64,000 nt of DNA from Phorcus lineatus (Eukaryota > Mollusca > Gastropoda > Trochida > Trochidae), in NCBI GenBank assembly GCA_921293015.1, contig OV121087.1, forward strand, positions 12,784,501 through 12,848,500, read 5' to 3'. Below, in pieces: positions 1-64,000 of the stretch (positions are counted from its first letter, which is position 1; each line of letters begins with the position of its first letter). Below the pieces are notes generated by a model that was not told the origin of the DNA, made no database searches, and worked only from the letters and a program-made list of their open reading frames with translations. Both the position numbers and the translations under genes were made by a program.

Positions 1-1430
1 TATTAACATGAACAAGAAAATTCCTTTCATGCCCTGTGTCAATTGAATTTTTATCAAGCATGCTAATTTCATTGTCCAATAAAGTATCATAAATCTGATA
101 ATGGGACAGATTTTAAGAAAATAAAAACGTTGTTTGACATTTTATATTTCCTGTTTTGGCCGTGTGTTTCTTGAAACAAATCAAGTATTGATAATTTTGA
201 AAGCATTATTAAGATATAAAATATTAAGGGAGACATTTTCGGATTTAATGGTTATAACGGTGAACTGTAAGAGTAGCATATACATGTAGACATTTGGAGA
301 CTTTTATCCCCAACAAAACCTTTACAGCTACGATAAGTGTATAAAACGCTATATATTTTAATTAACGGATAAAATAATGTACACATGTACCTAGGAATTT
401 TAGTGTGTATAAAAGGGTATGCTGTTATGATAAATTAAAATAATTGATGAAATGTCTACAGGAACATCTCGATGATAACACATGCTACTTTGTATATATA
501 TTAAATCTTATTTTAACATATAATGAAAAATCAAGGATTGATAATCTTTCGGCTTGAACCTTACGTCCTAAATCTTATGGACAAGAATCAAAACGCATAA
601 CATCACAAAAACGTATGATGTCCATATAGCACATTTATGGCTCTCTCATGGAAAAATAGGGTTTATTATATATAATACCCCGTTTCGCTCTCTTTATTTT
701 GTAAATTACGATTCACAAGAAACTTCGAATTTCAGGTGATAATGAGAAGTACATTCACATCAGTATCATTAGAATACCCTCCCGACGGTTTCATAGAGAT
801 TCGATTTGGCTTACTTCATTTCCAAAACTGTGAAGAGAACGCTCGTTATAGCTCTGTGGAGGATGCTTTATTGTTCTGTGGACGTGATTTGAAACTCATG
901 TTGGTACCAAAATTATCGCCAGGGTAAGCCGAGTGTAAAACAGAAGATCACATGACAGTGATTCGTAGAATACATTCGAGTTTGTCGTCACATACTTTAT
1001 TACGTGAAGTTACTGTACTTTTTAACAATCAATAACGTTTCTGTTATGCCGTTTGTCAATTAAATGTAAGGGACGCAGTCTAATTTCAATTTCCATTCAG
1101 TGGTGTAATCTAGCGATGAGAAAGCGTTAAATGAAATGAAAACATAAATTGACATTTTCTATTTCCTGTATTGGCATTATTTCTCTTGAGAGAGACTTAC
1201 TGTTCATGATTGATCGCCTTTCCAACATATTAAATGTTATGACGGACATTATCGTTATTATGATGAAAATTATCATCATTTTACGACAGTACCAGCAGTA
1301 TGCACAAAATGCAGAAAACAATTCCCCTATATACCTATATTACGTACGTTACTTTACAGCTTCGTCAGCATTCTAATACACCCTCTGTTCTAACACTAAC
1401 CTAATCTCGGGGTTCAGGCGGGTTACAAAA
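1..1430. other. AT-rich non-coding DNA, no gene seen
   Basis: Both strands are dense in stops. Short open frames at 736-927 and 1149-1376 (plus) and 1127-1321 (minus) match nothing I recognise, and the last two overlap on opposite strands as chance frames do. Two short similar patches (around 133-165 and 1150-1185, sharing a GACATTTT...TATTTCCTGT core) hint at an old local repeat. Confidence 0.6.
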
Positions 1431-1860
1431 TTTTGCAATATTTCAAGCAAAGAAAACACCAGGTGCATTGACGTATTAACGTATTTGCTGTCACACATAC
1501 CTTTGCAATGATAAAGTCGTTAAATAAGGCGATTGTGTTTTGTAAAGTGCAAAGTACATATTCGAAGAAACTTTCCAAAAGCGTATTGAAATAACTGAGG
1601 CGTTTTGAATGATAACTTTAGAAACGGCGTCGCTGATTGCACAACTAATCTTTATTGCATCAAATCAGGCTTCTAAATTTCTAGTGCGAGAAACGCTCGT
1701 ATTTGTAGGTTGTAGGTTGAGGTTGTATTTGAATATTAAATTTATGACGGAGCTACCTTTTTTGTGAGAGATTGTATAGGCATTCATAAACGAGCTACCT
1801 CTGTCGGGAGAGAATGTATAGGAATCTATGACGGAGCTACCTCTGTTAGGAGAGAATTAC
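1431..1860 (+). repeat. Duplicated segment X, copy 1
   Basis: This segment reappears about 3.9 kb downstream at 5359-5720. Shared landmarks in the same order are a GCAATATTTCA...GCA start, TGTCACACA near 1491 and 5431, AAGTGCATATTCGAA-type sequence, AAACGGCGTCGCTGATTGC near 1622 and 5579, a CATTTCTAG-type stretch, and a block containing GAGCTACCTCTGT. Similarity looks like about 75-80%. No shared open frame is kept. This is probably one half of an old tandem duplication that also includes segment Y. Confidence 0.8.
1740..1858 (+). repeat. Three-unit tandem repeat of about 42 bp
   Basis: Three successive units begin near 1741, 1783 and 1824. Each carries the core GAGCTACCT followed by a TGTNNGGAGAGA-like stretch and GTATAGG. 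The paralogous segment X copy 2 holds only one clear unit (5675-5712), so the expansion happened in copy 1 after duplication or collapsed in copy 2. Confidence 0.75.
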
Positions 1861-3239
1861 AAGTGTCATCCTGAAAATATTTTTGAAAATATGGCAATGT
1901 AAGCAAAATAAGTTTGTTAATTCATTTATAAGATATTATTCCGATTAAAGTAGAACACTCCTACATTACGCTTAAAGCAATGTATTAGCGGGATTTAATA
2001 TTATGATTAAGGCTGTATTATGTACATGAGGTTAACGGTATTCATAAAATGGTCCACAATAGCATTTGATCGTGCAGGTTTGACTATATGTAACTGTATT
2101 TCTAAACTCCTTTAATCGAATCATGTTAAAATATAGGATTTATTTGTATCATCTGATTCAGACCCCTGATTCTGCGTCAAAGGTTAATGAATTACACATC
2201 ACAAATGACCATCATTTCTACCATGACAGTTAAAATATATCTTGATAGCGACTGTGTTTTTTGCTTGTTTATTCTTGTTCTCTGTAACCTATAATTTGTA
2301 TCCAGTGAGTGCAGTAAACATGAACATAATTCCTATCTTTCACAGTTAGATCTGTGGGTGATACATGTCTCAGAGTCTGCTTGTATCGATTTCACATTTA
2401 GAACATCAGAACAGATGACTGCACAGTTTATCTTTGTGAAATTTCGTTGTATTCATGCAAAATAAAACGAACTTGTCTTTGGGAATGTTCTGTATTATAC
2501 AGTTTTCCCAAGCCCTGGGACTATCATATTATTTTTATTCATGTAAGAATATTTACTGTCTTGATGAATTGCAGGTTTTCAAGAAATGGCCATAACTTCG
2601 AAACTAACACTTAAAGTTGTCTTTTGGTATTATCTGTAGTATAATGTAGGTTGCTGAACATGAATGTTAAACTGAACTTGATCATCATGCACAGTCATCC
2701 CTAACAAACACACAAATCGTCAATGAGGAAACTGAAGCGTGTCAAAACAAATCTATACAAATGGGAATACATGAGACTTTGTCAAACGGCTTGAACTTAA
2801 GGCAATATGCTTCTATCTATGCATGAAACGATTACGTTAGGGAAAGATACATTTCCTGTGTATCAACTGTGTAAACAACCGTTGAGAAACGGTTTTCATT
2901 TTCTTGTTGACTGGAAAGGCGCGCATAACGTCATTGTGATATGAGAGAGCTATAGTGTCAAAATTTAAAGTGTTTGTGTATTTTGGGGGTTGTTGATTGT
3001 TTTATGCATGTGCCTTGTTTCATTGTTAACTTACTTTAAAGCACACAAGTTCAGTGTTCCGTGTGAAAAAAACACCGGTAACGATAACATCTCATTGCTA
3101 TTTTTATCTAAGTTATGTTTTTTTATCTAACTGTTATGATTTACTGTAAAGAAAAGGATAGCAAGACTTGTTTGTACTGATATCAGTTTAATGATATACA
3201 CGTATGGTGTGTACTGTGTATATAAAATATCAGGTAAGG
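1861..3239. other. Non-coding, no gene seen
   Basis: AT-rich sequence with no open frame above 60 codons on either strand and no recognisable repeat family. A GCGCGC-containing patch at 2918-2935 is the only notable GC excursion. Confidence 0.55.
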
Positions 3240-3450
3240 CAAATAAATACGAAAAAAGGTTTTTAGTATGTTGCCCTTGTGGCCTTTAATAGGTGCAACA
3301 GGGTCACCAAATCTTTAATAAGAAACCCCACTTGTTAAGAAGTTAAAAAAATTATTTCAGATTGGAGTCAATGGTTCTGGAGAAGAGAATGTTATTGTTA
3401 AACGTTTACGAAGGGACGGACGCTGGACGCAATGCCAATAGCCCATCAAC
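3240..3450 (+). repeat. Degenerate dispersed repeat ending in GGACG motifs
   Basis: The order is a 'TTGCCCTTGTGGCCTTTAAT' block, GGGTCACCAAAT, TTCTGGAGAAGA and then GAAGGGACGGACGCTGGACGC. A longer version of the same architecture is at 10090-10500. I recognise this combination (TTCTGGAGAAG, a GCCCTTT/GGGTCA block, GACGGACG tail) as a common dispersed repeat in mollusc genomes; I cannot name the family. Confidence 0.55.
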
Positions 3451-4249
3451 CCTTTCATGCCACAATGAGCTAAAAACATGAATAAGTGAAGACTTATTCC
3501 GACATCCGCCAATTTACGTAGGAAAATTGAAAAAAATTAATAAGTCGTGACTCTTTCATGACCCCGTGAACATACACTGAACGTAATGCGACTATATCTG
3601 GCTAAGTTGATTAGTTTTCGTTTCAACAATATCATTTTACATGAAATAAGAGGTATTGGAGATATAAAGAATATGATTTTATTATTATCTGTCTTAAAAG
3701 TGGAGCACGCATTTGCTTGACGAGATTCACTTATATACCATCACGAAATGAAAAAGCCTTAGCCAAAGTCCGATTTATTTCCCAATCTCACCTTCCAGTT
3801 GACATCTTTTGAGTTGTATTCGGTGGTTAAAAGATAGTTATATATCTAATATGTTGGCTCACATTCCGTTACATATCAATCTAAAATTATTCTTAAATTA
3901 TATGGCACACTAACAAGTTTCATTCTGTCTGAAAGGACATACGACCTTTTCACAAGTGGGGAATGTAATTTGATCGATTTAGAATTTAAAGCCATAGCCA
4001 ATGCCAATGCTTCCAAGTGATGTTGGATTTAAATCAGAAGGAATGTTTCTCTTCTGTTTTTGACATTATGGGATATCATGCCATAGGAATAAAGTTGATT
4101 TGAATGACAAATGAATATGAATGAAAATACGAAACCTACATCTTTCTTTCCTCAAGCTATGGAAATGAACTGTTTGATGTGTAACGGCTTATATATAATG
4201 AAACGTTCATGTCTGATTATTAACTACAAAGTATTCTCTTTTGTCGCGC
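3451..4249. other. Non-coding, no gene seen
   Basis: Stops are frequent in all frames. No inverted or tandem repeat stood out. Confidence 0.5.
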
Positions 4250-4670
4250 AGTTAGGTAGTCCATGGAAGATTTGATATTGTTTTCATTATCGCATTCAAC
4301 CATTTGATCCTGTTTAAAACTTTGATGGATACATAAATATCGCCTATCTATTGAATCCTTTGTATTCAGACATCTAACATCAATCACTCCTTTTAAGGAA
4401 CTCAAAGCATGATTTTAGATTTATTCATGATGACGCTGTCATAAAATCCTTTAAACTACGCATCATTTCACTCACCATAATAACCAATGTAGAACGACAA
4501 TTTACCATTCTTTCCTTTAATCCTTGAGTTTCCTCTGCAAATATAGCTAACCCCAGGGGCCATCTAACAATGATAAATATTGATCGTATCTATGTAGAAA
4601 GTCTAAGCGTCATGAGGGTTATTTTACCGTAAGAGTTAACATCAATCAATCATAATTTTTTTTAAACTTA
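4250..4670 (+). repeat. Duplicated segment Y, copy 1
   Basis: This is paralogous to 6435-6850. Shared ordered landmarks are TTTTC.TTATC.CATTCA, TTGATCCTGTTT near 4303 and 6489, CCTTTGTATTC.GACAT, ACATCAATCACTCCTTT near 4378 and 6561, TTTATTCATGATGA, AACAATTTACC, a GATCGTATCTAT-type stretch, and GTCATGAGG followed by GTTAACATCAATCA at 4610-4650 and 6792-6831. The minus-strand frame at 4220-4405 is not conserved in copy 2, so I do not treat it as coding. Confidence 0.8.
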
Positions 4671-5358
4671 CTATGTAACCAATTTTCCTATGTATCTCAT
4701 TTTCCTTTAGCAGCCCGATCACTATATAGTATAATCAAATGGAAATTTGGCCAAATCCATGTAGAGATGACATGACAATCAATACTCCCGTCGACCTTTC
4801 CAGCTTGGGTGCCCCTACCTTGAGCATGTAAGGTCTGGCTGGTTTAGTTCTCGGGGTCTCCGGATAGTGTTGTTAATATGTTCATGGACGCCCATTGTCA
4901 AATGATGTAAACTCTTATATGAAACTTTTAACACTTTTGTTCCGCATGTCTTCGTTTAATCGGTTGTAAAAACTTGAAAGCATTATTCTTCTCTAATGTT
5001 TTATTAAAGTGTGGATTTTTATGCATCTGGAAACAACGATTTTAAAATTTAAATAACGATAGGAATTAAAATAAAAAAGTCTGGTATCATATTTGATAAA
5101 ACGTGAAATAAGTTCCTTGAAAGGGGACGTCACTCTTTATAAAGAACTATATTTCGGTATATTATTAAGAGTTTCAGTTTTGTATTTGTATCTAACATAC
5201 TCACTTTAATGATCACATGTCTATAACTAATTGTTTGGCTTGGTTTTGATGAAAGAATAACAAAATCTGCCATATTCTCCCAAAAGAGGTAGCTTGGTCA
5301 TTTCTATACAACTTGTCGAGCTCCCGGTAGCTTCCCCTAACGGCACATAATTGCAATA
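4671..5358. other. Non-coding spacer
   Basis: A short less AT-rich stretch at 4788-4862 stands out, but I could not assign it to a repeat or gene. The minus-strand frame at 5227-5424 runs into segment X copy 2 and is not conserved in copy 1. Confidence 0.5.
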
Positions 5359-5720
5359 TAAACTACCTTGCAATATTTCAGCAATTGAAAACATCGAATG
5401 CATGAATAACATATTTGTTGTCACACAGGCCTATGCAATGACGCAGTGGCTACAGAAAGAGTATGTGCTCTGTAAAGAAGACTCAAAGTTCAAAGTGCAT
5501 ATTCGAATACAGTTTTGCTTTCCGTAAGCATACGGGAATAACTTGATATTGAAAGATATTTGAATGGTAACCCTTTGAAACGGCGTCGCTGATTGCCCAA
5601 CTAACTTTGTTTGAATCCAATCAAGCCTCTACATTTCTAGACCGAAAAATGGTCGTATTACGACAGAGGTTGTATAGTTATTTATGATGAAGCTACCTCT
5701 GTTAGAAGAGATTGGGTTTC
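5359..5720 (+). repeat. Duplicated segment X, copy 2
   Basis: Paralogue of 1431-1860 (see that entry for the landmarks). Here the distance from X to the following Y segment is about 1.1 kb, against about 2.8 kb in the first pair. One copy has therefore lost or gained about 1.7 kb since the duplication. Confidence 0.8.
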
Positions 5721-6434
5721 TGGCTGTAAAACATTGTTTCTATCGATCAACTCTTAAAAGTGCATGAACAACACTGATGGTCGTTTTAGCGTGTTTGTAG
5801 TTTACGTGCTTTATACCTGAGAGTTCGTATGAGAACTGAGCTCTTTCTGAAACTTTTAATATGTACCTACATGAGAGATTCCACTACACACAATCATGAT
5901 GTGAAAACAGATTTTACCATTGTCTTTCCCTACTCACAGTGGAGTTGTTATCTGTTTAGTTGTAGAAATTAAAGTTCCTTGAAGCAAGATAAACAGAAGT
6001 ATAATATATATAAGTTTGCTTGGAAAACTTTCTTCTAGTTATTAACATTTAAGTTTCTTCACAAAGAGTTTACTTTTAGAAGAAACAATTTAATAACGTG
6101 GAGAAGAAAGATTTACCAAATAGACATTATGATGAGTCAACAGGGAAATAGAATACTTGCAAAAACTGAAGTTAATTGATTAGAATAAACCTTTTTATTT
6201 TTTCATATTGGATGGCAAAGTCATGCATGTATATTTGATGTATAATTGATATGTACCGGCCAACATGCTTAATAATGTGCTGGTGTGGATTTGTAATCAA
6301 TGTAAATACTAATCGTTCTCTGTCGCGACCCTTTGATGTTAACAGCATCATGTTTTAATAAATGTAAATGTCCTTCTTGATGTTTGACAACAAAGCATTT
6401 ATTCAGTTGGTAAATCTGTGTCTGTAATCTTCAA
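5721..6434. other. Non-coding spacer
   Basis: AT-rich sequence between X copy 2 and Y copy 2. No gene or repeat recognised. Confidence 0.5.
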
Positions 6435-6850
6435 AGATGGTTGATCCTTTGGAGAGTCAAATGTTTTCCATTATCTCATTCAGCATGTTGATCCTGTTTT
6501 AAACATTGATGAATTCAAATCTATCCCATATCCCCAGTATCTTTTGTATCCTGACATTTTACATCAATCACTCCTTTGCATTTTGACGAAACCGTCAAAG
6601 CGAAACTTGACCATTCGGTTTATTCATGATGATAGAAAGCCAAGCATCATAATCGTCGATGCAGAACAACAATTTACCTTTCATCCCCATAATCCTTATA
6701 AATCTTCTGCACATGAAGCTGCACCCAACGGACTTCTCGATAATGACAAAACTTGATTGTATCTATATCTTTGATGTAAACACCTTTTAGTGTCATGAGG
6801 ATTCTGTAAATTGTGACAGTTAACATCAATCACTCTTCTTTCTTTCACAA
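6435..6850 (+). repeat. Duplicated segment Y, copy 2
   Basis: Paralogue of 4250-4670. A 70-codon plus-strand frame (6544-6756) lies inside but is broken by stops and indels in copy 1. Conserved blocks include TTGATCCTGTTT, ACATCAATCACTCCTTT and GTTAACATCAATCA. Confidence 0.8.
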
Positions 6851-7785
6851 ACTACCCAGTGGTTCCACGATATCACTTCAACAAGCTGTAAAATATTAAT
6901 TGTACTATGACAGAACATTGAGCAAAAATCCTCGGAGAGTTGTTGATTGTTGATTATTATGTCAGATTAAATTGAGTTTAAAAAATCAATTGACATGTAT
7001 CAGCATAATTATATAAATTATTATCATAAATCATAATTCATATAATATAATCATAAATAAAAAACATTGTTTATCCTACCCTCGTAAAAAAAGCTATTTA
7101 GTGAGTTCCTGAAGAGTTCTCTTACACATTCAGAGTAAGTAAGGTTTTTTCAACCGCTGCTTTGTCCATAATGTAGCAATAAGCGTGCAAGGTGTCGACA
7201 TTTCATCGACATATCATAATGTCATTGAAATTGCATCAAAGAATTAAAAAACAACAGATCAATTACAGAGATAGAAAGATGAGAACAGGGTTGGCATGTC
7301 ATTCATAGATGGTTCTAGATTGTAAAAAGTTATGAACACACCGTTAAAATTAAATGCAAAACAATTAGCGATGCATATATTTGATTCATTATCTCTGTTA
7401 CTTCTTTGAGAGGCATTATCTCTATTGACTATGTCAGTTCACAATGCTATAGTAAAAGTGTATAGATTGATAAAGTTCTTATATTGGGAGCAATATGGTG
7501 ATACTGCATCGCTGCACATTCCCAATAGTGCTATTGAAACATGATCTGGTTCACTTGCATTTCTTTGAATTGAGCTGAAACCATCTCGTTAGCACCACGT
7601 GCACTCTCCCTTAACGAGCCCTATACGATGGCTTTAAACAGCAAAGCTGCCGGGAATCTCATTTTACAAGGCTTTAAGTGACGTTTTCTCTGTAAAAAGA
7701 GTTGTAAATTCTTAAATACGGCTGTAATTAAATTTATATACGCATTATCTACCATATTTAATTATTTAGAAAAAACTCATCATAA
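6851..7785. other. Non-coding, very AT-rich in part
   Basis: The stretch 6990-7065 is almost pure A/T with repeated TCATAA and ATAAT words and can form several short hairpins. I read it as low complexity. Nothing else recognised. Confidence 0.5.
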
Positions 7786-7840
7786 CGAGTGAGTAAGTGA
7801 GTAATGTAGTTTAACGTTTCTTCAACAATATTTCGGTTAT
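7786..7840 (-). mobile_element. SINE 3' tail fragment (minus strand)
   Basis: Read on the minus strand, this stretch gives GAAATATTGTTGAAG, then ACGTTAAAC, then a run of ACTCACTTACTCACTCG. It matches the end of the SINE at 59776-60090 (GTGAAATAATCTCGAAAGCGGCGTTAAAC, then CTCAC repeats). Only the tail is present. The body and tRNA head are missing or decayed. Confidence 0.65.
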
Positions 7841-8432
7841 TCAAAACGTGAAATAAAGATGTTTTTGAAAGTGCTAGTTATTAATCTTCCCCCTTCTTAA
7901 CATGCTATTATCTTGATTTTTAAAGTCAAGTGTTTGAATATGTCAACTACATTTAATCATCATTGCTATCTGTCTCTTGGTTTTTTAATTATATTTTAAT
8001 TGCAAAATTTAACCGTTAACGAAACTACCTTTACAGACAGCAACAAAGTTTACTACACGCTTTCCAGAACTTTGGGTCATGTAGGTAAGCCGAATCTGAG
8101 GGTGCGAGTTCAAATTCCATTTGGGCCGCGACCCGAAAAATAACAATGTTTTAAATATTGGAGATAGCGTCGCTTAAATAATGTCTAATGCCCAGCTGAT
8201 GTTAGATAAATAACACCAAACCAATCAAACACTTGCGTTTTCCCCTGAGTTTGTAGTTAGTAGTATATAGCTGATATGGTCGGCATTTGATGATGAGTTA
8301 CTGGGCCTCCTTTCACAAAGCCCAAAGGTGATCGTAAGTTCTTAAGGTAACCTTAGTGCGATGTTAAAGCATGGGAGTTAAGGTTAACTTATTGCAAGTG
8401 TTAAAAAACAAGCTCATGCACATACTGTTAAT
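7841..8432. other. Non-coding, possible decayed tRNA-like head
   Basis: Around 8076-8130 there is a tRNA-like stretch whose B-box-like core is GAGTTCAAATTCC (8107-8119), but no convincing A box. At 8330-8380 a GTGATCGTAAGTTCTTAAGG stretch resembles the ends of small palindromic repeats seen in marine invertebrates. Neither is firm. Confidence 0.35.
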
Positions 8433-8708
8433 TCAGCGTATATAAATCCGCTGTCGCTCCATACTAATACCCTGATCTCTTTCGGGCCAAATGCCTCGTA
8501 TGGCTGGATCGGGTTGATATTCGTGGCTTAGTTCACCTGTTATCATTTAAGCCAATGAACTGTCGTTATGCAAATAGCGTGAAGCTACTATCTTGAACTC
8601 AACGGATTTTCTATCCGGGTTGTGCCGCTGTTGCTGAATGCGAATCGTCTCACTGGCTGGAAAGAGATCAGGGTAATAGGACGGAAAGTGGGGATTCATA
8701 TACACTGA
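8433..8708. mobile_element. MITE-like element with about 50-bp terminal inverted repeats
   Basis: The left end (8433-8482) and the reverse complement of the right end (8660-8708) align over about 50 bp. They share TCAG.GTATAT.AATCC, then TACCCTGATCTCTTTC as the perfect inner block. The interior (8483-8659) has no open frame. TTA lies just outside both ends, which would fit a TTA/TAA (PIF/Harbinger-type) or a TA target duplication; the sequence cannot decide. Non-autonomous. Confidence 0.7.
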
Positions 8709-8912
8709 TTTAGCATAATGGGTGACAAGAGTCTCATAATCTTCTAAAATATAAATTGAATAAAAAATAAATTACTATCATATAAGAGTTCAATATCTTG
8801 CTAGCTTTATACCCATCATCCCACTTATAGTAAGGATGGCGGCGATTAAGATAAGGAATGATTCGTGAGAGAAACTTGCCCCTAGTTATTGTTAAGGATA
8901 GTAAACTTATAT

Positions 8913-9175
8913 ATTGCATGAATTGCGATGTTTCGGTATCGATACCAACACCATGATCAAGCAAGTGATATTCGGTGTAGATACTAACACCGTGTTAAGC
9001 AAATGTTTACTTGAATGATAACGGTGTTACGATATACATCGAAATGTCGGAATTCACGCAATTAAAAGTTGACAATACATAAGAACTTGATCCTGCTTGA
9101 TAACGGTGTTAGTATCTACACTGAAACGTCGTGCATTAAAGAAGTTGACTATTCATAAGAACTTGTTCTTTCTCA
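8913..9175. repeat. Four-copy fold-back repeat (two inverted, two direct)
   Basis: Two plus-oriented copies of a unit of about 85 bp start near 9017 and 9099. Each holds GATAACGGTGTTA, CGAAA.GTCG, a GTTGAC.AT core and CATAAGAACTTG. Just upstream, two minus-oriented copies of its 5' half occur at about 8913-8966 and 8969-9000 (GATACYAACACC words). The whole can fold into alternative hairpins. The minus-strand frame at 8734-8964 is unrelated to this structure and I do not regard it as coding. Confidence 0.75.
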
Positions 9176-10089
9176 TCAATCCAGCCTCTAAAATGCCCCT
9201 GAAAGAAAGCATTGTAAATGGATAGCTGAGTTTAAGTCAGAGTGTGCTCTGAAGTTGACTGCGGTCAGACCTAGTTCAGAGAAAGGCCGTAGACAGAAAG
9301 AGTTCGAATCTCGATAAAATCAATATTTTGAAACTTTTATTCATAAGCACATGGCCACGTCCTTCTAATAAAAAAATTCAAGTTGCTAAATTTCACTCAT
9401 AACCAATTTTTACTGACATATTTCCTCATCGATTCAAGCATTCAATTTCGATACCTTATAACACTGCTATGATTCTTTCTGATAATATAATAACATACGA
9501 ACTTATTAGATTAAGAAGGATAGTACAAATTTAATGATCGTGTTCCTTCCGATTTATCAAATGTCTAGACACTATTCAGGGCTTATATTTGTTCCCTCAA
9601 TCCGGATTCTATGTTGACAGTTTGAAACTTTTAAGCAAATTAAATATCATTCATAAATATCAAGTTGATGGTTTTGAAAGAAAAATTACGAGGTAATTAG
9701 AACAGGTGCAATGTCTTAATCAGGAATATTATTTATCGTAATATGTGTTCATTAAAAACTGAATTAATAAAGGGAACAAAATGAGTTCATTAGGTATACT
9801 ATTTATAAAGAAACAATGATTAAACAATTATATGGCATATCTAAAATCCGTCGTTATAAACGTTATATTAAAATGAAAATGATGTGTATATATGACATAT
9901 GTGCTTATATTCAGTCAAATATCGAACTTAAATAGAGTCACTGGCTTTGTAGCTCATCAGGCTATCTATTATTTTTGTTACTAAGGCAACAAGGTAACCG
10001 AATGAGCTGCTACGAAATCACCAAATCCTTCTCAGCTTAGAGCTCTGAACACAAGAGTTTAGCTTTCTAGGCCTCTTTCCTTTGGAAAA
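9176..10089. other. Non-coding; one B-box-like site
   Basis: GAGTTCGAATCTC at 9301-9313 resembles a tRNA B box and is followed by TTTTGAAACTTTTATTC. The same pairing occurs in reverse in the left arm of the element at 13510 (13557-13605), so these are probably fragments of one repeat family rather than tRNA genes. The rest is unremarkable AT-rich sequence. Confidence 0.4.
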
Positions 10090-10500
10090 GGAGACAAAAG
10101 AGTTTTTGTGATGGGACTGTGAGGCCCTTTTAAGGGTTCATAGAGACACCAAATTCATAAACCATAATATCAGCAAGTTAAGGAATGTGTGTTCAAAGTA
10201 TCATTTTTCTCAAGTCAAATGCTTCTGGAGAAGAAGATGAAAATAGCTGCTTGGCCCTTTTGCCCTTTTTAGGGGTCATATGTTCCTCAAATTCATAAGA
10301 AAGAATACACACAAGCTAAGCTCACACCTGTTTTAAATCTTTTACTTTTAAGGAGATGAAAATAGGTTTTGCGGGCGTTGTCACTTTCGCACTGTTTAGG
10401 AGTCACAGGTCACATAATCTATTGATTAAAACCCGCATTAGCAATGGAGAAGACATTGAAAGAGTGAACAGTTAACAGACGGACGGACGGACTGACGAAA
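10090..10500 (+). repeat. Degenerate tandem repeat with GACGGACGGACGGA tail
   Basis: Two or three decayed units of about 120-140 bp each contain a GGCCCTTTT...AGGGGTCATA-type block, CCAAATTCATAA, and a GGAGAAGAAGATGAAAATAG-type block. They end at 10478-10495 in a GACGGACGGACGGACTGACG run. This is the same architecture as 3240-3450. It fits a widespread molluscan dispersed repeat that I cannot name. Confidence 0.6.
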
Positions 10501-11403
10501 TGTAATCGACGCTTCAAGCCGAACTAGTCTTTCAGATGACACATGAGCTATAAAATCATTGCATTCATCCAGATGAAGTGGGATGTTGAAAGAAAAATCT
10601 AAAATGTAATATTCATATGCATAATGTTTTCTTAAACGTTGACGAGAGCTAGCCGCAAAAACTTGGATTGTAGTGGAAATTCGAGTCAAAACAATCAAAA
10701 CGTGTTTTAATGAGGTAATATAATGTTCGATAAAATTGTTATTATTGATATGAAAAGGTACACAGTACTGAGGTGGCTAATATGATTAATTTAGGGTCTG
10801 GGCCTTGTCATCATTACAATACTAAACGTTAAAGTGACTATGTTTCCAAAATATGTTTGTCGCTTACATAAGATCCGAAATATCATGTGACCTGAGTTAA
10901 GCTCTCATTACCTATCTCAAGATGCATGTTTACCTCTTAAAAAGCAAAATTATGGCATCATCCCATTTTATTTGCAAATAAAAAACGTCCAAATATATGT
11001 TTAGAAAATACAATTTACGTATATATCATTTAATTAATCTACAAAGCACTGGCACTGTCGTTATGTCAATACGTTTCAGTCATTAGCGTGCACCATTGTC
11101 GGGATTTCGATCACAAATATCGACCTTGATATTGTTACTGTACTGAACTGATGAGCTGTAAGATGTTATTTTAGGAAACAACATCTACTTCCTGATCAAA
11201 TAACAACATTTACGTGAAGTTAGACGTATTTGACCCGTTCAACGTACTCTGCGAACCCTTTCATTGGTTCAATGTGACCACAAACTTGTAAAATATGTTG
11301 TCATTTTGTTAAAACATTTATTAAGATTTTGTAAAAAACATAAATTATACTATATCAGTGTTATTGATATACACAAAGATCGAGTAAACGTAGTAGACGA
11401 GTA
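10501..11403. other. Non-coding, no gene seen
   Basis: The longest open frame here (10438-10698, minus, 86 codons) begins inside the repeat tail and resembles nothing known to me. No structured element recognised. Confidence 0.5.
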
Positions 11404-11575
11404 CACGCAGTACCAACCATGGTTTGCTAGTTTCAGCCGATCCTCACAGGTTTTACCGCATTGCATACCCTCAATGGTGTTGCGGGTTTCCACCCTGCAA
11501 TTATAGTAAGAACCGTGATATAAGTGAAATATTCTTAAAAGCGGAGTTAAAACAAAATCATCTCATCTGCTAATA
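11404..11575 (+). mobile_element. SINE, 5'-truncated copy
   Basis: This matches the 3' half of the complete SINE at 59776-60090. Shared blocks are CGCAGTACCA.CCATGGTTTG, CAGCCGAT.CTC.CAGGTTT, TTGTTGCGGG/GTGTTGCGGG, CCCTGCAAT, GATATAAGTGAAAT and AAAGCGG.GTTAAA. The tRNA head is absent. The plus-strand frame at 11264-11506 runs across the junction and is not a gene. Confidence 0.85.
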
Positions 11576-13509
11576 AATTGTCATGGTCAATGGTGTGTAT
11601 TCGGTTGGTCCGTACAGTGGTCACTTCTTTAACTCTTTCTCTAGAACAACTGGCTTTAGAATACCGAAATCGTATTCACTATTCTTTGGCGAATGTGAAT
11701 GCAACTTGTAGTTTTTGTGAATCCGCAGCCGTCAAGGAGCTGAACCCTTAATAGCGGCTTATCCCAATAAAGCTAGAATCGTATAAATATATTACTTTAC
11801 ATCTAGGGAAAATAGCCTGAGGATTTCTTTGATGATCTGATAAATGCTTACAGATATTTTATGATTTGATATTATGAAACTTTTTCTAATAAATAATCTA
11901 TGTAAGTCTTGTGAACAACTCAGTCTTTGTAAGTATATTTATATAAAGGAAAGTGACCTTTATCGTCGAATACTTATGATTTGACATTATCGGTCCTCAA
12001 AAGTACACGCCCCGATCTTCTACAGACCAGATTCTGTCCCATGTGAGTGCACGTCTCCGGTAAATGAGCACTAATTGACAGCTCGAGATGACCTGAACGC
12101 CTCGGGGCCGGCAGGTCAAAATCGGATTGGACAGTGTCCTCTTGTGGAAATGGTCAAACAAAACTCTTGAGTTTCAAAATTCACGGACGAGTTAGTGTAT
12201 TAAAAGGACGCATGATTTGAATGCATAGCCAATGCAGGGTTGATTGACTGTTTGCTGACCATATGCACTTACCGACAGACGACCACCATCAGGGTTGAAA
12301 TAACACACAGTGATGTCTTGTCCACTTGAGTTAAAACCCTTAGGGACACCAGCTGTTTACTATATGTTCAGTATGATGAATTTAATGAAGTCACTTTAAG
12401 AGTGAATATGAGCGAACAATGCTCCATGCAAATAAAATAACCAAAACGAAATTTTGGGTGAATTATAAAAAAACAGAATTAAGCATCAAATCGGTGTAAA
12501 GTCAATTGCACTCAAAAAATTGATACCCGTTTCACTTCTACATATATTTTCTTGTATATACAGCATACCTAACTTGATTGAGAACTACCAAAGAAACGCT
12601 TGTGTTTGCTGGAATATCAAGGATTTAATACACCCACTTATTCTTAGTATATATTGCTATTTGTTCAAAATTTGTCTTTTAATTAAATTAGGTTTACTTT
12701 AACTTTATTTCATTTGCTTGAATTATTGTTACTACCATAGTTGAACCTCTTAGAAAGGGTATTTTTTTCAGTAATATGTTCATTACCCTATATTTTATGA
12801 TCAATTTTAAAAATAATGATAAGTAAACAAAATATGTTCAAATAGATGTATAAAGGCTTGCAATTTTAATTAGTAGCTCACGATATCAAATATTCATGTC
12901 CTCCCACGTAAAGGCTACAAAAGCAGATAATTAAGTCTGGTGTTATCTGGAAATGGTAGACCTAAACATTGTGTATTTATATAAATGAACCTGTATATTT
13001 AGACAGAGATTATTAGTTTCGCTCCACAAAAGTATTTATGCAGATGGCATATCAATTTGTAACAATTAAAAGTATATGTAAGCTTAACAGGCATATAAAC
13101 AAAATGGTAAATAGATAATATAATTATTGAGTGTCTCAAAATTTGGAAAAGAAACAAACAGGTAAGTTATAGCCCTCCAGCAATGAATTCGTATATTTCC
13201 AGCAAGGCAAACGCATCAAAGTAAATTTCTTTCAGAAAAGAAAAACGTTAATTTTTACCGTGTGTTTGTAACTGTCTATATGATAATCATTATTAATCCC
13301 AAAGCGTTTTTCTCTGAAACCAAAATGCGTTTCTGTCATTCCATATGATAGTCCATTTCTTATCTATTTCTTTTTTGTCCTTAGGAATACTTACGTTGAA
13401 AATCAAGTATTTTACTGGATTTTCACAGAAATGTCACGATTTGTAATTGAATACATTTCTCAAAAGGATGTTTTACCCTTAGGAAGTCTGGACATGTATA
13501 TTCTTATTT
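11576..13509. other. Non-coding with a less AT-rich patch at 11990-12360
   Basis: No gene recognised. The patch from about 11990 to 12360 (for example CCTCGGGGCCGGCAGG at 12100-12115) is clearly richer in G and C than both flanks and contains no long open frame. It is a weak candidate for a regulatory region or decayed repeat. The 60-codon frame at 12520-12702 is low-complexity and unsupported. Confidence 0.45.
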
Positions 13510-13945
13510 AAATCAAATTACGGCATATGTCGGTCTGATTTAAATCGACCGTGTTCCGAAGAATAAAAGTTTTTGAAACTCTATTCTAGCAGGATTCGAA
13601 CTCATTTCCTCTTAACAACAGTTTGAAAGCAGCCTCTCTATTCCCGTGTTCCGACGTAATCCAAGTAACTAGTCACAAATGCTTTTGCCTTCGGTATCAG
13701 TATCAAGGGGAAGGTAACTCCCGTTATCCGTTCGTTAAACTTGATCGCCGTTATCCTTCTTTTAAAGGCGATGATATGATTGGTCCCCTAATGAAAAGGG
13801 TTTGTAATGAGCTAATGAGGCTGCTTTCAGAATGTTGTAAAGAGTAAAGCCACTTATAGAATGCGTTTGTATCCCGCTAGAATATTTTTTGGAACACGAT
13901 CGATTTTAGTCAGGCTTGGCATATCCGAACGCCAATTTTGATACG
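13510..13945. mobile_element. Long-TIR non-autonomous element
   Basis: The left arm (about 13510-13635) and the reverse complement of the right arm (about 13820-13945) align with indels over about 120 bp. Matches include ATCAAA.TT, CTGA.T.AAATCGA.CGTGTTCC, ATTCTAGC.GGAT.C, ACAACA.T.TGAAAGCAGCCTC. Similarity is about 75%. The interior reads through as part of a 74-codon frame (13623-13847) that I consider accidental. The left arm carries GGATTCGAACTC, a reverse B-box-like word. Exact ends and target duplication could not be fixed. Confidence 0.65.
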
Positions 13946-14639
13946 ATAATGAGTCGATTTATAATATTTATAGCTACAAAGGAATTTTTACATATTTTGA
14001 ATATAAATAGTAAAATAATAAAATAATAGTAAGTGACAAACTTATTTATCAGATGAAATCAAATATATTCTGATTATGATATGTTATGTTATGACATTTT
14101 ACGAATGTCAACTGTACACATAAGAATTTAATCGTTGTATTTGAGAATATTGATTTTGCATTGAAGACATCACAAAACTAAAAATATGGTCAAAACACGT
14201 GCACGATCGTCTTTAAATTAAAGGAAAGATAACTCTTATTTGTGAAAGACAGTTTGTAAGGAATATGGTTATCCAATTGCGAAATTATCATTACTGTGTA
14301 TGAAGCGTTATTTTAAAAAAAACATTATGTATTTTGAACCAATGGTATATAAGATATGACTCCCTATATCAATTACAACAAATCCTTATGAAGAAGTCCT
14401 TAGAAGGATACTCCGAATATACATCCCATATATATACATAAACAATAACAAACAAGAATGGTGACTTTTATTTGTGCCACATTCATCACAAATATTCAGA
14501 TTCGATGAACAACAGAAATGCTCTTATTCAAACTGTCCATCCCCTTGCATATGTCACGTTAAAGACACGTTTAAAATTGACCGCTAATAAATTATACAAA
14601 CAAAGTAGGACGCATGGCTAACGATGTCTTCGCATGACG

Positions 14640-15080
14640 GAGAATTCCAAAAGGAGCATTATACATTTCACAAAGATCCTGTCACCCTAATTAGGCACCA
14701 GCTCGGGGAAAGAGGCGGGACGTGACACTCAAAGCAATCAATTAGACCCGATCTTTTCAAATGTCGCACGGACATTGTCCAGTCTCTCTGCATTTAAAGT
14801 GACCACTACGACGTCATAATGTCCTTTTGACCTGAGTCTCAGTGGGGAAATTAAAGGTTTCAGCTGATTAAAATTGTAAGTGAGAAAAGCTCGGTTGGGC
14901 TGATGTCGTCAATCCAACGGTCAGCTGAGACAGATGATATTTACTTGACCATTACATCGGAAATATCAGCAATCCATTAATTCCGAGATGACCCTATCAA
15001 ACGCCACTCAGTTCCTACTCAGCTGAAAACACTTGACATAATGTATTCTTGGTTCATGACAGATGGACTTGGGTACCCAC
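14640..15080. promoter_or_regulatory. Candidate regulatory patch (weak)
   Basis: This stretch is less AT-rich than its flanks and has no open frame. It contains ACGACGTCATAATG (a CRE-like ACGTCA core, 14808-14821), CAGCTG at 14861-14866 and 14930-14935, and several TAATTA/ATTA words. Motif density alone is weak evidence. I include it because base composition and lack of repeats set it apart. Confidence 0.2.
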
Positions 15081-16220
15081 TCTATAGCTATATCTGACTG
15101 CGGGCACGAATTTATAAAATAAAATGTAGTATAAGCACCCATTGGCAAATGTTGTTTGTGGAACATATTTTATGAACTTTTTAGTGGAGCATAGCTTCTG
15201 AACTTTTTAGTCGAGTATTTTCATTGATATAAACGTTTTAGTCAAATATCTATACTTATATTATCGTATGTATAGTGTCTCATAAGTTATTTCGTGACAG
15301 TCATGATTTCGTCGTTGAAAATATTATCAGTATTGAGTGCCTACTTCACCGATTGCCTTGTACACCGTGAAAATTTCTCATAAATGATTTTCTTTCATAG
15401 TTGTTTTAGAAAAGGAACCGACAATGTCGGCATTACATCGTTTGGCTTTTGGATTATTTTTTGGGGAATGTTTGATTAAACGAAAATCGATTTTACTGTT
15501 TATGCATACCTGTTACATGCATGATCATTTAAAAAAAGAGTTAATTGTTGTAACCTGTTACCAATGGTTGTATTTTACTTGCTTTGGATTTGACGAAATA
15601 ACAAAACAACAGGGAACGTGTGTCAGCAAAAACAACAAAGGATAAACATATTTTCTACGGCATGACAAAGCATTTTTATCAGTCTAGGAAATAATTATTC
15701 ATAAATTCTGGAAACTATACATATTCATGTATACGGTACATCAACAATATTTTATAATTTTAGTGTTATGCTAAAGCAAACAAAATGGCGGAACCCGCGA
15801 TGCTGTTAAAAAGTCCCTTTAAAACAGTATTTCAGTGTCAACAAAGATACAATTGTTGTTCTTTATGTGTGCAATCAGAGTATGAACCTGTTTTTTTTAT
15901 AAAACACCTCACTAAATTGTACTCTATTTTTTTTATCTCCTTTCGCATTTATTTTCTTCAAGAAACTTAGTTTCTCTTTACTTAAAAAATCTAAAATATT
16001 CATAAATTATTTGCAATATTTTTTTTATTTCTGTTCGAATCTATTTTAAGCAAGACACTTTGTTTCTCATTAACAACAAAATCTAAAATCTTCATAAACT
16101 ATTCGCACTCTGCAAAGATGTGTTGACAAGCGGTTGCCACGATTATAAATTTGTTTTAGATGCGTAAAGTAGCATTATTAGATTAAAACAAATAACAGTC
16201 TTAACAAAACATCCCACTTA

Positions 16221-16350
16221 TTAAGTATCGGGTCCCAGTTGAATGATCACGTGATTTCCACAATTTGGTCAGATGGTCGTTTCAGCACACAGCAGATGTG
16301 CGGATTAGGTCAATGGTTGGGTCACATGGTCGGGTCACGTGACGGCGGCT
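16221..16350. promoter_or_regulatory. Cluster of E-box and GGTCA motifs
   Basis: Within 130 bp there are two CACGTG E-boxes, each inside a 10-bp palindrome (ATCACGTGAT at 16246-16255; GTCACGTGAC at 16334-16343), further CANNTG sites (CAGATG twice, CACATG), and at least four GGTCA half-sites, three of them closely spaced in the same direction at 16309-16337. Such a mix would suit bHLH and nuclear-receptor binding. No gene is visible nearby, so any target would lie outside the window. Confidence 0.3.
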
Positions 16351-16732
16351 TAGGTTGCGTTTCATGGAGCTAATTTATTTACTCTCGCGATCGATTAGAG
16401 CAAATGTCATATCACGAGTCATGCAAACAGAATTTGACTGATGGAAACTTGATATCCCACCAGATCGTTCTCCATGCTTGCTAATTTCAATTAGATGTTG
16501 ACATTTCAATTTAATAGATCAGGCACCTTCCAATTTGTTAGTCGTTAGGATTATGAAAATCATTCCAATCTAAGAGTTGTATGACTTTCGAAATTTTATT
16601 CTGAAAGATATTTTAAATATATTGGATTTCAATTATATCTTTATTAATAAAACATGCCATGTAGACAATGAACTAATGTGACATCTCCAATAGTATGAAA
16701 TCATATACTTTTTCGGTTTGGGTCCTTTGTGG

Positions 16733-16797
16733 GGTTTCGAACCAAATCAGTCAGACTCAGCACCGTCATCAGCTAATAAACCATCTCGCCTCGATTA
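16733..16797 (-). pseudogene. tRNA-like relic (minus strand)
   Basis: The reverse strand contains GGTTCGAAACC, a near-perfect B box (16734-16744), and about 45 bases upstream on that strand a decayed A-box-like GATGGTTTATTAGCTG. No full cloverleaf forms, so it is a tRNA-derived SINE head or tRNA pseudogene rather than a working gene. Confidence 0.4.
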
Positions 16798-17190
16798 GAA
16801 AAACATAGCAATTTGTGTTGTCTTGTATGGAGATACAAAAATTAGCAGAGCTCTCATACCCTCACCGAAATTTGTCAATCACGGTATCATAGGTATTAAA
16901 GATTTGAAATCATTTGAGAGATAGAACCATAAACTCAATAACTCAAATCTTCTTGACTATTGGAAATCAAATTTGTATTGGTATGAAAACCTTGGAGTGA
17001 AAAAAAAATATGAGGTACATGTATAGTCTCAAAGATCTTATGATTACTATTTGGGATCATGAAAAGTATATTTAAAGTAATGTTGGAGATTTGTACTGCA
17101 CTAAAATAATTCTACATCATTTACACTGAAGGTCGTATAGTACTTATCAGTTTCTCTGAAAAATCACATTTCGACCATTTACATGTAATA

Positions 17191-18370
17191 AATAAACTCT
17201 TAAAAAAAAAGAAAATTGACATTCATGCGAAATTGATTTTTTCGAAACGATACATACCTGTAATTTAAAGAAAGGCTTGCTCAAAAGTGTAAATTTACCA
17301 AAAACAATGGCCCAAAAGGTTTACGTTTTGTTCAGGGACGAAAACGAGCGATTCGTCCTAATGCATTTTCTGCCAAAGCACGTGCAGCATGGGATCATGA
17401 ACGCACCAGGACAGCAACGTCAACAACAACGCAGATACCAGGCCTGAGTCGAATTTCCGACCAAACGGTACGCAACAGGCTGAAAGAGGCTGGACTTTTC
17501 AACGACGACCGGTTCGACGTCCCGTTTTAACGCAACGTCATCTGGCGGAACGTCTCCATTGGTGTCAACAGAGGATGAGATGGGCACGTGCAAGGTGGAG
17601 AACCGTTCTCTTCCCGTTTTCTGCCTCGACGAAGTGATGGACGAGCACGTGTATACCGACGTCATGGAGAACGTTATGCTGCCAACTGTGTTCAGGAGGT
17701 TGTCCCATTTGGAGATGGGAGTGTCATGGTGTGGGCCGGGGTTCGTCACGGTGTTAGGACATCCCTTGTGCATGTTGTGGGTAACCTCAAAGGAGTACGG
17801 TATAGGGACTTGATCCTACAGCCTTACGTTATTCCTCACGTCAACGTCCATGGTGGTCTCTTTCAGCATGACAATGCTCGACCACATGTTGCACGTGTTT
17901 GTCAAGACTTTTTACAGCGTAACAATGTCCAGACATTGCCATGGCCAGCCAGGTCACCAGATTTGTCACCAATATGAGCATCTCTGGGACGAACTGGACC
18001 GACGTACGCGTGCGCAGTAGGAATCCACCACCCCAAACACTTCCAGGACTTCTTCCAGCCCTTCAGCACGAATGGCAGAACATTCCACAGGTTGTGATTG
18101 ACAACTTGATTGCATCCATGGGTCGTTGGTGCCAAGCAATAATCAATGCCAATTGTGGCCATACCCGATACTGACATTTGTGCACCCCTGTGATGTTGAA
18201 ACACTTGTGCACCTGTGCATTTCAAGATCATGCTTATGAATAAAATTTACTGAACAGAGATCTTCAAACAGTGTTATAGTTTTCATTTCAATGTTTAACT
18301 TGCATCTGTGGTCTTTATATTGAACTTTGAAAGTCAGTGTCAAGTTTCTTTTTTTTGAAGAGTTTATTTT
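17191..18370 (+). mobile_element. Tc1/mariner-type DNA transposon, decayed
   Basis: Inverted repeats of about 35 bp flank the transposase relic. The left end (17191-17225) and the reverse complement of the right end (18336-18370) share AATAAACTCTT, an A run, GAAA.TTGACA and a following T/C difference. Total length of about 1.2 kb is normal for a Tc1-like element. A TA target site cannot be pinned because both flanks are AT-rich. The right half is much less AT-rich than the surroundings, consistent with recent arrival. Confidence 0.85.
17307..18174 (+). pseudogene. Tc1-like transposase, frameshifted pseudogene
   Basis: This encoded a DDE-type cut-and-paste transposase. The N-terminal part (from 17335) gives a helix-turn-helix-like region ending SDQTVRNRLKEAGL. 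A different frame (17588-17977) carries VMVWAGV and HDNARPHVAR, whose Asp is the second catalytic residue, then WPARSPDLSPI. One extra base near 17976 makes a stop directly before EHLWDEL, which supplies the third catalytic residue in another frame. A further shift leads into the C-terminal frame 17941-18174. Near 17608 the segment that should hold the first catalytic Asp (family motif SDESRF) is missing about 10-12 bases. At least four disruptions mean it cannot be active. Overlapping minus-strand frames (17420-17773, 17902-18231) are shadows. Confidence 0.9.
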
Positions 18371-21109
18371 CAATGGTTAACAAAACACTCAGCCAATAAT
18401 CTACGCTGTGCGATGTTTCGTAAACGAGCATAAAGTATGCAAATTAGTTTGAAGTGATAAATATTCTTTAAATGTTAAGCATATCACAAGACATACCATC
18501 ATCAAACCAATACATATTGGGAATATCAAAAGTCACTCAGATATAATAATGGACAAAAAATCAAAGAAATTAATTATAACGTTTACACATTATAATATGA
18601 CGATAAACAAACTGTAGTTAAGGGACTCGGTCAGACAAGGACAAGAGTGTGTGCTATTGCGGATAGTGCTATCCAAAATATAAGGTTGTTAACAAACATT
18701 TGTGAAAAAAATCATTGTCACAGATATAACACAATCATTTAAAGAGTACTACCCAGGACCCAGAAAAACATATCTCATTACATTTAATTGGTTGCGTTGA
18801 ATTTTGATACAATAAGTTTCCGATTAATTTAGTCGCTACAGGAGTGTCGTTTAGGAACATAATAGTTTTGGTTGCCAATCAGTTCAAATTCAAAATGAAT
18901 CAAATTGATTGGATTGTATTTCCTTTCTAGGACTAATGAGAATCAGTTTACCTTCCTGGAACCATATAAAAATGAGTTCGAAAAACCGATAAATAAACAA
19001 CAGATATCACCTATCATTGGTAAGGACAACTACATTTTCATCATCAAATATATCTTGCTTCTTGTTTGGATCAACTGTGTAAACAATGCAAAATATCAAT
19101 TTAAACTGTTCAATGTTTGCAAAAAAGATTAACAGAAATATACATTCCAAAACTCGTGCGGATTTCTGTGTAACCCTCGCTCTCGCTCGGGTAATACAAA
19201 AATTCACACTCGTTTCGTAAAAGTCATATGACACACTTCCTCGGGTAAAAATCTCTATATAACACATGATGTATCTCTCTGTGATTGAATTAACTATCTG
19301 TATAAAGGAGGAAATAAAGTTGATGCTGTTGCTACTGCTGCTGCTGCTGATGATGATGATGATGAGACTTTATAAATTGATGGTCATTATACTAATAGTG
19401 AATATTTACTGATTAGCAGTAATGACATCATGACAGATATCCAACAGCTTGTTCATATTTTTATGAACGGTAATTTAATGTTTCAAGGGTCGAGTCTTCC
19501 TCGGTCACCACAATTAAATTCCTTGGTATACATTATTGTGTTATACCTTACCAAAATGAGCTCTTAAGGTGAATATTTATATATAAAAAAATCAAGCGCT
19601 ATCCTCTTATTACTAGGACCCAAAGGCTAGATAGGTTATGACAGAATATTAGATAGCAACTGTTAAGAAGTTGATATAGGATAGAAATTAGATTACCAAA
19701 GTTACCATCAGCAACTATATCTACCGACACGAACAGCCCTCAAGGTCTCTCAGGCTTAACTCTGTTATCAGGCTTTTGATTGAATCAAAGCAATCAGTAA
19801 TGACATTCGTCTAAATAAGATTGGTTAAACTGTGTAAACGTTTCGTCAAGGCAGTTCCAATAGTTAAAAGCCAGAGAAGAATTACTTAAGCCTGACAAGT
19901 TATTTTGAAAAAGATTTCGTAAAGGTAAATATATATATTTATAGGTAGTTTCTCACATACTAAAATTGTTTCTGATCTTTAAAAGCGGCAGTAGGCAGAT
20001 TTTTAGATGAATAAAATGACCTCGCGAAAACAAATATAAAAGTGACAAATTGCCCAACAATGTGTTTTAGCAAACATAGCAGTTGTCAAAAAACGTACAT
20101 AGTTCAGTTCAGCTATTCGAATCAAAAGATGAAAGATTGTTCAGAACAGAATGGCCTTCAGTACACGGATAACCGGGTTGTGGTGTCACGTGGTCCTGTG
20201 CTTTCCTCAGATGATCGCTATCATCAGGCGTGGCTCGCGGTCTGGAAGGGTTTCTCGCACTATTACACAGCCAAATACGGTCTACTAATGATTTTAAGTC
20301 TCTATACATCTTTGGTAAGCAGTAGAAGTGAGCAAGTGATAATTACCTTGCCGGTGTTCGAACTAAATTCCCCTTATCGCGAAGGAAAATAACTGTCAGA
20401 TGTAATTTTCAGCAACTATTTCTGTACTGTAGCTTGAAACCTACATGACAGATGAAACAATACATACAATTACTGTATAAACCAAGTCAGGACATTATTT
20501 CACGAAGTACAAACGGAAATCGCTCCAGAATTACAAAAACAATATTTACATCAGTGAAACATCTTCTTCAGTTCAAGGCTGAGGAATTATGTAAGCAGCC
20601 TTATACGAGCTTAAATAATCTGGGTGACTGTTACTGGTTTATTTGTGATGAAAACTGAACACAGAAGAGCAAAAACATACATGTAGTAAAAGATAAACAT
20701 TTGACTAAATAATTTTTTAGACTATGGGTCAGCCTTTTATTAAATATATTTACTTGTGTAACATAATGTTCTTTATTCACATACTCACATTCACTTGACG
20801 TGCGGAAGTCAATTCCTACTTATATATGTATATGTGCTTGTAAATGTTCTCCTTGCTAAAAACTTCAACAGGTAAAATTATGTAATTGAACAAAACATAC
20901 ACGTTTAGTTGTCTCTGAAGATTAAAAGCTCTGCTAAAACAGTCTAGACAGTAAATGTCACTATAAGTAATCATGCATTTTATCTATTGAGATGTCAATA
21001 TCCAGGTTGTCAGACTTGAATAATATCTACTCTGGTTTTCTTCATTATCATGGAAACAACTGGAATTGAATGGTTTTTGTCATATTTATCAACTGTCCAG
21101 TATAAAGCA
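18371..21109. other. Non-coding, no supported gene
   Basis: The 116-codon plus frame at 20042-20392 overlaps a 66-codon minus frame in a less AT-rich patch (20140-20290). Neither has a recognisable domain, so I treat both as unsupported. A patch at 19145-19270 containing CCTCGCTCTCGCTCGGGTAA and TCCTCGGGTAAAAA looks like part of a dispersed repeat I cannot name. Confidence 0.45.
19321..19367 (+). repeat. Trinucleotide microsatellite (CTG then ATG)
   Basis: A compound microsatellite: GCTGTTGCTACTGCTGCTGC followed directly by five or six GAT/ATG units. It is not in a long open frame. Confidence 0.9.
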
Positions 21110-21436
21110 CAGTGGTGTAGTGGTTAGCGTGCTGGCCCTTCACGCCGACGACTCGGGTTCGAATCCCGGTGGAGACACCAAAAATTTGTGACCTGGGTCC
21201 AAAACTGTGTTGTGTCCTTGGGCAAGGCACTTCATCCACATTGCACTCAGTCCACCCGGCTGATAAAATGGGTACCTGAATATAGGGTTGTACGGACCTA
21301 TATGGTCGCGCTTTGCGCTTCGTAGCAGCTTTGAAAGTACACTTCCCTCAGGGTAATGATGTAGGTAGCGCTTTGAGCATGTCTTAGGACGTGGAAAAGG
21401 CGCCATATAAATATCCACATTATTATTATTATTATA
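21110..21436 (+). mobile_element. tRNA-derived SINE, complete
   Basis: The head is tRNA-like: an A-box region GGTGTAGTGGTTAGCG (21114-21129) and a perfect B box GGTTCGAATCC (21156-21166), as used by RNA polymerase III. The body holds CCTTGGGCAAGGCACTTCATC (21216 onward) and CAGTCCACCCGGCTG, a conserved central region of the kind shared by several metazoan SINE superfamilies. The tail carries AGCGCTTTGAGCA (21368-21380) and AAAAGGCGCCATATAAAT, then (ATT)n. That tail resembles those of V-type SINEs, which are mobilised by partner LINEs. A target duplication is uncertain (TATAAAGC / TATAAACC). The 138-codon minus frame here is a shadow of the SINE. Confidence 0.9.
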
Positions 21437-21789
21437 AACCGTAGGTATGTACGCAATATGCATATAGATGATAAGGGAGGAAGTTGAATGCAATATGTCT
21501 AAGAAGTTTATAGCAAGAGAATAGTAATCGATACATTTATACACATTTCTAACCAATCAGTTATTGGCAAGTGATAATTTCCCCGCCGTAGCGAAGTATT
21601 AGTATTTAGATATTTCATTCTTTATAATATACATCATTGTGCTTCGGATAAAAAGTCCTGTAATCGATCCTTCAAAAGTAGGTTTAACCGTTATTATTCG
21701 AACGCTAAAGTAAACCATTACAATTAAATAGTGTGACTTTGGTCTAAACCTCGTATACTTATAATAGAACTCAATCAGGTTACTTTACC
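21437..21789. other. Non-coding spacer
   Basis: No gene or repeat recognised between the SINE and the start of the large duplicated array. Confidence 0.5.
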
Positions 21790-22141
21790 TCGACTATAAA
21801 AAGGACACGAGATACAAAAAATATTCTAATAACAATGAGAAAATCATGTGTAAAGGATTGACCTCAAGAGACCTTAAGAGACTTCCATCACCAACAGGGG
21901 GCAATGTTCCCATTACCTTACTTCTCTGTGAAACCCTCGGTGACTTTACATATACAGTACTTACATTTTTACTTGATCGGTGTCTGTGATACATGGCCGA
22001 GCAGCCAAATGCTTGTCATAAGCTTTATTCACAACATGATTATGTCAATCATTTGATAAGCTTTGTTGCTAAATAAAGGACCCTTGATAAATCAATTGCC
22101 GACATTGTAAAAGTATCAGTTAAAATGTGAGTTATGTTTAA

Positions 22142-22468
22142 AGGGACAGAAGCACAATTTTTAGAAGATTTATTTCTTCAACTTTTAATCAATAACCACT
22201 GCTACATGCAAAATATGTTATCTTCAGAGAGTCAGATCATCGTATTACTCAACCCGGTCATCTGTAGTCGTAGGGGAAATAATGAAGTATCATGCAAAAA
22301 CCATTAGCGGCAAATTTTGTGTGAACATCTTTTCATCATTTGAGGCAAGAAAATTGTTTCGTATAGCTTTATCGATAATAGTACGTTTGTTTTAAAACTG
22401 TTTCTTGTGATTAAAAAACGTGTTTTGTTCGATCACTTCATTTGTCCAAAAAAAATGCTACCGCCCCT
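22142..22468. mobile_element. TTAA-flanked non-autonomous element (327 bp)
   Basis: TTAA lies immediately outside both ends (22138-22141 and 22469-22472). The ends are inverted repeats: AGGGACAGAAGCACAATTTT on the left, and AGGGGCGGTAGCATTTTTTT as the reverse complement of the right. The paralogous site in unit 1 (about 30985-31015) is empty and reads TTATGTTTA straight into AAAATTAACGCCATG, as expected before insertion. TTAA targets are typical of the piggyBac and Kolobok superfamilies; these ends lack the piggyBac-like CCYT start. No open frame inside. Confidence 0.85.
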
Positions 22469-23109
22469 TTAACATCAAAATTAACCCCATGTAACTGTGT
22501 AGGAGATGCTACCGTTAGTACCGCGGACTCCCAATCTGTATACATGCATGCAGAGCGACTTCGGATGACATAACACACTGAAACTCATCAGTGCATTATT
22601 TCAATAAATACAGACGTAGGTAAAGAAACCGATAATGAAAAAACTAATTTCTTATATAAGTGACAATTCCTTTTAGTTCCAGACCAGATGAATCAAGAAA
22701 GCGGATTGCACTGAGTATCAATATGTTCCCGACTATTATGGGTCGATCAATGTAGCGATATACACAGATCTCCAGACAGAGGAGATCCGTCTCCCAGACT
22801 GTGCATCACACTTGTATGTCAACACATCTCTCGAACATTTCGATGAATAGGTGTTGTTGGTGTTGACATTCTCCAAACATCTTTTATAAGAATCATTAAC
22901 TTTCTCTTATACCACATCGTTCTTGAACTTGATATTATCATAACAAGATTATAGCAAATATTGTATTTGCTCTTGATTTTTATATCACCCTTTAAAGCTC
23001 AAAAAGTATAATCGAGTACTCTGCAGCGGTTCTAGACGGTAAATGCGGATTAACATAATTAAATAAACATAACGAGTATTGCAGGGCTTATTTCATTTTG
23101 ATTGTTTGG

Positions 23110-23790
23110 TACCGTGACCTCGTATACACGTTCCACCTTGGAAACGTTCGATTTGAAGCAGCTCTAAAATATCAGTAGTTTTCTGACTCTCATGGCCGAC
23201 CGTCGTGAAAGGAGCGAGTTAGTTTGAAAGTGTCGGGCGCACAGAACATGCAGGCATCACTGCATAACGCACTGGTTGATTTGAATATGAATGAATATGA
23301 ATGAAGAGTCGGTGATGACCTCGACTGATATGTGTATAGATTTCTGTTTCGACATTCCAATCTCCAGCTCGCTGATGGACAACCCCGCTGCGAGTGAGTG
23401 AACCGACAGGCCGTTAGCAAGCCTTTTGATTTGTCACGATTTTTTCTCGGCACCAACGTTTCATTTGTAGGAGATCTTACTCTTGTTCCAGCAGTGTGAT
23501 TATAAGATATGACTTTAATAAATGGGAAGATACACTGAGCGTGTAAAGGTAGTGTTCAACAAACCAGCGTAGCGTAGTCTTTGTTTATAATGGGACAAGG
23601 GAGATAACTCTTGACAATACGTCGTCTCTCGTTACTAGGGTTGCGCGTGACCCAGTTGTTAGGTAAATAGAAAAATATACCTACGGCACGTGACCGCTTT
23701 TGGCCAATGAGTGTCTGACATTGTCGAGATAATAAAAAACAATGTTACCTCTTGCCAAGACCATGTCAAGTGTTAATACTTAACACCGAT
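23110..23790. other. Unit-specific insertion, less AT-rich, with an 88-codon frame
   Basis: Homology with unit 1 stops near 23105 (unit 1 about 31670) and resumes near 23795 at CTAATTTCGCA (unit 1 about 31744). About 0.65 kb is therefore extra here, and its base composition is clearly less AT-rich. It contains an unrecognised 88-codon minus frame (23190-23456) with no domain I know, the gastropod/bivalve-type motif AAGGGAGATAACTC (23597-23610), CACGTGAC (23687-23694) and TGGCCAATGAG (CCAAT, 23701-23711). No terminal inverted repeats were found. It could be a composite repeat or a promoter or 5' exon fragment moved with other DNA. Confidence 0.5.
23687..23711. promoter_or_regulatory. E-box plus CCAAT box pair (weak)
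   Basis: CACGTGAC and GGCCAATGAG lie 6 bp apart inside the insertion described above. The pairing is promoter-like, but no transcript or gene is evident on either side. Confidence 0.2.
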
Positions 23791-26444
23791 ATGATCTAAT
23801 TTCGCAAGTTTCCCTACTACATAAAGAAGTCTTAATTTTCGGATTTAGTTTGTGTTAAATACAGGACATTCATTGTAAATATAAAATCAAAATTCCTACC
23901 TTATGCCTTAACAATCTGTCTTAACACACATTTCTAACTGTATTAAGTATTAAATAAAAAGATTGTCGTGGAATGTGTAACATTCAATTTCCCTTTCGAG
24001 AGACCCTTCTATTTCTATAAGAAAACGTGCTGCAGTGGTTTTAGCATCATGAAGAAAATGGAATGCTTTTTGCTTTTAAAAAGATTTCAAATTAGCATAG
24101 CAGTACAATAAAAGCCGATTAGGCTGACTTCACGAGTGAACACTATAATCTGCTTTGCAACTGTCCCCACTGCCAAGTTTACATAAAAGGTGACAACGAA
24201 CTTGACATTCAAGTTCCTTAAGATGCGAGCCTTTTATAACCGAATCTTGCTAACTTGTCAGGAAAGAATTAGACTCGACGTGCCAGTTCAGACCTTCGAC
24301 AATGATTTTGTAACCCAGATAGGACATGTGTTCGAGGCGTAGATATAATTTCAAAGTTTTATTTATTCAACTTCAAATCCAAATTAGACAATATGTTGAC
24401 AGCTTACAATATGCACTTGAACTGTGATAATGTTGAACAGTTTTTTTTATGTTCTGCATGGTCTTATATAACTATTATGATTCGATTTGCCTATAGAACA
24501 AAACTTTAAGGACCTCATGTTAATTTTTCTTGCAACTTCCATTTGTCGATATTCATATTCCCACGATACTTCGAAAATTAAGAAATTTTGCCAAAATGAC
24601 ACTAATGAGGGTCGATTTCTTATTCTGATCAATTAAATTTTTTTAATTTCTTTTCAGGGTTGTGCAGATTCCAACAGAACTAGCAATGCTAATATATGGC
24701 ATGTTTGCTACAAAATATATGATAGAATATTTCTATATTCTTATCAGCTAACATTAAAATGCGGTGCATTCAACAAACTTGTATCATTGAACTACGAGAT
24801 CTACGTGTCTTTTGTAGAAGTCAGCATTGGAACTCATGAGTTGATACATGTACCAACTACGTAACTATTACTTGAATATAAACCAATGTCTGACAGTTGT
24901 TATGTAAGGTGTCTTATTTTCTCGTTTTATGTAGCCCAAACCTAAAAGGCACGGTGCAGCCAAGGCGTAGATACATACTTTTACAATGTATTTACAATAT
25001 TACCTTGAGGAGTTATTGTTCAGTTTCATAGATAAAGCAAATAACTAATTTCAGCTCTTAATGTTTAGGTAAATTGTGATAAAATGGTTGAATATGAAAA
25101 GTGTTTATCACGTTATATAAATTTTTATGTCCTTATTGAAAGCAAGAGACGGAGAGATTATTGAGGGTATGAGGTTAACAGTTTGTTTGTTTATTTGTTT
25201 GTTATTCATGCCTGATGTTTTTATATTATCCTTTAAGATTATTTGTTGTCATCTGTACGTGAATTCTTGCAGTTAAAAATAACATCCACGCATTGTGATT
25301 GAAATTAGGAAATTAGGAGGTTTAATTTAATGATTCGAAAATAGTTTTCACAAAAATCTGTTGAGATTTCTGTGTCTTGTACATATTGTAGCAGATATCA
25401 CATTTAGGAAAATGCTGAAGATCAATATTATTGCTTTGGCATGTGTATCAAATACAGGTGACAGATGGTAATGCTTAATTTGAATTTTTGCAGGCAAACA
25501 ATAATCCTTAGAAAGTCATTTTGATCAAAAAGTTGTATTCGGATTTATTTGTATTTGTTGAGCCTGTAATGCAAAGATGATAAAGCGATTTCATTTTCAA
25601 TTTGACTTGAAGTAATCTTATTTGTAAGTGTGATATTCAAAGTTAACAGACATTTCCACTAAAATTGCTCCTTCTAAAATGTGAGACATATTGAATATCG
25701 TTTTTAAAGGTTTTGTTTTTAATGTGTCTTCATGTTCATTTTGATTTTGTCTGAAATGAAATATATAAATGTCATCACTGATATGTTGGAACGCTTCAAT
25801 AATATTTGCACATTCATCACAAGTGTCTGTTATCAAAAGGATAAATAAATTCGTGATAGTATTATAAGCAAAGTCATACAGGCAGAGTTATAGAAGGATT
25901 TACACATCGTCTGTAAAACATATTACACTAGGGGAATTCGATAAACATTTGCAACTCAACTTTAGTCACAACCTACAGTATTATAAACACAAGCATTTTT
26001 AAGTTTTCATACTTCAACTTTTGCAATATCCTATCGCAAAAAGTACCTGTGTTTTTATTACTTATATCTACGTATATATATAGCGAAATAGATCACGAAA
26101 GGATGTCACATTTAAAATTAAATGAATTTCAGTAGAATAAGCAGTTAACAATAATACTAGTACACGATACGTACAAGTACACTCTTCTGGATATATCAAA
26201 TATATCCCATGATATAAAATTAACAATTTCGTTTTAAAATTGCACAAAATATAACCAAAAACCTTGACTTTACTGAAAGTTGAAGTGTCAACTCGCCAAG
26301 TGAAAATAGCACAGACATGTTACAAGACCGAAACCAGTCACTGAATTATATTTCTTTACAAAACGAGCCAGTTGTGCATTGCTCACTGTTCTTATCGATG
26401 TTATTTAGCTAAGAGACCCTGGAAAAATAAGAATATGAAATGTA

Positions 26445-26502
26445 CCAATATATTGCAATACGCATTGCAATACGCCTCTCTATATCGCAATATATTGCGA
26501 TA
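26445..26502. repeat. Short palindromic and tandem patch
   Basis: ATTGCAATACGC occurs twice in a row (26452-26475), followed by a perfect 20-bp palindrome TATCGCAATATATTGCGATA (26483-26502). Similar 'TATCGCAATATATTGC' words are known to me from dispersed repeats in fish and invertebrates, so this may be the residue of a mobile element. Confidence 0.6.
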
Positions 26503-26709
26503 CGGAAATGAGTAGCGATACCCATCCTTATCAATTAGTTCAAGAACTATCATTCTCTAGTTGAATGATGTGAGCTATCTTATGAAGGAACGTGTTGAAA
26601 TTATTTGTCACTAGTAACAATAAAAATATTTTAATCGATGTGTTTCAAAATGATTAGATCATCAACAATTATATTATAATATTACCACTTTACTTATGTT
26701 ATATTCTGC

Positions 26710-29700
26710 GATTTATCCATCTACCCTTCTTAATATAACACAATCTACTTGATTATGGAAGAATAGGAGGTTACAAATAATCACAGATTTAGTTGACCAA
26801 GTGTTAGAAGGAAATACAGACGTTCGGCTTCATTCAAATGAGCCAACCTCACCGCAGAACTAACTTCTTGAACAATTTCCATTACAGAGCATTATTACAT
26901 GTCATGGTGTTATCACAGCTACATTAATGTCATTATCAAGTGGGGAATTTTGTCGATGTGGCCATTAACCGACATCAGACATATTTGCCCTAATGTAACA
27001 TCCAAACTCGTTTCCTCTGTATTTGCCTTTGTCTAACAGTGTTTTTTAGTTGTAACTTAGAACTTCTTGTGGCCTTTAATGACTAGATTACTGCAGTCAA
27101 TGGTCTATTATATCAAAGGTCACTTTCCTATATAAGACAATAGATGTGTCACGCAACACTTTTTATCTCTCCAATTTAACGTTATTGATTAATGTTACAC
27201 ACACTACTGAATAACTGAAAGGATAAAGATATGTCTAATTTTTCAAATATAAAACACTGCTTTTATGTCTTCTAAATTTCATCAATAAAACCTTTAGTGT
27301 AGTAAATATGAGTTCATTGATATAGGTATTAACTTCAAAGATTTTAAAAATTGATAAACCCTGTTTTTCTTTTTTAATGACCGATCCTGATGAACAATAC
27401 AGAACTAAAGAGGCATCATATGAAAGTTACATTTGATTATGAAATTGCTAAAAAAAAATTTATATACATTTCAAGGAAGATTGGTTTTGTCTGGAGAATC
27501 AATATATAAAAGGAACATTATACTACCAGCATGCAAGACAGTCAGAAATCAAAGGTAAAAATTTCAAAAATTATAAAAACATTCAGGGTTTTCTCCTTAA
27601 GGATCAATTAATCAATGTTTGGAACAGGAATTAATTGTTCTTGCCTTTCATAAAGAAATATGATACTGTTGATTCTTCTCTTTCCTTCTCTAAATAAATT
27701 CATATGACATATATTTTTAGGTGTGGTTGTGTTATTTCCGTATACTGAAATGAATTTCTTTAACAAATTTTATTCCTCATTCTTTTAACATTTCATCTTT
27801 TGATGGTTTTTGCTGATACTATTTACAATGTTATTTTTTGTTTCAGGGTAGAGAAGTAGAAACATAGAGAATTTGATATTGAAAAGAAACCATTTTATTT
27901 ATATATTGATATCCTGTCGTGGTTGTGATTTTTCTGAAAACTGAATTGCATCTCTTTAACAAAAGGTATCCTTCACACTTTTTGAATTTTCCGCTTAATG
28001 ATTTTTTTGGGTTATCAGATGATGTTTATTCAAATATCAGGCCCAAATATAACAGTTTTTCAATTACCTAGTTATGATAAGAGAAACTCATTGCATTCCT
28101 ACACTAAGTCAGTAGCTTTCAAAGACACTAAAACAAACAGGTTGTTGACTTATCTTTCCTGAAAAGAACTTAATAGGCCTTGACATAGCTTTTAAAGACA
28201 CTAAAACAAACAGGTTGTTGACTTATCTTTCTTGAAAAGAACTTAATAGACCTTGACATGTATTTGAAAGATAGTAATTTTCATGTCTTAGCATTTATTT
28301 TTCACTGACTGACAAAAGTCATAATACACCTTTTCAATATAACCCGAGCTCTAGTTTAGTTCTATAAATATTTGCCCGTAAAATCACTTTTTTTGGTGTA
28401 AAGTCGTTACATAGAAAAGTATAATCGTCTTTTGAAATATCAACAGCAAGATATAGAAATGACTAAAGATCATTACATCACTTTCTCATTGTCAGGAAAT
28501 TCTCTAGACTGAAGATGTAATTTCCAATCATTGACAGCAATTATCGAAGTCTTATATTGAAAAGTGGTCATGGTGTGTAGATGGTTTCGAAAACAAGATA
28601 CCTCCGTTTTGGAATGATTTATTTCTAACATACCACATCCTACTTCAACCACAATAGAGGATATGATTTTACAATTAAGGATAAGTGCGAATTTTGCAAT
28701 CTTGCACAAGACATGAGTCACAGAAAAGCACCTTGACATGGCAGAATACATTTGAACTGTTATACATTGTTATGCTGAAGATAACATTGAATAAAAATTT
28801 AGTTTTCTATGTGAATATTCAATAGGTTAAATAACAAAGCTAAGTAACGAATAATCAACAGTCAATTTTGATTTTGGTTGGTTCGACACAATATTCACTT
28901 CAATACACAATACAAACACATGTTACTATTGTAAAGTGTAATATTCTTCGTCCAAATTTTCTTGATCACCAAACCTGTGATTGTGTCATTAAGATGCAAA
29001 CCGAACACTTTTAATATTTCAACATTATTATTTGCAGTTGATTAACTAAAAATATGAGTGATAATAATGCAATTAGCAACTTTAATTGAAATGTCATTAT
29101 GAATAATGGATGACGTAAGGAGCTATTTTTATCATTGACGAATGAAATGTTAGACCTACATTTCACATGTTTAGTTGAATACTGGCTCAGAAAAGACGTT
29201 GTTTACCTGTAGCTACAACTAGAAAAGACAGTTTAAAGTTGATAATAATATAGACATTTTACGGGCGGTTTAAGTTTTTCTTAAGCCGCATAGTGCTTTT
29301 TTAACTTGTCACACTCCTATCTCATAGGTTGCACATACACGAACATAAATTTATCATTCTTTGTACATTTACCTTATTTATATTTCCTACACTACAAATT
29401 CATATCATATTATAATGAATTATCACTCATGAGACTCTACTCTTCTACTACGAATATTGAAAAAATGCGATCTTTCTAAAAGTGTTCACTTCAGAAATTG
29501 TATATTAATGACATTACACAGAATACACATCCTGACTTCATTCCTCAAGACTGTAATATGCTTTCCAACTGTCCAAACTGTCATGTTTGATTAAAAGTGA
29601 CAGTGCAGACCTTCAAATTCCTTAAGATGCATTTACAGATTGTCCACGATCTGGAACTTGTCGGAACATAATGTTAAGAAAAGTCTGAGACAGTGATTAT

Positions 29701-32700
29701 TCAATCCTAATGTCTGTTTCCCCACGCTAATGGGATGTCTGTAACTCTCTTAAACATCATTTATCCGACCATGCTGACAGTTACAAAGCATGTTCTATTT
29801 ATGAGAATAAATCATAAAAAATCAGGCATTTTGTGTGGTCACATTGACATACAACTTTACAACAAAGAATAAAACTCTTAATTTATGAAAACAAGTCAAC
29901 AAATGAGTATTTAGTGTCATGTTTTGGTAAGCTATGTTTACGACATATATGCGTGTCCTGATTTTGCTTTAAGTAAACTTGTATTTGTCAATTCCAGTTA
30001 ATACTGATGATACGTCCATTATAAAAGATGTACTAAATTGTCTGTGTAAATGTTTTTGAGATCCTACAATAAAGCCATAATTTATATCTGCAAACATGAA
30101 AACAACAGCTGTTATTATAATTTTGTTTTTGTTTCAAGATGTTAGTGATGAGAAAATTTCAATTATCTGAAATGATTACTTTATAATTACAAGTAATTTT
30201 ATGGGAAGGAATTATAACAAATATATCAAATGTTTATAACAAATCTCAAACCAATCGACTAATTTCTTTAAAAAATCACCTTTATTTTCACTAAAGTTAG
30301 GAAGATTGTGTTTCAAATTATCAATGAGCATTACAGGTTCATAAGGATTAGGTAAAAATATTTGTAATTGTAGGCTAGTGAAACATTTCCAAGTTGACTA
30401 TTTTGACAAAATAGTATATGATTATGTCGTATGAGGTATAAATTGTGTAGTTATAATATAACTTGGTCACATAAAAATCCCACAGCTAAGAAGGGTATGA
30501 GCGTAGACAACCTATCAGCATTGACACAAAAGAATTTGCTATAGAAATACAATATTCATTCTTGTGCCCTAGATTCTGTTTACTAAGAAGGGTTGGTGAA
30601 GGATTGACCTCATTACAGACACATATCACTAACAGTTATTCATGTTCTCATTACCACGTTTGGCTGAGAAATCATCAGAAATTTTAAATACTCACATATA
30701 CTATGATAGTGTTTCATGGCTCAGGAGCCAAAAACTTAATTTAAGCCTAAGACACAACACGATTTATGTATACCCTTTGTTAACAAAGCTTGTTGCAGTT
30801 AATATAACTAAATGAATTGAAGAATCGTTAAAAAACCACTTTACAATATTCTGTGAGATTGTGGTTTAAGTACCATTTATGCACTCGTGACTGGTAGTGT
30901 CTTAAACCCGGTATGTTTTTTTTTAAAAGTTTATGATTAAATTAAAACAATTCAAATGTTATGGACGTGTAATGGAAAATATTGACTTATGTTTATCATG
31001 AAAATTAACGCCATGTGTCAGTATATATAATCAGAAAATATTACCGTTAATACTGCGGATAGCGGTACTCTACATAGTATATTAATAAGCATGCTTGGCA
31101 TCGTTGGAATGAAATATCACAAATAATCGCCTTCTCAGTCAATGTATTATGTCAGTGAATGACAAATAAACAAATAACCGGAAATGCAAAAAATTAGTTT
31201 TTTTATGTACTGCAAGTTAAGACGATATAAATCATGTGGGTTGCAGTGAGAATCAATATTTTGGCAACCATGATTGGTCAATTTAAGTCGTATATACACA
31301 TAACACCAGACAGATCTCATGGAATAGTGTGGGTATCAGAGAAAGTCCTTCTCTAATACTGCGTATCAAACTAAGAGGTCATCACACATCTCTCGAGCAT
31401 TGTGATGGATAGCACAGTTGTTCACATTCTCCAAATATTGGAAAACCTTGCCTCTGTCATTTAGCACATTGTTGATGACTCATATATCCTTCTAACACGT
31501 TTATGGCATATATTATATTTGCTTCACCTTTTTACCAACCCACAACGTAATCTTGATCACTGCAAAGGAGAGTTTATGTGAAATGATGAAAAACATAATT
31601 AACTCTGATGGTAGAATATTCAAATGCTTTGTTAATTCGAAATTAGGACTTAAAGAAACTTGCTATCACGTACATTTATTGAGATGAGTCTCATATATGT
31701 TAATCAAAAGGGAAAGAGTTACAATAATTACTACAAGAATCTCCTAATTTCGCATGCGTCCCAAATGAAAAATGTTGTACAATGTAGTATATTCATTACA
31801 AATTGAAAATGAATTCAATTTTTGTTAATTGGAATCAATACACTGTAGCACGATTGTTTCAATCGTTACAATTCACAATTTCAAGTTTAGATATTTGTGA
31901 ATTAAACATTTCTTCAGAGAAGACATAGTATACAGTGTCACAAAAACTACATGTAGGCATTTTAGTGTGAACACATTTGTGCATACCTTAACTAAACTTG
32001 AAACATCGAAATAAGAAATTATTGTATTGATTGAAGAGATAGTCTTTAAATCTTTAACATTTAATTTCTTTTTCACGAGACCCTCCTATTTTTCTAAGAA
32101 AGCATGCTGCAGTTTTTTAAACAAGATTTCAAAATAGCATTGCTGTACAATAAAAGCCCATTAGGCTGACTTCACTGGTGAACACTATAATCTTCTTTGC
32201 AATTGTCCACACTGACACTTATATTAAAGGCGACAACAAACTTGACATTCAAGTTCTTAAGATGCATCCTTTTTTATCCGAATCTCTCTGACTTGCCAGG
32301 AAAGAATTAGACTCGACATGATTATCTCATCCCATTAGAACAGGTGGATATAATTCCAATGTTTTCTTCATTCTACATGTCACCCAAATTAGACAATATT
32401 GACACATATACACATATATATAACGCATATTACATTCGACATTATAGTTTTTTTGTTAGATAGTTTTTGATAGTTTGCATGGTACTTCTTTGGTTTTCTC
32501 AATATTTAATCTCTATAAAATTACAAATTTTAAACTAACTTCAGGCCAAATTCGGATTTATATACGGTAGTATAAAGAGACTGTCTCAATGTTTTATTGG
32601 TCATCGAGACGGGGCATCGACACGTAACTCATCTTTCTCAAAATAGTTTTCTCACAAACGTTCTGTGCCCTTTAGAAAGTACAGTCAATATCAAGAAGTC

Positions 32701-33550
32701 CATGAAGATAAACATGTATCACTTTTGCAGGTGTCTCGAAATCAGTGATAATGGCATTTTAATTCATATTGCTTTTATTTTTGATTTTAAAAAAATATAT
32801 AGATAAATTGTACTATTATACATGTAGCATTCATCCGTATCTTATCATATCTTATCCAAAGATAATAAAAGTTCACCATGATATAGTGATGTATCCCGAT
32901 TGAAGGTTAGACGGAATTCTGAAAATTTTTATTTTTCAAAAAGCTTCAAAAAGCTTTCTGAAATCAATAATTTGCATCCACTCAAAAAGGCCTTCATTGC
33001 ACAACATTGGTCCACAAAGTCAGTTAATCTAAGTATATATCTCCGATCCAGGCAACATTTTTAATCTGTTTGACTTAACCCTAAAGAAACTATTTTGTTA
33101 AGATTTCAAGAGACGGTTTGTTGCTATATATTATGCTCGTCTACAAATTGAGAAAGCCGTTAATCAGTCAAAAATTGATCATTGTAATAAGAACTTGTAT
33201 AAAAGTACATTGGTGATGAAAGTAAGAGTGATACGTATTTGTATTAAAACCATTGTACTATTAAAACGAGGAAAAATTAAAAATATCAATAAGAAACATT
33301 ATATTAAATCCCATTCTAAAATCATTTCCTGTTACATTTGAACCCTGAGATATCAACATGCTGCAAACATTTACAAGAAAGCAGAAAATTGTCTGTATAC
33401 TGGATAATATTACAGGAACATGTTGAACCTTATGTGTCATTAGTAATATTAAAAATAATCATGTTGTAAACACTGTTTTCTTTTAAATAATTAGATGACT
33501 GACAATATTATTAAAATAATTAATCTCCAGTTAGCCTCTATCATTCTGAG
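26710..33550 (+). repeat. Array unit 1 (complete)
   Basis: It holds the full order A, K, Q/L, M, D, N, O, E, F, G, B, C, I and is the best reference unit. It preserves empty target sites for two insertions found in other units: near 30990 (for the 22142 element) and at 29684-29691 (single TCTGAGAC, for the 53840 element). Frames such as 28473-28751 (minus, 92 codons) fall in the conserved Q/L segment but are interrupted in the other units. Confidence 0.8.
28113..28258 (+). repeat. 73-bp tandem duplication inside unit 1
   Basis: Two copies (28113-28185 and 28186-28258) differ at only a handful of positions. Each holds AAAGACACTAAAACAAACAG, GTTGTTGACTTATCTTTC and GAAAAGAACTTAATAG. They are far more alike than the array units themselves, so the duplication is recent. 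Confidence 0.9.
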
Positions 33551-36500
33551 TTATCCAATGACCCTTAATGTTACTGAACATAACACAATCTACTGCAATG
33601 GACGATGAGGAGATTTTAAATAATCAAATGTTCAGTAGCTAGCATTGAAATAAGGCAGCCATGTCAAAGAATTAACTATGTAAAGACTCTCCATTACACA
33701 GCATTGCTGCGTGTCCCGTTGTTATAACACTATATTAATGTCGTTATCAAGCAGGGAGTCGTTGATGTTGACATTAACCGAATATCAGACAAATTTGCTC
33801 TTTTAAAGCATCCCGCCTTGTGTTTGTCTTTGTCTAAAGTATTTATAGTTGCAAACTAGAACATCTTGGTGCCTCTTAATGGCTAGATCAGTGCAGACGA
33901 TGGTCTATTAAAGCAAAGGTCGCCTTCCTGTACAACACAATCAACTTGTTAATCAAAGCTTATACGTCCAAAGTCAATGTTACTGATTGATGCCACAACC
34001 ACTACTGAATGACTGAAAGGATGGACATATGTCTGATTTCTCAATCTTTTCCCCACTTTTTTTTTCTTTTTGGACAGGGTACAGCATTTAAATCGAAAAA
34101 ATAAATCATATACAAAATACAAAATTTCTGAATCTTAAAATATTGTTTTTATGACTTCTACATACCCTCACAAGAACCTTTAAAGAGAATAGATATTCAT
34201 TGATGTGAATGTCATTTGTTTAAGGAGTAGAAACGCATTTCCATTTTGTTTCATTTTTGAATATTAGTGAATCAAAACTGTTTAGATAAAAGGAATACAT
34301 TTTAGTATGCAATTGCTGAGAAACAAATTCAAAGACAATTTAAAGAAGATTGGTATTATCAAGAGACCGTCAGAAATCAACTGTATTAGTTTCGAAACCA
34401 AAAAAGACAGACAAAAAAATTTATTTTCTTCTAAATCAATTAATCAATGGTGAAATAGAAATTAATTGTTCTTTGGTTTCAAATAGAAATATGATACTGT
34501 TGATTATTCTCTTCTCTTCTCTTTTCTAAGTAAAATCATGTCAGATATCTTTCGAGGCGTGGTAATGTTACTTTCCCAAACTGAAATGTATATCTTTGAC
34601 AAAAATTATTCCTCATTCGTTTTATGTTTTATTTCTTGAGGTTTTTGCTAATATCATATAATGTTTGAAGATACAATAGATATTGATAAAGAAAGAAATT
34701 CATATAGTTTATGTAATGATATATACTTAGAGGTGTGGTTGTGTGTTTTCCGAAAAACTTAAACGTATTCCACTAAAGAAAGGGATACCTCATTTTTGTT
34801 ATTTCCCCCTTAATGAATTCTGCCATTATTAAATGGTGTTTCTTCATCCTGCAGGCAATAGAAAAAAGAAACACATTGCCTTGATATAGTAAATCAAACA
34901 AACATTACATTTCTATTCTTAAGAGAACTAAATCGGACTTGACATCCTCATTATTGTCGGGTCATTTACATTTCTATTCTTAAAAGAACTAAATCGGACT
35001 TGACATCTTCATAGATAGTAAATAAAACACCTTTTCATTGTGAAACTAGCTCTCGTTTTGTTCTGTAAATATTTACATGTAAAGTAAATATGTATGTGTG
35101 AAATGTCATTTCACTTAAAGGCTATGCCAGACAACATTAAAATAGAAAGGTGTAATCATCTTTTCAGCTGACAAAGATTGATAGCAGGTGACATCACCGT
35201 AGACACAAAAATGACTTGAGATCCTTTACATCACTGTCAATGTGAGGAAATACTCTTACCTGATGATACAAGTTCCAATCCCAGACAGTGTTTACCATAT
35301 CTTTAAAGTGGTACCTGGTCATGATAAGTAGGTGTTTCCGAAAAGCAGGTCAATTCAAGCATACTTTCTTACTTGTAAATGAAATGACAATGTCATAATA
35401 GAAGATACATAGTATGTGAAGGAATGTCACAATCTTGCACATTACCACATGTGCAACAGAAAGAGTGACATGTAAAGCAACGTATCTGACTTAAATGAAC
35501 TATGTATTGTATTGGTTTAAAGTTGATAATGCTTTAGACATTTCAAAGGTGTGTCAAAACTTGTAACACTCCTCTTCACTAGTTTGCAAAATCATGAACA
35601 CAAGTTTATCATGCTGTGTACATCAGAGTTATTTCGTATGAAGTTTTTAGAATAAGCAAACATACCACATTAGAATCAATTATCAAGCATTTCGCTTAGC
35701 AGACTCTCCTTTGCTAATGAAAATAACAATCGGTCTTTCTAAACATTGTCACTTCAGGGACACTCTAATAAACAGAATATGTACACTGAATATTCTGAAC
35801 TTATCTTTAACTTTAATTTATAACCTGCTTTCTAACTGTCCAAAGTGTCACGGTTAGTTCGAACGTACGTCCAAAAGCTAGAACTTGTAAGAACAGAATC
35901 CATAGAATAGGCATACAGGGGTCATACAGAGCTCCTAATGTATGTTTTTGATTTCTAATGACTTCACTGTAACTCTCTTAACATATTATTTATCCGACAA
36001 TGTTGACAGAACACTTTTTCTTGTTATAAGATGAAATAAAAAAATAAAGGCATTTTAAAGTAACATTTAGGCATTATCGTTATCTTAACTCAAAAGAATA
36101 AAACATATTGATTTATAGAAACGTATCCATAAGACAAAAATTCGGTCAAATTGTTTTATAAGCTATAGGCACGACATTTATGCTTGTCCTGATTTTGCTT
36201 TAAGAAAACTTGTATTTGTTAATTCCAATTAAAACTGATGATGCGTCCATTTTATAAAACCTGCCTGGAAATATATTTTAAAATGATATTGAATTTTTAC
36301 CATACAGTCATAACGACTGCAAACAGCTGATTTTTTTCACAAGGTCTGATAATAAAATTTTAATTATCAGAAATAAATACTTTTAAATGCAAATACAACA
36401 TGACAATGCTCTGTGCAAGTCTTTGTAATGTGATGGACGTGTAACAAGTTTTATACAAATCTCAAACGAATTAATTATTGGCAATTAATAATTTTCAAAT

Positions 36501-39500
36501 TTCATTCACTATTATAAACATTTTACATTATCAATTAGTTTAAGAGGTTCATTACGAATTAGTTTGAAACGAACTTTATTTATATCTATAAACATTTTAT
36601 AGATTACCATTCTGATAAAAATAGTATAGTATTATTACTTACTTTGTACATCATACATCATGATTTATATCCATCCAGTTGTTTTTCAGTGAAACTAAAT
36701 GAATTGATGACTCTTGACTAAATCAATTACCGATTACAAAGATACCATATATATCTTTTTGTTTACCTTACTTTAGATTGATTCGTTAATTGAAGGTAAT
36801 GTAATATTAAAAGCATTTACATTAGTGTGGTTACCACTACAGTTAGGTAGGTTGCAATCAGATTATCTTTAATCAGAAACAGGTTCATTTCACATTTAAT
36901 AGAGTCTCTATTCTTTATGAATGGGTGTGCTAGTGTCACAAATACGATGGTAAAGGTTATGCAAATGATCAGTTAACCTAATGTCTTACTTTTACATTAA
37001 AATTAAGCCTATATAATTGTTACTACTGTAGACTGCCAAACTGTAAATGGTGTAACATGCATGCATAGCGCCTTGGGATGAAATAATGCACCGAAGCGCC
37101 ATGACCTTTACCACACATTTAGAGTAAATACAGAAGTTACTAATAACCAAACATATAAGAAATATTGTTATATCCGTGACAAGTCCTTTACGTTCAGACC
37201 AGATGAGTCATGTAAACAGCTTGAAGTGAATGTCAATATTTTGGTGACTATTATGGGTCGATTAATGTTTTGAAAGACTCAGAAAACGAGACAGATATGA
37301 TGAATTATTTTCGGTAATCAGAGTAGATTTTTCTCCAAGACTGTGTATCAAAGCTGTAGGTCAACACACCTCTCGAGTTTAGTTGGATTGAGCAGTTGTT
37401 GACAATATCCAAATATCTCTTATAATGTTAATTCCAAAAAGTTAACTTCTTACTAAAACGTAGTGTTAAGTTTGTTGAGATGAGGGTTTTATTAAAAATA
37501 ATCAAAATGTTAGTTATTCATAACAGGGAAAAAATTACAATAATTACTACAAGAATCTAGTTAATTCTCATACCGACTAAGATTAGATGTCTCCGAATGC
37601 ATGTTGTACATTCATTACAAATTGAAATTAGATTCCATTATTTCATATCATAAGGGATCAAGACACTGTAGCACGTTTTTTTAGAATGCTATGAATAATA
37701 TTTTTCAGATAAGATATTAGTGAATGGAAATATACTTCAGAGGGTAAAAGACTCATTATTCCATCTGATTATCAATAGTCCTAGAATAAAATGTGCCATC
37801 ATTTTAGTTTTGAAACCGTTTCAAGTTCAACTTAACAATTCAAGTTCAATAAAAGGATTTGCATAACTTAACCAAACTTCCGATTAGAAACCCATGTATT
37901 GATTAAAGAGATTGTTTCCCAATTGTTTACATTTAATTTCCTTTTCGTGAGGTCTATTTCTCTTAGAAAACGTGCTTCGATGGTTTTAACCCTTTATGAA
38001 GGGAAAGGGTTTTTTTCTTTTCGAAAGATTTCAACATGGCCTGGCTGTACAATGAAACCACATTAGTCTGACTTCACGAGTGAGCACTAAAGCTTCTTTG
38101 CAACTGTCTACACGACAGGAAGGCGACAACAAACTTGACATTCAAGTTCCTTTAGATGCGACTTTTTCAAAATCCAAATCTCACCAACTTGCAGGGAAAG
38201 AATCGGAATTGACGTGTCAGTTCAGGTCTTAGACAATGATGATCTACCCTTTTAGGGCCTTTTTTATGTGGATGTAATTCCTATGTTTGGTACATCCTAC
38301 ATAAAAACCAAAAGAAAATGTTGACAGCTGAGAGCATTAACTTGGACTTGTTTAACAGTTTTTGGGTATATTGCTTGGCCATTCTTTAGTATTACGGTTT
38401 ACCTAATACAAACATCGGTTTCAATCTTATTTGAGATATGTTTTTTTTTCTGAAAGTCCTCATGTTCATTTTTAATTGCAATTTCCAGGTTAAGGGGCCA
38501 ATGAATTTTAATAAAACTTGTTGCTCATTCACACAATAAAAGGATTTATAATTCTGATCTACTTCATATTATTTATGTCATTGCGACGTTGTTGCATGCA
38601 GATGAATAAAACTAGCAAGGCTTATATTTGATCTATAATAAATAGACTATTTACAAACGGTTTGAATTTAAACTATTAATATGTCTAACATTCTAATATC
38701 TATATCTTCTTATATGATCAGATAGCATCAATATAGATGGAACTACTGACCGTTTCTATTATCGGACATAGATATGATTTCCTGTGCAGACATGCACGTT
38801 AACTCATAATTGTAACTCCTCGTATGGTGTGTGTACAAGGAGAAAGCTGTTTTCATGTAGACTTTAATCTAATGCCAGACAGATGTAATCTCATGTTTCT
38901 TCCAATGCCGTTTGATGTAGCCCTAGTTTGGATGAAAAGGGCATCGCTTATCCAAAGTTTAGATACATAGTTTTACAATATATGTGCAATATTACTTTGA
39001 GGAGTTATTGATTACTTTCATACTAGAGGGAAATAATTCATTTCAACTTTTAATGAAGTTACGACATTGAAATTGCACTCATTTTACCTTTCTGAATATG
39101 AAAAGATTTTTTTTGGCTGTGTATACATTTAGAATGTCCTGAAAATGTTGTCCTGAAAGCCTATTGAAATAAAGTAATTATTTGCATGAACCAAAAGTTT
39201 TCTGAATGAGCCATCATGGCATAACTTTCTTATCAGGTATATGATCAAATCTTGAAAAGCGGTAATTACATCTGTTGTCCACAAAGTCAGTTAATATTGA
39301 TATACTGTTCCTCATATCAAGGCTTATGCTTTCAAAAGATGGTCATATGGTATCAATGTCATGCTGTGTAGAAATTACTGCAGGCATGCATTGCGATCTC
39401 ATCTTCATTTTAAGAATTAATCTTACTCGTAACTTTGTGTTGATCTTCAAAAGTCAAGGCATTTCAAATATAATTTGTCCTATTACCATTTGATGGACTA

Positions 39501-41250
39501 TCAGTTTAAGGTTCCGTTTTCAATTTGTTTCAAAATAAATGCTGATATAAACTGTTATGAAATATCTAAAGGTCATTAATGTTTGCCAAGTCAACCAAAT
39601 TTTCTGTTATCATAAGGATGAGTTAAAAGCAGTTAGCGGTAAAAGCAAGGTCTTAACAGCAAAGTTTTAGAATAATATCCAAGTTGTATGTAAAGCATAA
39701 TAAACTAGGTATATACCATGGACATTTGCACACCAACCTCGGTCATAGCATCTGGAATAATTGGAAATATGGTTTTTAACTTTTAAAGTTTTGTAATACC
39801 TCATCGAAAACACTAATTTTGTTTTTGTATTATAAAGAATGTTACATCAGATTAAAAAGCAGTTTATCTTAAATGTTGCTTAAGTTTGCATTTCCATAGA
39901 AAAAACAGTCAACAAAAACAGCAAAACGCAATGATATATATCATTAATTTAGAAATTCATTGTATCTAATGACTTAAGGTAATCGATAATAATTCTTGTA
40001 AAATCAAACTTGCAGGTATGTTGTTGACCATGAATAATAATGAAGTTGCAATGTAATTCATACAGTAGACAGGAGTACAGATGTAGAGTCAGTAACAGTT
40101 AATATTGTACTTAAAATAGGGAAATGGAAATTCAACTGTTTAAAACCAATCAAGCAGTAATTCCAAACCATGCTACTTGCAAGTGTGTAAATATGTAAGC
40201 ACAACTTTGGTAGTCCTGCATGACTACCGGTTCAATACCGATTATAGAGCATGCAGACATGTCGAAGAACCTTTAGTGATATAATACTGACCCATGCTTA
40301 CCCAGTTGCAATTGTAAAACGAGTACAATGAACACACATTGTCTGTACCGAATAGCCCTCGCTTTCCACTTATAACGCATGTTGTGCACACTGATTATTA
40401 GTAACACAAATTTACTGCCAGTTTCGTAGTTCTGGTTCCGTTTCTAGATTATGTTATACATGTAACAAATATTGATAAGAGAAGCAAAAAAGTCCAAGTT
40501 GAAAGTATGCACATGCCAAAAAAAACTTTTAGAAATTGATATTTCTATTTCAATTTTGCTATCGATATAAAACTACACATTCAAACGTGTTAAATTTCTC
40601 AATTGAGGGGGAAATCTTAGTTCATTGCATATGCACGCACTTACAACATGTGAGTGAGTAGGAATACCATACACGAGCAGCACTTGTAAATATGGACTCC
40701 GTTCGATAACCTAGCAAATGCACGGAGATCTTTCGTTGAATGTGTCTTGTAGGCACATACAATCCACTTACCATGTGCGCTGACGGCAAGACTTGGCTTA
40801 CTGGCTACTTACAACTTGCACAAGTGTGCGAGTCAGGTGCTTTGACACATTCGCTCTCTGTCCTTGCCACATCCTCCGAATATTTTTACAAACAAGTGGA
40901 GATCGAGGAATTTAAAAATAAAACGTACGGCCAAAACCACGCACGGTGTTGGTTTCGACCGTGGCTTTATCAACTTTAAAAACCTTGTCAGTATAATTTT
41001 CTGTTACATTTGAACTAAACGAACTTAACTGGTTGCAAACATGACTACGAAAAAGGTTTGAAAACTGTAAGTACACACTTATGATAAAGTTTTAAAACTA
41101 TTAAAAAGGAAAACTTCTATAAATTAAACGATGTATTCAAAATTGATTACCAAGATTGTACAATGATGTTACAATACTTAAAAGTGTGTTTGTAGCTATG
41201 ACTGTGCCGTAGTCTTTATGAATAACATGCATTGCACGGCATTGGAATAT
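33551..41250 (+). repeat. Array unit 2 (complete)
   Basis: It holds A, K, Q/L, M, D, N, O, F, G, B, C, H, I and J in the same order as unit 1, with the extra J segment (about 40620-40880) shared with unit 3. Open frames at 39275-39493 and 40740-40979 lie in segments I and J and are not kept in the paralogues. Confidence 0.8.
34907..35015 (+). repeat. 61-bp tandem duplication inside unit 2
   Basis: ACATTTCTATTCTTAAGAGA...CGGACTTGACATC begins at 34907 and again at 34968, nearly identical apart from the last bases. It sits at the same relative place as the 73-bp duplication of unit 1 and shares its TCTT.AAAAGAACT.AAT...CTTGACAT core. Confidence 0.85.
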
Positions 41251-44200
41251 CTTGATATAACTACATCTTAGTGGACAAAGTCTTATATCTAACACAGACA
41301 AGAGAGGCAATCTCATCACAGAACTTCGTAATGAGTTCCAATTACAGAACATCACTACATGTTCCGGTGATCGTACACCTAGATTACTGTCATTATCAAG
41401 TGGGTAGTCGTGTCTATGTAGACATTAACGTAATTTCAGACAGATTTTCTCTAATGTAACAGCCTACCTAGCTTCTTCTGAAGCTGTCATTGTCTGAGAG
41501 TCGGTTTGTATTTGCGATATACAACCTCAAGTTGCTTCCTGTTGGCTTGGTCACTAAGAACAATAGTCTGTGACATCAAAGGTCGCAATCCAGTATAACC
41601 AAATACTTCTTAATCAAAAGGATTGTTTTCTTCCAAATGCAACCTAATCGAGTATTAGCGCACAATCCTTAATGACTTAAGCAGAAATGTATGATTTATC
41701 AATGACAGAACATTGTTGTTAACCTCTTAAAATATCTTATCAATAATTAAAACTTTTCGCTGAATTCACAAACCCAATTTGAGGATAAATAAAGAGTAAT
41801 AATCGTAAAGATTCTTTTTAAATTTGAGGATTAGAATTGAGCGTTTTCTTCAGTTATCGTGATAGTAACTCGTTTGTATAAGTAACTTTGAAACAGGCAG
41901 GGTTTTCATATTGTAAGTCATTGACTTACATAGACACCAAAACAGCCATTACCTTTTTTTGAATCTGCCCTTACACCCACCTAGAATTTTTAAAACAAGG
42001 ATATTAATGTTCTTGTCTTCGCATTTATTAAAAATTAATTAAATATTTACCTGTAACATCATTTTTTAGTATGTGTATAAAGTCAAGAAATATCATGTCA
42101 CCTGAAGTCAATGCCAGAACACAGCACAAAAGAAAGGCGTTATTGTCTTTGGAAATATCAATAGCAAGCCTTTCCTTTTTTTAACTGACAATGACTGGTT
42201 GAAGATGAAATCAACGAAAACATGCAAATGATTGAAATTTCTTAAACATCACAAGAATTGCTGTATAATGATGGTACAACGTCCGATCTTAGTGATTATC
42301 AAAGCTTTAGATTGTGAGGTGGTCATGTTTAGTAAGTATTTTTGATAGGCAGGTCCATTCTTATTGGGATTGATTTATCACAAACATTCCATCTGATTTG
42401 TAATTGACATACGTCACGACTAAAGGATAAGTATTTGAAATTTTCAGAAATGTTCTCATTATCGAAACACTTTTCACGTTTATGGAATGTGAAACAGTAG
42501 AAAAGACATATGAATCACCTAGATCTCGCTCAACTAAGGTTAGGTAAGGTTAGGGTATCACATTATTATTTACATGGAAAAAAGTGTCTACTTCATACAG
42601 ACACTGATTTTGATGTGAAACTTCCTGATACATTAATGATAGGTAATGAGATATCTGAGGAATCTTTTTACCATTCAATACATATTTAAAGCGAACAGAC
42701 ATAATTTAATTTGCTCAAATGTTCTTTCCAGCCTGAGATAAAGCTGTAGTTATAATTGTAATTTTTATGTTTCAACAATGCTGTTTTCAGAGAACTTTTT
42801 CAAAGAAATTCGACTTAAGTCTGTCTTCAACACAATATTGATTTCACTTGTGGACAAAATACAAATAATGTTATTATAATATACTGTTATCATCTATATG
42901 TTGTAATCTTCTTAGAGCACCAAACCTGTTGACAATTCAGCGAGTTTGTAAATCTTGACGTCATTATTTGCATTACATTTAAACAGGCAATTAGTCAAAT
43001 TGTTTTGGTAAATCAAAAAGCAAATGACGGTGAAATGTGATTATAAAAACTGCGAAGAGGAGCTGCAATTATTAACCACATTCAGAACACTGTAGATTTT
43101 GATCATTTGACGGATGAGATGAACGACGTTTTTGGGGTATTATAACATTCCTGCATACAAACCTTGCTTACATGCTTTTTCCTTTTATAGGATATTTAAA
43201 ATTGACTTTGATATATACCATTTCATAGTGAACATTTTAATTGTTTTTGTTTCGTTTTGTGCACTTGTATAAACTAATCACATTCTTTTACGCCAGTTTG
43301 TACGATCATGAACACAAATTTATTGCACTTGGTTATCATGATATGTGCTTTGAATTTAAGACCTAGTTCGTAGCAATTACGAATTGGATCACAATATTAA
43401 AGTATAATCATTTATCATATATATCACTTACATTTACTAGATGCTTCCCCGCTAATAACATCGATCTTTCTGAAAAACAAATCATCCAAGATACAACCTA
43501 GTATTAACTGTTTATAGAAAAATGATATCCTGAACTATATGAACTGCTCTACATCTGTCCACGCTGTCAGGTTTAAGTAAAAGTGACAATAGTGCAGAAC
43601 ATTCAAATTCCTTAAGATGCATGTCTGGTTTGTCCCAATTCTGGAACTTCCCAGATAAGGATTATAATTGACATCCAGATGTACGACAGAGAAGGTCTAT
43701 CCCCAATTTGGTCATCTTGTTAACGCTATTCTTCACGTCTGGTGTCTCACTCTAATGCGGTCACTGCGACTCTCTAAACATATTACCTAACATAGGTAAC
43801 GTTTCCAGTTGCAAAGGCTGTTCTTGTACTCAGCATATACAATGAAACCTCAATAACGTCCTTTTACTCATGGGTAATAAGGCAATATTGTGAAAGGTAA
43901 TATTTGTTAGGACATATTTATCGTTGAAATGTGCAACAGTGCCTTTAACTTCATGTCTTATAGTCGATGGATCAAATTAGTCTTGTACTTAGAGGATCAC
44001 GTCATGTATCCTAGTAGAATATAATAATTTGCAATGTCCATTGTGAGCTTCAACGTTTTTTATCAGACATTACACAGTCCATTTGACCTAAGGTTAAACA
44101 TACGTTTGATATCCTCAAAAGACTAACGTTGTTAATTTTTTCTTGAAACTTTGATTTTATTATAAGATTTTTGCCAGGTGCATCTATGAACGTTCGTCTT

Positions 44201-47200
44201 TTCGGGATGTTCTCGTTTAGAATGTCGGACACCTAGACAATTAGTGTCTGAAACATCTGAGTCCTTGACAATTCTGTTTGAAGACAGATCGATTCAGATG
44301 ATGTTAAAATATAATGACCATTTTCCATTAAGTTATCTATCTCATAACAGTTAAGTGTTTCAGATAAGCTTTTTGAGAAAACCGGTTTCATTAATCGATG
44401 GATAATGGTTGTTTTGTCTCTGCGTCTCTGTTTTCAGTATGTCGAACAGGGCTTTCTTGGTCTTATCTTTTTCTTGACCGCATTACCATATACACGTCCG
44501 TACATAAACCTGATTTGAAAAACTGCGTTTAAAACAGAAAACTCGTCAATGTATAAATAAGACCTTTGTTCACTAAAACCACGAGTGAGTAAAATTATGG
44601 TACAATACTGTAAGAATTTGATGCACAAATGAATTGACTTGAAATAAAAACTTTAGTAAAACTGTTTAAAATTCTTTAAGCTAAATTTGCGCAAAATAGT
44701 ATATGGGCGATAAAAGAATAAGACCTTTGTGGTGGGGTCTATCGGTATCATTACACAAAATCATGATTACACGATCTGTGTTGCAAATTCGACGCTATCC
44801 ATACTATGATCAATGGTTCAGACGTTTTACACATTGTTTGTACATATACTGTCTATGCTCATATTCCCTTTTTGGAATGATACAATTAATAATTTTGGAA
44901 TTATGGCCCTTAGAGCTGTCAATTTTCCAATATCATAATGACATGCATGCAGAGTGTCTTGGGATGACCTAACACACAGAGACGCCCTGGCCTTCTCAAC
45001 ACATTTCAGCAAATACAGAAGAAGTTAAATAACCAACAATAAAAGAAATGTTGATACACCAGGGACAATTCCTTTTAGTTCCAGACGAGATGAGTCATGT
45101 AAGCAGCTTGCAGTAAACACAAATATGTTGGCGACCATTAGTGGTCGATTACTGCTATGATATAAACAGAACACCAGACTGATGTGATGGCTTTTTGTGT
45201 GTACTACAGTTGATCCTTCTGTGTATCAAACCTGTATAAACACTTTTCTCGAGCGTTGCGATTGCACGTTTTTTATTCTTCAGGAAAGAATTAGATTCGG
45301 CTTGTCATTTTAGGTCAATGTTGACAGCTTACAGTACATACTTTCAACATGTTTAATAGTTTTTGATAAATTTATTTTGCGTGGTGATATAATGTAATCC
45401 GTCTAAAGTTTTAAAAAACCTGAATCTAACTTCAGTCTACATTCTTTTTGTATTAAATTTGAGGGTCTCAAATAAATTTTGCTTGCAGTTTCAATTTATG
45501 AAAATTCATATCCTATCAAAAGTACTGTAATATGTCTGTTGACAGTGTCCTGGAGGTGATGGTATTGTTGAACTAGTATGCGTTTCTAAAGTTTTCAATA
45601 TTTTGAGGTCCTATATACATATCATCATATGCATACAGAAAAAAACCTAGATGGGTTGATGATAATAATGATAGAAGTACATCTATATTGCACAATTTGC
45701 ATGCTTGTTCAATGTATGTTCTAAGCACACTAAGACAAAAGTAAAAACTTAGGTCCTTTTAAGAAAACAGAACCTGGAATTGTTTTTATTTTCATTACTA
45801 TCATCTTTATTATCATCATTATTAAACATCGTATGAACCATGAAGTTGCCTGCAGAACATAGCTAAATGATATCGGGTAACAATTCACATCCATCCAACT
45901 ATCTTCAACGCGCTTTCTTACTTTCTTATCAGGTATATGATTAAATCATGAATATGAGTAATGACATTTGTTGTCCACAGAGTCAGCTAATGTTGATAAA
46001 TCTTCCTCAGAACCCGGCAAGATTATCACTCTAGCTGACTTAACGGGGCAGATACTTTCTGGTTAAGACTCAAGAGGTAGTCTGTTGGTATCGATTTCAT
46101 GTTATGTAAATATTACTTCAGACGTACATCACATTGCTATTATTGTGTATTTTCATATGTTATCAAATTGCTTTGATGAAAGCAAATTCTAGATATAGTT
46201 TTAGTTTACCTTATTGAAATATATATATATGAGAAATGGCGTTCATCAGTCATATAATTATGTTATGATTCTGATACGAATGTATAGAGGAACTTTGGTC
46301 ATATCGTTGGGAAAGTCACGCAATTTGTAATTTTGAAATACAGTAAGCTTTGTCCTACATCATGATAATATAGTATCGTCTACACCTGCCCGCAAATAGA
46401 AATAGTTTTGAACATCAACCGCATCGATGGATGTTTGTGAAGTCCTGAACACAATTTTGTAAATGATGTTGACCATGGTGTTGATATTAGGGAAGGTAAT
46501 GCTAATATTAAATTAGTTATAGCTAATTATTAATTCTAAGAAACTTAATTCAACTTTTATGTTTTAACTTGATCTTATCACTAGTAACAAAAAGTTGACG
46601 ACACTATATCATTTAAATTGAATTAATCCTGCTTGTAATTTTAATCTGCAAAGTTCCAGACATTTCAAATGTAATTTCTCCTGCTAACATTAAATGTAAT
46701 TGGAATATCTAGTTTAAGGTTTCATATCTAATTGGATTTAGAACTAATTTTGATATAATCTGAAATTAAATATATAAAGGTCATCACTGATATGTTGGAA
46801 CACTTCATTAATATTTGCAAAGTCACCGAAAAAGTTTGTTATCAAGACGATAAATAAGTACCAGTTAGCTTTTAAGCAAATTCTTACAATCGAAGTTTTA
46901 GAATCATTTTCACAACGTGAATAAACCATAAAGTAGTTACATGTATCTCATAAATATTTGCACCCAAACTTTGGTCACAACCTACGCTATTTTAAATGCA
47001 TTTATTTTTTGTTTCAAACTTGATTTTATGCAATAACTCATTGAAAACCGTAAATTTGATTGTGTTTATCTAGTTACTCTGCGGCAGAATAATGTCATAT
47101 CAGATTGAAATGTAGCTGATTTTGATTAGTAGTACAGCCTGAATTTTCATAGAAAAAAATAGTCAACATTGATACCGAAGTGTCAAACCATATTCATTAT

Positions 47201-47710
47201 TGATTCAGGCAATCCATAGCATTTAATGACAGGTAATTAGGAATAATTTATCATATCAAAACGAAACAAATAAACACAAAATATGTTGAAAAGTAAAAAC
47301 AAAGAGTACAAATGTATTGTTGGATACCGTTCATGTTGTACTAAACGGAGAAAGAGGAAAATTTAACTGCTTGTATATCATCTGAGCGGTGGTCTAACCC
47401 GCCATACTTGCAATTGCACGATGTCTACGTTAAAAACATGAGCAGAATTTTGGTATCCGTGCGTAGTGAGTACCAGCAACTACATGAAGATTGTTATTTA
47501 TAAGCACATTGTAAGCATGTACAACTAACTCACCATGTGCGCTTACGGTCGGGCTATGAGTACGGAATACTAACTTACACCTTGCTTAACTGAGCGAGTC
47601 ATGTATCTTAACATGCTCCCTCTCAGTTCTTGCCACATTCCACCCACCTCCCAAGGCAAGCTAGTTTTAGTTTTATGAATGTAATGCATTCAATGGCATT
47701 GGACGATTAT
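41251..47710 (+). repeat. Array unit 3 (complete, segment K decayed)
   Basis: It holds A, Q/L, M, D, N, P, G, B, a C segment reduced to its end (GGAAAGAATTAGATTCG at 45283), I, the H-type minus-strand frame (46744-46929) and J. Segment P (44220-44345) is shared with the array end at 57300. The open frames 44434-44628 and 44703-44972 have no counterpart in the other units. Confidence 0.75.
44254..44300 (+). repeat. Hairpin in segment P, copy 1
   Basis: CATCTGAGTC pairs with GATTCAGATG, with an inner helix AATTCTGT / ACAGAT around a TTGAAG loop. The same hairpin is kept at 57337-57383. The enclosing segment is about 90% identical between the two copies, among the best-conserved stretches in the array. 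Confidence 0.6.
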
Positions 47711-50700
47711 GAGATTTAGAATAACTACAGATTTAGTTGACAAAGTCTTATTACCTAACAAAACAAAACAAAACATTCGGCAACATTGAAGTGAGGGAAA
47801 TTCATCACAAACTAACTTCGTAACGAGTTCCCTTTAAAGAACATCACTACATGTCACGGTGATCTTACACCTAGATTACTGTCATTATCAATTGGAGAGT
47901 CATGACTATGTAGACAATAACGCAATTTCAGACAGATTTCCTCCACTGTAACACCCTATCTCGCTTCCTCTGAAGCTGTCTTTGTCTGAGAGTCGTTTTT
48001 TAATTGCGGCCTTGAAGCTCTTGTTGCTTCCTAATGGCTTGATCACTGTCGAGAATGACTTATGTCATCAAAGGTCGCCTTCCAGCACAGGAAAATTCTT
48101 TTGAATCAAAAATTTTCTTCCATCCAAATTCAGCCTCATCGAGTATTGGCACGCATATGAAATCACAAAGGTATGTTTTACGTCCCAATAATAGAACATA
48201 AATGTTATGACTTTATTTCAAAATAATTATTAATACAAATATGACAGTTGAACATGACAAAACTGACATACAGTTTGTTTAGGATTGCGATTAAATTTCC
48301 CCTGTGTTTCTTTGTTGATGACCAATATGGTTGAATGATATCGAAAAACTAATGTTGAGAAATAACAAAACATTTAAAAGTTACATTTTATTATTAATTT
48401 GCTGAAAAACAAATACAAAGACAATTTAACACAGATTCGTTTTGTCTGAAAATCAACTGTATCAGTTTCAAAAAATTTAAAAACAATCAAAATGTTCTTG
48501 TAATGGATCAATATTAATTATCAATGGTGGAAGACGAATTAGTCGTACATTCAGGTACACGATACTGTTGATTCCTCTTATTCCTTCTCTTGATAACTTG
48601 CGGTTATGTTATTTCCGAAAACTGAAATGCATCTCTTAAACAAAAAGTATTCCTTATTCTTAATAATTTCTTCTGTTGTATGATAATTTTTTGTATATGT
48701 TTCAAGCAAAATAACTTGTAACCAAGTAGATAGATAAAAGAAACCATACTATTTTTATTCAACACATGTATTGATTGTTAAAGAGCCACTGAGTATCTTA
48801 GTGTTTCTAATACAACATTTTTTTCTAAAACGCCTAAAAATAAATCAATTGGTAGATAATTGTTTCAGCTACAACATGATATGTGAGAGATGGTATATAT
48901 ACCACGATAAGTCGGTTTAATTATATTCCCTTATGAGTAGCGCACGCTACTGATTTATGATGTCATTACGCGGATTTTCCTTTCCTGTGTACTACGTAAG
49001 CTCGGGTTTGAGTAATAACAAATAAACACATACAATTTCTTTTCTTCACATATTATAAACACTTGAAATTCGTGAAAAGAAATAACTATAATTTATTTTA
49101 CACAAAAAGGTGACCAAAACTTACAAAACAAAAAAGCATGCCGTTGTTGTTAATTTAATATGAAACATATTCACAGTACATATACAAATTAAAAAGATCC
49201 TTGTTCCGTCGAAGACTGAAAAATTATAATAGATTCAGTTGTCACAAGATGGGTTTATGCTAATTATCTCGCCTCCTCTATGGAAATCTAAAAGTTTATA
49301 AGAGTTAATCCGCCATCATCTTGATCATGATGTATTTAATTGAAAACACCGTACAATGGGCGCGCTCAATATGAATAGTCGAGTAACCTGCCCATATTAA
49401 AACGAATCAAACTCAATGTAAAGCGAGTTTGATTTTCAAATAAATCATATATGTGTTTCGTCGTTTTGACTTTCTTTTTGTCGACCAACTTGTCTACCTT
49501 CTGGTCTATCGTCGTTTTATCCTGCTTCTCTTTTCCGTCCCCATGTGGTTATCTTTGTTTAAAGGATGGGAGCCAACTACGACCACAATGCTTTGCGCAA
49601 TAAAATAATAAGGTCGATTTATTTATAGACACGGGAAACACTTTACTAATTAGTTACATTTCTCGGCTTATTTGGGGTCGAAACAATTGGCTAAAAATTA
49701 TGTAAAGATCTTTCAACGAGATAGATTTTTGGCACTATTTTGTAATTTGTATCAACATACTCTGTGGCCCTTTAAGAATCTAAGTCGTTTATAGGAGTAG
49801 GAAATTAAAACATTATGATTCAGTAGTCCTTCAATAAGAAAGAAATAATAATTAATCATTCTTTCTGTATGTCTATCAATCTATATGTCTGTCAAAAAGT
49901 GACTTGATGACAAATTCTTTTGTCTGATACTGTACATGTTAGCTTCCCCAAATTTCATACACTAAAGTGATTACACATTCCATTCATGATCCCTATAGCT
50001 AGATGTTAATTGGGAGGGTGATTTTGATTGCTGCTGTTTACATGAAAACGTGAATAAGATAGTAAATTTATTACTGTAAGTTTTTCTGGAGCATCTTAAC
50101 ATTAAACATTAGCCAAACGTAGTTACTTTTGAGATTTAAATTTTGGTTTTACCTGTTGGGTTTTCCATGAAGGCATTTTTAAAACAGTGACTGCATGAAA
50201 CATTTTGTCTGCAGTATATCTCCAAACTTTTACAAGACATATACACCAAACTTCATACACATCAAATGTCGTCCCTTTGTGTGACTTTTGAGGGTGAAAC
50301 CAACAAAGGAATGTTGTTCTGCGGTTCCAGTGAAAAACTTATGACTGACGCATGACTTCAAGAAATCAGTGAAAAGAAAGAATGATATGTCCTTGTGATA
50401 TGTCATGAATAGATAAATGTTTTTTTTTATAAGAAAATATATATTTTATGATTCTATATATTTACGATTTTTACTTATTTTTCGAATGCAATACAAAAAA
50501 CTCGATCGAATCGAAACTCGGAAGAAGTCAAAATTTGGCGTCTCTTTAATGTATTTTAATTAAATGACCTACTTAGCATTACTAACCTACATTTGTCGTT
50601 GTGTATGTAATAAGTTATCAAACATTACGTTTAAGTAATCTGTGCGCGTCAATGTCAAGTTTTCGATCACCAATCTCGACTTTCACTGTTTATTTTACCG

Positions 50701-50840
50701 AAATGTTTAGCAATTTGATGCTTATTGGCACAAACAACCACTACATCTTGATCAGATAACACCATTTTTGAAGTTTGCCATAAATTCATAGGACCCGAAA
50801 CAACGAACTCTTTGATCTGTGCCCCTTTAACCTTCATTTT
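47711..50840 (+). repeat. Array unit 4 (truncated)
   Basis: Segments A (47830) and K (48590) are recognisable. After the inserted element at 48782-49771 the expected Q/L to J series is missing. The remainder (49776-50840) resembles a degenerate dispersed repeat with CTATATGTCTGTCAAAAAGT and ATATCTCCAAACTTTTACAA phrases of a type common in molluscs. The minus frame 50667-50855 is unsupported. Confidence 0.6.
48782..49771. mobile_element. TTAA-flanked non-autonomous element (990 bp)
   Basis: TTAA is present at 48778-48781 and 49772-49775. The terminal inverted repeats are AGAGCCACTGAGTATCTTAG on the left and AGGGCCACAGAGTATGTTGA as the reverse complement of the right, with weaker similarity continuing for about 90 bp. 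The ends resemble those of the 327-bp element at 22142 (AGGG start after TTAA). I suggest a Kolobok-like origin, with piggyBac less likely because the CCYT end is absent. The interior has no open frame above 60 codons, so it depends on a partner transposase. Confidence 0.8.
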
Positions 50841-51194
50841 GTGAATTGCTTCCATTAGAGAACATTGCTACATGTCCCGTTCGTATCACACCTAGATTAA
50901 TGGCGTCGTGTCGATGCAAACATTATTGTAACAGGCAGTTTTGGTCAACTCCAACATCCTACCTCGTTTCCTCTGAGTTGTCTTAGGTTATTGTATGCAG
51001 CATAAAACTTGTGGTTTCCTGATGTCTTCATCACTGTGTACAATGGTCTAATATATCAAAGGTCGTCTTCCTCTTTAACAAAATAAGACTCGTTAATCAA
51101 AGGTGTCTCTTCAAGTCAACGTTATTGATTAATGGCACACACTCGCAAATGACTAAAGAATAAAGGTATGTCTGAAGATTTGTTCTAAAGTAAA

Positions 51195-51425
51195 CTTCTA
51201 CCTAGCTTCTTCTGAAGCTGTCGCTGTCTAACATTGAGTTTGTATTTGCGGCTTTGGACTACTTGTGCACTTTGGATTGTTTTACCACTGCGGACAATTC
51301 CTAATTACATAAAAAGTAGCCTTTCAATTCAACAAAACTGTCTTTGTTTAAGTCAGATATATTCCTGGCATTATACATAACTTACACACTTTCCTACATG
51401 ACTGAAGGTTTGTCTGATTTTAAAT
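51195..51425 (+). repeat. Second partial copy of segment A
   Basis: Beginning at CTACCTAGCTTCTTCTGAAG it repeats the second half of segment A directly after the copy at 50853-51177, ending in GACTGAAGG.TTGTCTGA as the others do. It resembles the unit 3 version (41465 onward) more than its neighbour, which suggests unequal exchange between units. Confidence 0.7.
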
Positions 51426-53839
51426 TGAAACATTTCGTCTAACACAATGTCATCATTATAAGCAATGTGACATCATTGATGTAAATGTTAAATCCAATAA
51501 TTAGTCTGTTCATAAAGACAATTTAATTTTCTTCTTTTTTTTTGTTTCTTTGTGTTAAATTTTAAAGGATGTAAACTGTTTAAATTAAAACAAAACAAAC
51601 ATACATGTATATAAGTAACATTACACTATCGAAATGCTGAAAAAAGAATACAAAGACAAGTCAAGGAAATAAATTAAACAGTAAGAAATCAACTGTATAA
51701 GTTTCAAAAAGATAAAAACCTTCTGGTATGAAACAGTAATCAATCGTACTTGCCGTCGATACAAAAATATGATCTTCTCTTCAATTCATGTCGGATAGAT
51801 GTTGTGGACTGGTGTGGTTGTGTTATTTCTGCAAACTAATGGGCATCCCATCAGAAAAAAGGTATTCTTTTTTAATTCCCTCTTAATCATTTTGCTTTAA
51901 TCAAATGTTGTTTATTCATAATTCAGGTAAAAATGTAACAATCAATCTTGACTTTTCTTGCCAATTAGACATCAGTCAGCCCGACATCCACGTGCAGGAC
52001 TTGACATTTCTTTTTTATTGAAAGACAACAAAGACACATTTTAGTGCAACTCCATCACTACTTTTGTTCTGTAAATATTTACCCCTAAAATAATTTTTTT
52101 GTGTGTTTAGTCATGAAATGGCAGAGGACGTCATAACAGAAATGCGTAATCTCCTTCTTTGAAATATCAACAACAACCCATTTCCTTTTCAGCTGACAAT
52201 GATTGGTTGGAGGCGACATCATCGTAGACATACAAATGACTGAAGATCCTTAACATCATTGTCAACGACAGGAACTTATCTAGACTGAATGTGCAAGTTG
52301 CCATAAATGACAACAATCATCTTTGTTACATTGTTATGTGGCCATGGTGAGTAGATGTTTTGAAAACCAGGTCCATTCTTTTTGGGTGGATTTATTTTTA
52401 TCTGATATATAATCGATGTGACAATCACAATTGAGAATACAAGTATGAGACGGGATGTAGCATAGTTTTCATCATTATGTACTATCTTCCAGATGAGCCA
52501 CAGAAGAGAAGATATGTCAAGCACATTGGTGTCAGCAGAATACTTGGATTCACTATCTATAGTTAATTACCCTGACGCAAAAATCAAAAGGCCAGTTAGA
52601 TATAAGTGCCAGTTTAGTTGTCTTATCAGATCCTTTAAATTATTTCAGTGCTCCATTTATTGTGACTCCTATACGATTTGTTTATGCTTTCTTACATGAT
52701 AATATTAAAACATTAATAGGGACAACTTGCATGAAAGTAACTTTCGAGTTAATATGTCTGACCTCACGTACTGTTTAAAAGGACAAGAGTACACACAACG
52801 GAAATAATCGTTAAGAGATGTCAGAAAAACAGATACAAAATTTACAGGAGTCATTTTGTCAACAACAGCAGAAGGATTTTACCATTTCATACATTTTCAA
52901 GCAAACCAGACATCATTTGTTTCGGTGAAAGGTTGTTTCGAACCTGAGATAAAGCTATACTTGTAACTGAATATAATTGTCTTCGACACAATATTTATTT
53001 CACTTGTATTTTCACATATTCCAAACGAATTTTAAAAACATTAACTGTTCTACACGCTCCACATAAAACATGTTGATGTAGGGTAATCCAGTGAGTTTTC
53101 GTTCAGTTGCACATGACATCATTAAATTTATAAAATTCGAACGACGAATGAGTAAAAACTTTTAAGGAATTCAATTAGATTCTGTTAGTGAAATGTCATA
53201 ATGAATAATTGATTCGGCAAGGAGCTGTCAATATTAATCACTTTCAGGAGACTGTCAATTGTCTATGATTTTTTTAATCACGTGATATATGAGACTGAAA
53301 AACTATATTGAGTACGTTAAGATTAACACGGGCTGTATATAAACATTGTCTATATATTCCAAACCAGGAAAGCCGTTATGGAAATAGAAATAGTGAGACA
53401 AGTAAATTTGACTTTTTACAATCAAAGTATTCATTAAGTTGTTTTTGCACTTGTTTAAACTTGTCACATTCATGAACTCAAATGTCATGCATTATATTTT
53501 ATGATATGGTTTGCACATCAAAATTAATTGTACCAACTTCTATATCACAATAGAATCATAAACATGCCATTTATCAGATGCTTTTCCACTAAAAAGGATA
53601 ACGATCTATCTTTCTAAAAACATTTCAATGCAGGAACAACAGTAGGTACTAGTGACCCTTCAAAGAAGAGCTATTAACCTGTGTTTTCCCTGAACTTTTT
53701 AATTTGCTTTTTCTAACTATCGACACTGTTACGTTGAGATCGGGATGTGACAACAACACAGAGATTCAATTTCCTTAAACTGCATTCTCAGTTTGTTTAA
53801 AATCTGGAATTTGTGAACTGAAACATTACAATCTGAGAC

Positions 53840-54470
53840 CACAGGCCCTCGGATCATTAAAAAAAATATATATATTAAAAAAATTAAAACATTGTTTTTG
53901 AGAACACCCCCTGAATAAAATTGTTCCTCTGGTAATAGTATATGGAAAGGCCAGACACTCCATTCGCCCCCACCCGCTTTCTTGACCGAATGCTACAATA
54001 AATACACACGCAATCAAAATAAAATCTATGCAGACATGATGTCAAATGATTTGCCTTTCTACTCCAACTCACTTAAACAAATATATCTTTGGGGTTATTT
54101 AATGAGGACGGCCGAAAGACGATTTCCACGCCCAACTTAATGCTGATGGGACAAATGGCCGCCCGTCACCTTGACCTTACGGGGTGTGTGGCCGCAGCGA
54201 CAGATCTCATTGGTTGCAAGAACGGAGAATTAGAGTTATCTGTTCCTAACTTTGCATTAAACCAATGAGATATGTCGCTGCGGGATTTTATTTTGATTGC
54301 GTGTGTATTTATTGTAGCATTCGGTCAAGAAAGCGGGTGGGGGCGAATGGAGTGTCCGGCCTTTCCATATACTATTACCAGAGGAACAATTTTATTCAGG
54401 GGGTGTTCTCAAAAACAATTTTAAATTTTTTTTTATACATATATATTTTTTAATGATCCGAGGGCCTGTG
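53840..54470. mobile_element. Fold-back MITE, 631 bp, 187-bp inverted repeats, 8-bp target duplication
   Basis: The arms 53840-54026 and 54284-54470 are near-identical inverted repeats starting CACAGGCCCTCGGATCATTA. TCTGAGAC flanks both sides (53832-53839 and 54471-54478). Unit 1 has a single TCTGAGAC at the paralogous site (29684-29691), the empty target. A second, inner inverted repeat of 24 bp (54192-54215 and 54260-54283, one mismatch) abuts the right arm. An 8-bp duplication fits hAT or P superfamilies; the CACAG end fits the P-type CANRG pattern, as I remember it, better than hAT. Frames 53826-54017, 53884-54072 and 54265-54453 are mirror images within the arms, not genes. Confidence 0.92.
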
Positions 54471-54478
54471 TCTGAGAC

Positions 54479-55470
54479 AGGCATTAATGATTTAAGTGAT
54501 TAACCCAAATGATGTCACCATGTAACAAGTCTTCTTAAGACAGTAGTTATTGGATACCCTTTTTACAGAAATAATTAACGAAATATTTCAAATTATCTTT
54601 CTAGATGAGCTTTCAAAATCCTGGTCAACATAGGCATCTGCAATATCCATCTAAGTTTGACTTATCCAAAATTATGCATTCCTTGATTAATATATACAGG
54701 GAAAACAGAATCGGTTTATCGGTTTGCTTCAAAGACGGCAGTATTCACTTTCCATCATATCAATCAATTTTACTGATGAGTGAGTAAGGTTAAACATATT
54801 TTACAGATGAAAAACACATGAAAGGAAAACATTTTTACTGTGTATGTAAGAGCTGACACCCTCGGTCACCAAGACCTGAACGGTTTGTTATTCTTCTTAC
54901 GTCACCACTGGGTATTTTCATAAGAAATATACCTTAGCTAAAATTACCCGTCCTTGAATTGAGTCAGCCAATGAAAGTACTACTTCGATTGGACCTGTGA
55001 GCCTCTCAAAAGACGTTTTAAGAAGTCTATAAACAGAAAACTGGCTGCGATTCCAGCTTTGAACTTCATGTGCTTTCCTCTAAATTTCATATTCAAATTT
55101 CTGATCATGAGCTGAAAGGAAGTGTTTTTATCTTGGTGTTAACTAACATATATTTACACATCTCGTAACAAGTCGTTTCATTGGCACTATCCTTTAACTG
55201 GAGACAAGGGTGGGTATTATGAGTACACATTTTTATGATTAGAATTCCCGTAGGTGACTCTCAGTATCGAAACAAGTAGCCCTGTCTTACCAAAGATAAA
55301 GATTTTGAGGACCTTTTTATCAAAATAAAACTGTTGCTACTGAACCCCTGACATTCAAAGACATTCCCCTGACAATTTTAAGCACTTTTACTACACCTAC
55401 GCTAAGCAGCGCTTTGTGGAAGAAATGCTGAACCTAATGATAGGTTCCATAAATTACAGACACGAATCGC
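54479..55470. other. Poorly aligned part of unit 5
   Basis: Only short matches to other units (GTGATTA near 54497; E-like sequence from 55475). The 60-codon frame 54605-54787 is unsupported. Confidence 0.4.
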
Positions 55471-55868
55471 TAGCAAAGGGCAATGTTCCTATTAACAGAT
55501 TTGTCAACAGAAACGGAGGAATTGTGAGTTTCAGATATTTACATACTTACACTATAGAATTGATTGGTCTGTGACTGATGCCTTGGCCAGCAACTCAGAA
55601 ATAGAAATGAACTTTAAGATCAATATTTCATTTGTCTTCAAAGATCCTGGTTTCTATTTTCTGATGTTGATGTCTTCGATTATTCATACTAAGATGAAAA
55701 AGTAACTTCGCTCAATTGACCTGATTTAAAATTACAATATGTTTTTCACTTCTGTTGATAGTGATTCCAAACTGGCAATGTTACATTTTGTCACTCAAAA
55801 ATGGCATTGTTTTTTTTTCCTACTGCATACATATTTGGGTGCTTTGTCTCTATAAATTCATTGGAGAG

Positions 55869-55941
55869 CATCTTCCGCACGCATCGGACGAGATATGCAT
55901 TTACAAGAAATGCATATCTCGCCCGATGCGTGCGGAAGATG
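55869..55941. mobile_element. 73-bp snap-back hairpin with 9-bp target duplication
   Basis: Two 34-bp arms (55869-55902 and 55908-55941, one mismatch) surround a 5-nt ACAAG loop. The arm starts CATCTTCCGCACGCATCGG. The 9-bp direct repeat ATTGGAGAG lies immediately outside both ends (55860-55868 and 55942-55950). This looks like an inserted, almost perfectly palindromic mini-element. A 9-bp duplication is typical of Mutator-type transposases. Frames on both strands here are by-products of the palindrome. Confidence 0.85.
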
Positions 55942-56035
55942 ATTGGAGAGGTACTGCTTGTAACATATCCTTACTACCAGGTTAAGGATAATGTTTCCAT
56001 TGTATGTTTTACTGATGCCTGAGGTGTGGTGATAA

Positions 56036-56114
56036 TAGTATAGCACTGCACCCAATCCTTACTACCTGTAGAACAATTATCGAATGCGCTACCCACTGCG
56101 CTATGCCGCCCCCT
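56036..56114 (-). mobile_element. SINE head fragment (minus strand)
   Basis: Read on the minus strand: GGGGCGGCATAGCGCAGTGG, GTAGCGCATTCGAT, then TTGTTCTACAGGTAGT and TTGGGTGCAGTGCTA. These match the head and following region of the SINE at 59776-60090, but the B-box region is deleted. It is the same family in the opposite orientation. Confidence 0.8.
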
Positions 56115-56600
56115 ATTTCACTGTAAACTGAAATTTGACGCCGATTGAATTTATAGAAAATTATATATTGTCACACTGATAGTGTTATGAATCATAAACA
56201 TTGTGTCATAAACCAAGATACGAACACAGATTCATAGATTTATGTGAAAATAACTATTTAGCAGTCCATATTTGCATGTCTGATAAGGCTTTTGTTCAGC
56301 CTTCACAAAAGTAAGAATTATTTCAATTATATCCTCTTTGAGCGAAATCAAATAGATAAACAAAATCATTGTTTATACGGATGTCAGAACGGATGATTTC
56401 AACTTAATAAATTTTCTAATATTATACAAAGAACTGTTTTAATGAGTGTCACAATTGACAATAAACAAAGAGATATTCGAAACGATTTATTACTATAACA
56501 GATTGGATGTTGTCCTACGCTAATTTAACCCTTTGAGATGGGATGAAGACTATTGTAGATACAATACGTTCTTCTTCATTCTTTCATTGGTGCCAGATTA

Positions 56601-57430
56601 AAGAGCAAGATTACATATTATCTAGTCGACGAGTCTTAAATTAAACAGTCGCACAAGAAAGTCAATTTCGTGAAGACTTTCTATTACAGGCATCACTACA
56701 GACACCATTGCCATTACACCTAGATTAATGTCAGCAATATATTGACATGTTGTCCCGTGGATATTAGCAAAATGTCAGTCAAATAATACAGATGTATCAA
56801 CTCATTTTGTTACCTTTAAAAATGTTTAATTTGCAGCGACAGCTTATTTTCAGAACTGTATCACGTTTTCTTACAGGATTAAAGCGATTAATATAAGAAC
56901 AATGTTTACAAATTTACAAAAGACGTTTTTTCAAAATCATCTAAAGATCTCTTTTTGCTCAATACATCACTCCTCATTTCTATAATATAGCTGAGTAAGG
57001 GATGATTTATGCTCTTAAGAAAACATGCTTTGCTTTAGCTAAGATTGGAACATGCGAAATAAAAAAAACAGTGTCTTTTACTACGTGTGTAGTCATGTCG
57101 ACTGGATGACCGTAATCTCTTACTTGGCTTCATGTAAGCATTGTAGAACAAATAACTTTGTTTCTATAAGTTTTAGATAAGGTTATTAGCTTCATCGTTT
57201 ATTGTCACACAGATAACAATCAACACTACATTAGAAATTTTTTCTGAGATTTTATCAGGTGCAACTTTGTATTTTTCTTTCATTTCGGGAGTTTCTCATT
57301 AATTAAGTCTGACACCTAGGCAATTAGTGTCTGAAACATCTGAGTCTTTTTCAATTCTGTTTGAAGACAGATTGATTCAGATGTTGTTAATGATATAATG
57401 GCCATTTTCCATTAAGTTATCTTTGAGCTT
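56601..57430 (+). repeat. Array unit 6 (end fragment)
   Basis: Segment A (56691) is followed after only about 0.6 kb by segment P (57240-57430); in unit 3 these lie 2.9 kb apart. An internal deletion of about 2.3 kb is implied. Recognisable array homology ends near 57430. Confidence 0.7.
57337..57383 (+). repeat. Hairpin in segment P, copy 2
   Basis: Counterpart of 44254-44300. The outer arms CATCTGAGTC / GATTCAGATG and inner arms AATTCTGT / ACAGATT are kept, while the bulge between them differs. Confidence 0.6.
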
Positions 57431-59775
57431 TGAGAGAAAATCATATCATTAGTCGACATATGGTTGCATATGTCTATGTGTATCTTGCAGGGGCATCTGA
57501 TCAAAAAGTGGATCAGGTTCGATACCTGCATTCTTGTCTTGTCTCTCAAATTGCTCCATAATGACATACAGCTCCCTCCATAAAAAGGAGTAGAAAGACT
57601 TTGTGAAAGTTCACTATGTTTAAAATGGTAACATGGGCAGTAAGACCTAGTTAAACACTATCCGAGTATGTAAATATTGCAAGACGTTGATTAATCAGGT
57701 ATGCTCACATTGGATAATTGCTACAATGTACAAAGCTGTCAGAATGTGATTGCATGAGTTTTAAGTTCATATGACATGTATTACGATGAACAGTTTGAGT
57801 AAAACTGATTGAGTATCTGTCAATTAATTATGATAAAAAGTTGTAACACAATCCACGTATGTTTTCATTGCAAGACATTAACAAATCGGGTATGTTCAAA
57901 TCGGGGAAATGGTTTTTTATCAGAATTTACGCTCAGATGTAATTGACAGGCAATGCTATTTGTTTAAATCATGATATCAACGTTCTCCACGTGCTCTCGG
58001 TCGTGTTTTCCCTCAGCTCATGAACACGATTTTACGATTCAACAAGCTATTCTTATCTGTTAGTCTTCCGTAGCTTACGGATAAAGTCGCTATGTTACCA
58101 TGAGTAACTGAACGATTGAATATTCGAGTCTTGACACACATACTTTCAGAATTTAAAATTCATATTTGAGACATTTTAGATTAGTCATTCTTGATGCAAA
58201 TGGGAAGATTCTGAATTATTGAAGAACATATTAAAACCTGTTACCCCTAATAAGAGAAGTGGAATCTTGAAAATATCCACTAATCCAATAATAGAATTAC
58301 GTCATCGCCGTGGATTAAGGTTCAACAATACACTTTACTTAATCCCTGATCGCCACCTTCATCGCAATCCCTACCATTTAAAATCGAAATCAAAACTATG
58401 TTTCTATCGTTATCTATAAAATTTTGAAAGAAATGAACATCAGGTGACACGTTCTACCTATTTCTAACTATTTGTTTCGTTAAGTTGTCGGCATTTATCT
58501 GATAAAACACTATGTCGTTTCATGAGTTTATGTAACATGAGAAAGACACTATTTCACTTAATTTCACTATTATGATTCCTATTCACAGCAGTTATGTAAT
58601 GCTCATACTATTTAAATCTGGATGGATGGACAGACACCGGAATACTCTTCGAATTCATGTCCAAAGCCCATGCGTCTTTCAGGCCAAATTAGCTAAACAT
58701 CGGAAGGAAATCAAAACCTTTTTTTATCAAAATTTAAAACTACAAATAAAGAAATTGATTGTTCAAACATTTGACATGCCCCCATTATGAGACCAGAACG
58801 ATTGAAATTGCAGAGAATTCTGAATTTGTATCAAATCATTGATTAAAAGAGTTTATACCAAACAGTTTTTGCGAAAACTGAATGGACGTAAAGACGCCCG
58901 AGAGGACTGCTGTACATGTACTTCGTAGCAGAGGTATAAATCCATTAAGGATAAATAACTTTAAGTTGTAACGTTCGATAAAGCAACACTGTTATTACTA
59001 ATTTCAACATAATAAAATCAGATGAATGACTACATCTGTAATAGAAAATTAAATGACATGATAATCTGTGTGTCTGCAGTAGAATAGCTTACTTTCATGA
59101 AGCTCTATTTTCAATTTAGATTCTTTGTTTTGAAAACCATAAATGTCTCCTCTATACAAATAACTCTTGTTAGAAACATTACAGATTTAAATTTTTTAAA
59201 AATGCATCAATAAATTTCATAAGTCTATTAAAAATTTCAATGGTATCAATTTCAAACGTCTGTCAAGCTGGTAATATTCAAATCGTGGAATTATTGATCT
59301 GTCATCGTAATCAACTGAGGCGGGCTTTTTAGACATGTTAAAAAACCCAGAGAGAATAAAGCCTTGCATTTCACCGTATCAAGGCGTTATTATTCATCAC
59401 TAACGTTTGTCCTACATGATTTGCAGTGGCATATTTTGATTTTTTAACATTAACAAAAATGTTTCAAAATGAATTATTCAGACAACATACTGTCATAACG
59501 AGATCTATAAATTGTAGATATGATATTTATTTACAGGAATAACTTTTGTTCAAAGACATGTGTCAATCATATTGAACCTTTGTTACATGCCTACGTATAA
59601 CACGATGTTTCAGACACAATAATGATAAAAGACTACGACCAGTTCCATGTTATAAACCCACTTGTTGTTGTCTAAAGAAACTGATACCATATTAGAAAAC
59701 AAGCAGAGAAGAAGTTCCAGCATCAACTTCACTACTTATGTACTTTAGATGGGAATGACTATTTCCAGGTGATAC
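57431..59775. other. Non-coding; one tRNA-like T-arm
   Basis: At 57510-57530 CAGGTTCGATACCTG forms a perfect small stem with a 7-nt TTCGATA loop, like a tRNA T-arm with B box, but no A box or acceptor stem can be found. The 66-codon basic frame at 58219-58419 and the 72-codon frame at 58572-58790 match nothing I know and I do not call them genes. Confidence 0.45.
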
Positions 59776-60090
59776 GGGGGCGGGATATCGCAGTGGTTAG
59801 CGCGTTCGGCTTCCCGAGCCCCTGGCAGTTCGAATCCCGCCAGGGGCTCGGCATCTTTGTCTGCAGTAGAGAACTGTTCTACAGGCAGTCAGGTTTGGGT
59901 GCAATGCTACACTGAATTTCAGCGCAGTACCACCCATGGTTTGCTAGTTCCAGCCGATGCTCGCAGGTTTCACCACGATGCATAGCCACAATGTTGTTGC
60001 GGGCTTTCTCCCTGCAATAATACTAGCAGCCGCGATATAAGTGAAATAATCTCGAAAGCGGCGTTAAACCCCAACTCACCTCACCTCACC
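59776..60090 (+). mobile_element. tRNA-derived SINE, complete, with target duplication
   Basis: A 12-bp duplication flanks the element: TCCAGGTGATAC (59764-59775) and TCCAGGTAATAC (60091-60102), one mismatch. The head has an A-box-like ATCGCAGTGGTTAGCG (59787-59802) and B box AGTTCGAATCC (59827-59837). An 8-bp perfect stem CCCCTGGC / GCCAGGGG (59819-59826, 59839-59846) encloses the B box. The body includes CTGTTCTACAGGCAGT and CCATGGTTTGCTAGT. The tail reads GATATAAGTGAAAT...GCGGCGTTAAACCCC, then CTCAC repeats. It is the reference copy for the fragments at 7786, 11404 and 56036. Confidence 0.93.
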
Positions 60091-60102
60091 TCCAGGTAAT
60101 AC

Positions 60103-61062
60103 AAAAGCAGACAGCTGACAAGTCTTGTCTCTTGTCGGGGAATGCTATATACATATTCTGTGCCAACGTTAAGAAAATATCAAAGCGTATGTATGACTCA
60201 AATCTAATATTAACCTAATGATATTAAAGAATGCAGACCCGTATTTTAAAGCACAAATTAACAAGAAAAAATGGTCACGAGGTTGAAAATATAGAATTCA
60301 ACAATATCTTAACGGCATATAAATATTCTTATATGCGGTGTTGATCTTCGATTTAATAGATAATCAGACACAATGTACACAGTTCCATTATTCAGTATCA
60401 AGCTTCATGCCATCAATAAACATATTGATCAATCTTAACTCCAAGGAAAACAATCCGATATCTAAATGAAGAGTTAAACTGTCTGACACAGACACGAATC
60501 ACTGCTAGATTCGGGCGTTAGATCAGTTGCAATAACAATGTGTGTTGCAGTAATGTTCGATAATAAATTAACATCACGTTATTGAATCAGATACATTCTG
60601 TGATAATGTATTAATCAAGTATAGTGTATATGTATTGATTTGTATTTACTGCTCATTACTACGATACTCTAACCTGATTAAGTCACTGCACATACTGGCT
60701 ATGGCTGATTTGTTTAGTGACTAATACAGACCATTAGAAAAGGTTCTTAAGGTTGTATACACAACAGGAAGGATTGGTGTAATGATGGATATTTATCATT
60801 GATGTGAATCTCCTCTTTTCAGCATTATGGAATCATTATTCTTGGGCATTTAACTTAAAACTGTCGACATATCAAAATCAGATTGACAGTACCTGTCTTG
60901 TAAAACTCCTCCCACTGTTATAGGTCAATCTTTCTTTGACACATAGCATTGATATACATTCTTGATGCGCATATTAAAATTTACGGAGGTTATTAATTAT
61001 GTTTTCAGTGTTAAGGCGATTGACTTAGAATACAGTGGGTTGCATATATCTTTACCTGTAGT
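60103..61062. other. Non-coding, no gene seen
   Basis: AT-rich single-copy-looking sequence. The 76-codon frame starting at 60962 runs into the satellite below and is not a gene. Confidence 0.5.
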
Positions 61063-61190
61063 GAATGCATTCAGATTGCAATCTGATCGCGGTCGAATGC
61101 ATTCAGATTGCACTCTGATTGCGGTCGAATGCATTCAGATTGCACTCAGATCGCGGTCGAATGCATTCAGATTGCACTCTGATCGCGCGT
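61063..61190 (+). repeat. Satellite of four 32-bp units with nested palindromes
   Basis: The units start at 61063, 61095, 61127 and 61159. Each begins with the 10-bp palindrome GAATGCATTC, continues AGATTGCA.TC.GAT.GCG and ends GGTC except in the last. In unit 1, CAGATTGCAATCTG is a second perfect 14-bp palindrome; later units carry one mismatch there. Because 32 is not a multiple of 3, the open frame through it changes phase each unit. Confidence 0.95.
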
Positions 61191-61216
61191 GACCGAGATC
61201 AGACAGTATTTTGATC

Positions 61217-61333
61217 GCAAATGACCGCACAAAAACCGCAAAATAACCGCAAAAACCGCAAAATAACCGCAAAATAACCGCGAAATAACCGCGAAATAAC
61301 CGCGAAAAACCGCAAATGAACGCGAAGCAGCGG
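61217..61333 (+). repeat. CCGC-phased short tandem repeat, about 10 units of 9-11 bp
   Basis: Units of the form AAAATAACCGC, GAAATAACCGC and AAAAACCGC follow each other, starting about 27 bp after the 32-bp satellite and joined to it by a transition containing GATCGCAAATGACCGC. The shared GATCGC and ACCGC words suggest the two arrays arose from one another. Confidence 0.9.
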
Positions 61334-61789
61334 CAATCTAAATCAAGAGTCGGTAGATAGATTCTTTCAGTAAGAAGAAGTTTTTGTTCTTAATTACGCA
61401 GTCGTTGCTCTGAATGTTTCGTGCAAATAGGCTTTATATCATCTGAAATACAGAAGCAACGTTTTAGGTAAACCATGGGCTGTAGACAGAGAGAGAGATA
61501 ATTTACAGGCACACTCGCCAAAAATAGTAAGGGATGTTTTCAAATTTGATATCATGGATTACTTTATAATGTTGAACTGACATACTGATGAAATACTTAA
61601 GTTACATGGAATAGATTTGTTGTTACATGAATGTCCATTGCTTCCTTCGTGGCTTTAGATATGTAAATAATTCATCTTTACACTCATAAGTTCAGTGATA
61701 AAACAACGACAAGCAACCATTCCACGATTAGTTATTTTAATCACTTTGTTTTCTTTGAAAAGGTTATATTTTAATATTACAATGTATTT
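61334..61789. other. Non-coding, no gene seen
   Basis: Nothing recognised apart from a short GAGAGAGAG run at 61488-61498. Confidence 0.5.
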
Positions 61790-61925
61790 ATATGCCCCTT
61801 TGTGTCTCATAGGTCGTTCGTTTTTGTTTTGATGTTGTTTATTAACAAGTCTGTTGATATGTAATGTTATGTAAAACAACATGTGACACACTATTGAATT
61901 ATATTTCTTTTCTTCTGCTTCTTCA
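61790..61925 (+). mobile_element. Possible retrotransposon 3' tail, older copy
   Basis: It shares with 62176-62351, in order, GTGTCTC.TAGG, a TGTTGTTT/TGCTGTTT block, TGTTATGT, CATGTGACAC and AAT..TAT.T followed by TTCTTC-type sequence. This looks like the 3' end of the same retrotransposon family with its CTT tail shortened and mutated. Confidence 0.5.
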
Positions 61926-62099
61926 TCTACTAGTACACAAAGGAACCACTCACACAGTGGTAAAAGCGGCGCAAATCAGGAAATTTCATCAAAACTTAAA
62001 ACAATTCAACTCATCAATAGTTACCCTTTTCACGTTTACATTTAACTTCTAAACTTAAATCATGCTTCACTGAACTTAAACTTATTTCCTTATTTATCT

Positions 62100-62351
62100 G
62101 TTACCCTTGGGTGTTTGTGTATGCAAAATTTATTTGTTTATTTTAAAATTTTAGATATATATATATATGTATATAGTGTCTCGTAGGCCAACTGGCCGGA
62201 TGCTGTTTTTATATATGAATTTTACTGTTATGTGATTTGTACTACAGCATGTGACACTTTAATAAAATATTTTTTTTCTTCTTCTTCTTCTTCTTCTTCT
62301 TCTTCTTCTTCTTCTTCTTCTTCTTCTTCTTCTTCTTCTTCTTCTTCTTCT
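62100..62351 (+). mobile_element. Possible retrotransposon 3' tail ending in (CTT)n
   Basis: AATAAA (62261-62266) precedes the CTT array and GTGTCTCGTAGGCCAACTGG precedes that. Non-LTR elements in many invertebrates end in short tandem repeats instead of poly(A). The second similar tail 0.4 kb upstream supports a dispersed family, but no attached ORF is visible here. Confidence 0.5.
62276..62351 (+). repeat. (CTT)25 microsatellite
   Basis: About 25 perfect CTT units without interruption, so it is likely length-polymorphic. Confidence 0.97.
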
Positions 62352-63221
62352 GTAAAAGAACAATGAAACACTTGGTAAATAGGAGTAGATGCTTTCAACA
62401 ATTGGCTACTAGTTCTAAGTTTTATGTAAAGATTTTAGATTAGGCTTTTGCATTCTCAGTTTCCCCTGAATACACATAACCCCGAATACACAAGCAATTA
62501 ATCAATTAGCGCTAAAGGGGTCTCGACCGCAGCAACTTATTGCACCTTTGATCAACAGCCGAGTACCGCCCGTTATTTTCCACCGATTGTTAACTTCTAA
62601 TTCGACAAGGAATAACTAGGTGTTATTTGACTCATGCACGATTCGCTAAGCGCTCATACAGTAAGTAGTATATCAGCAACAAGGCTTTCGAATGTGGAAA
62701 TGAAGAAAGGGTCTTTCAAGAGGTAACGGAACTCAGATGAAGAAATCACAAAAGAGACAGACAAACGAAGAGTAGAAGTCTATGAAGTGACAATTAATAG
62801 ATATCAAACATATCTATCTTCATTTAAAAAAGTCACCGAAAAATATAGCAGTAAATGCCAATAAACCCCGAATAATGATTATATCGGCGCTAGTGTTACT
62901 TGAAGTCAACGAGGTTTTGCTCGTAAGATCTACCTATGCTATCTATATGTTTACTGTGTTTTCGGTCAAGGTATGCGTGAATTCTGAACTCGTCATCTGA
63001 ATCACAAAATATTACGTTGACAACCACAAACTAATATATAAACAGTTTTTATCTACGTTTGATATCATTTTAAAGAATGTTTTTAATTCATTCCTTTAGA
63101 TCCCTATTTGAAAGTGGCACTTTAAAAGTATATAAAAGAATATGAAATTAATTTTAACATTTTCGTCAACATTGCCTTTATTAACATCTAGTCTTTCTAG
63201 AATATAATACCATTAAAAGTA
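62352..63221. other. Non-coding, no gene seen
   Basis: The patch 62475-62600 is somewhat less AT-rich (GGGGTCTCGACCGCAGC at 62517-62533) and may be a conserved or regulatory stretch. AACCCCGAATA occurs at 62480 and 62865. Confidence 0.45.
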
Positions 63222-63900
63222 ATGTATAAGCATTCAACACATGGCAAAGCTCTACAACAGCACACAAGATACAATTATATATCTATCAAGCTGGAGTTGG
63301 GCTGTAAAATGTATATTAACTGTAATATGCCTTGTTCTCTTAACAAGTTTCTTGTTTTATGGGTTAGCTCCGCTGAGAGTAGAAAATGGGCGCTATGTTA
63401 TATTGCTTGCTTGTATACGGATGAGCGAATGTAACTTTTATCTAAATGAACAAACCTTTTGAATAAGATTTGTATTCTTAGTGATATGGACGAAGTTAAT
63501 TTTATCTTGGCTTCCCCAGATCTTTCGTAATATTCTTTAAAAATCGTACTGCAAAGCTGTACCATAATGTATATAACTTCTATTCTGCATTGTGTTAACT
63601 CTTCAACATTGGAGTCACTTCGTTAACACTGGCAATCATTTTTCAACGTGGATCTGCACCTTTATATCTTATGTTAACGAAAGGTTTTGTAAGTTTTGTG
63701 TTACGGAGATTGAAGACGAATTTCATTTTATCCTTCAATGTTCAAAATATAAGGAAATAAGACATAAATATATTAAGCATTATTATTGGAAAAACCCTTC
63801 TGTTTATAAATTGGTACAATTATTTACATTGAAAAATACTACCCAACTATGTAACTTTGGTAAATTTCTTGCCAACGCCATGAGAATAAGAAATATGTAA
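63222..63900 (+). pseudogene. Non-LTR retrotransposon (LINE) ORF2 3' end, broken
   Basis: The last 102-codon frame (63592-63900) contains a C-x2-C-x8-H-x4-C motif (Cys33, Cys36, His45, Cys50) inside FCKFC and EDEFHFILQC, followed by KYIKHYYWKNPSVYKLVQL. This is the usual zinc-knuckle-like C-terminus of a LINE reverse transcriptase protein and ends in a stop at 63900. Upstream, two overlapping frames (63222-63434 and 63241-63462) hold the preceding part, including APLRVENGRY, but in shifting phase. About 240 bp (63435-63675) that do not fit the family separate them. Endonuclease and reverse-transcriptase domains are absent. It is a 5'-truncated, dead copy. Confidence 0.75.
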
Positions 63901-64000
63901 CTTATATATCTAAACTCTGTGTCTCTGTTATAGATTACTATGTACATTCTCCTTCCATAATATGTTTTTGAATGCGTACAAATTGTTAGATTAGACACCA
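63901..64000 (+). other. LINE 3' untranslated region, cut by window end
   Basis: This follows the LINE stop codon and probably continues as its 3' UTR. The minus-strand frame 63804-63998 is a shadow. Confidence 0.4.

Follow-up and report, generated by a model that had tools for sequence, protein, structure and literature searches.

The 64,000-nt stretch of Phorcus lineatus DNA analysed here (the window) covers positions 12,784,501-12,848,500 of a 52.04-Mb chromosome. With a GC content of 0.29-0.39 per 2 kb and a CpG observed/expected ratio of 0.81, it looks like gene-poor DNA. Between ~20.5 and 57.7 kb it holds a head-to-tail array, in which blocks recur in the order A-B-C-D-E-E2-F-G, followed in some units by H; block H forms the end of unit 3 and is present in the last fragment in the window (Table 1). 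Self-comparison of the whole window by blastn gave 59 matches, 50 of them inside 21-60 kb, and 47 of these 50 are on the same strand and in order. Under stricter settings (E ≤ 1e-6, at least 150 bp), all 38 matches between 20.4 and 58 kb are same-strand and none is opposite, with 80% of the interval covered. The head-to-tail order and parallel offsets proposed in the first-pass annotation are thus borne out. The periodicity is indeed on the kilobase scale, but the offsets between neighbouring units, put at 6.5-7.7 kb in that annotation, are mostly ~5.8-8.7 kb, and some are smaller (for example 3.0-3.2 kb between units 4 and 5). Unit boundaries are the analyst's choice; the starts chosen for the first four units are spaced 8.7, 6.4, and 7.9 kb apart.

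Block copies were recovered with nine block profiles, none of which matched a single dinucleotide-preserving shuffle of the window at E ≤ 0.5. Repeated units had been correctly recognized from the letters, but their tally had been set at about four full and three partial copies; there are instead three near-complete units, one truncated unit, two fragments, and a stray piece of block A. The C profile found no block C in unit 2.

Table 1. Positions of the array units, their blocks, and related elements (window coordinates; positions beyond 64 kb lie in the right flank)
Feature	Position	Strand	Basis or remark
Stray block A fragment, left of unit 1	20486..20661	+	profile match, E 1.8e-9
Unit 1 (U1), near-complete	21850..30580	+	self-comparison and profiles
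U1 blocks A-D	A 22440-22870, B 23940-24430, C 25540-26060, D 26853-27244	+	
U1 blocks E-G	E 27400-27900, E2 28330-28660, F 29240-29690, G 29730-30440	+	
Unit 2 (U2), near-complete, without clear C	30581..36960	+	self-comparison and profiles
U2 blocks A, B, D	A 30960-31425, B 32018-32410, D 33665-34047	+	
U2 blocks E-G	E 34275-34710, E2 35031-35400, F 35520-35900, G 35960-36650	+	
Unit 3 (U3), near-complete	36961..44900	+	self-comparison and profiles
U3 blocks A-D	A 36980-37410, B 37888-38340, C 39340-39880, D 41317-41700	+	
U3 blocks E2, F, H	E2 42040-42420, F 43200-43680, H 44154-44622	+	
Unit 4 (U4), truncated	44901..48780	+	self-comparison and profiles
U4 blocks	A 44900-45270, C 46555-47080, D 47806-48186, E 48340-48745	+	
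Unit 5 (U5), partial	50301..53850	+	self-comparison and profiles
U5 blocks D, E	D 50826-51186, second D piece 51176-51418, E 51570-51895	+	
U5 blocks E2, F	E2 52110-52530, F 53385-53845	+	
Unit 6 (U6), fragment	56329..57691	+	self-comparison and profiles
U6 blocks	D 56661-56815, H 57236-57691	+	D by profile match
Dispersed ~95-bp repeat, start of block B	23947..24043	+	genome matches to B
Module K, inside block B	24091..24317	+	K profile
Other K copies in the window	29502-29716, 32135-32328, 35783-35865, 38038-38258, 43500-43707, 53645-53847		K profile
Right-hand K/B copies	91.2, 101.3, 111.65, 114.6 kb	+	B profile, E ≤ 1e-3
H core, unit 3 copy	44219..44340	+	fold z -2.29; best 60-column window 56/60 against the 57.3-kb copy
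H core, last copy in the window	57301..57422	+	fold z -3.72 (minus strand z -3.53)
Out-of-window H relative	71.6 kb	+	profile, E ≤ 1e-3
Out-of-window D relatives	71.3 kb	+	profile, E ≤ 1e-3
	76.5, 83.4, 101.9, 102.85 kb	-	profile, E ≤ 1e-3

The array does not end at 57.43 kb, as first described: D and H recur together as a fragment at 71.3-71.8 kb, and B and D have relatives, in another arrangement, as far as 114.7 kb. The array is real and larger than originally reported. When the window was examined together with its flanks, 60 kb to the left and 60 kb to the right (184 kb in all), old duplications were found across much of the region: a cluster of mixed orientation between -60 and -10 kb, a pair in tandem within 1-7 kb, and a further cluster at 76-115 kb; the array is part of this wider cluster. 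Duplicate coverage is 64% at -60 to -20 kb, 29% at -20 to +20 kb, 43% at 64-104 kb, and 48% at 84-124 kb. Two 40-kb control regions from the same chromosome gave 9% (at 40.00 Mb) and 24% (at 25.00 Mb), all matches in the latter falling in its first 9.6 kb, in a repeat of ~160 bp. No relatives of the array blocks were found in these 80 kb of control sequence at E ≤ 1e-3. Set against these two regions of its own chromosome, the cluster is unusual, but it is of a known kind.

Several further repeats were seen in and around the window. An old tandem duplication within positions 1-6942 (1358-1774 with 5291-5714, and 3688-4769 with 5842-6942; 59-66% identity) is separate from the array and is not matched by its block profiles. 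Matches in the flank from -60 to -20 kb are divided equally between orientations (15 same-strand, 15 opposite), unlike the purely head-to-tail array. A decayed Tc1-like transposon at 17260-18459 (DDE_3, 17.5 bits, below cut-off) has a 92%-identical copy in the flank, at 115.8-116.8 kb. Inside the array, an inverted repeat at 53880-54480, with arms 96% identical over 169 columns, is probably a young foldback or MITE-like element. A dispersed element of SINE-like appearance (59828-60092 and 11400-11568) is also found at 70.8, 111.1, and 122.5 kb, with identities of 72-92%. Positions 61063-61316 and 62276-62351 hold a minisatellite whose unit is 32 bp, an 11-bp array, and TTC repeated perfectly 25 times. 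The repeat in the 25.00-Mb control is an array of a ~158-165 bp unit over 9.5 kb (positions 1-9520).

Genome-wide dispersal of the segments would speak against a local array. In a search of 957.8 Mb in 74 contigs, all matches to block D (four), block H (two), block C (two), and F+G (five) were in the array. Block B is the exception: only six of its 14 matches are in the array, and the other eight all fall within a ~95-bp dispersed stretch at its start, to which a minus-strand profile match at 19977-20071 also corresponds. Confinement to the locus thus holds for D, H, C, and F+G but not for this part of B, and in all five cases it applies to copies above ~65% identity, below which these searches miss them. 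The relatives to the right of the window went unreported by the genome searches, an indication that weak copies elsewhere would also escape them.

The copies are more diverged than first supposed. Identity between units, initially put at 70-90%, is 57-80% by block and unit pair; values of 85-91% are confined to short cores and to individual 100-column windows of B and D. Long array alignments are 67-72% identical, and K80 distances in five alignments of 0.4-2.3 kb are 0.35-0.44. Copies of the mobile elements and inverted repeat in the surrounding 184 kb (Tc1-like, SINE-like, and inverted-repeat arms; five comparisons) differ by only 0.04-0.20, from which it follows that the duplications are older than these insertions, if rates are alike. 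An assembly or haplotype duplication is also made less likely by divergence on this scale.

Conservation had also been described as markedly uneven among segments. Part of this stands: block B is slower and block F faster than the rest, and short cores are better kept, but six of the eight blocks compared (A, C, D, E, E2, and G) fit one common rate in a model with additive effects of unit pair and block (residual deviance 35.1 on 24 df). The estimates for B (+0.42 logit, SE 0.08) and F (-0.27, SE 0.07) come from pairs that share sequences, and their standard errors are too small accordingly. Within blocks, a 60-column identity peak at p < 0.05 was present in seven of 42 pair comparisons and absent in the other 35; four peaks were at the p 0.001 floor (C in U1-U4, F in U1-U3, G in U1-U2, and H). 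The best-kept stretch of block C (25750-25848 against 46759-46857; 56/60, p 0.001) has a frame open in both copies, in which by eye most differences are protein-changing. Of 41 cases, 10 have a changepoint in identity at p ≤ 0.02, as with D in U3 against U4 (88% and then 70% identical); conversion tracts or alignment decay would give such a pattern.

The best explanation, to which we give roughly three chances in four, is an ancient cluster of local, mostly head-to-tail non-coding duplications that is decaying without homogenisation. Unequal exchange or replication-based tandem duplication is the likeliest way in which a segment of ~6-9 kb would have come to be present several times over; K, D, and H, as sub-segments, would have been copied on other scales too, including into the neighbouring cluster at 76-115 kb. 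The copies appear to have been neither homogenised nor removed, decaying instead by substitution, insertion and deletion, and mobile-element insertion, with most of the array sequence presumably drifting neutrally. What carries this reading is the tandem order, the confinement of D, H, C, and F+G to one locus, divergence in excess of that of nearby mobile elements, and the lack of a coding signal. On the other side, the slower B, the four peaks at p 0.001 in C, F, G, and H, and an H alignment fold at z -4.2 hint at selection on parts; judged from the alignments, constraint on B and on the cores in C, F, G, and H is possible.

These same features could be taken to mean that the array is a regulatory or lncRNA domain: K/B, D, and H would serve as cis-regulatory elements or non-coding exons, and selection would preserve their many copies as the intervening DNA decays. 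The first-pass annotation had suggested a duplicated enhancer or lncRNA domain; B and the short cores would fit, but most blocks share one rate, and the suggestion is left looking weak. Module K, common to blocks B and F, is present in at least 11 same-orientation copies over ~90 kb, which would suit such a domain. K was also considered as a slow-evolving element in its own right, a proposal weakened when a clear advantage in identity over the left part of F was seen in only one of six F pairs.

When the block alignments were folded, z was below -2 in 31 of 314 windows and below -3 in 10, of which six are in H and two in D; the alignment of the three H copies gave -4.2. These alignment values are rough, as column shuffles do not preserve dinucleotides. 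Singly, the two copies in the window fold at about -2.3 and -3.7, and the third, at 71.6 kb, at -1.0 on the + strand. Three named helices are paired in 85.7% of 63 cells, with one double change, against 24-46% in slid controls, and the third copy keeps seven of ten main-helix pairs, one through a double change. The pair counts were nonetheless equalled or exceeded in 154 of 500 shuffles. Rfam gave no match at gathering score in the window, the five sub-threshold matches being one tRNA-like and four snoRNA-like, and no tRNA genes were found there. On balance a regulatory or lncRNA domain is rather unlikely. The narrower proposal that K and H, the latter with a possibly structured core of ~120 bp, are functional non-coding modules private to the locus, kept by selection amid kilobases of decay, would likewise be a long shot; if true, it would make this a regulatory or ncRNA domain built in tandem and containing no protein-coding gene.

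Nested copies of non-autonomous mobile elements could conceivably come to resemble a tandem array. The ~95 bp of B that are a dispersed repeat point this way, as does the right-hand cluster, where K and D are in other orders and D is in another orientation. However, no match to D, H, C, or F+G was found beyond the locus in the 958-Mb genome, and a nest of insertions fits poorly with 38 of 38 matches in one orientation and in order. No transposase or reverse-transcriptase domain was found in the scanned units, by a scan that is weak for decayed elements. This explanation is very unlikely.

The remaining alternative, a decayed tandem gene family with very short exons, was likewise among the original proposals. 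It had been stated that no open frame survives between copies. Frames do occur (18 stop-to-stop frames of at least 90 codons in the window, five of them inside the array, with single-copy frames of 90-121 codons), but none shows codon-type conservation. A multi-copy codon test of nine blocks on two strands gave p < 0.05 in none of 18 cases; it detected 46 of 48 exons simulated at lengths of 25-60 codons, so that its demonstrated power applies to exons of at least 25 codons, shorter ones being outside its reach. Adding out-of-window copies gave no signal on either strand for K (11 copies; p 0.96 and 0.75), D (13; 0.12 and 0.18), or H (three; 0.61 and 0.08). Pairwise, p < 0.05 was reached in five of 96 cases in the array. 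There is no lag-3 excess of mismatches in the array, only 11.8% of 2609 gaps are a multiple of three in length, and the best third-position signal was matched by 25 of 400 shuffles. Among matches in the flanks and the rest of the window, by comparison, the pairwise test gave p ≤ 0.05 in 22 of 228 and p ≤ 0.01 in seven; the top three scores in this modest excess, two transposase comparisons and a reverse-transcriptase tail, serve as an internal positive control. A six-frame Pfam search with X at stops (22.3-31.3 and 36.9-46.9 kb) found nothing at curated cut-off, the best score being 15.5 bits against a cut-off of 27; its sensitivity for decayed elements is limited, the Tc1-like element at 17.4 kb scoring 17.5 bits alone, below cut-off, and being missed in long frames.

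Two short frames do look coding by eye. One is the pair 29326-29370 and 35581-35625 (third-position binomial p 0.0014). The other lies in the best-kept stretch of block G (29930-30010 against 36155-36235; 55/60, p 0.001), a 22-codon frame with the same stop in both copies and mostly third-position differences, too short for the tests. Apart from exons under ~25 codons, the tests speak against a gene family, and that origin is hardly credible.

If the array is indeed an ancient non-coding duplication cluster in decay, its interest lies in its persistence: tandem arrays are expected to be homogenised or lost, and here non-coding units are still in order at a K80 of ~0.4. Such a fossil array is an alignment contained within one genome, and neutral decay and selective retention would become separable once the orthologous locus was added.

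No comparable locus was found by keyword among the matches listed from titles and abstract openings in an open-access literature subset, and two short motifs scanned against viral contigs gave no match. Segmental duplications are usually defined as at least 1 kb at at least 90% identity, and the long alignments here, at 67-72%, fall below that figure. Macrosatellites are made up of near-identical, homogenised copies in high number, whereas the array has ~six units, several of them truncated, at 57-80% identity; of the slow macrosatellite first suggested, the kilobase head-to-tail units at one locus are there, but homogeneity and high copy number are absent. Among described systems, the sea urchin Sp185/333 immune gene cluster, with its nested segmental duplications (PMC5103432), is similar, as outlined in that source, in that repeats of different sizes are gathered locally; it is, however, a cluster of genes, and no gene was found in the array. 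In human, families of non-coding elements derived from segmental duplication rather than from transposons are reported to show open chromatin and to have been tested functionally (Weaver and Lowe, 2026, PMC13333887). Non-coding families made by duplication are common to both, but the copies here have diverged to 57-80% identity. With macrosatellites such as D4Z4, as they are summarized in PMC4063668 and PMC3018141, the array shares kilobase units, not satellite-like, laid head to tail at a single locus.
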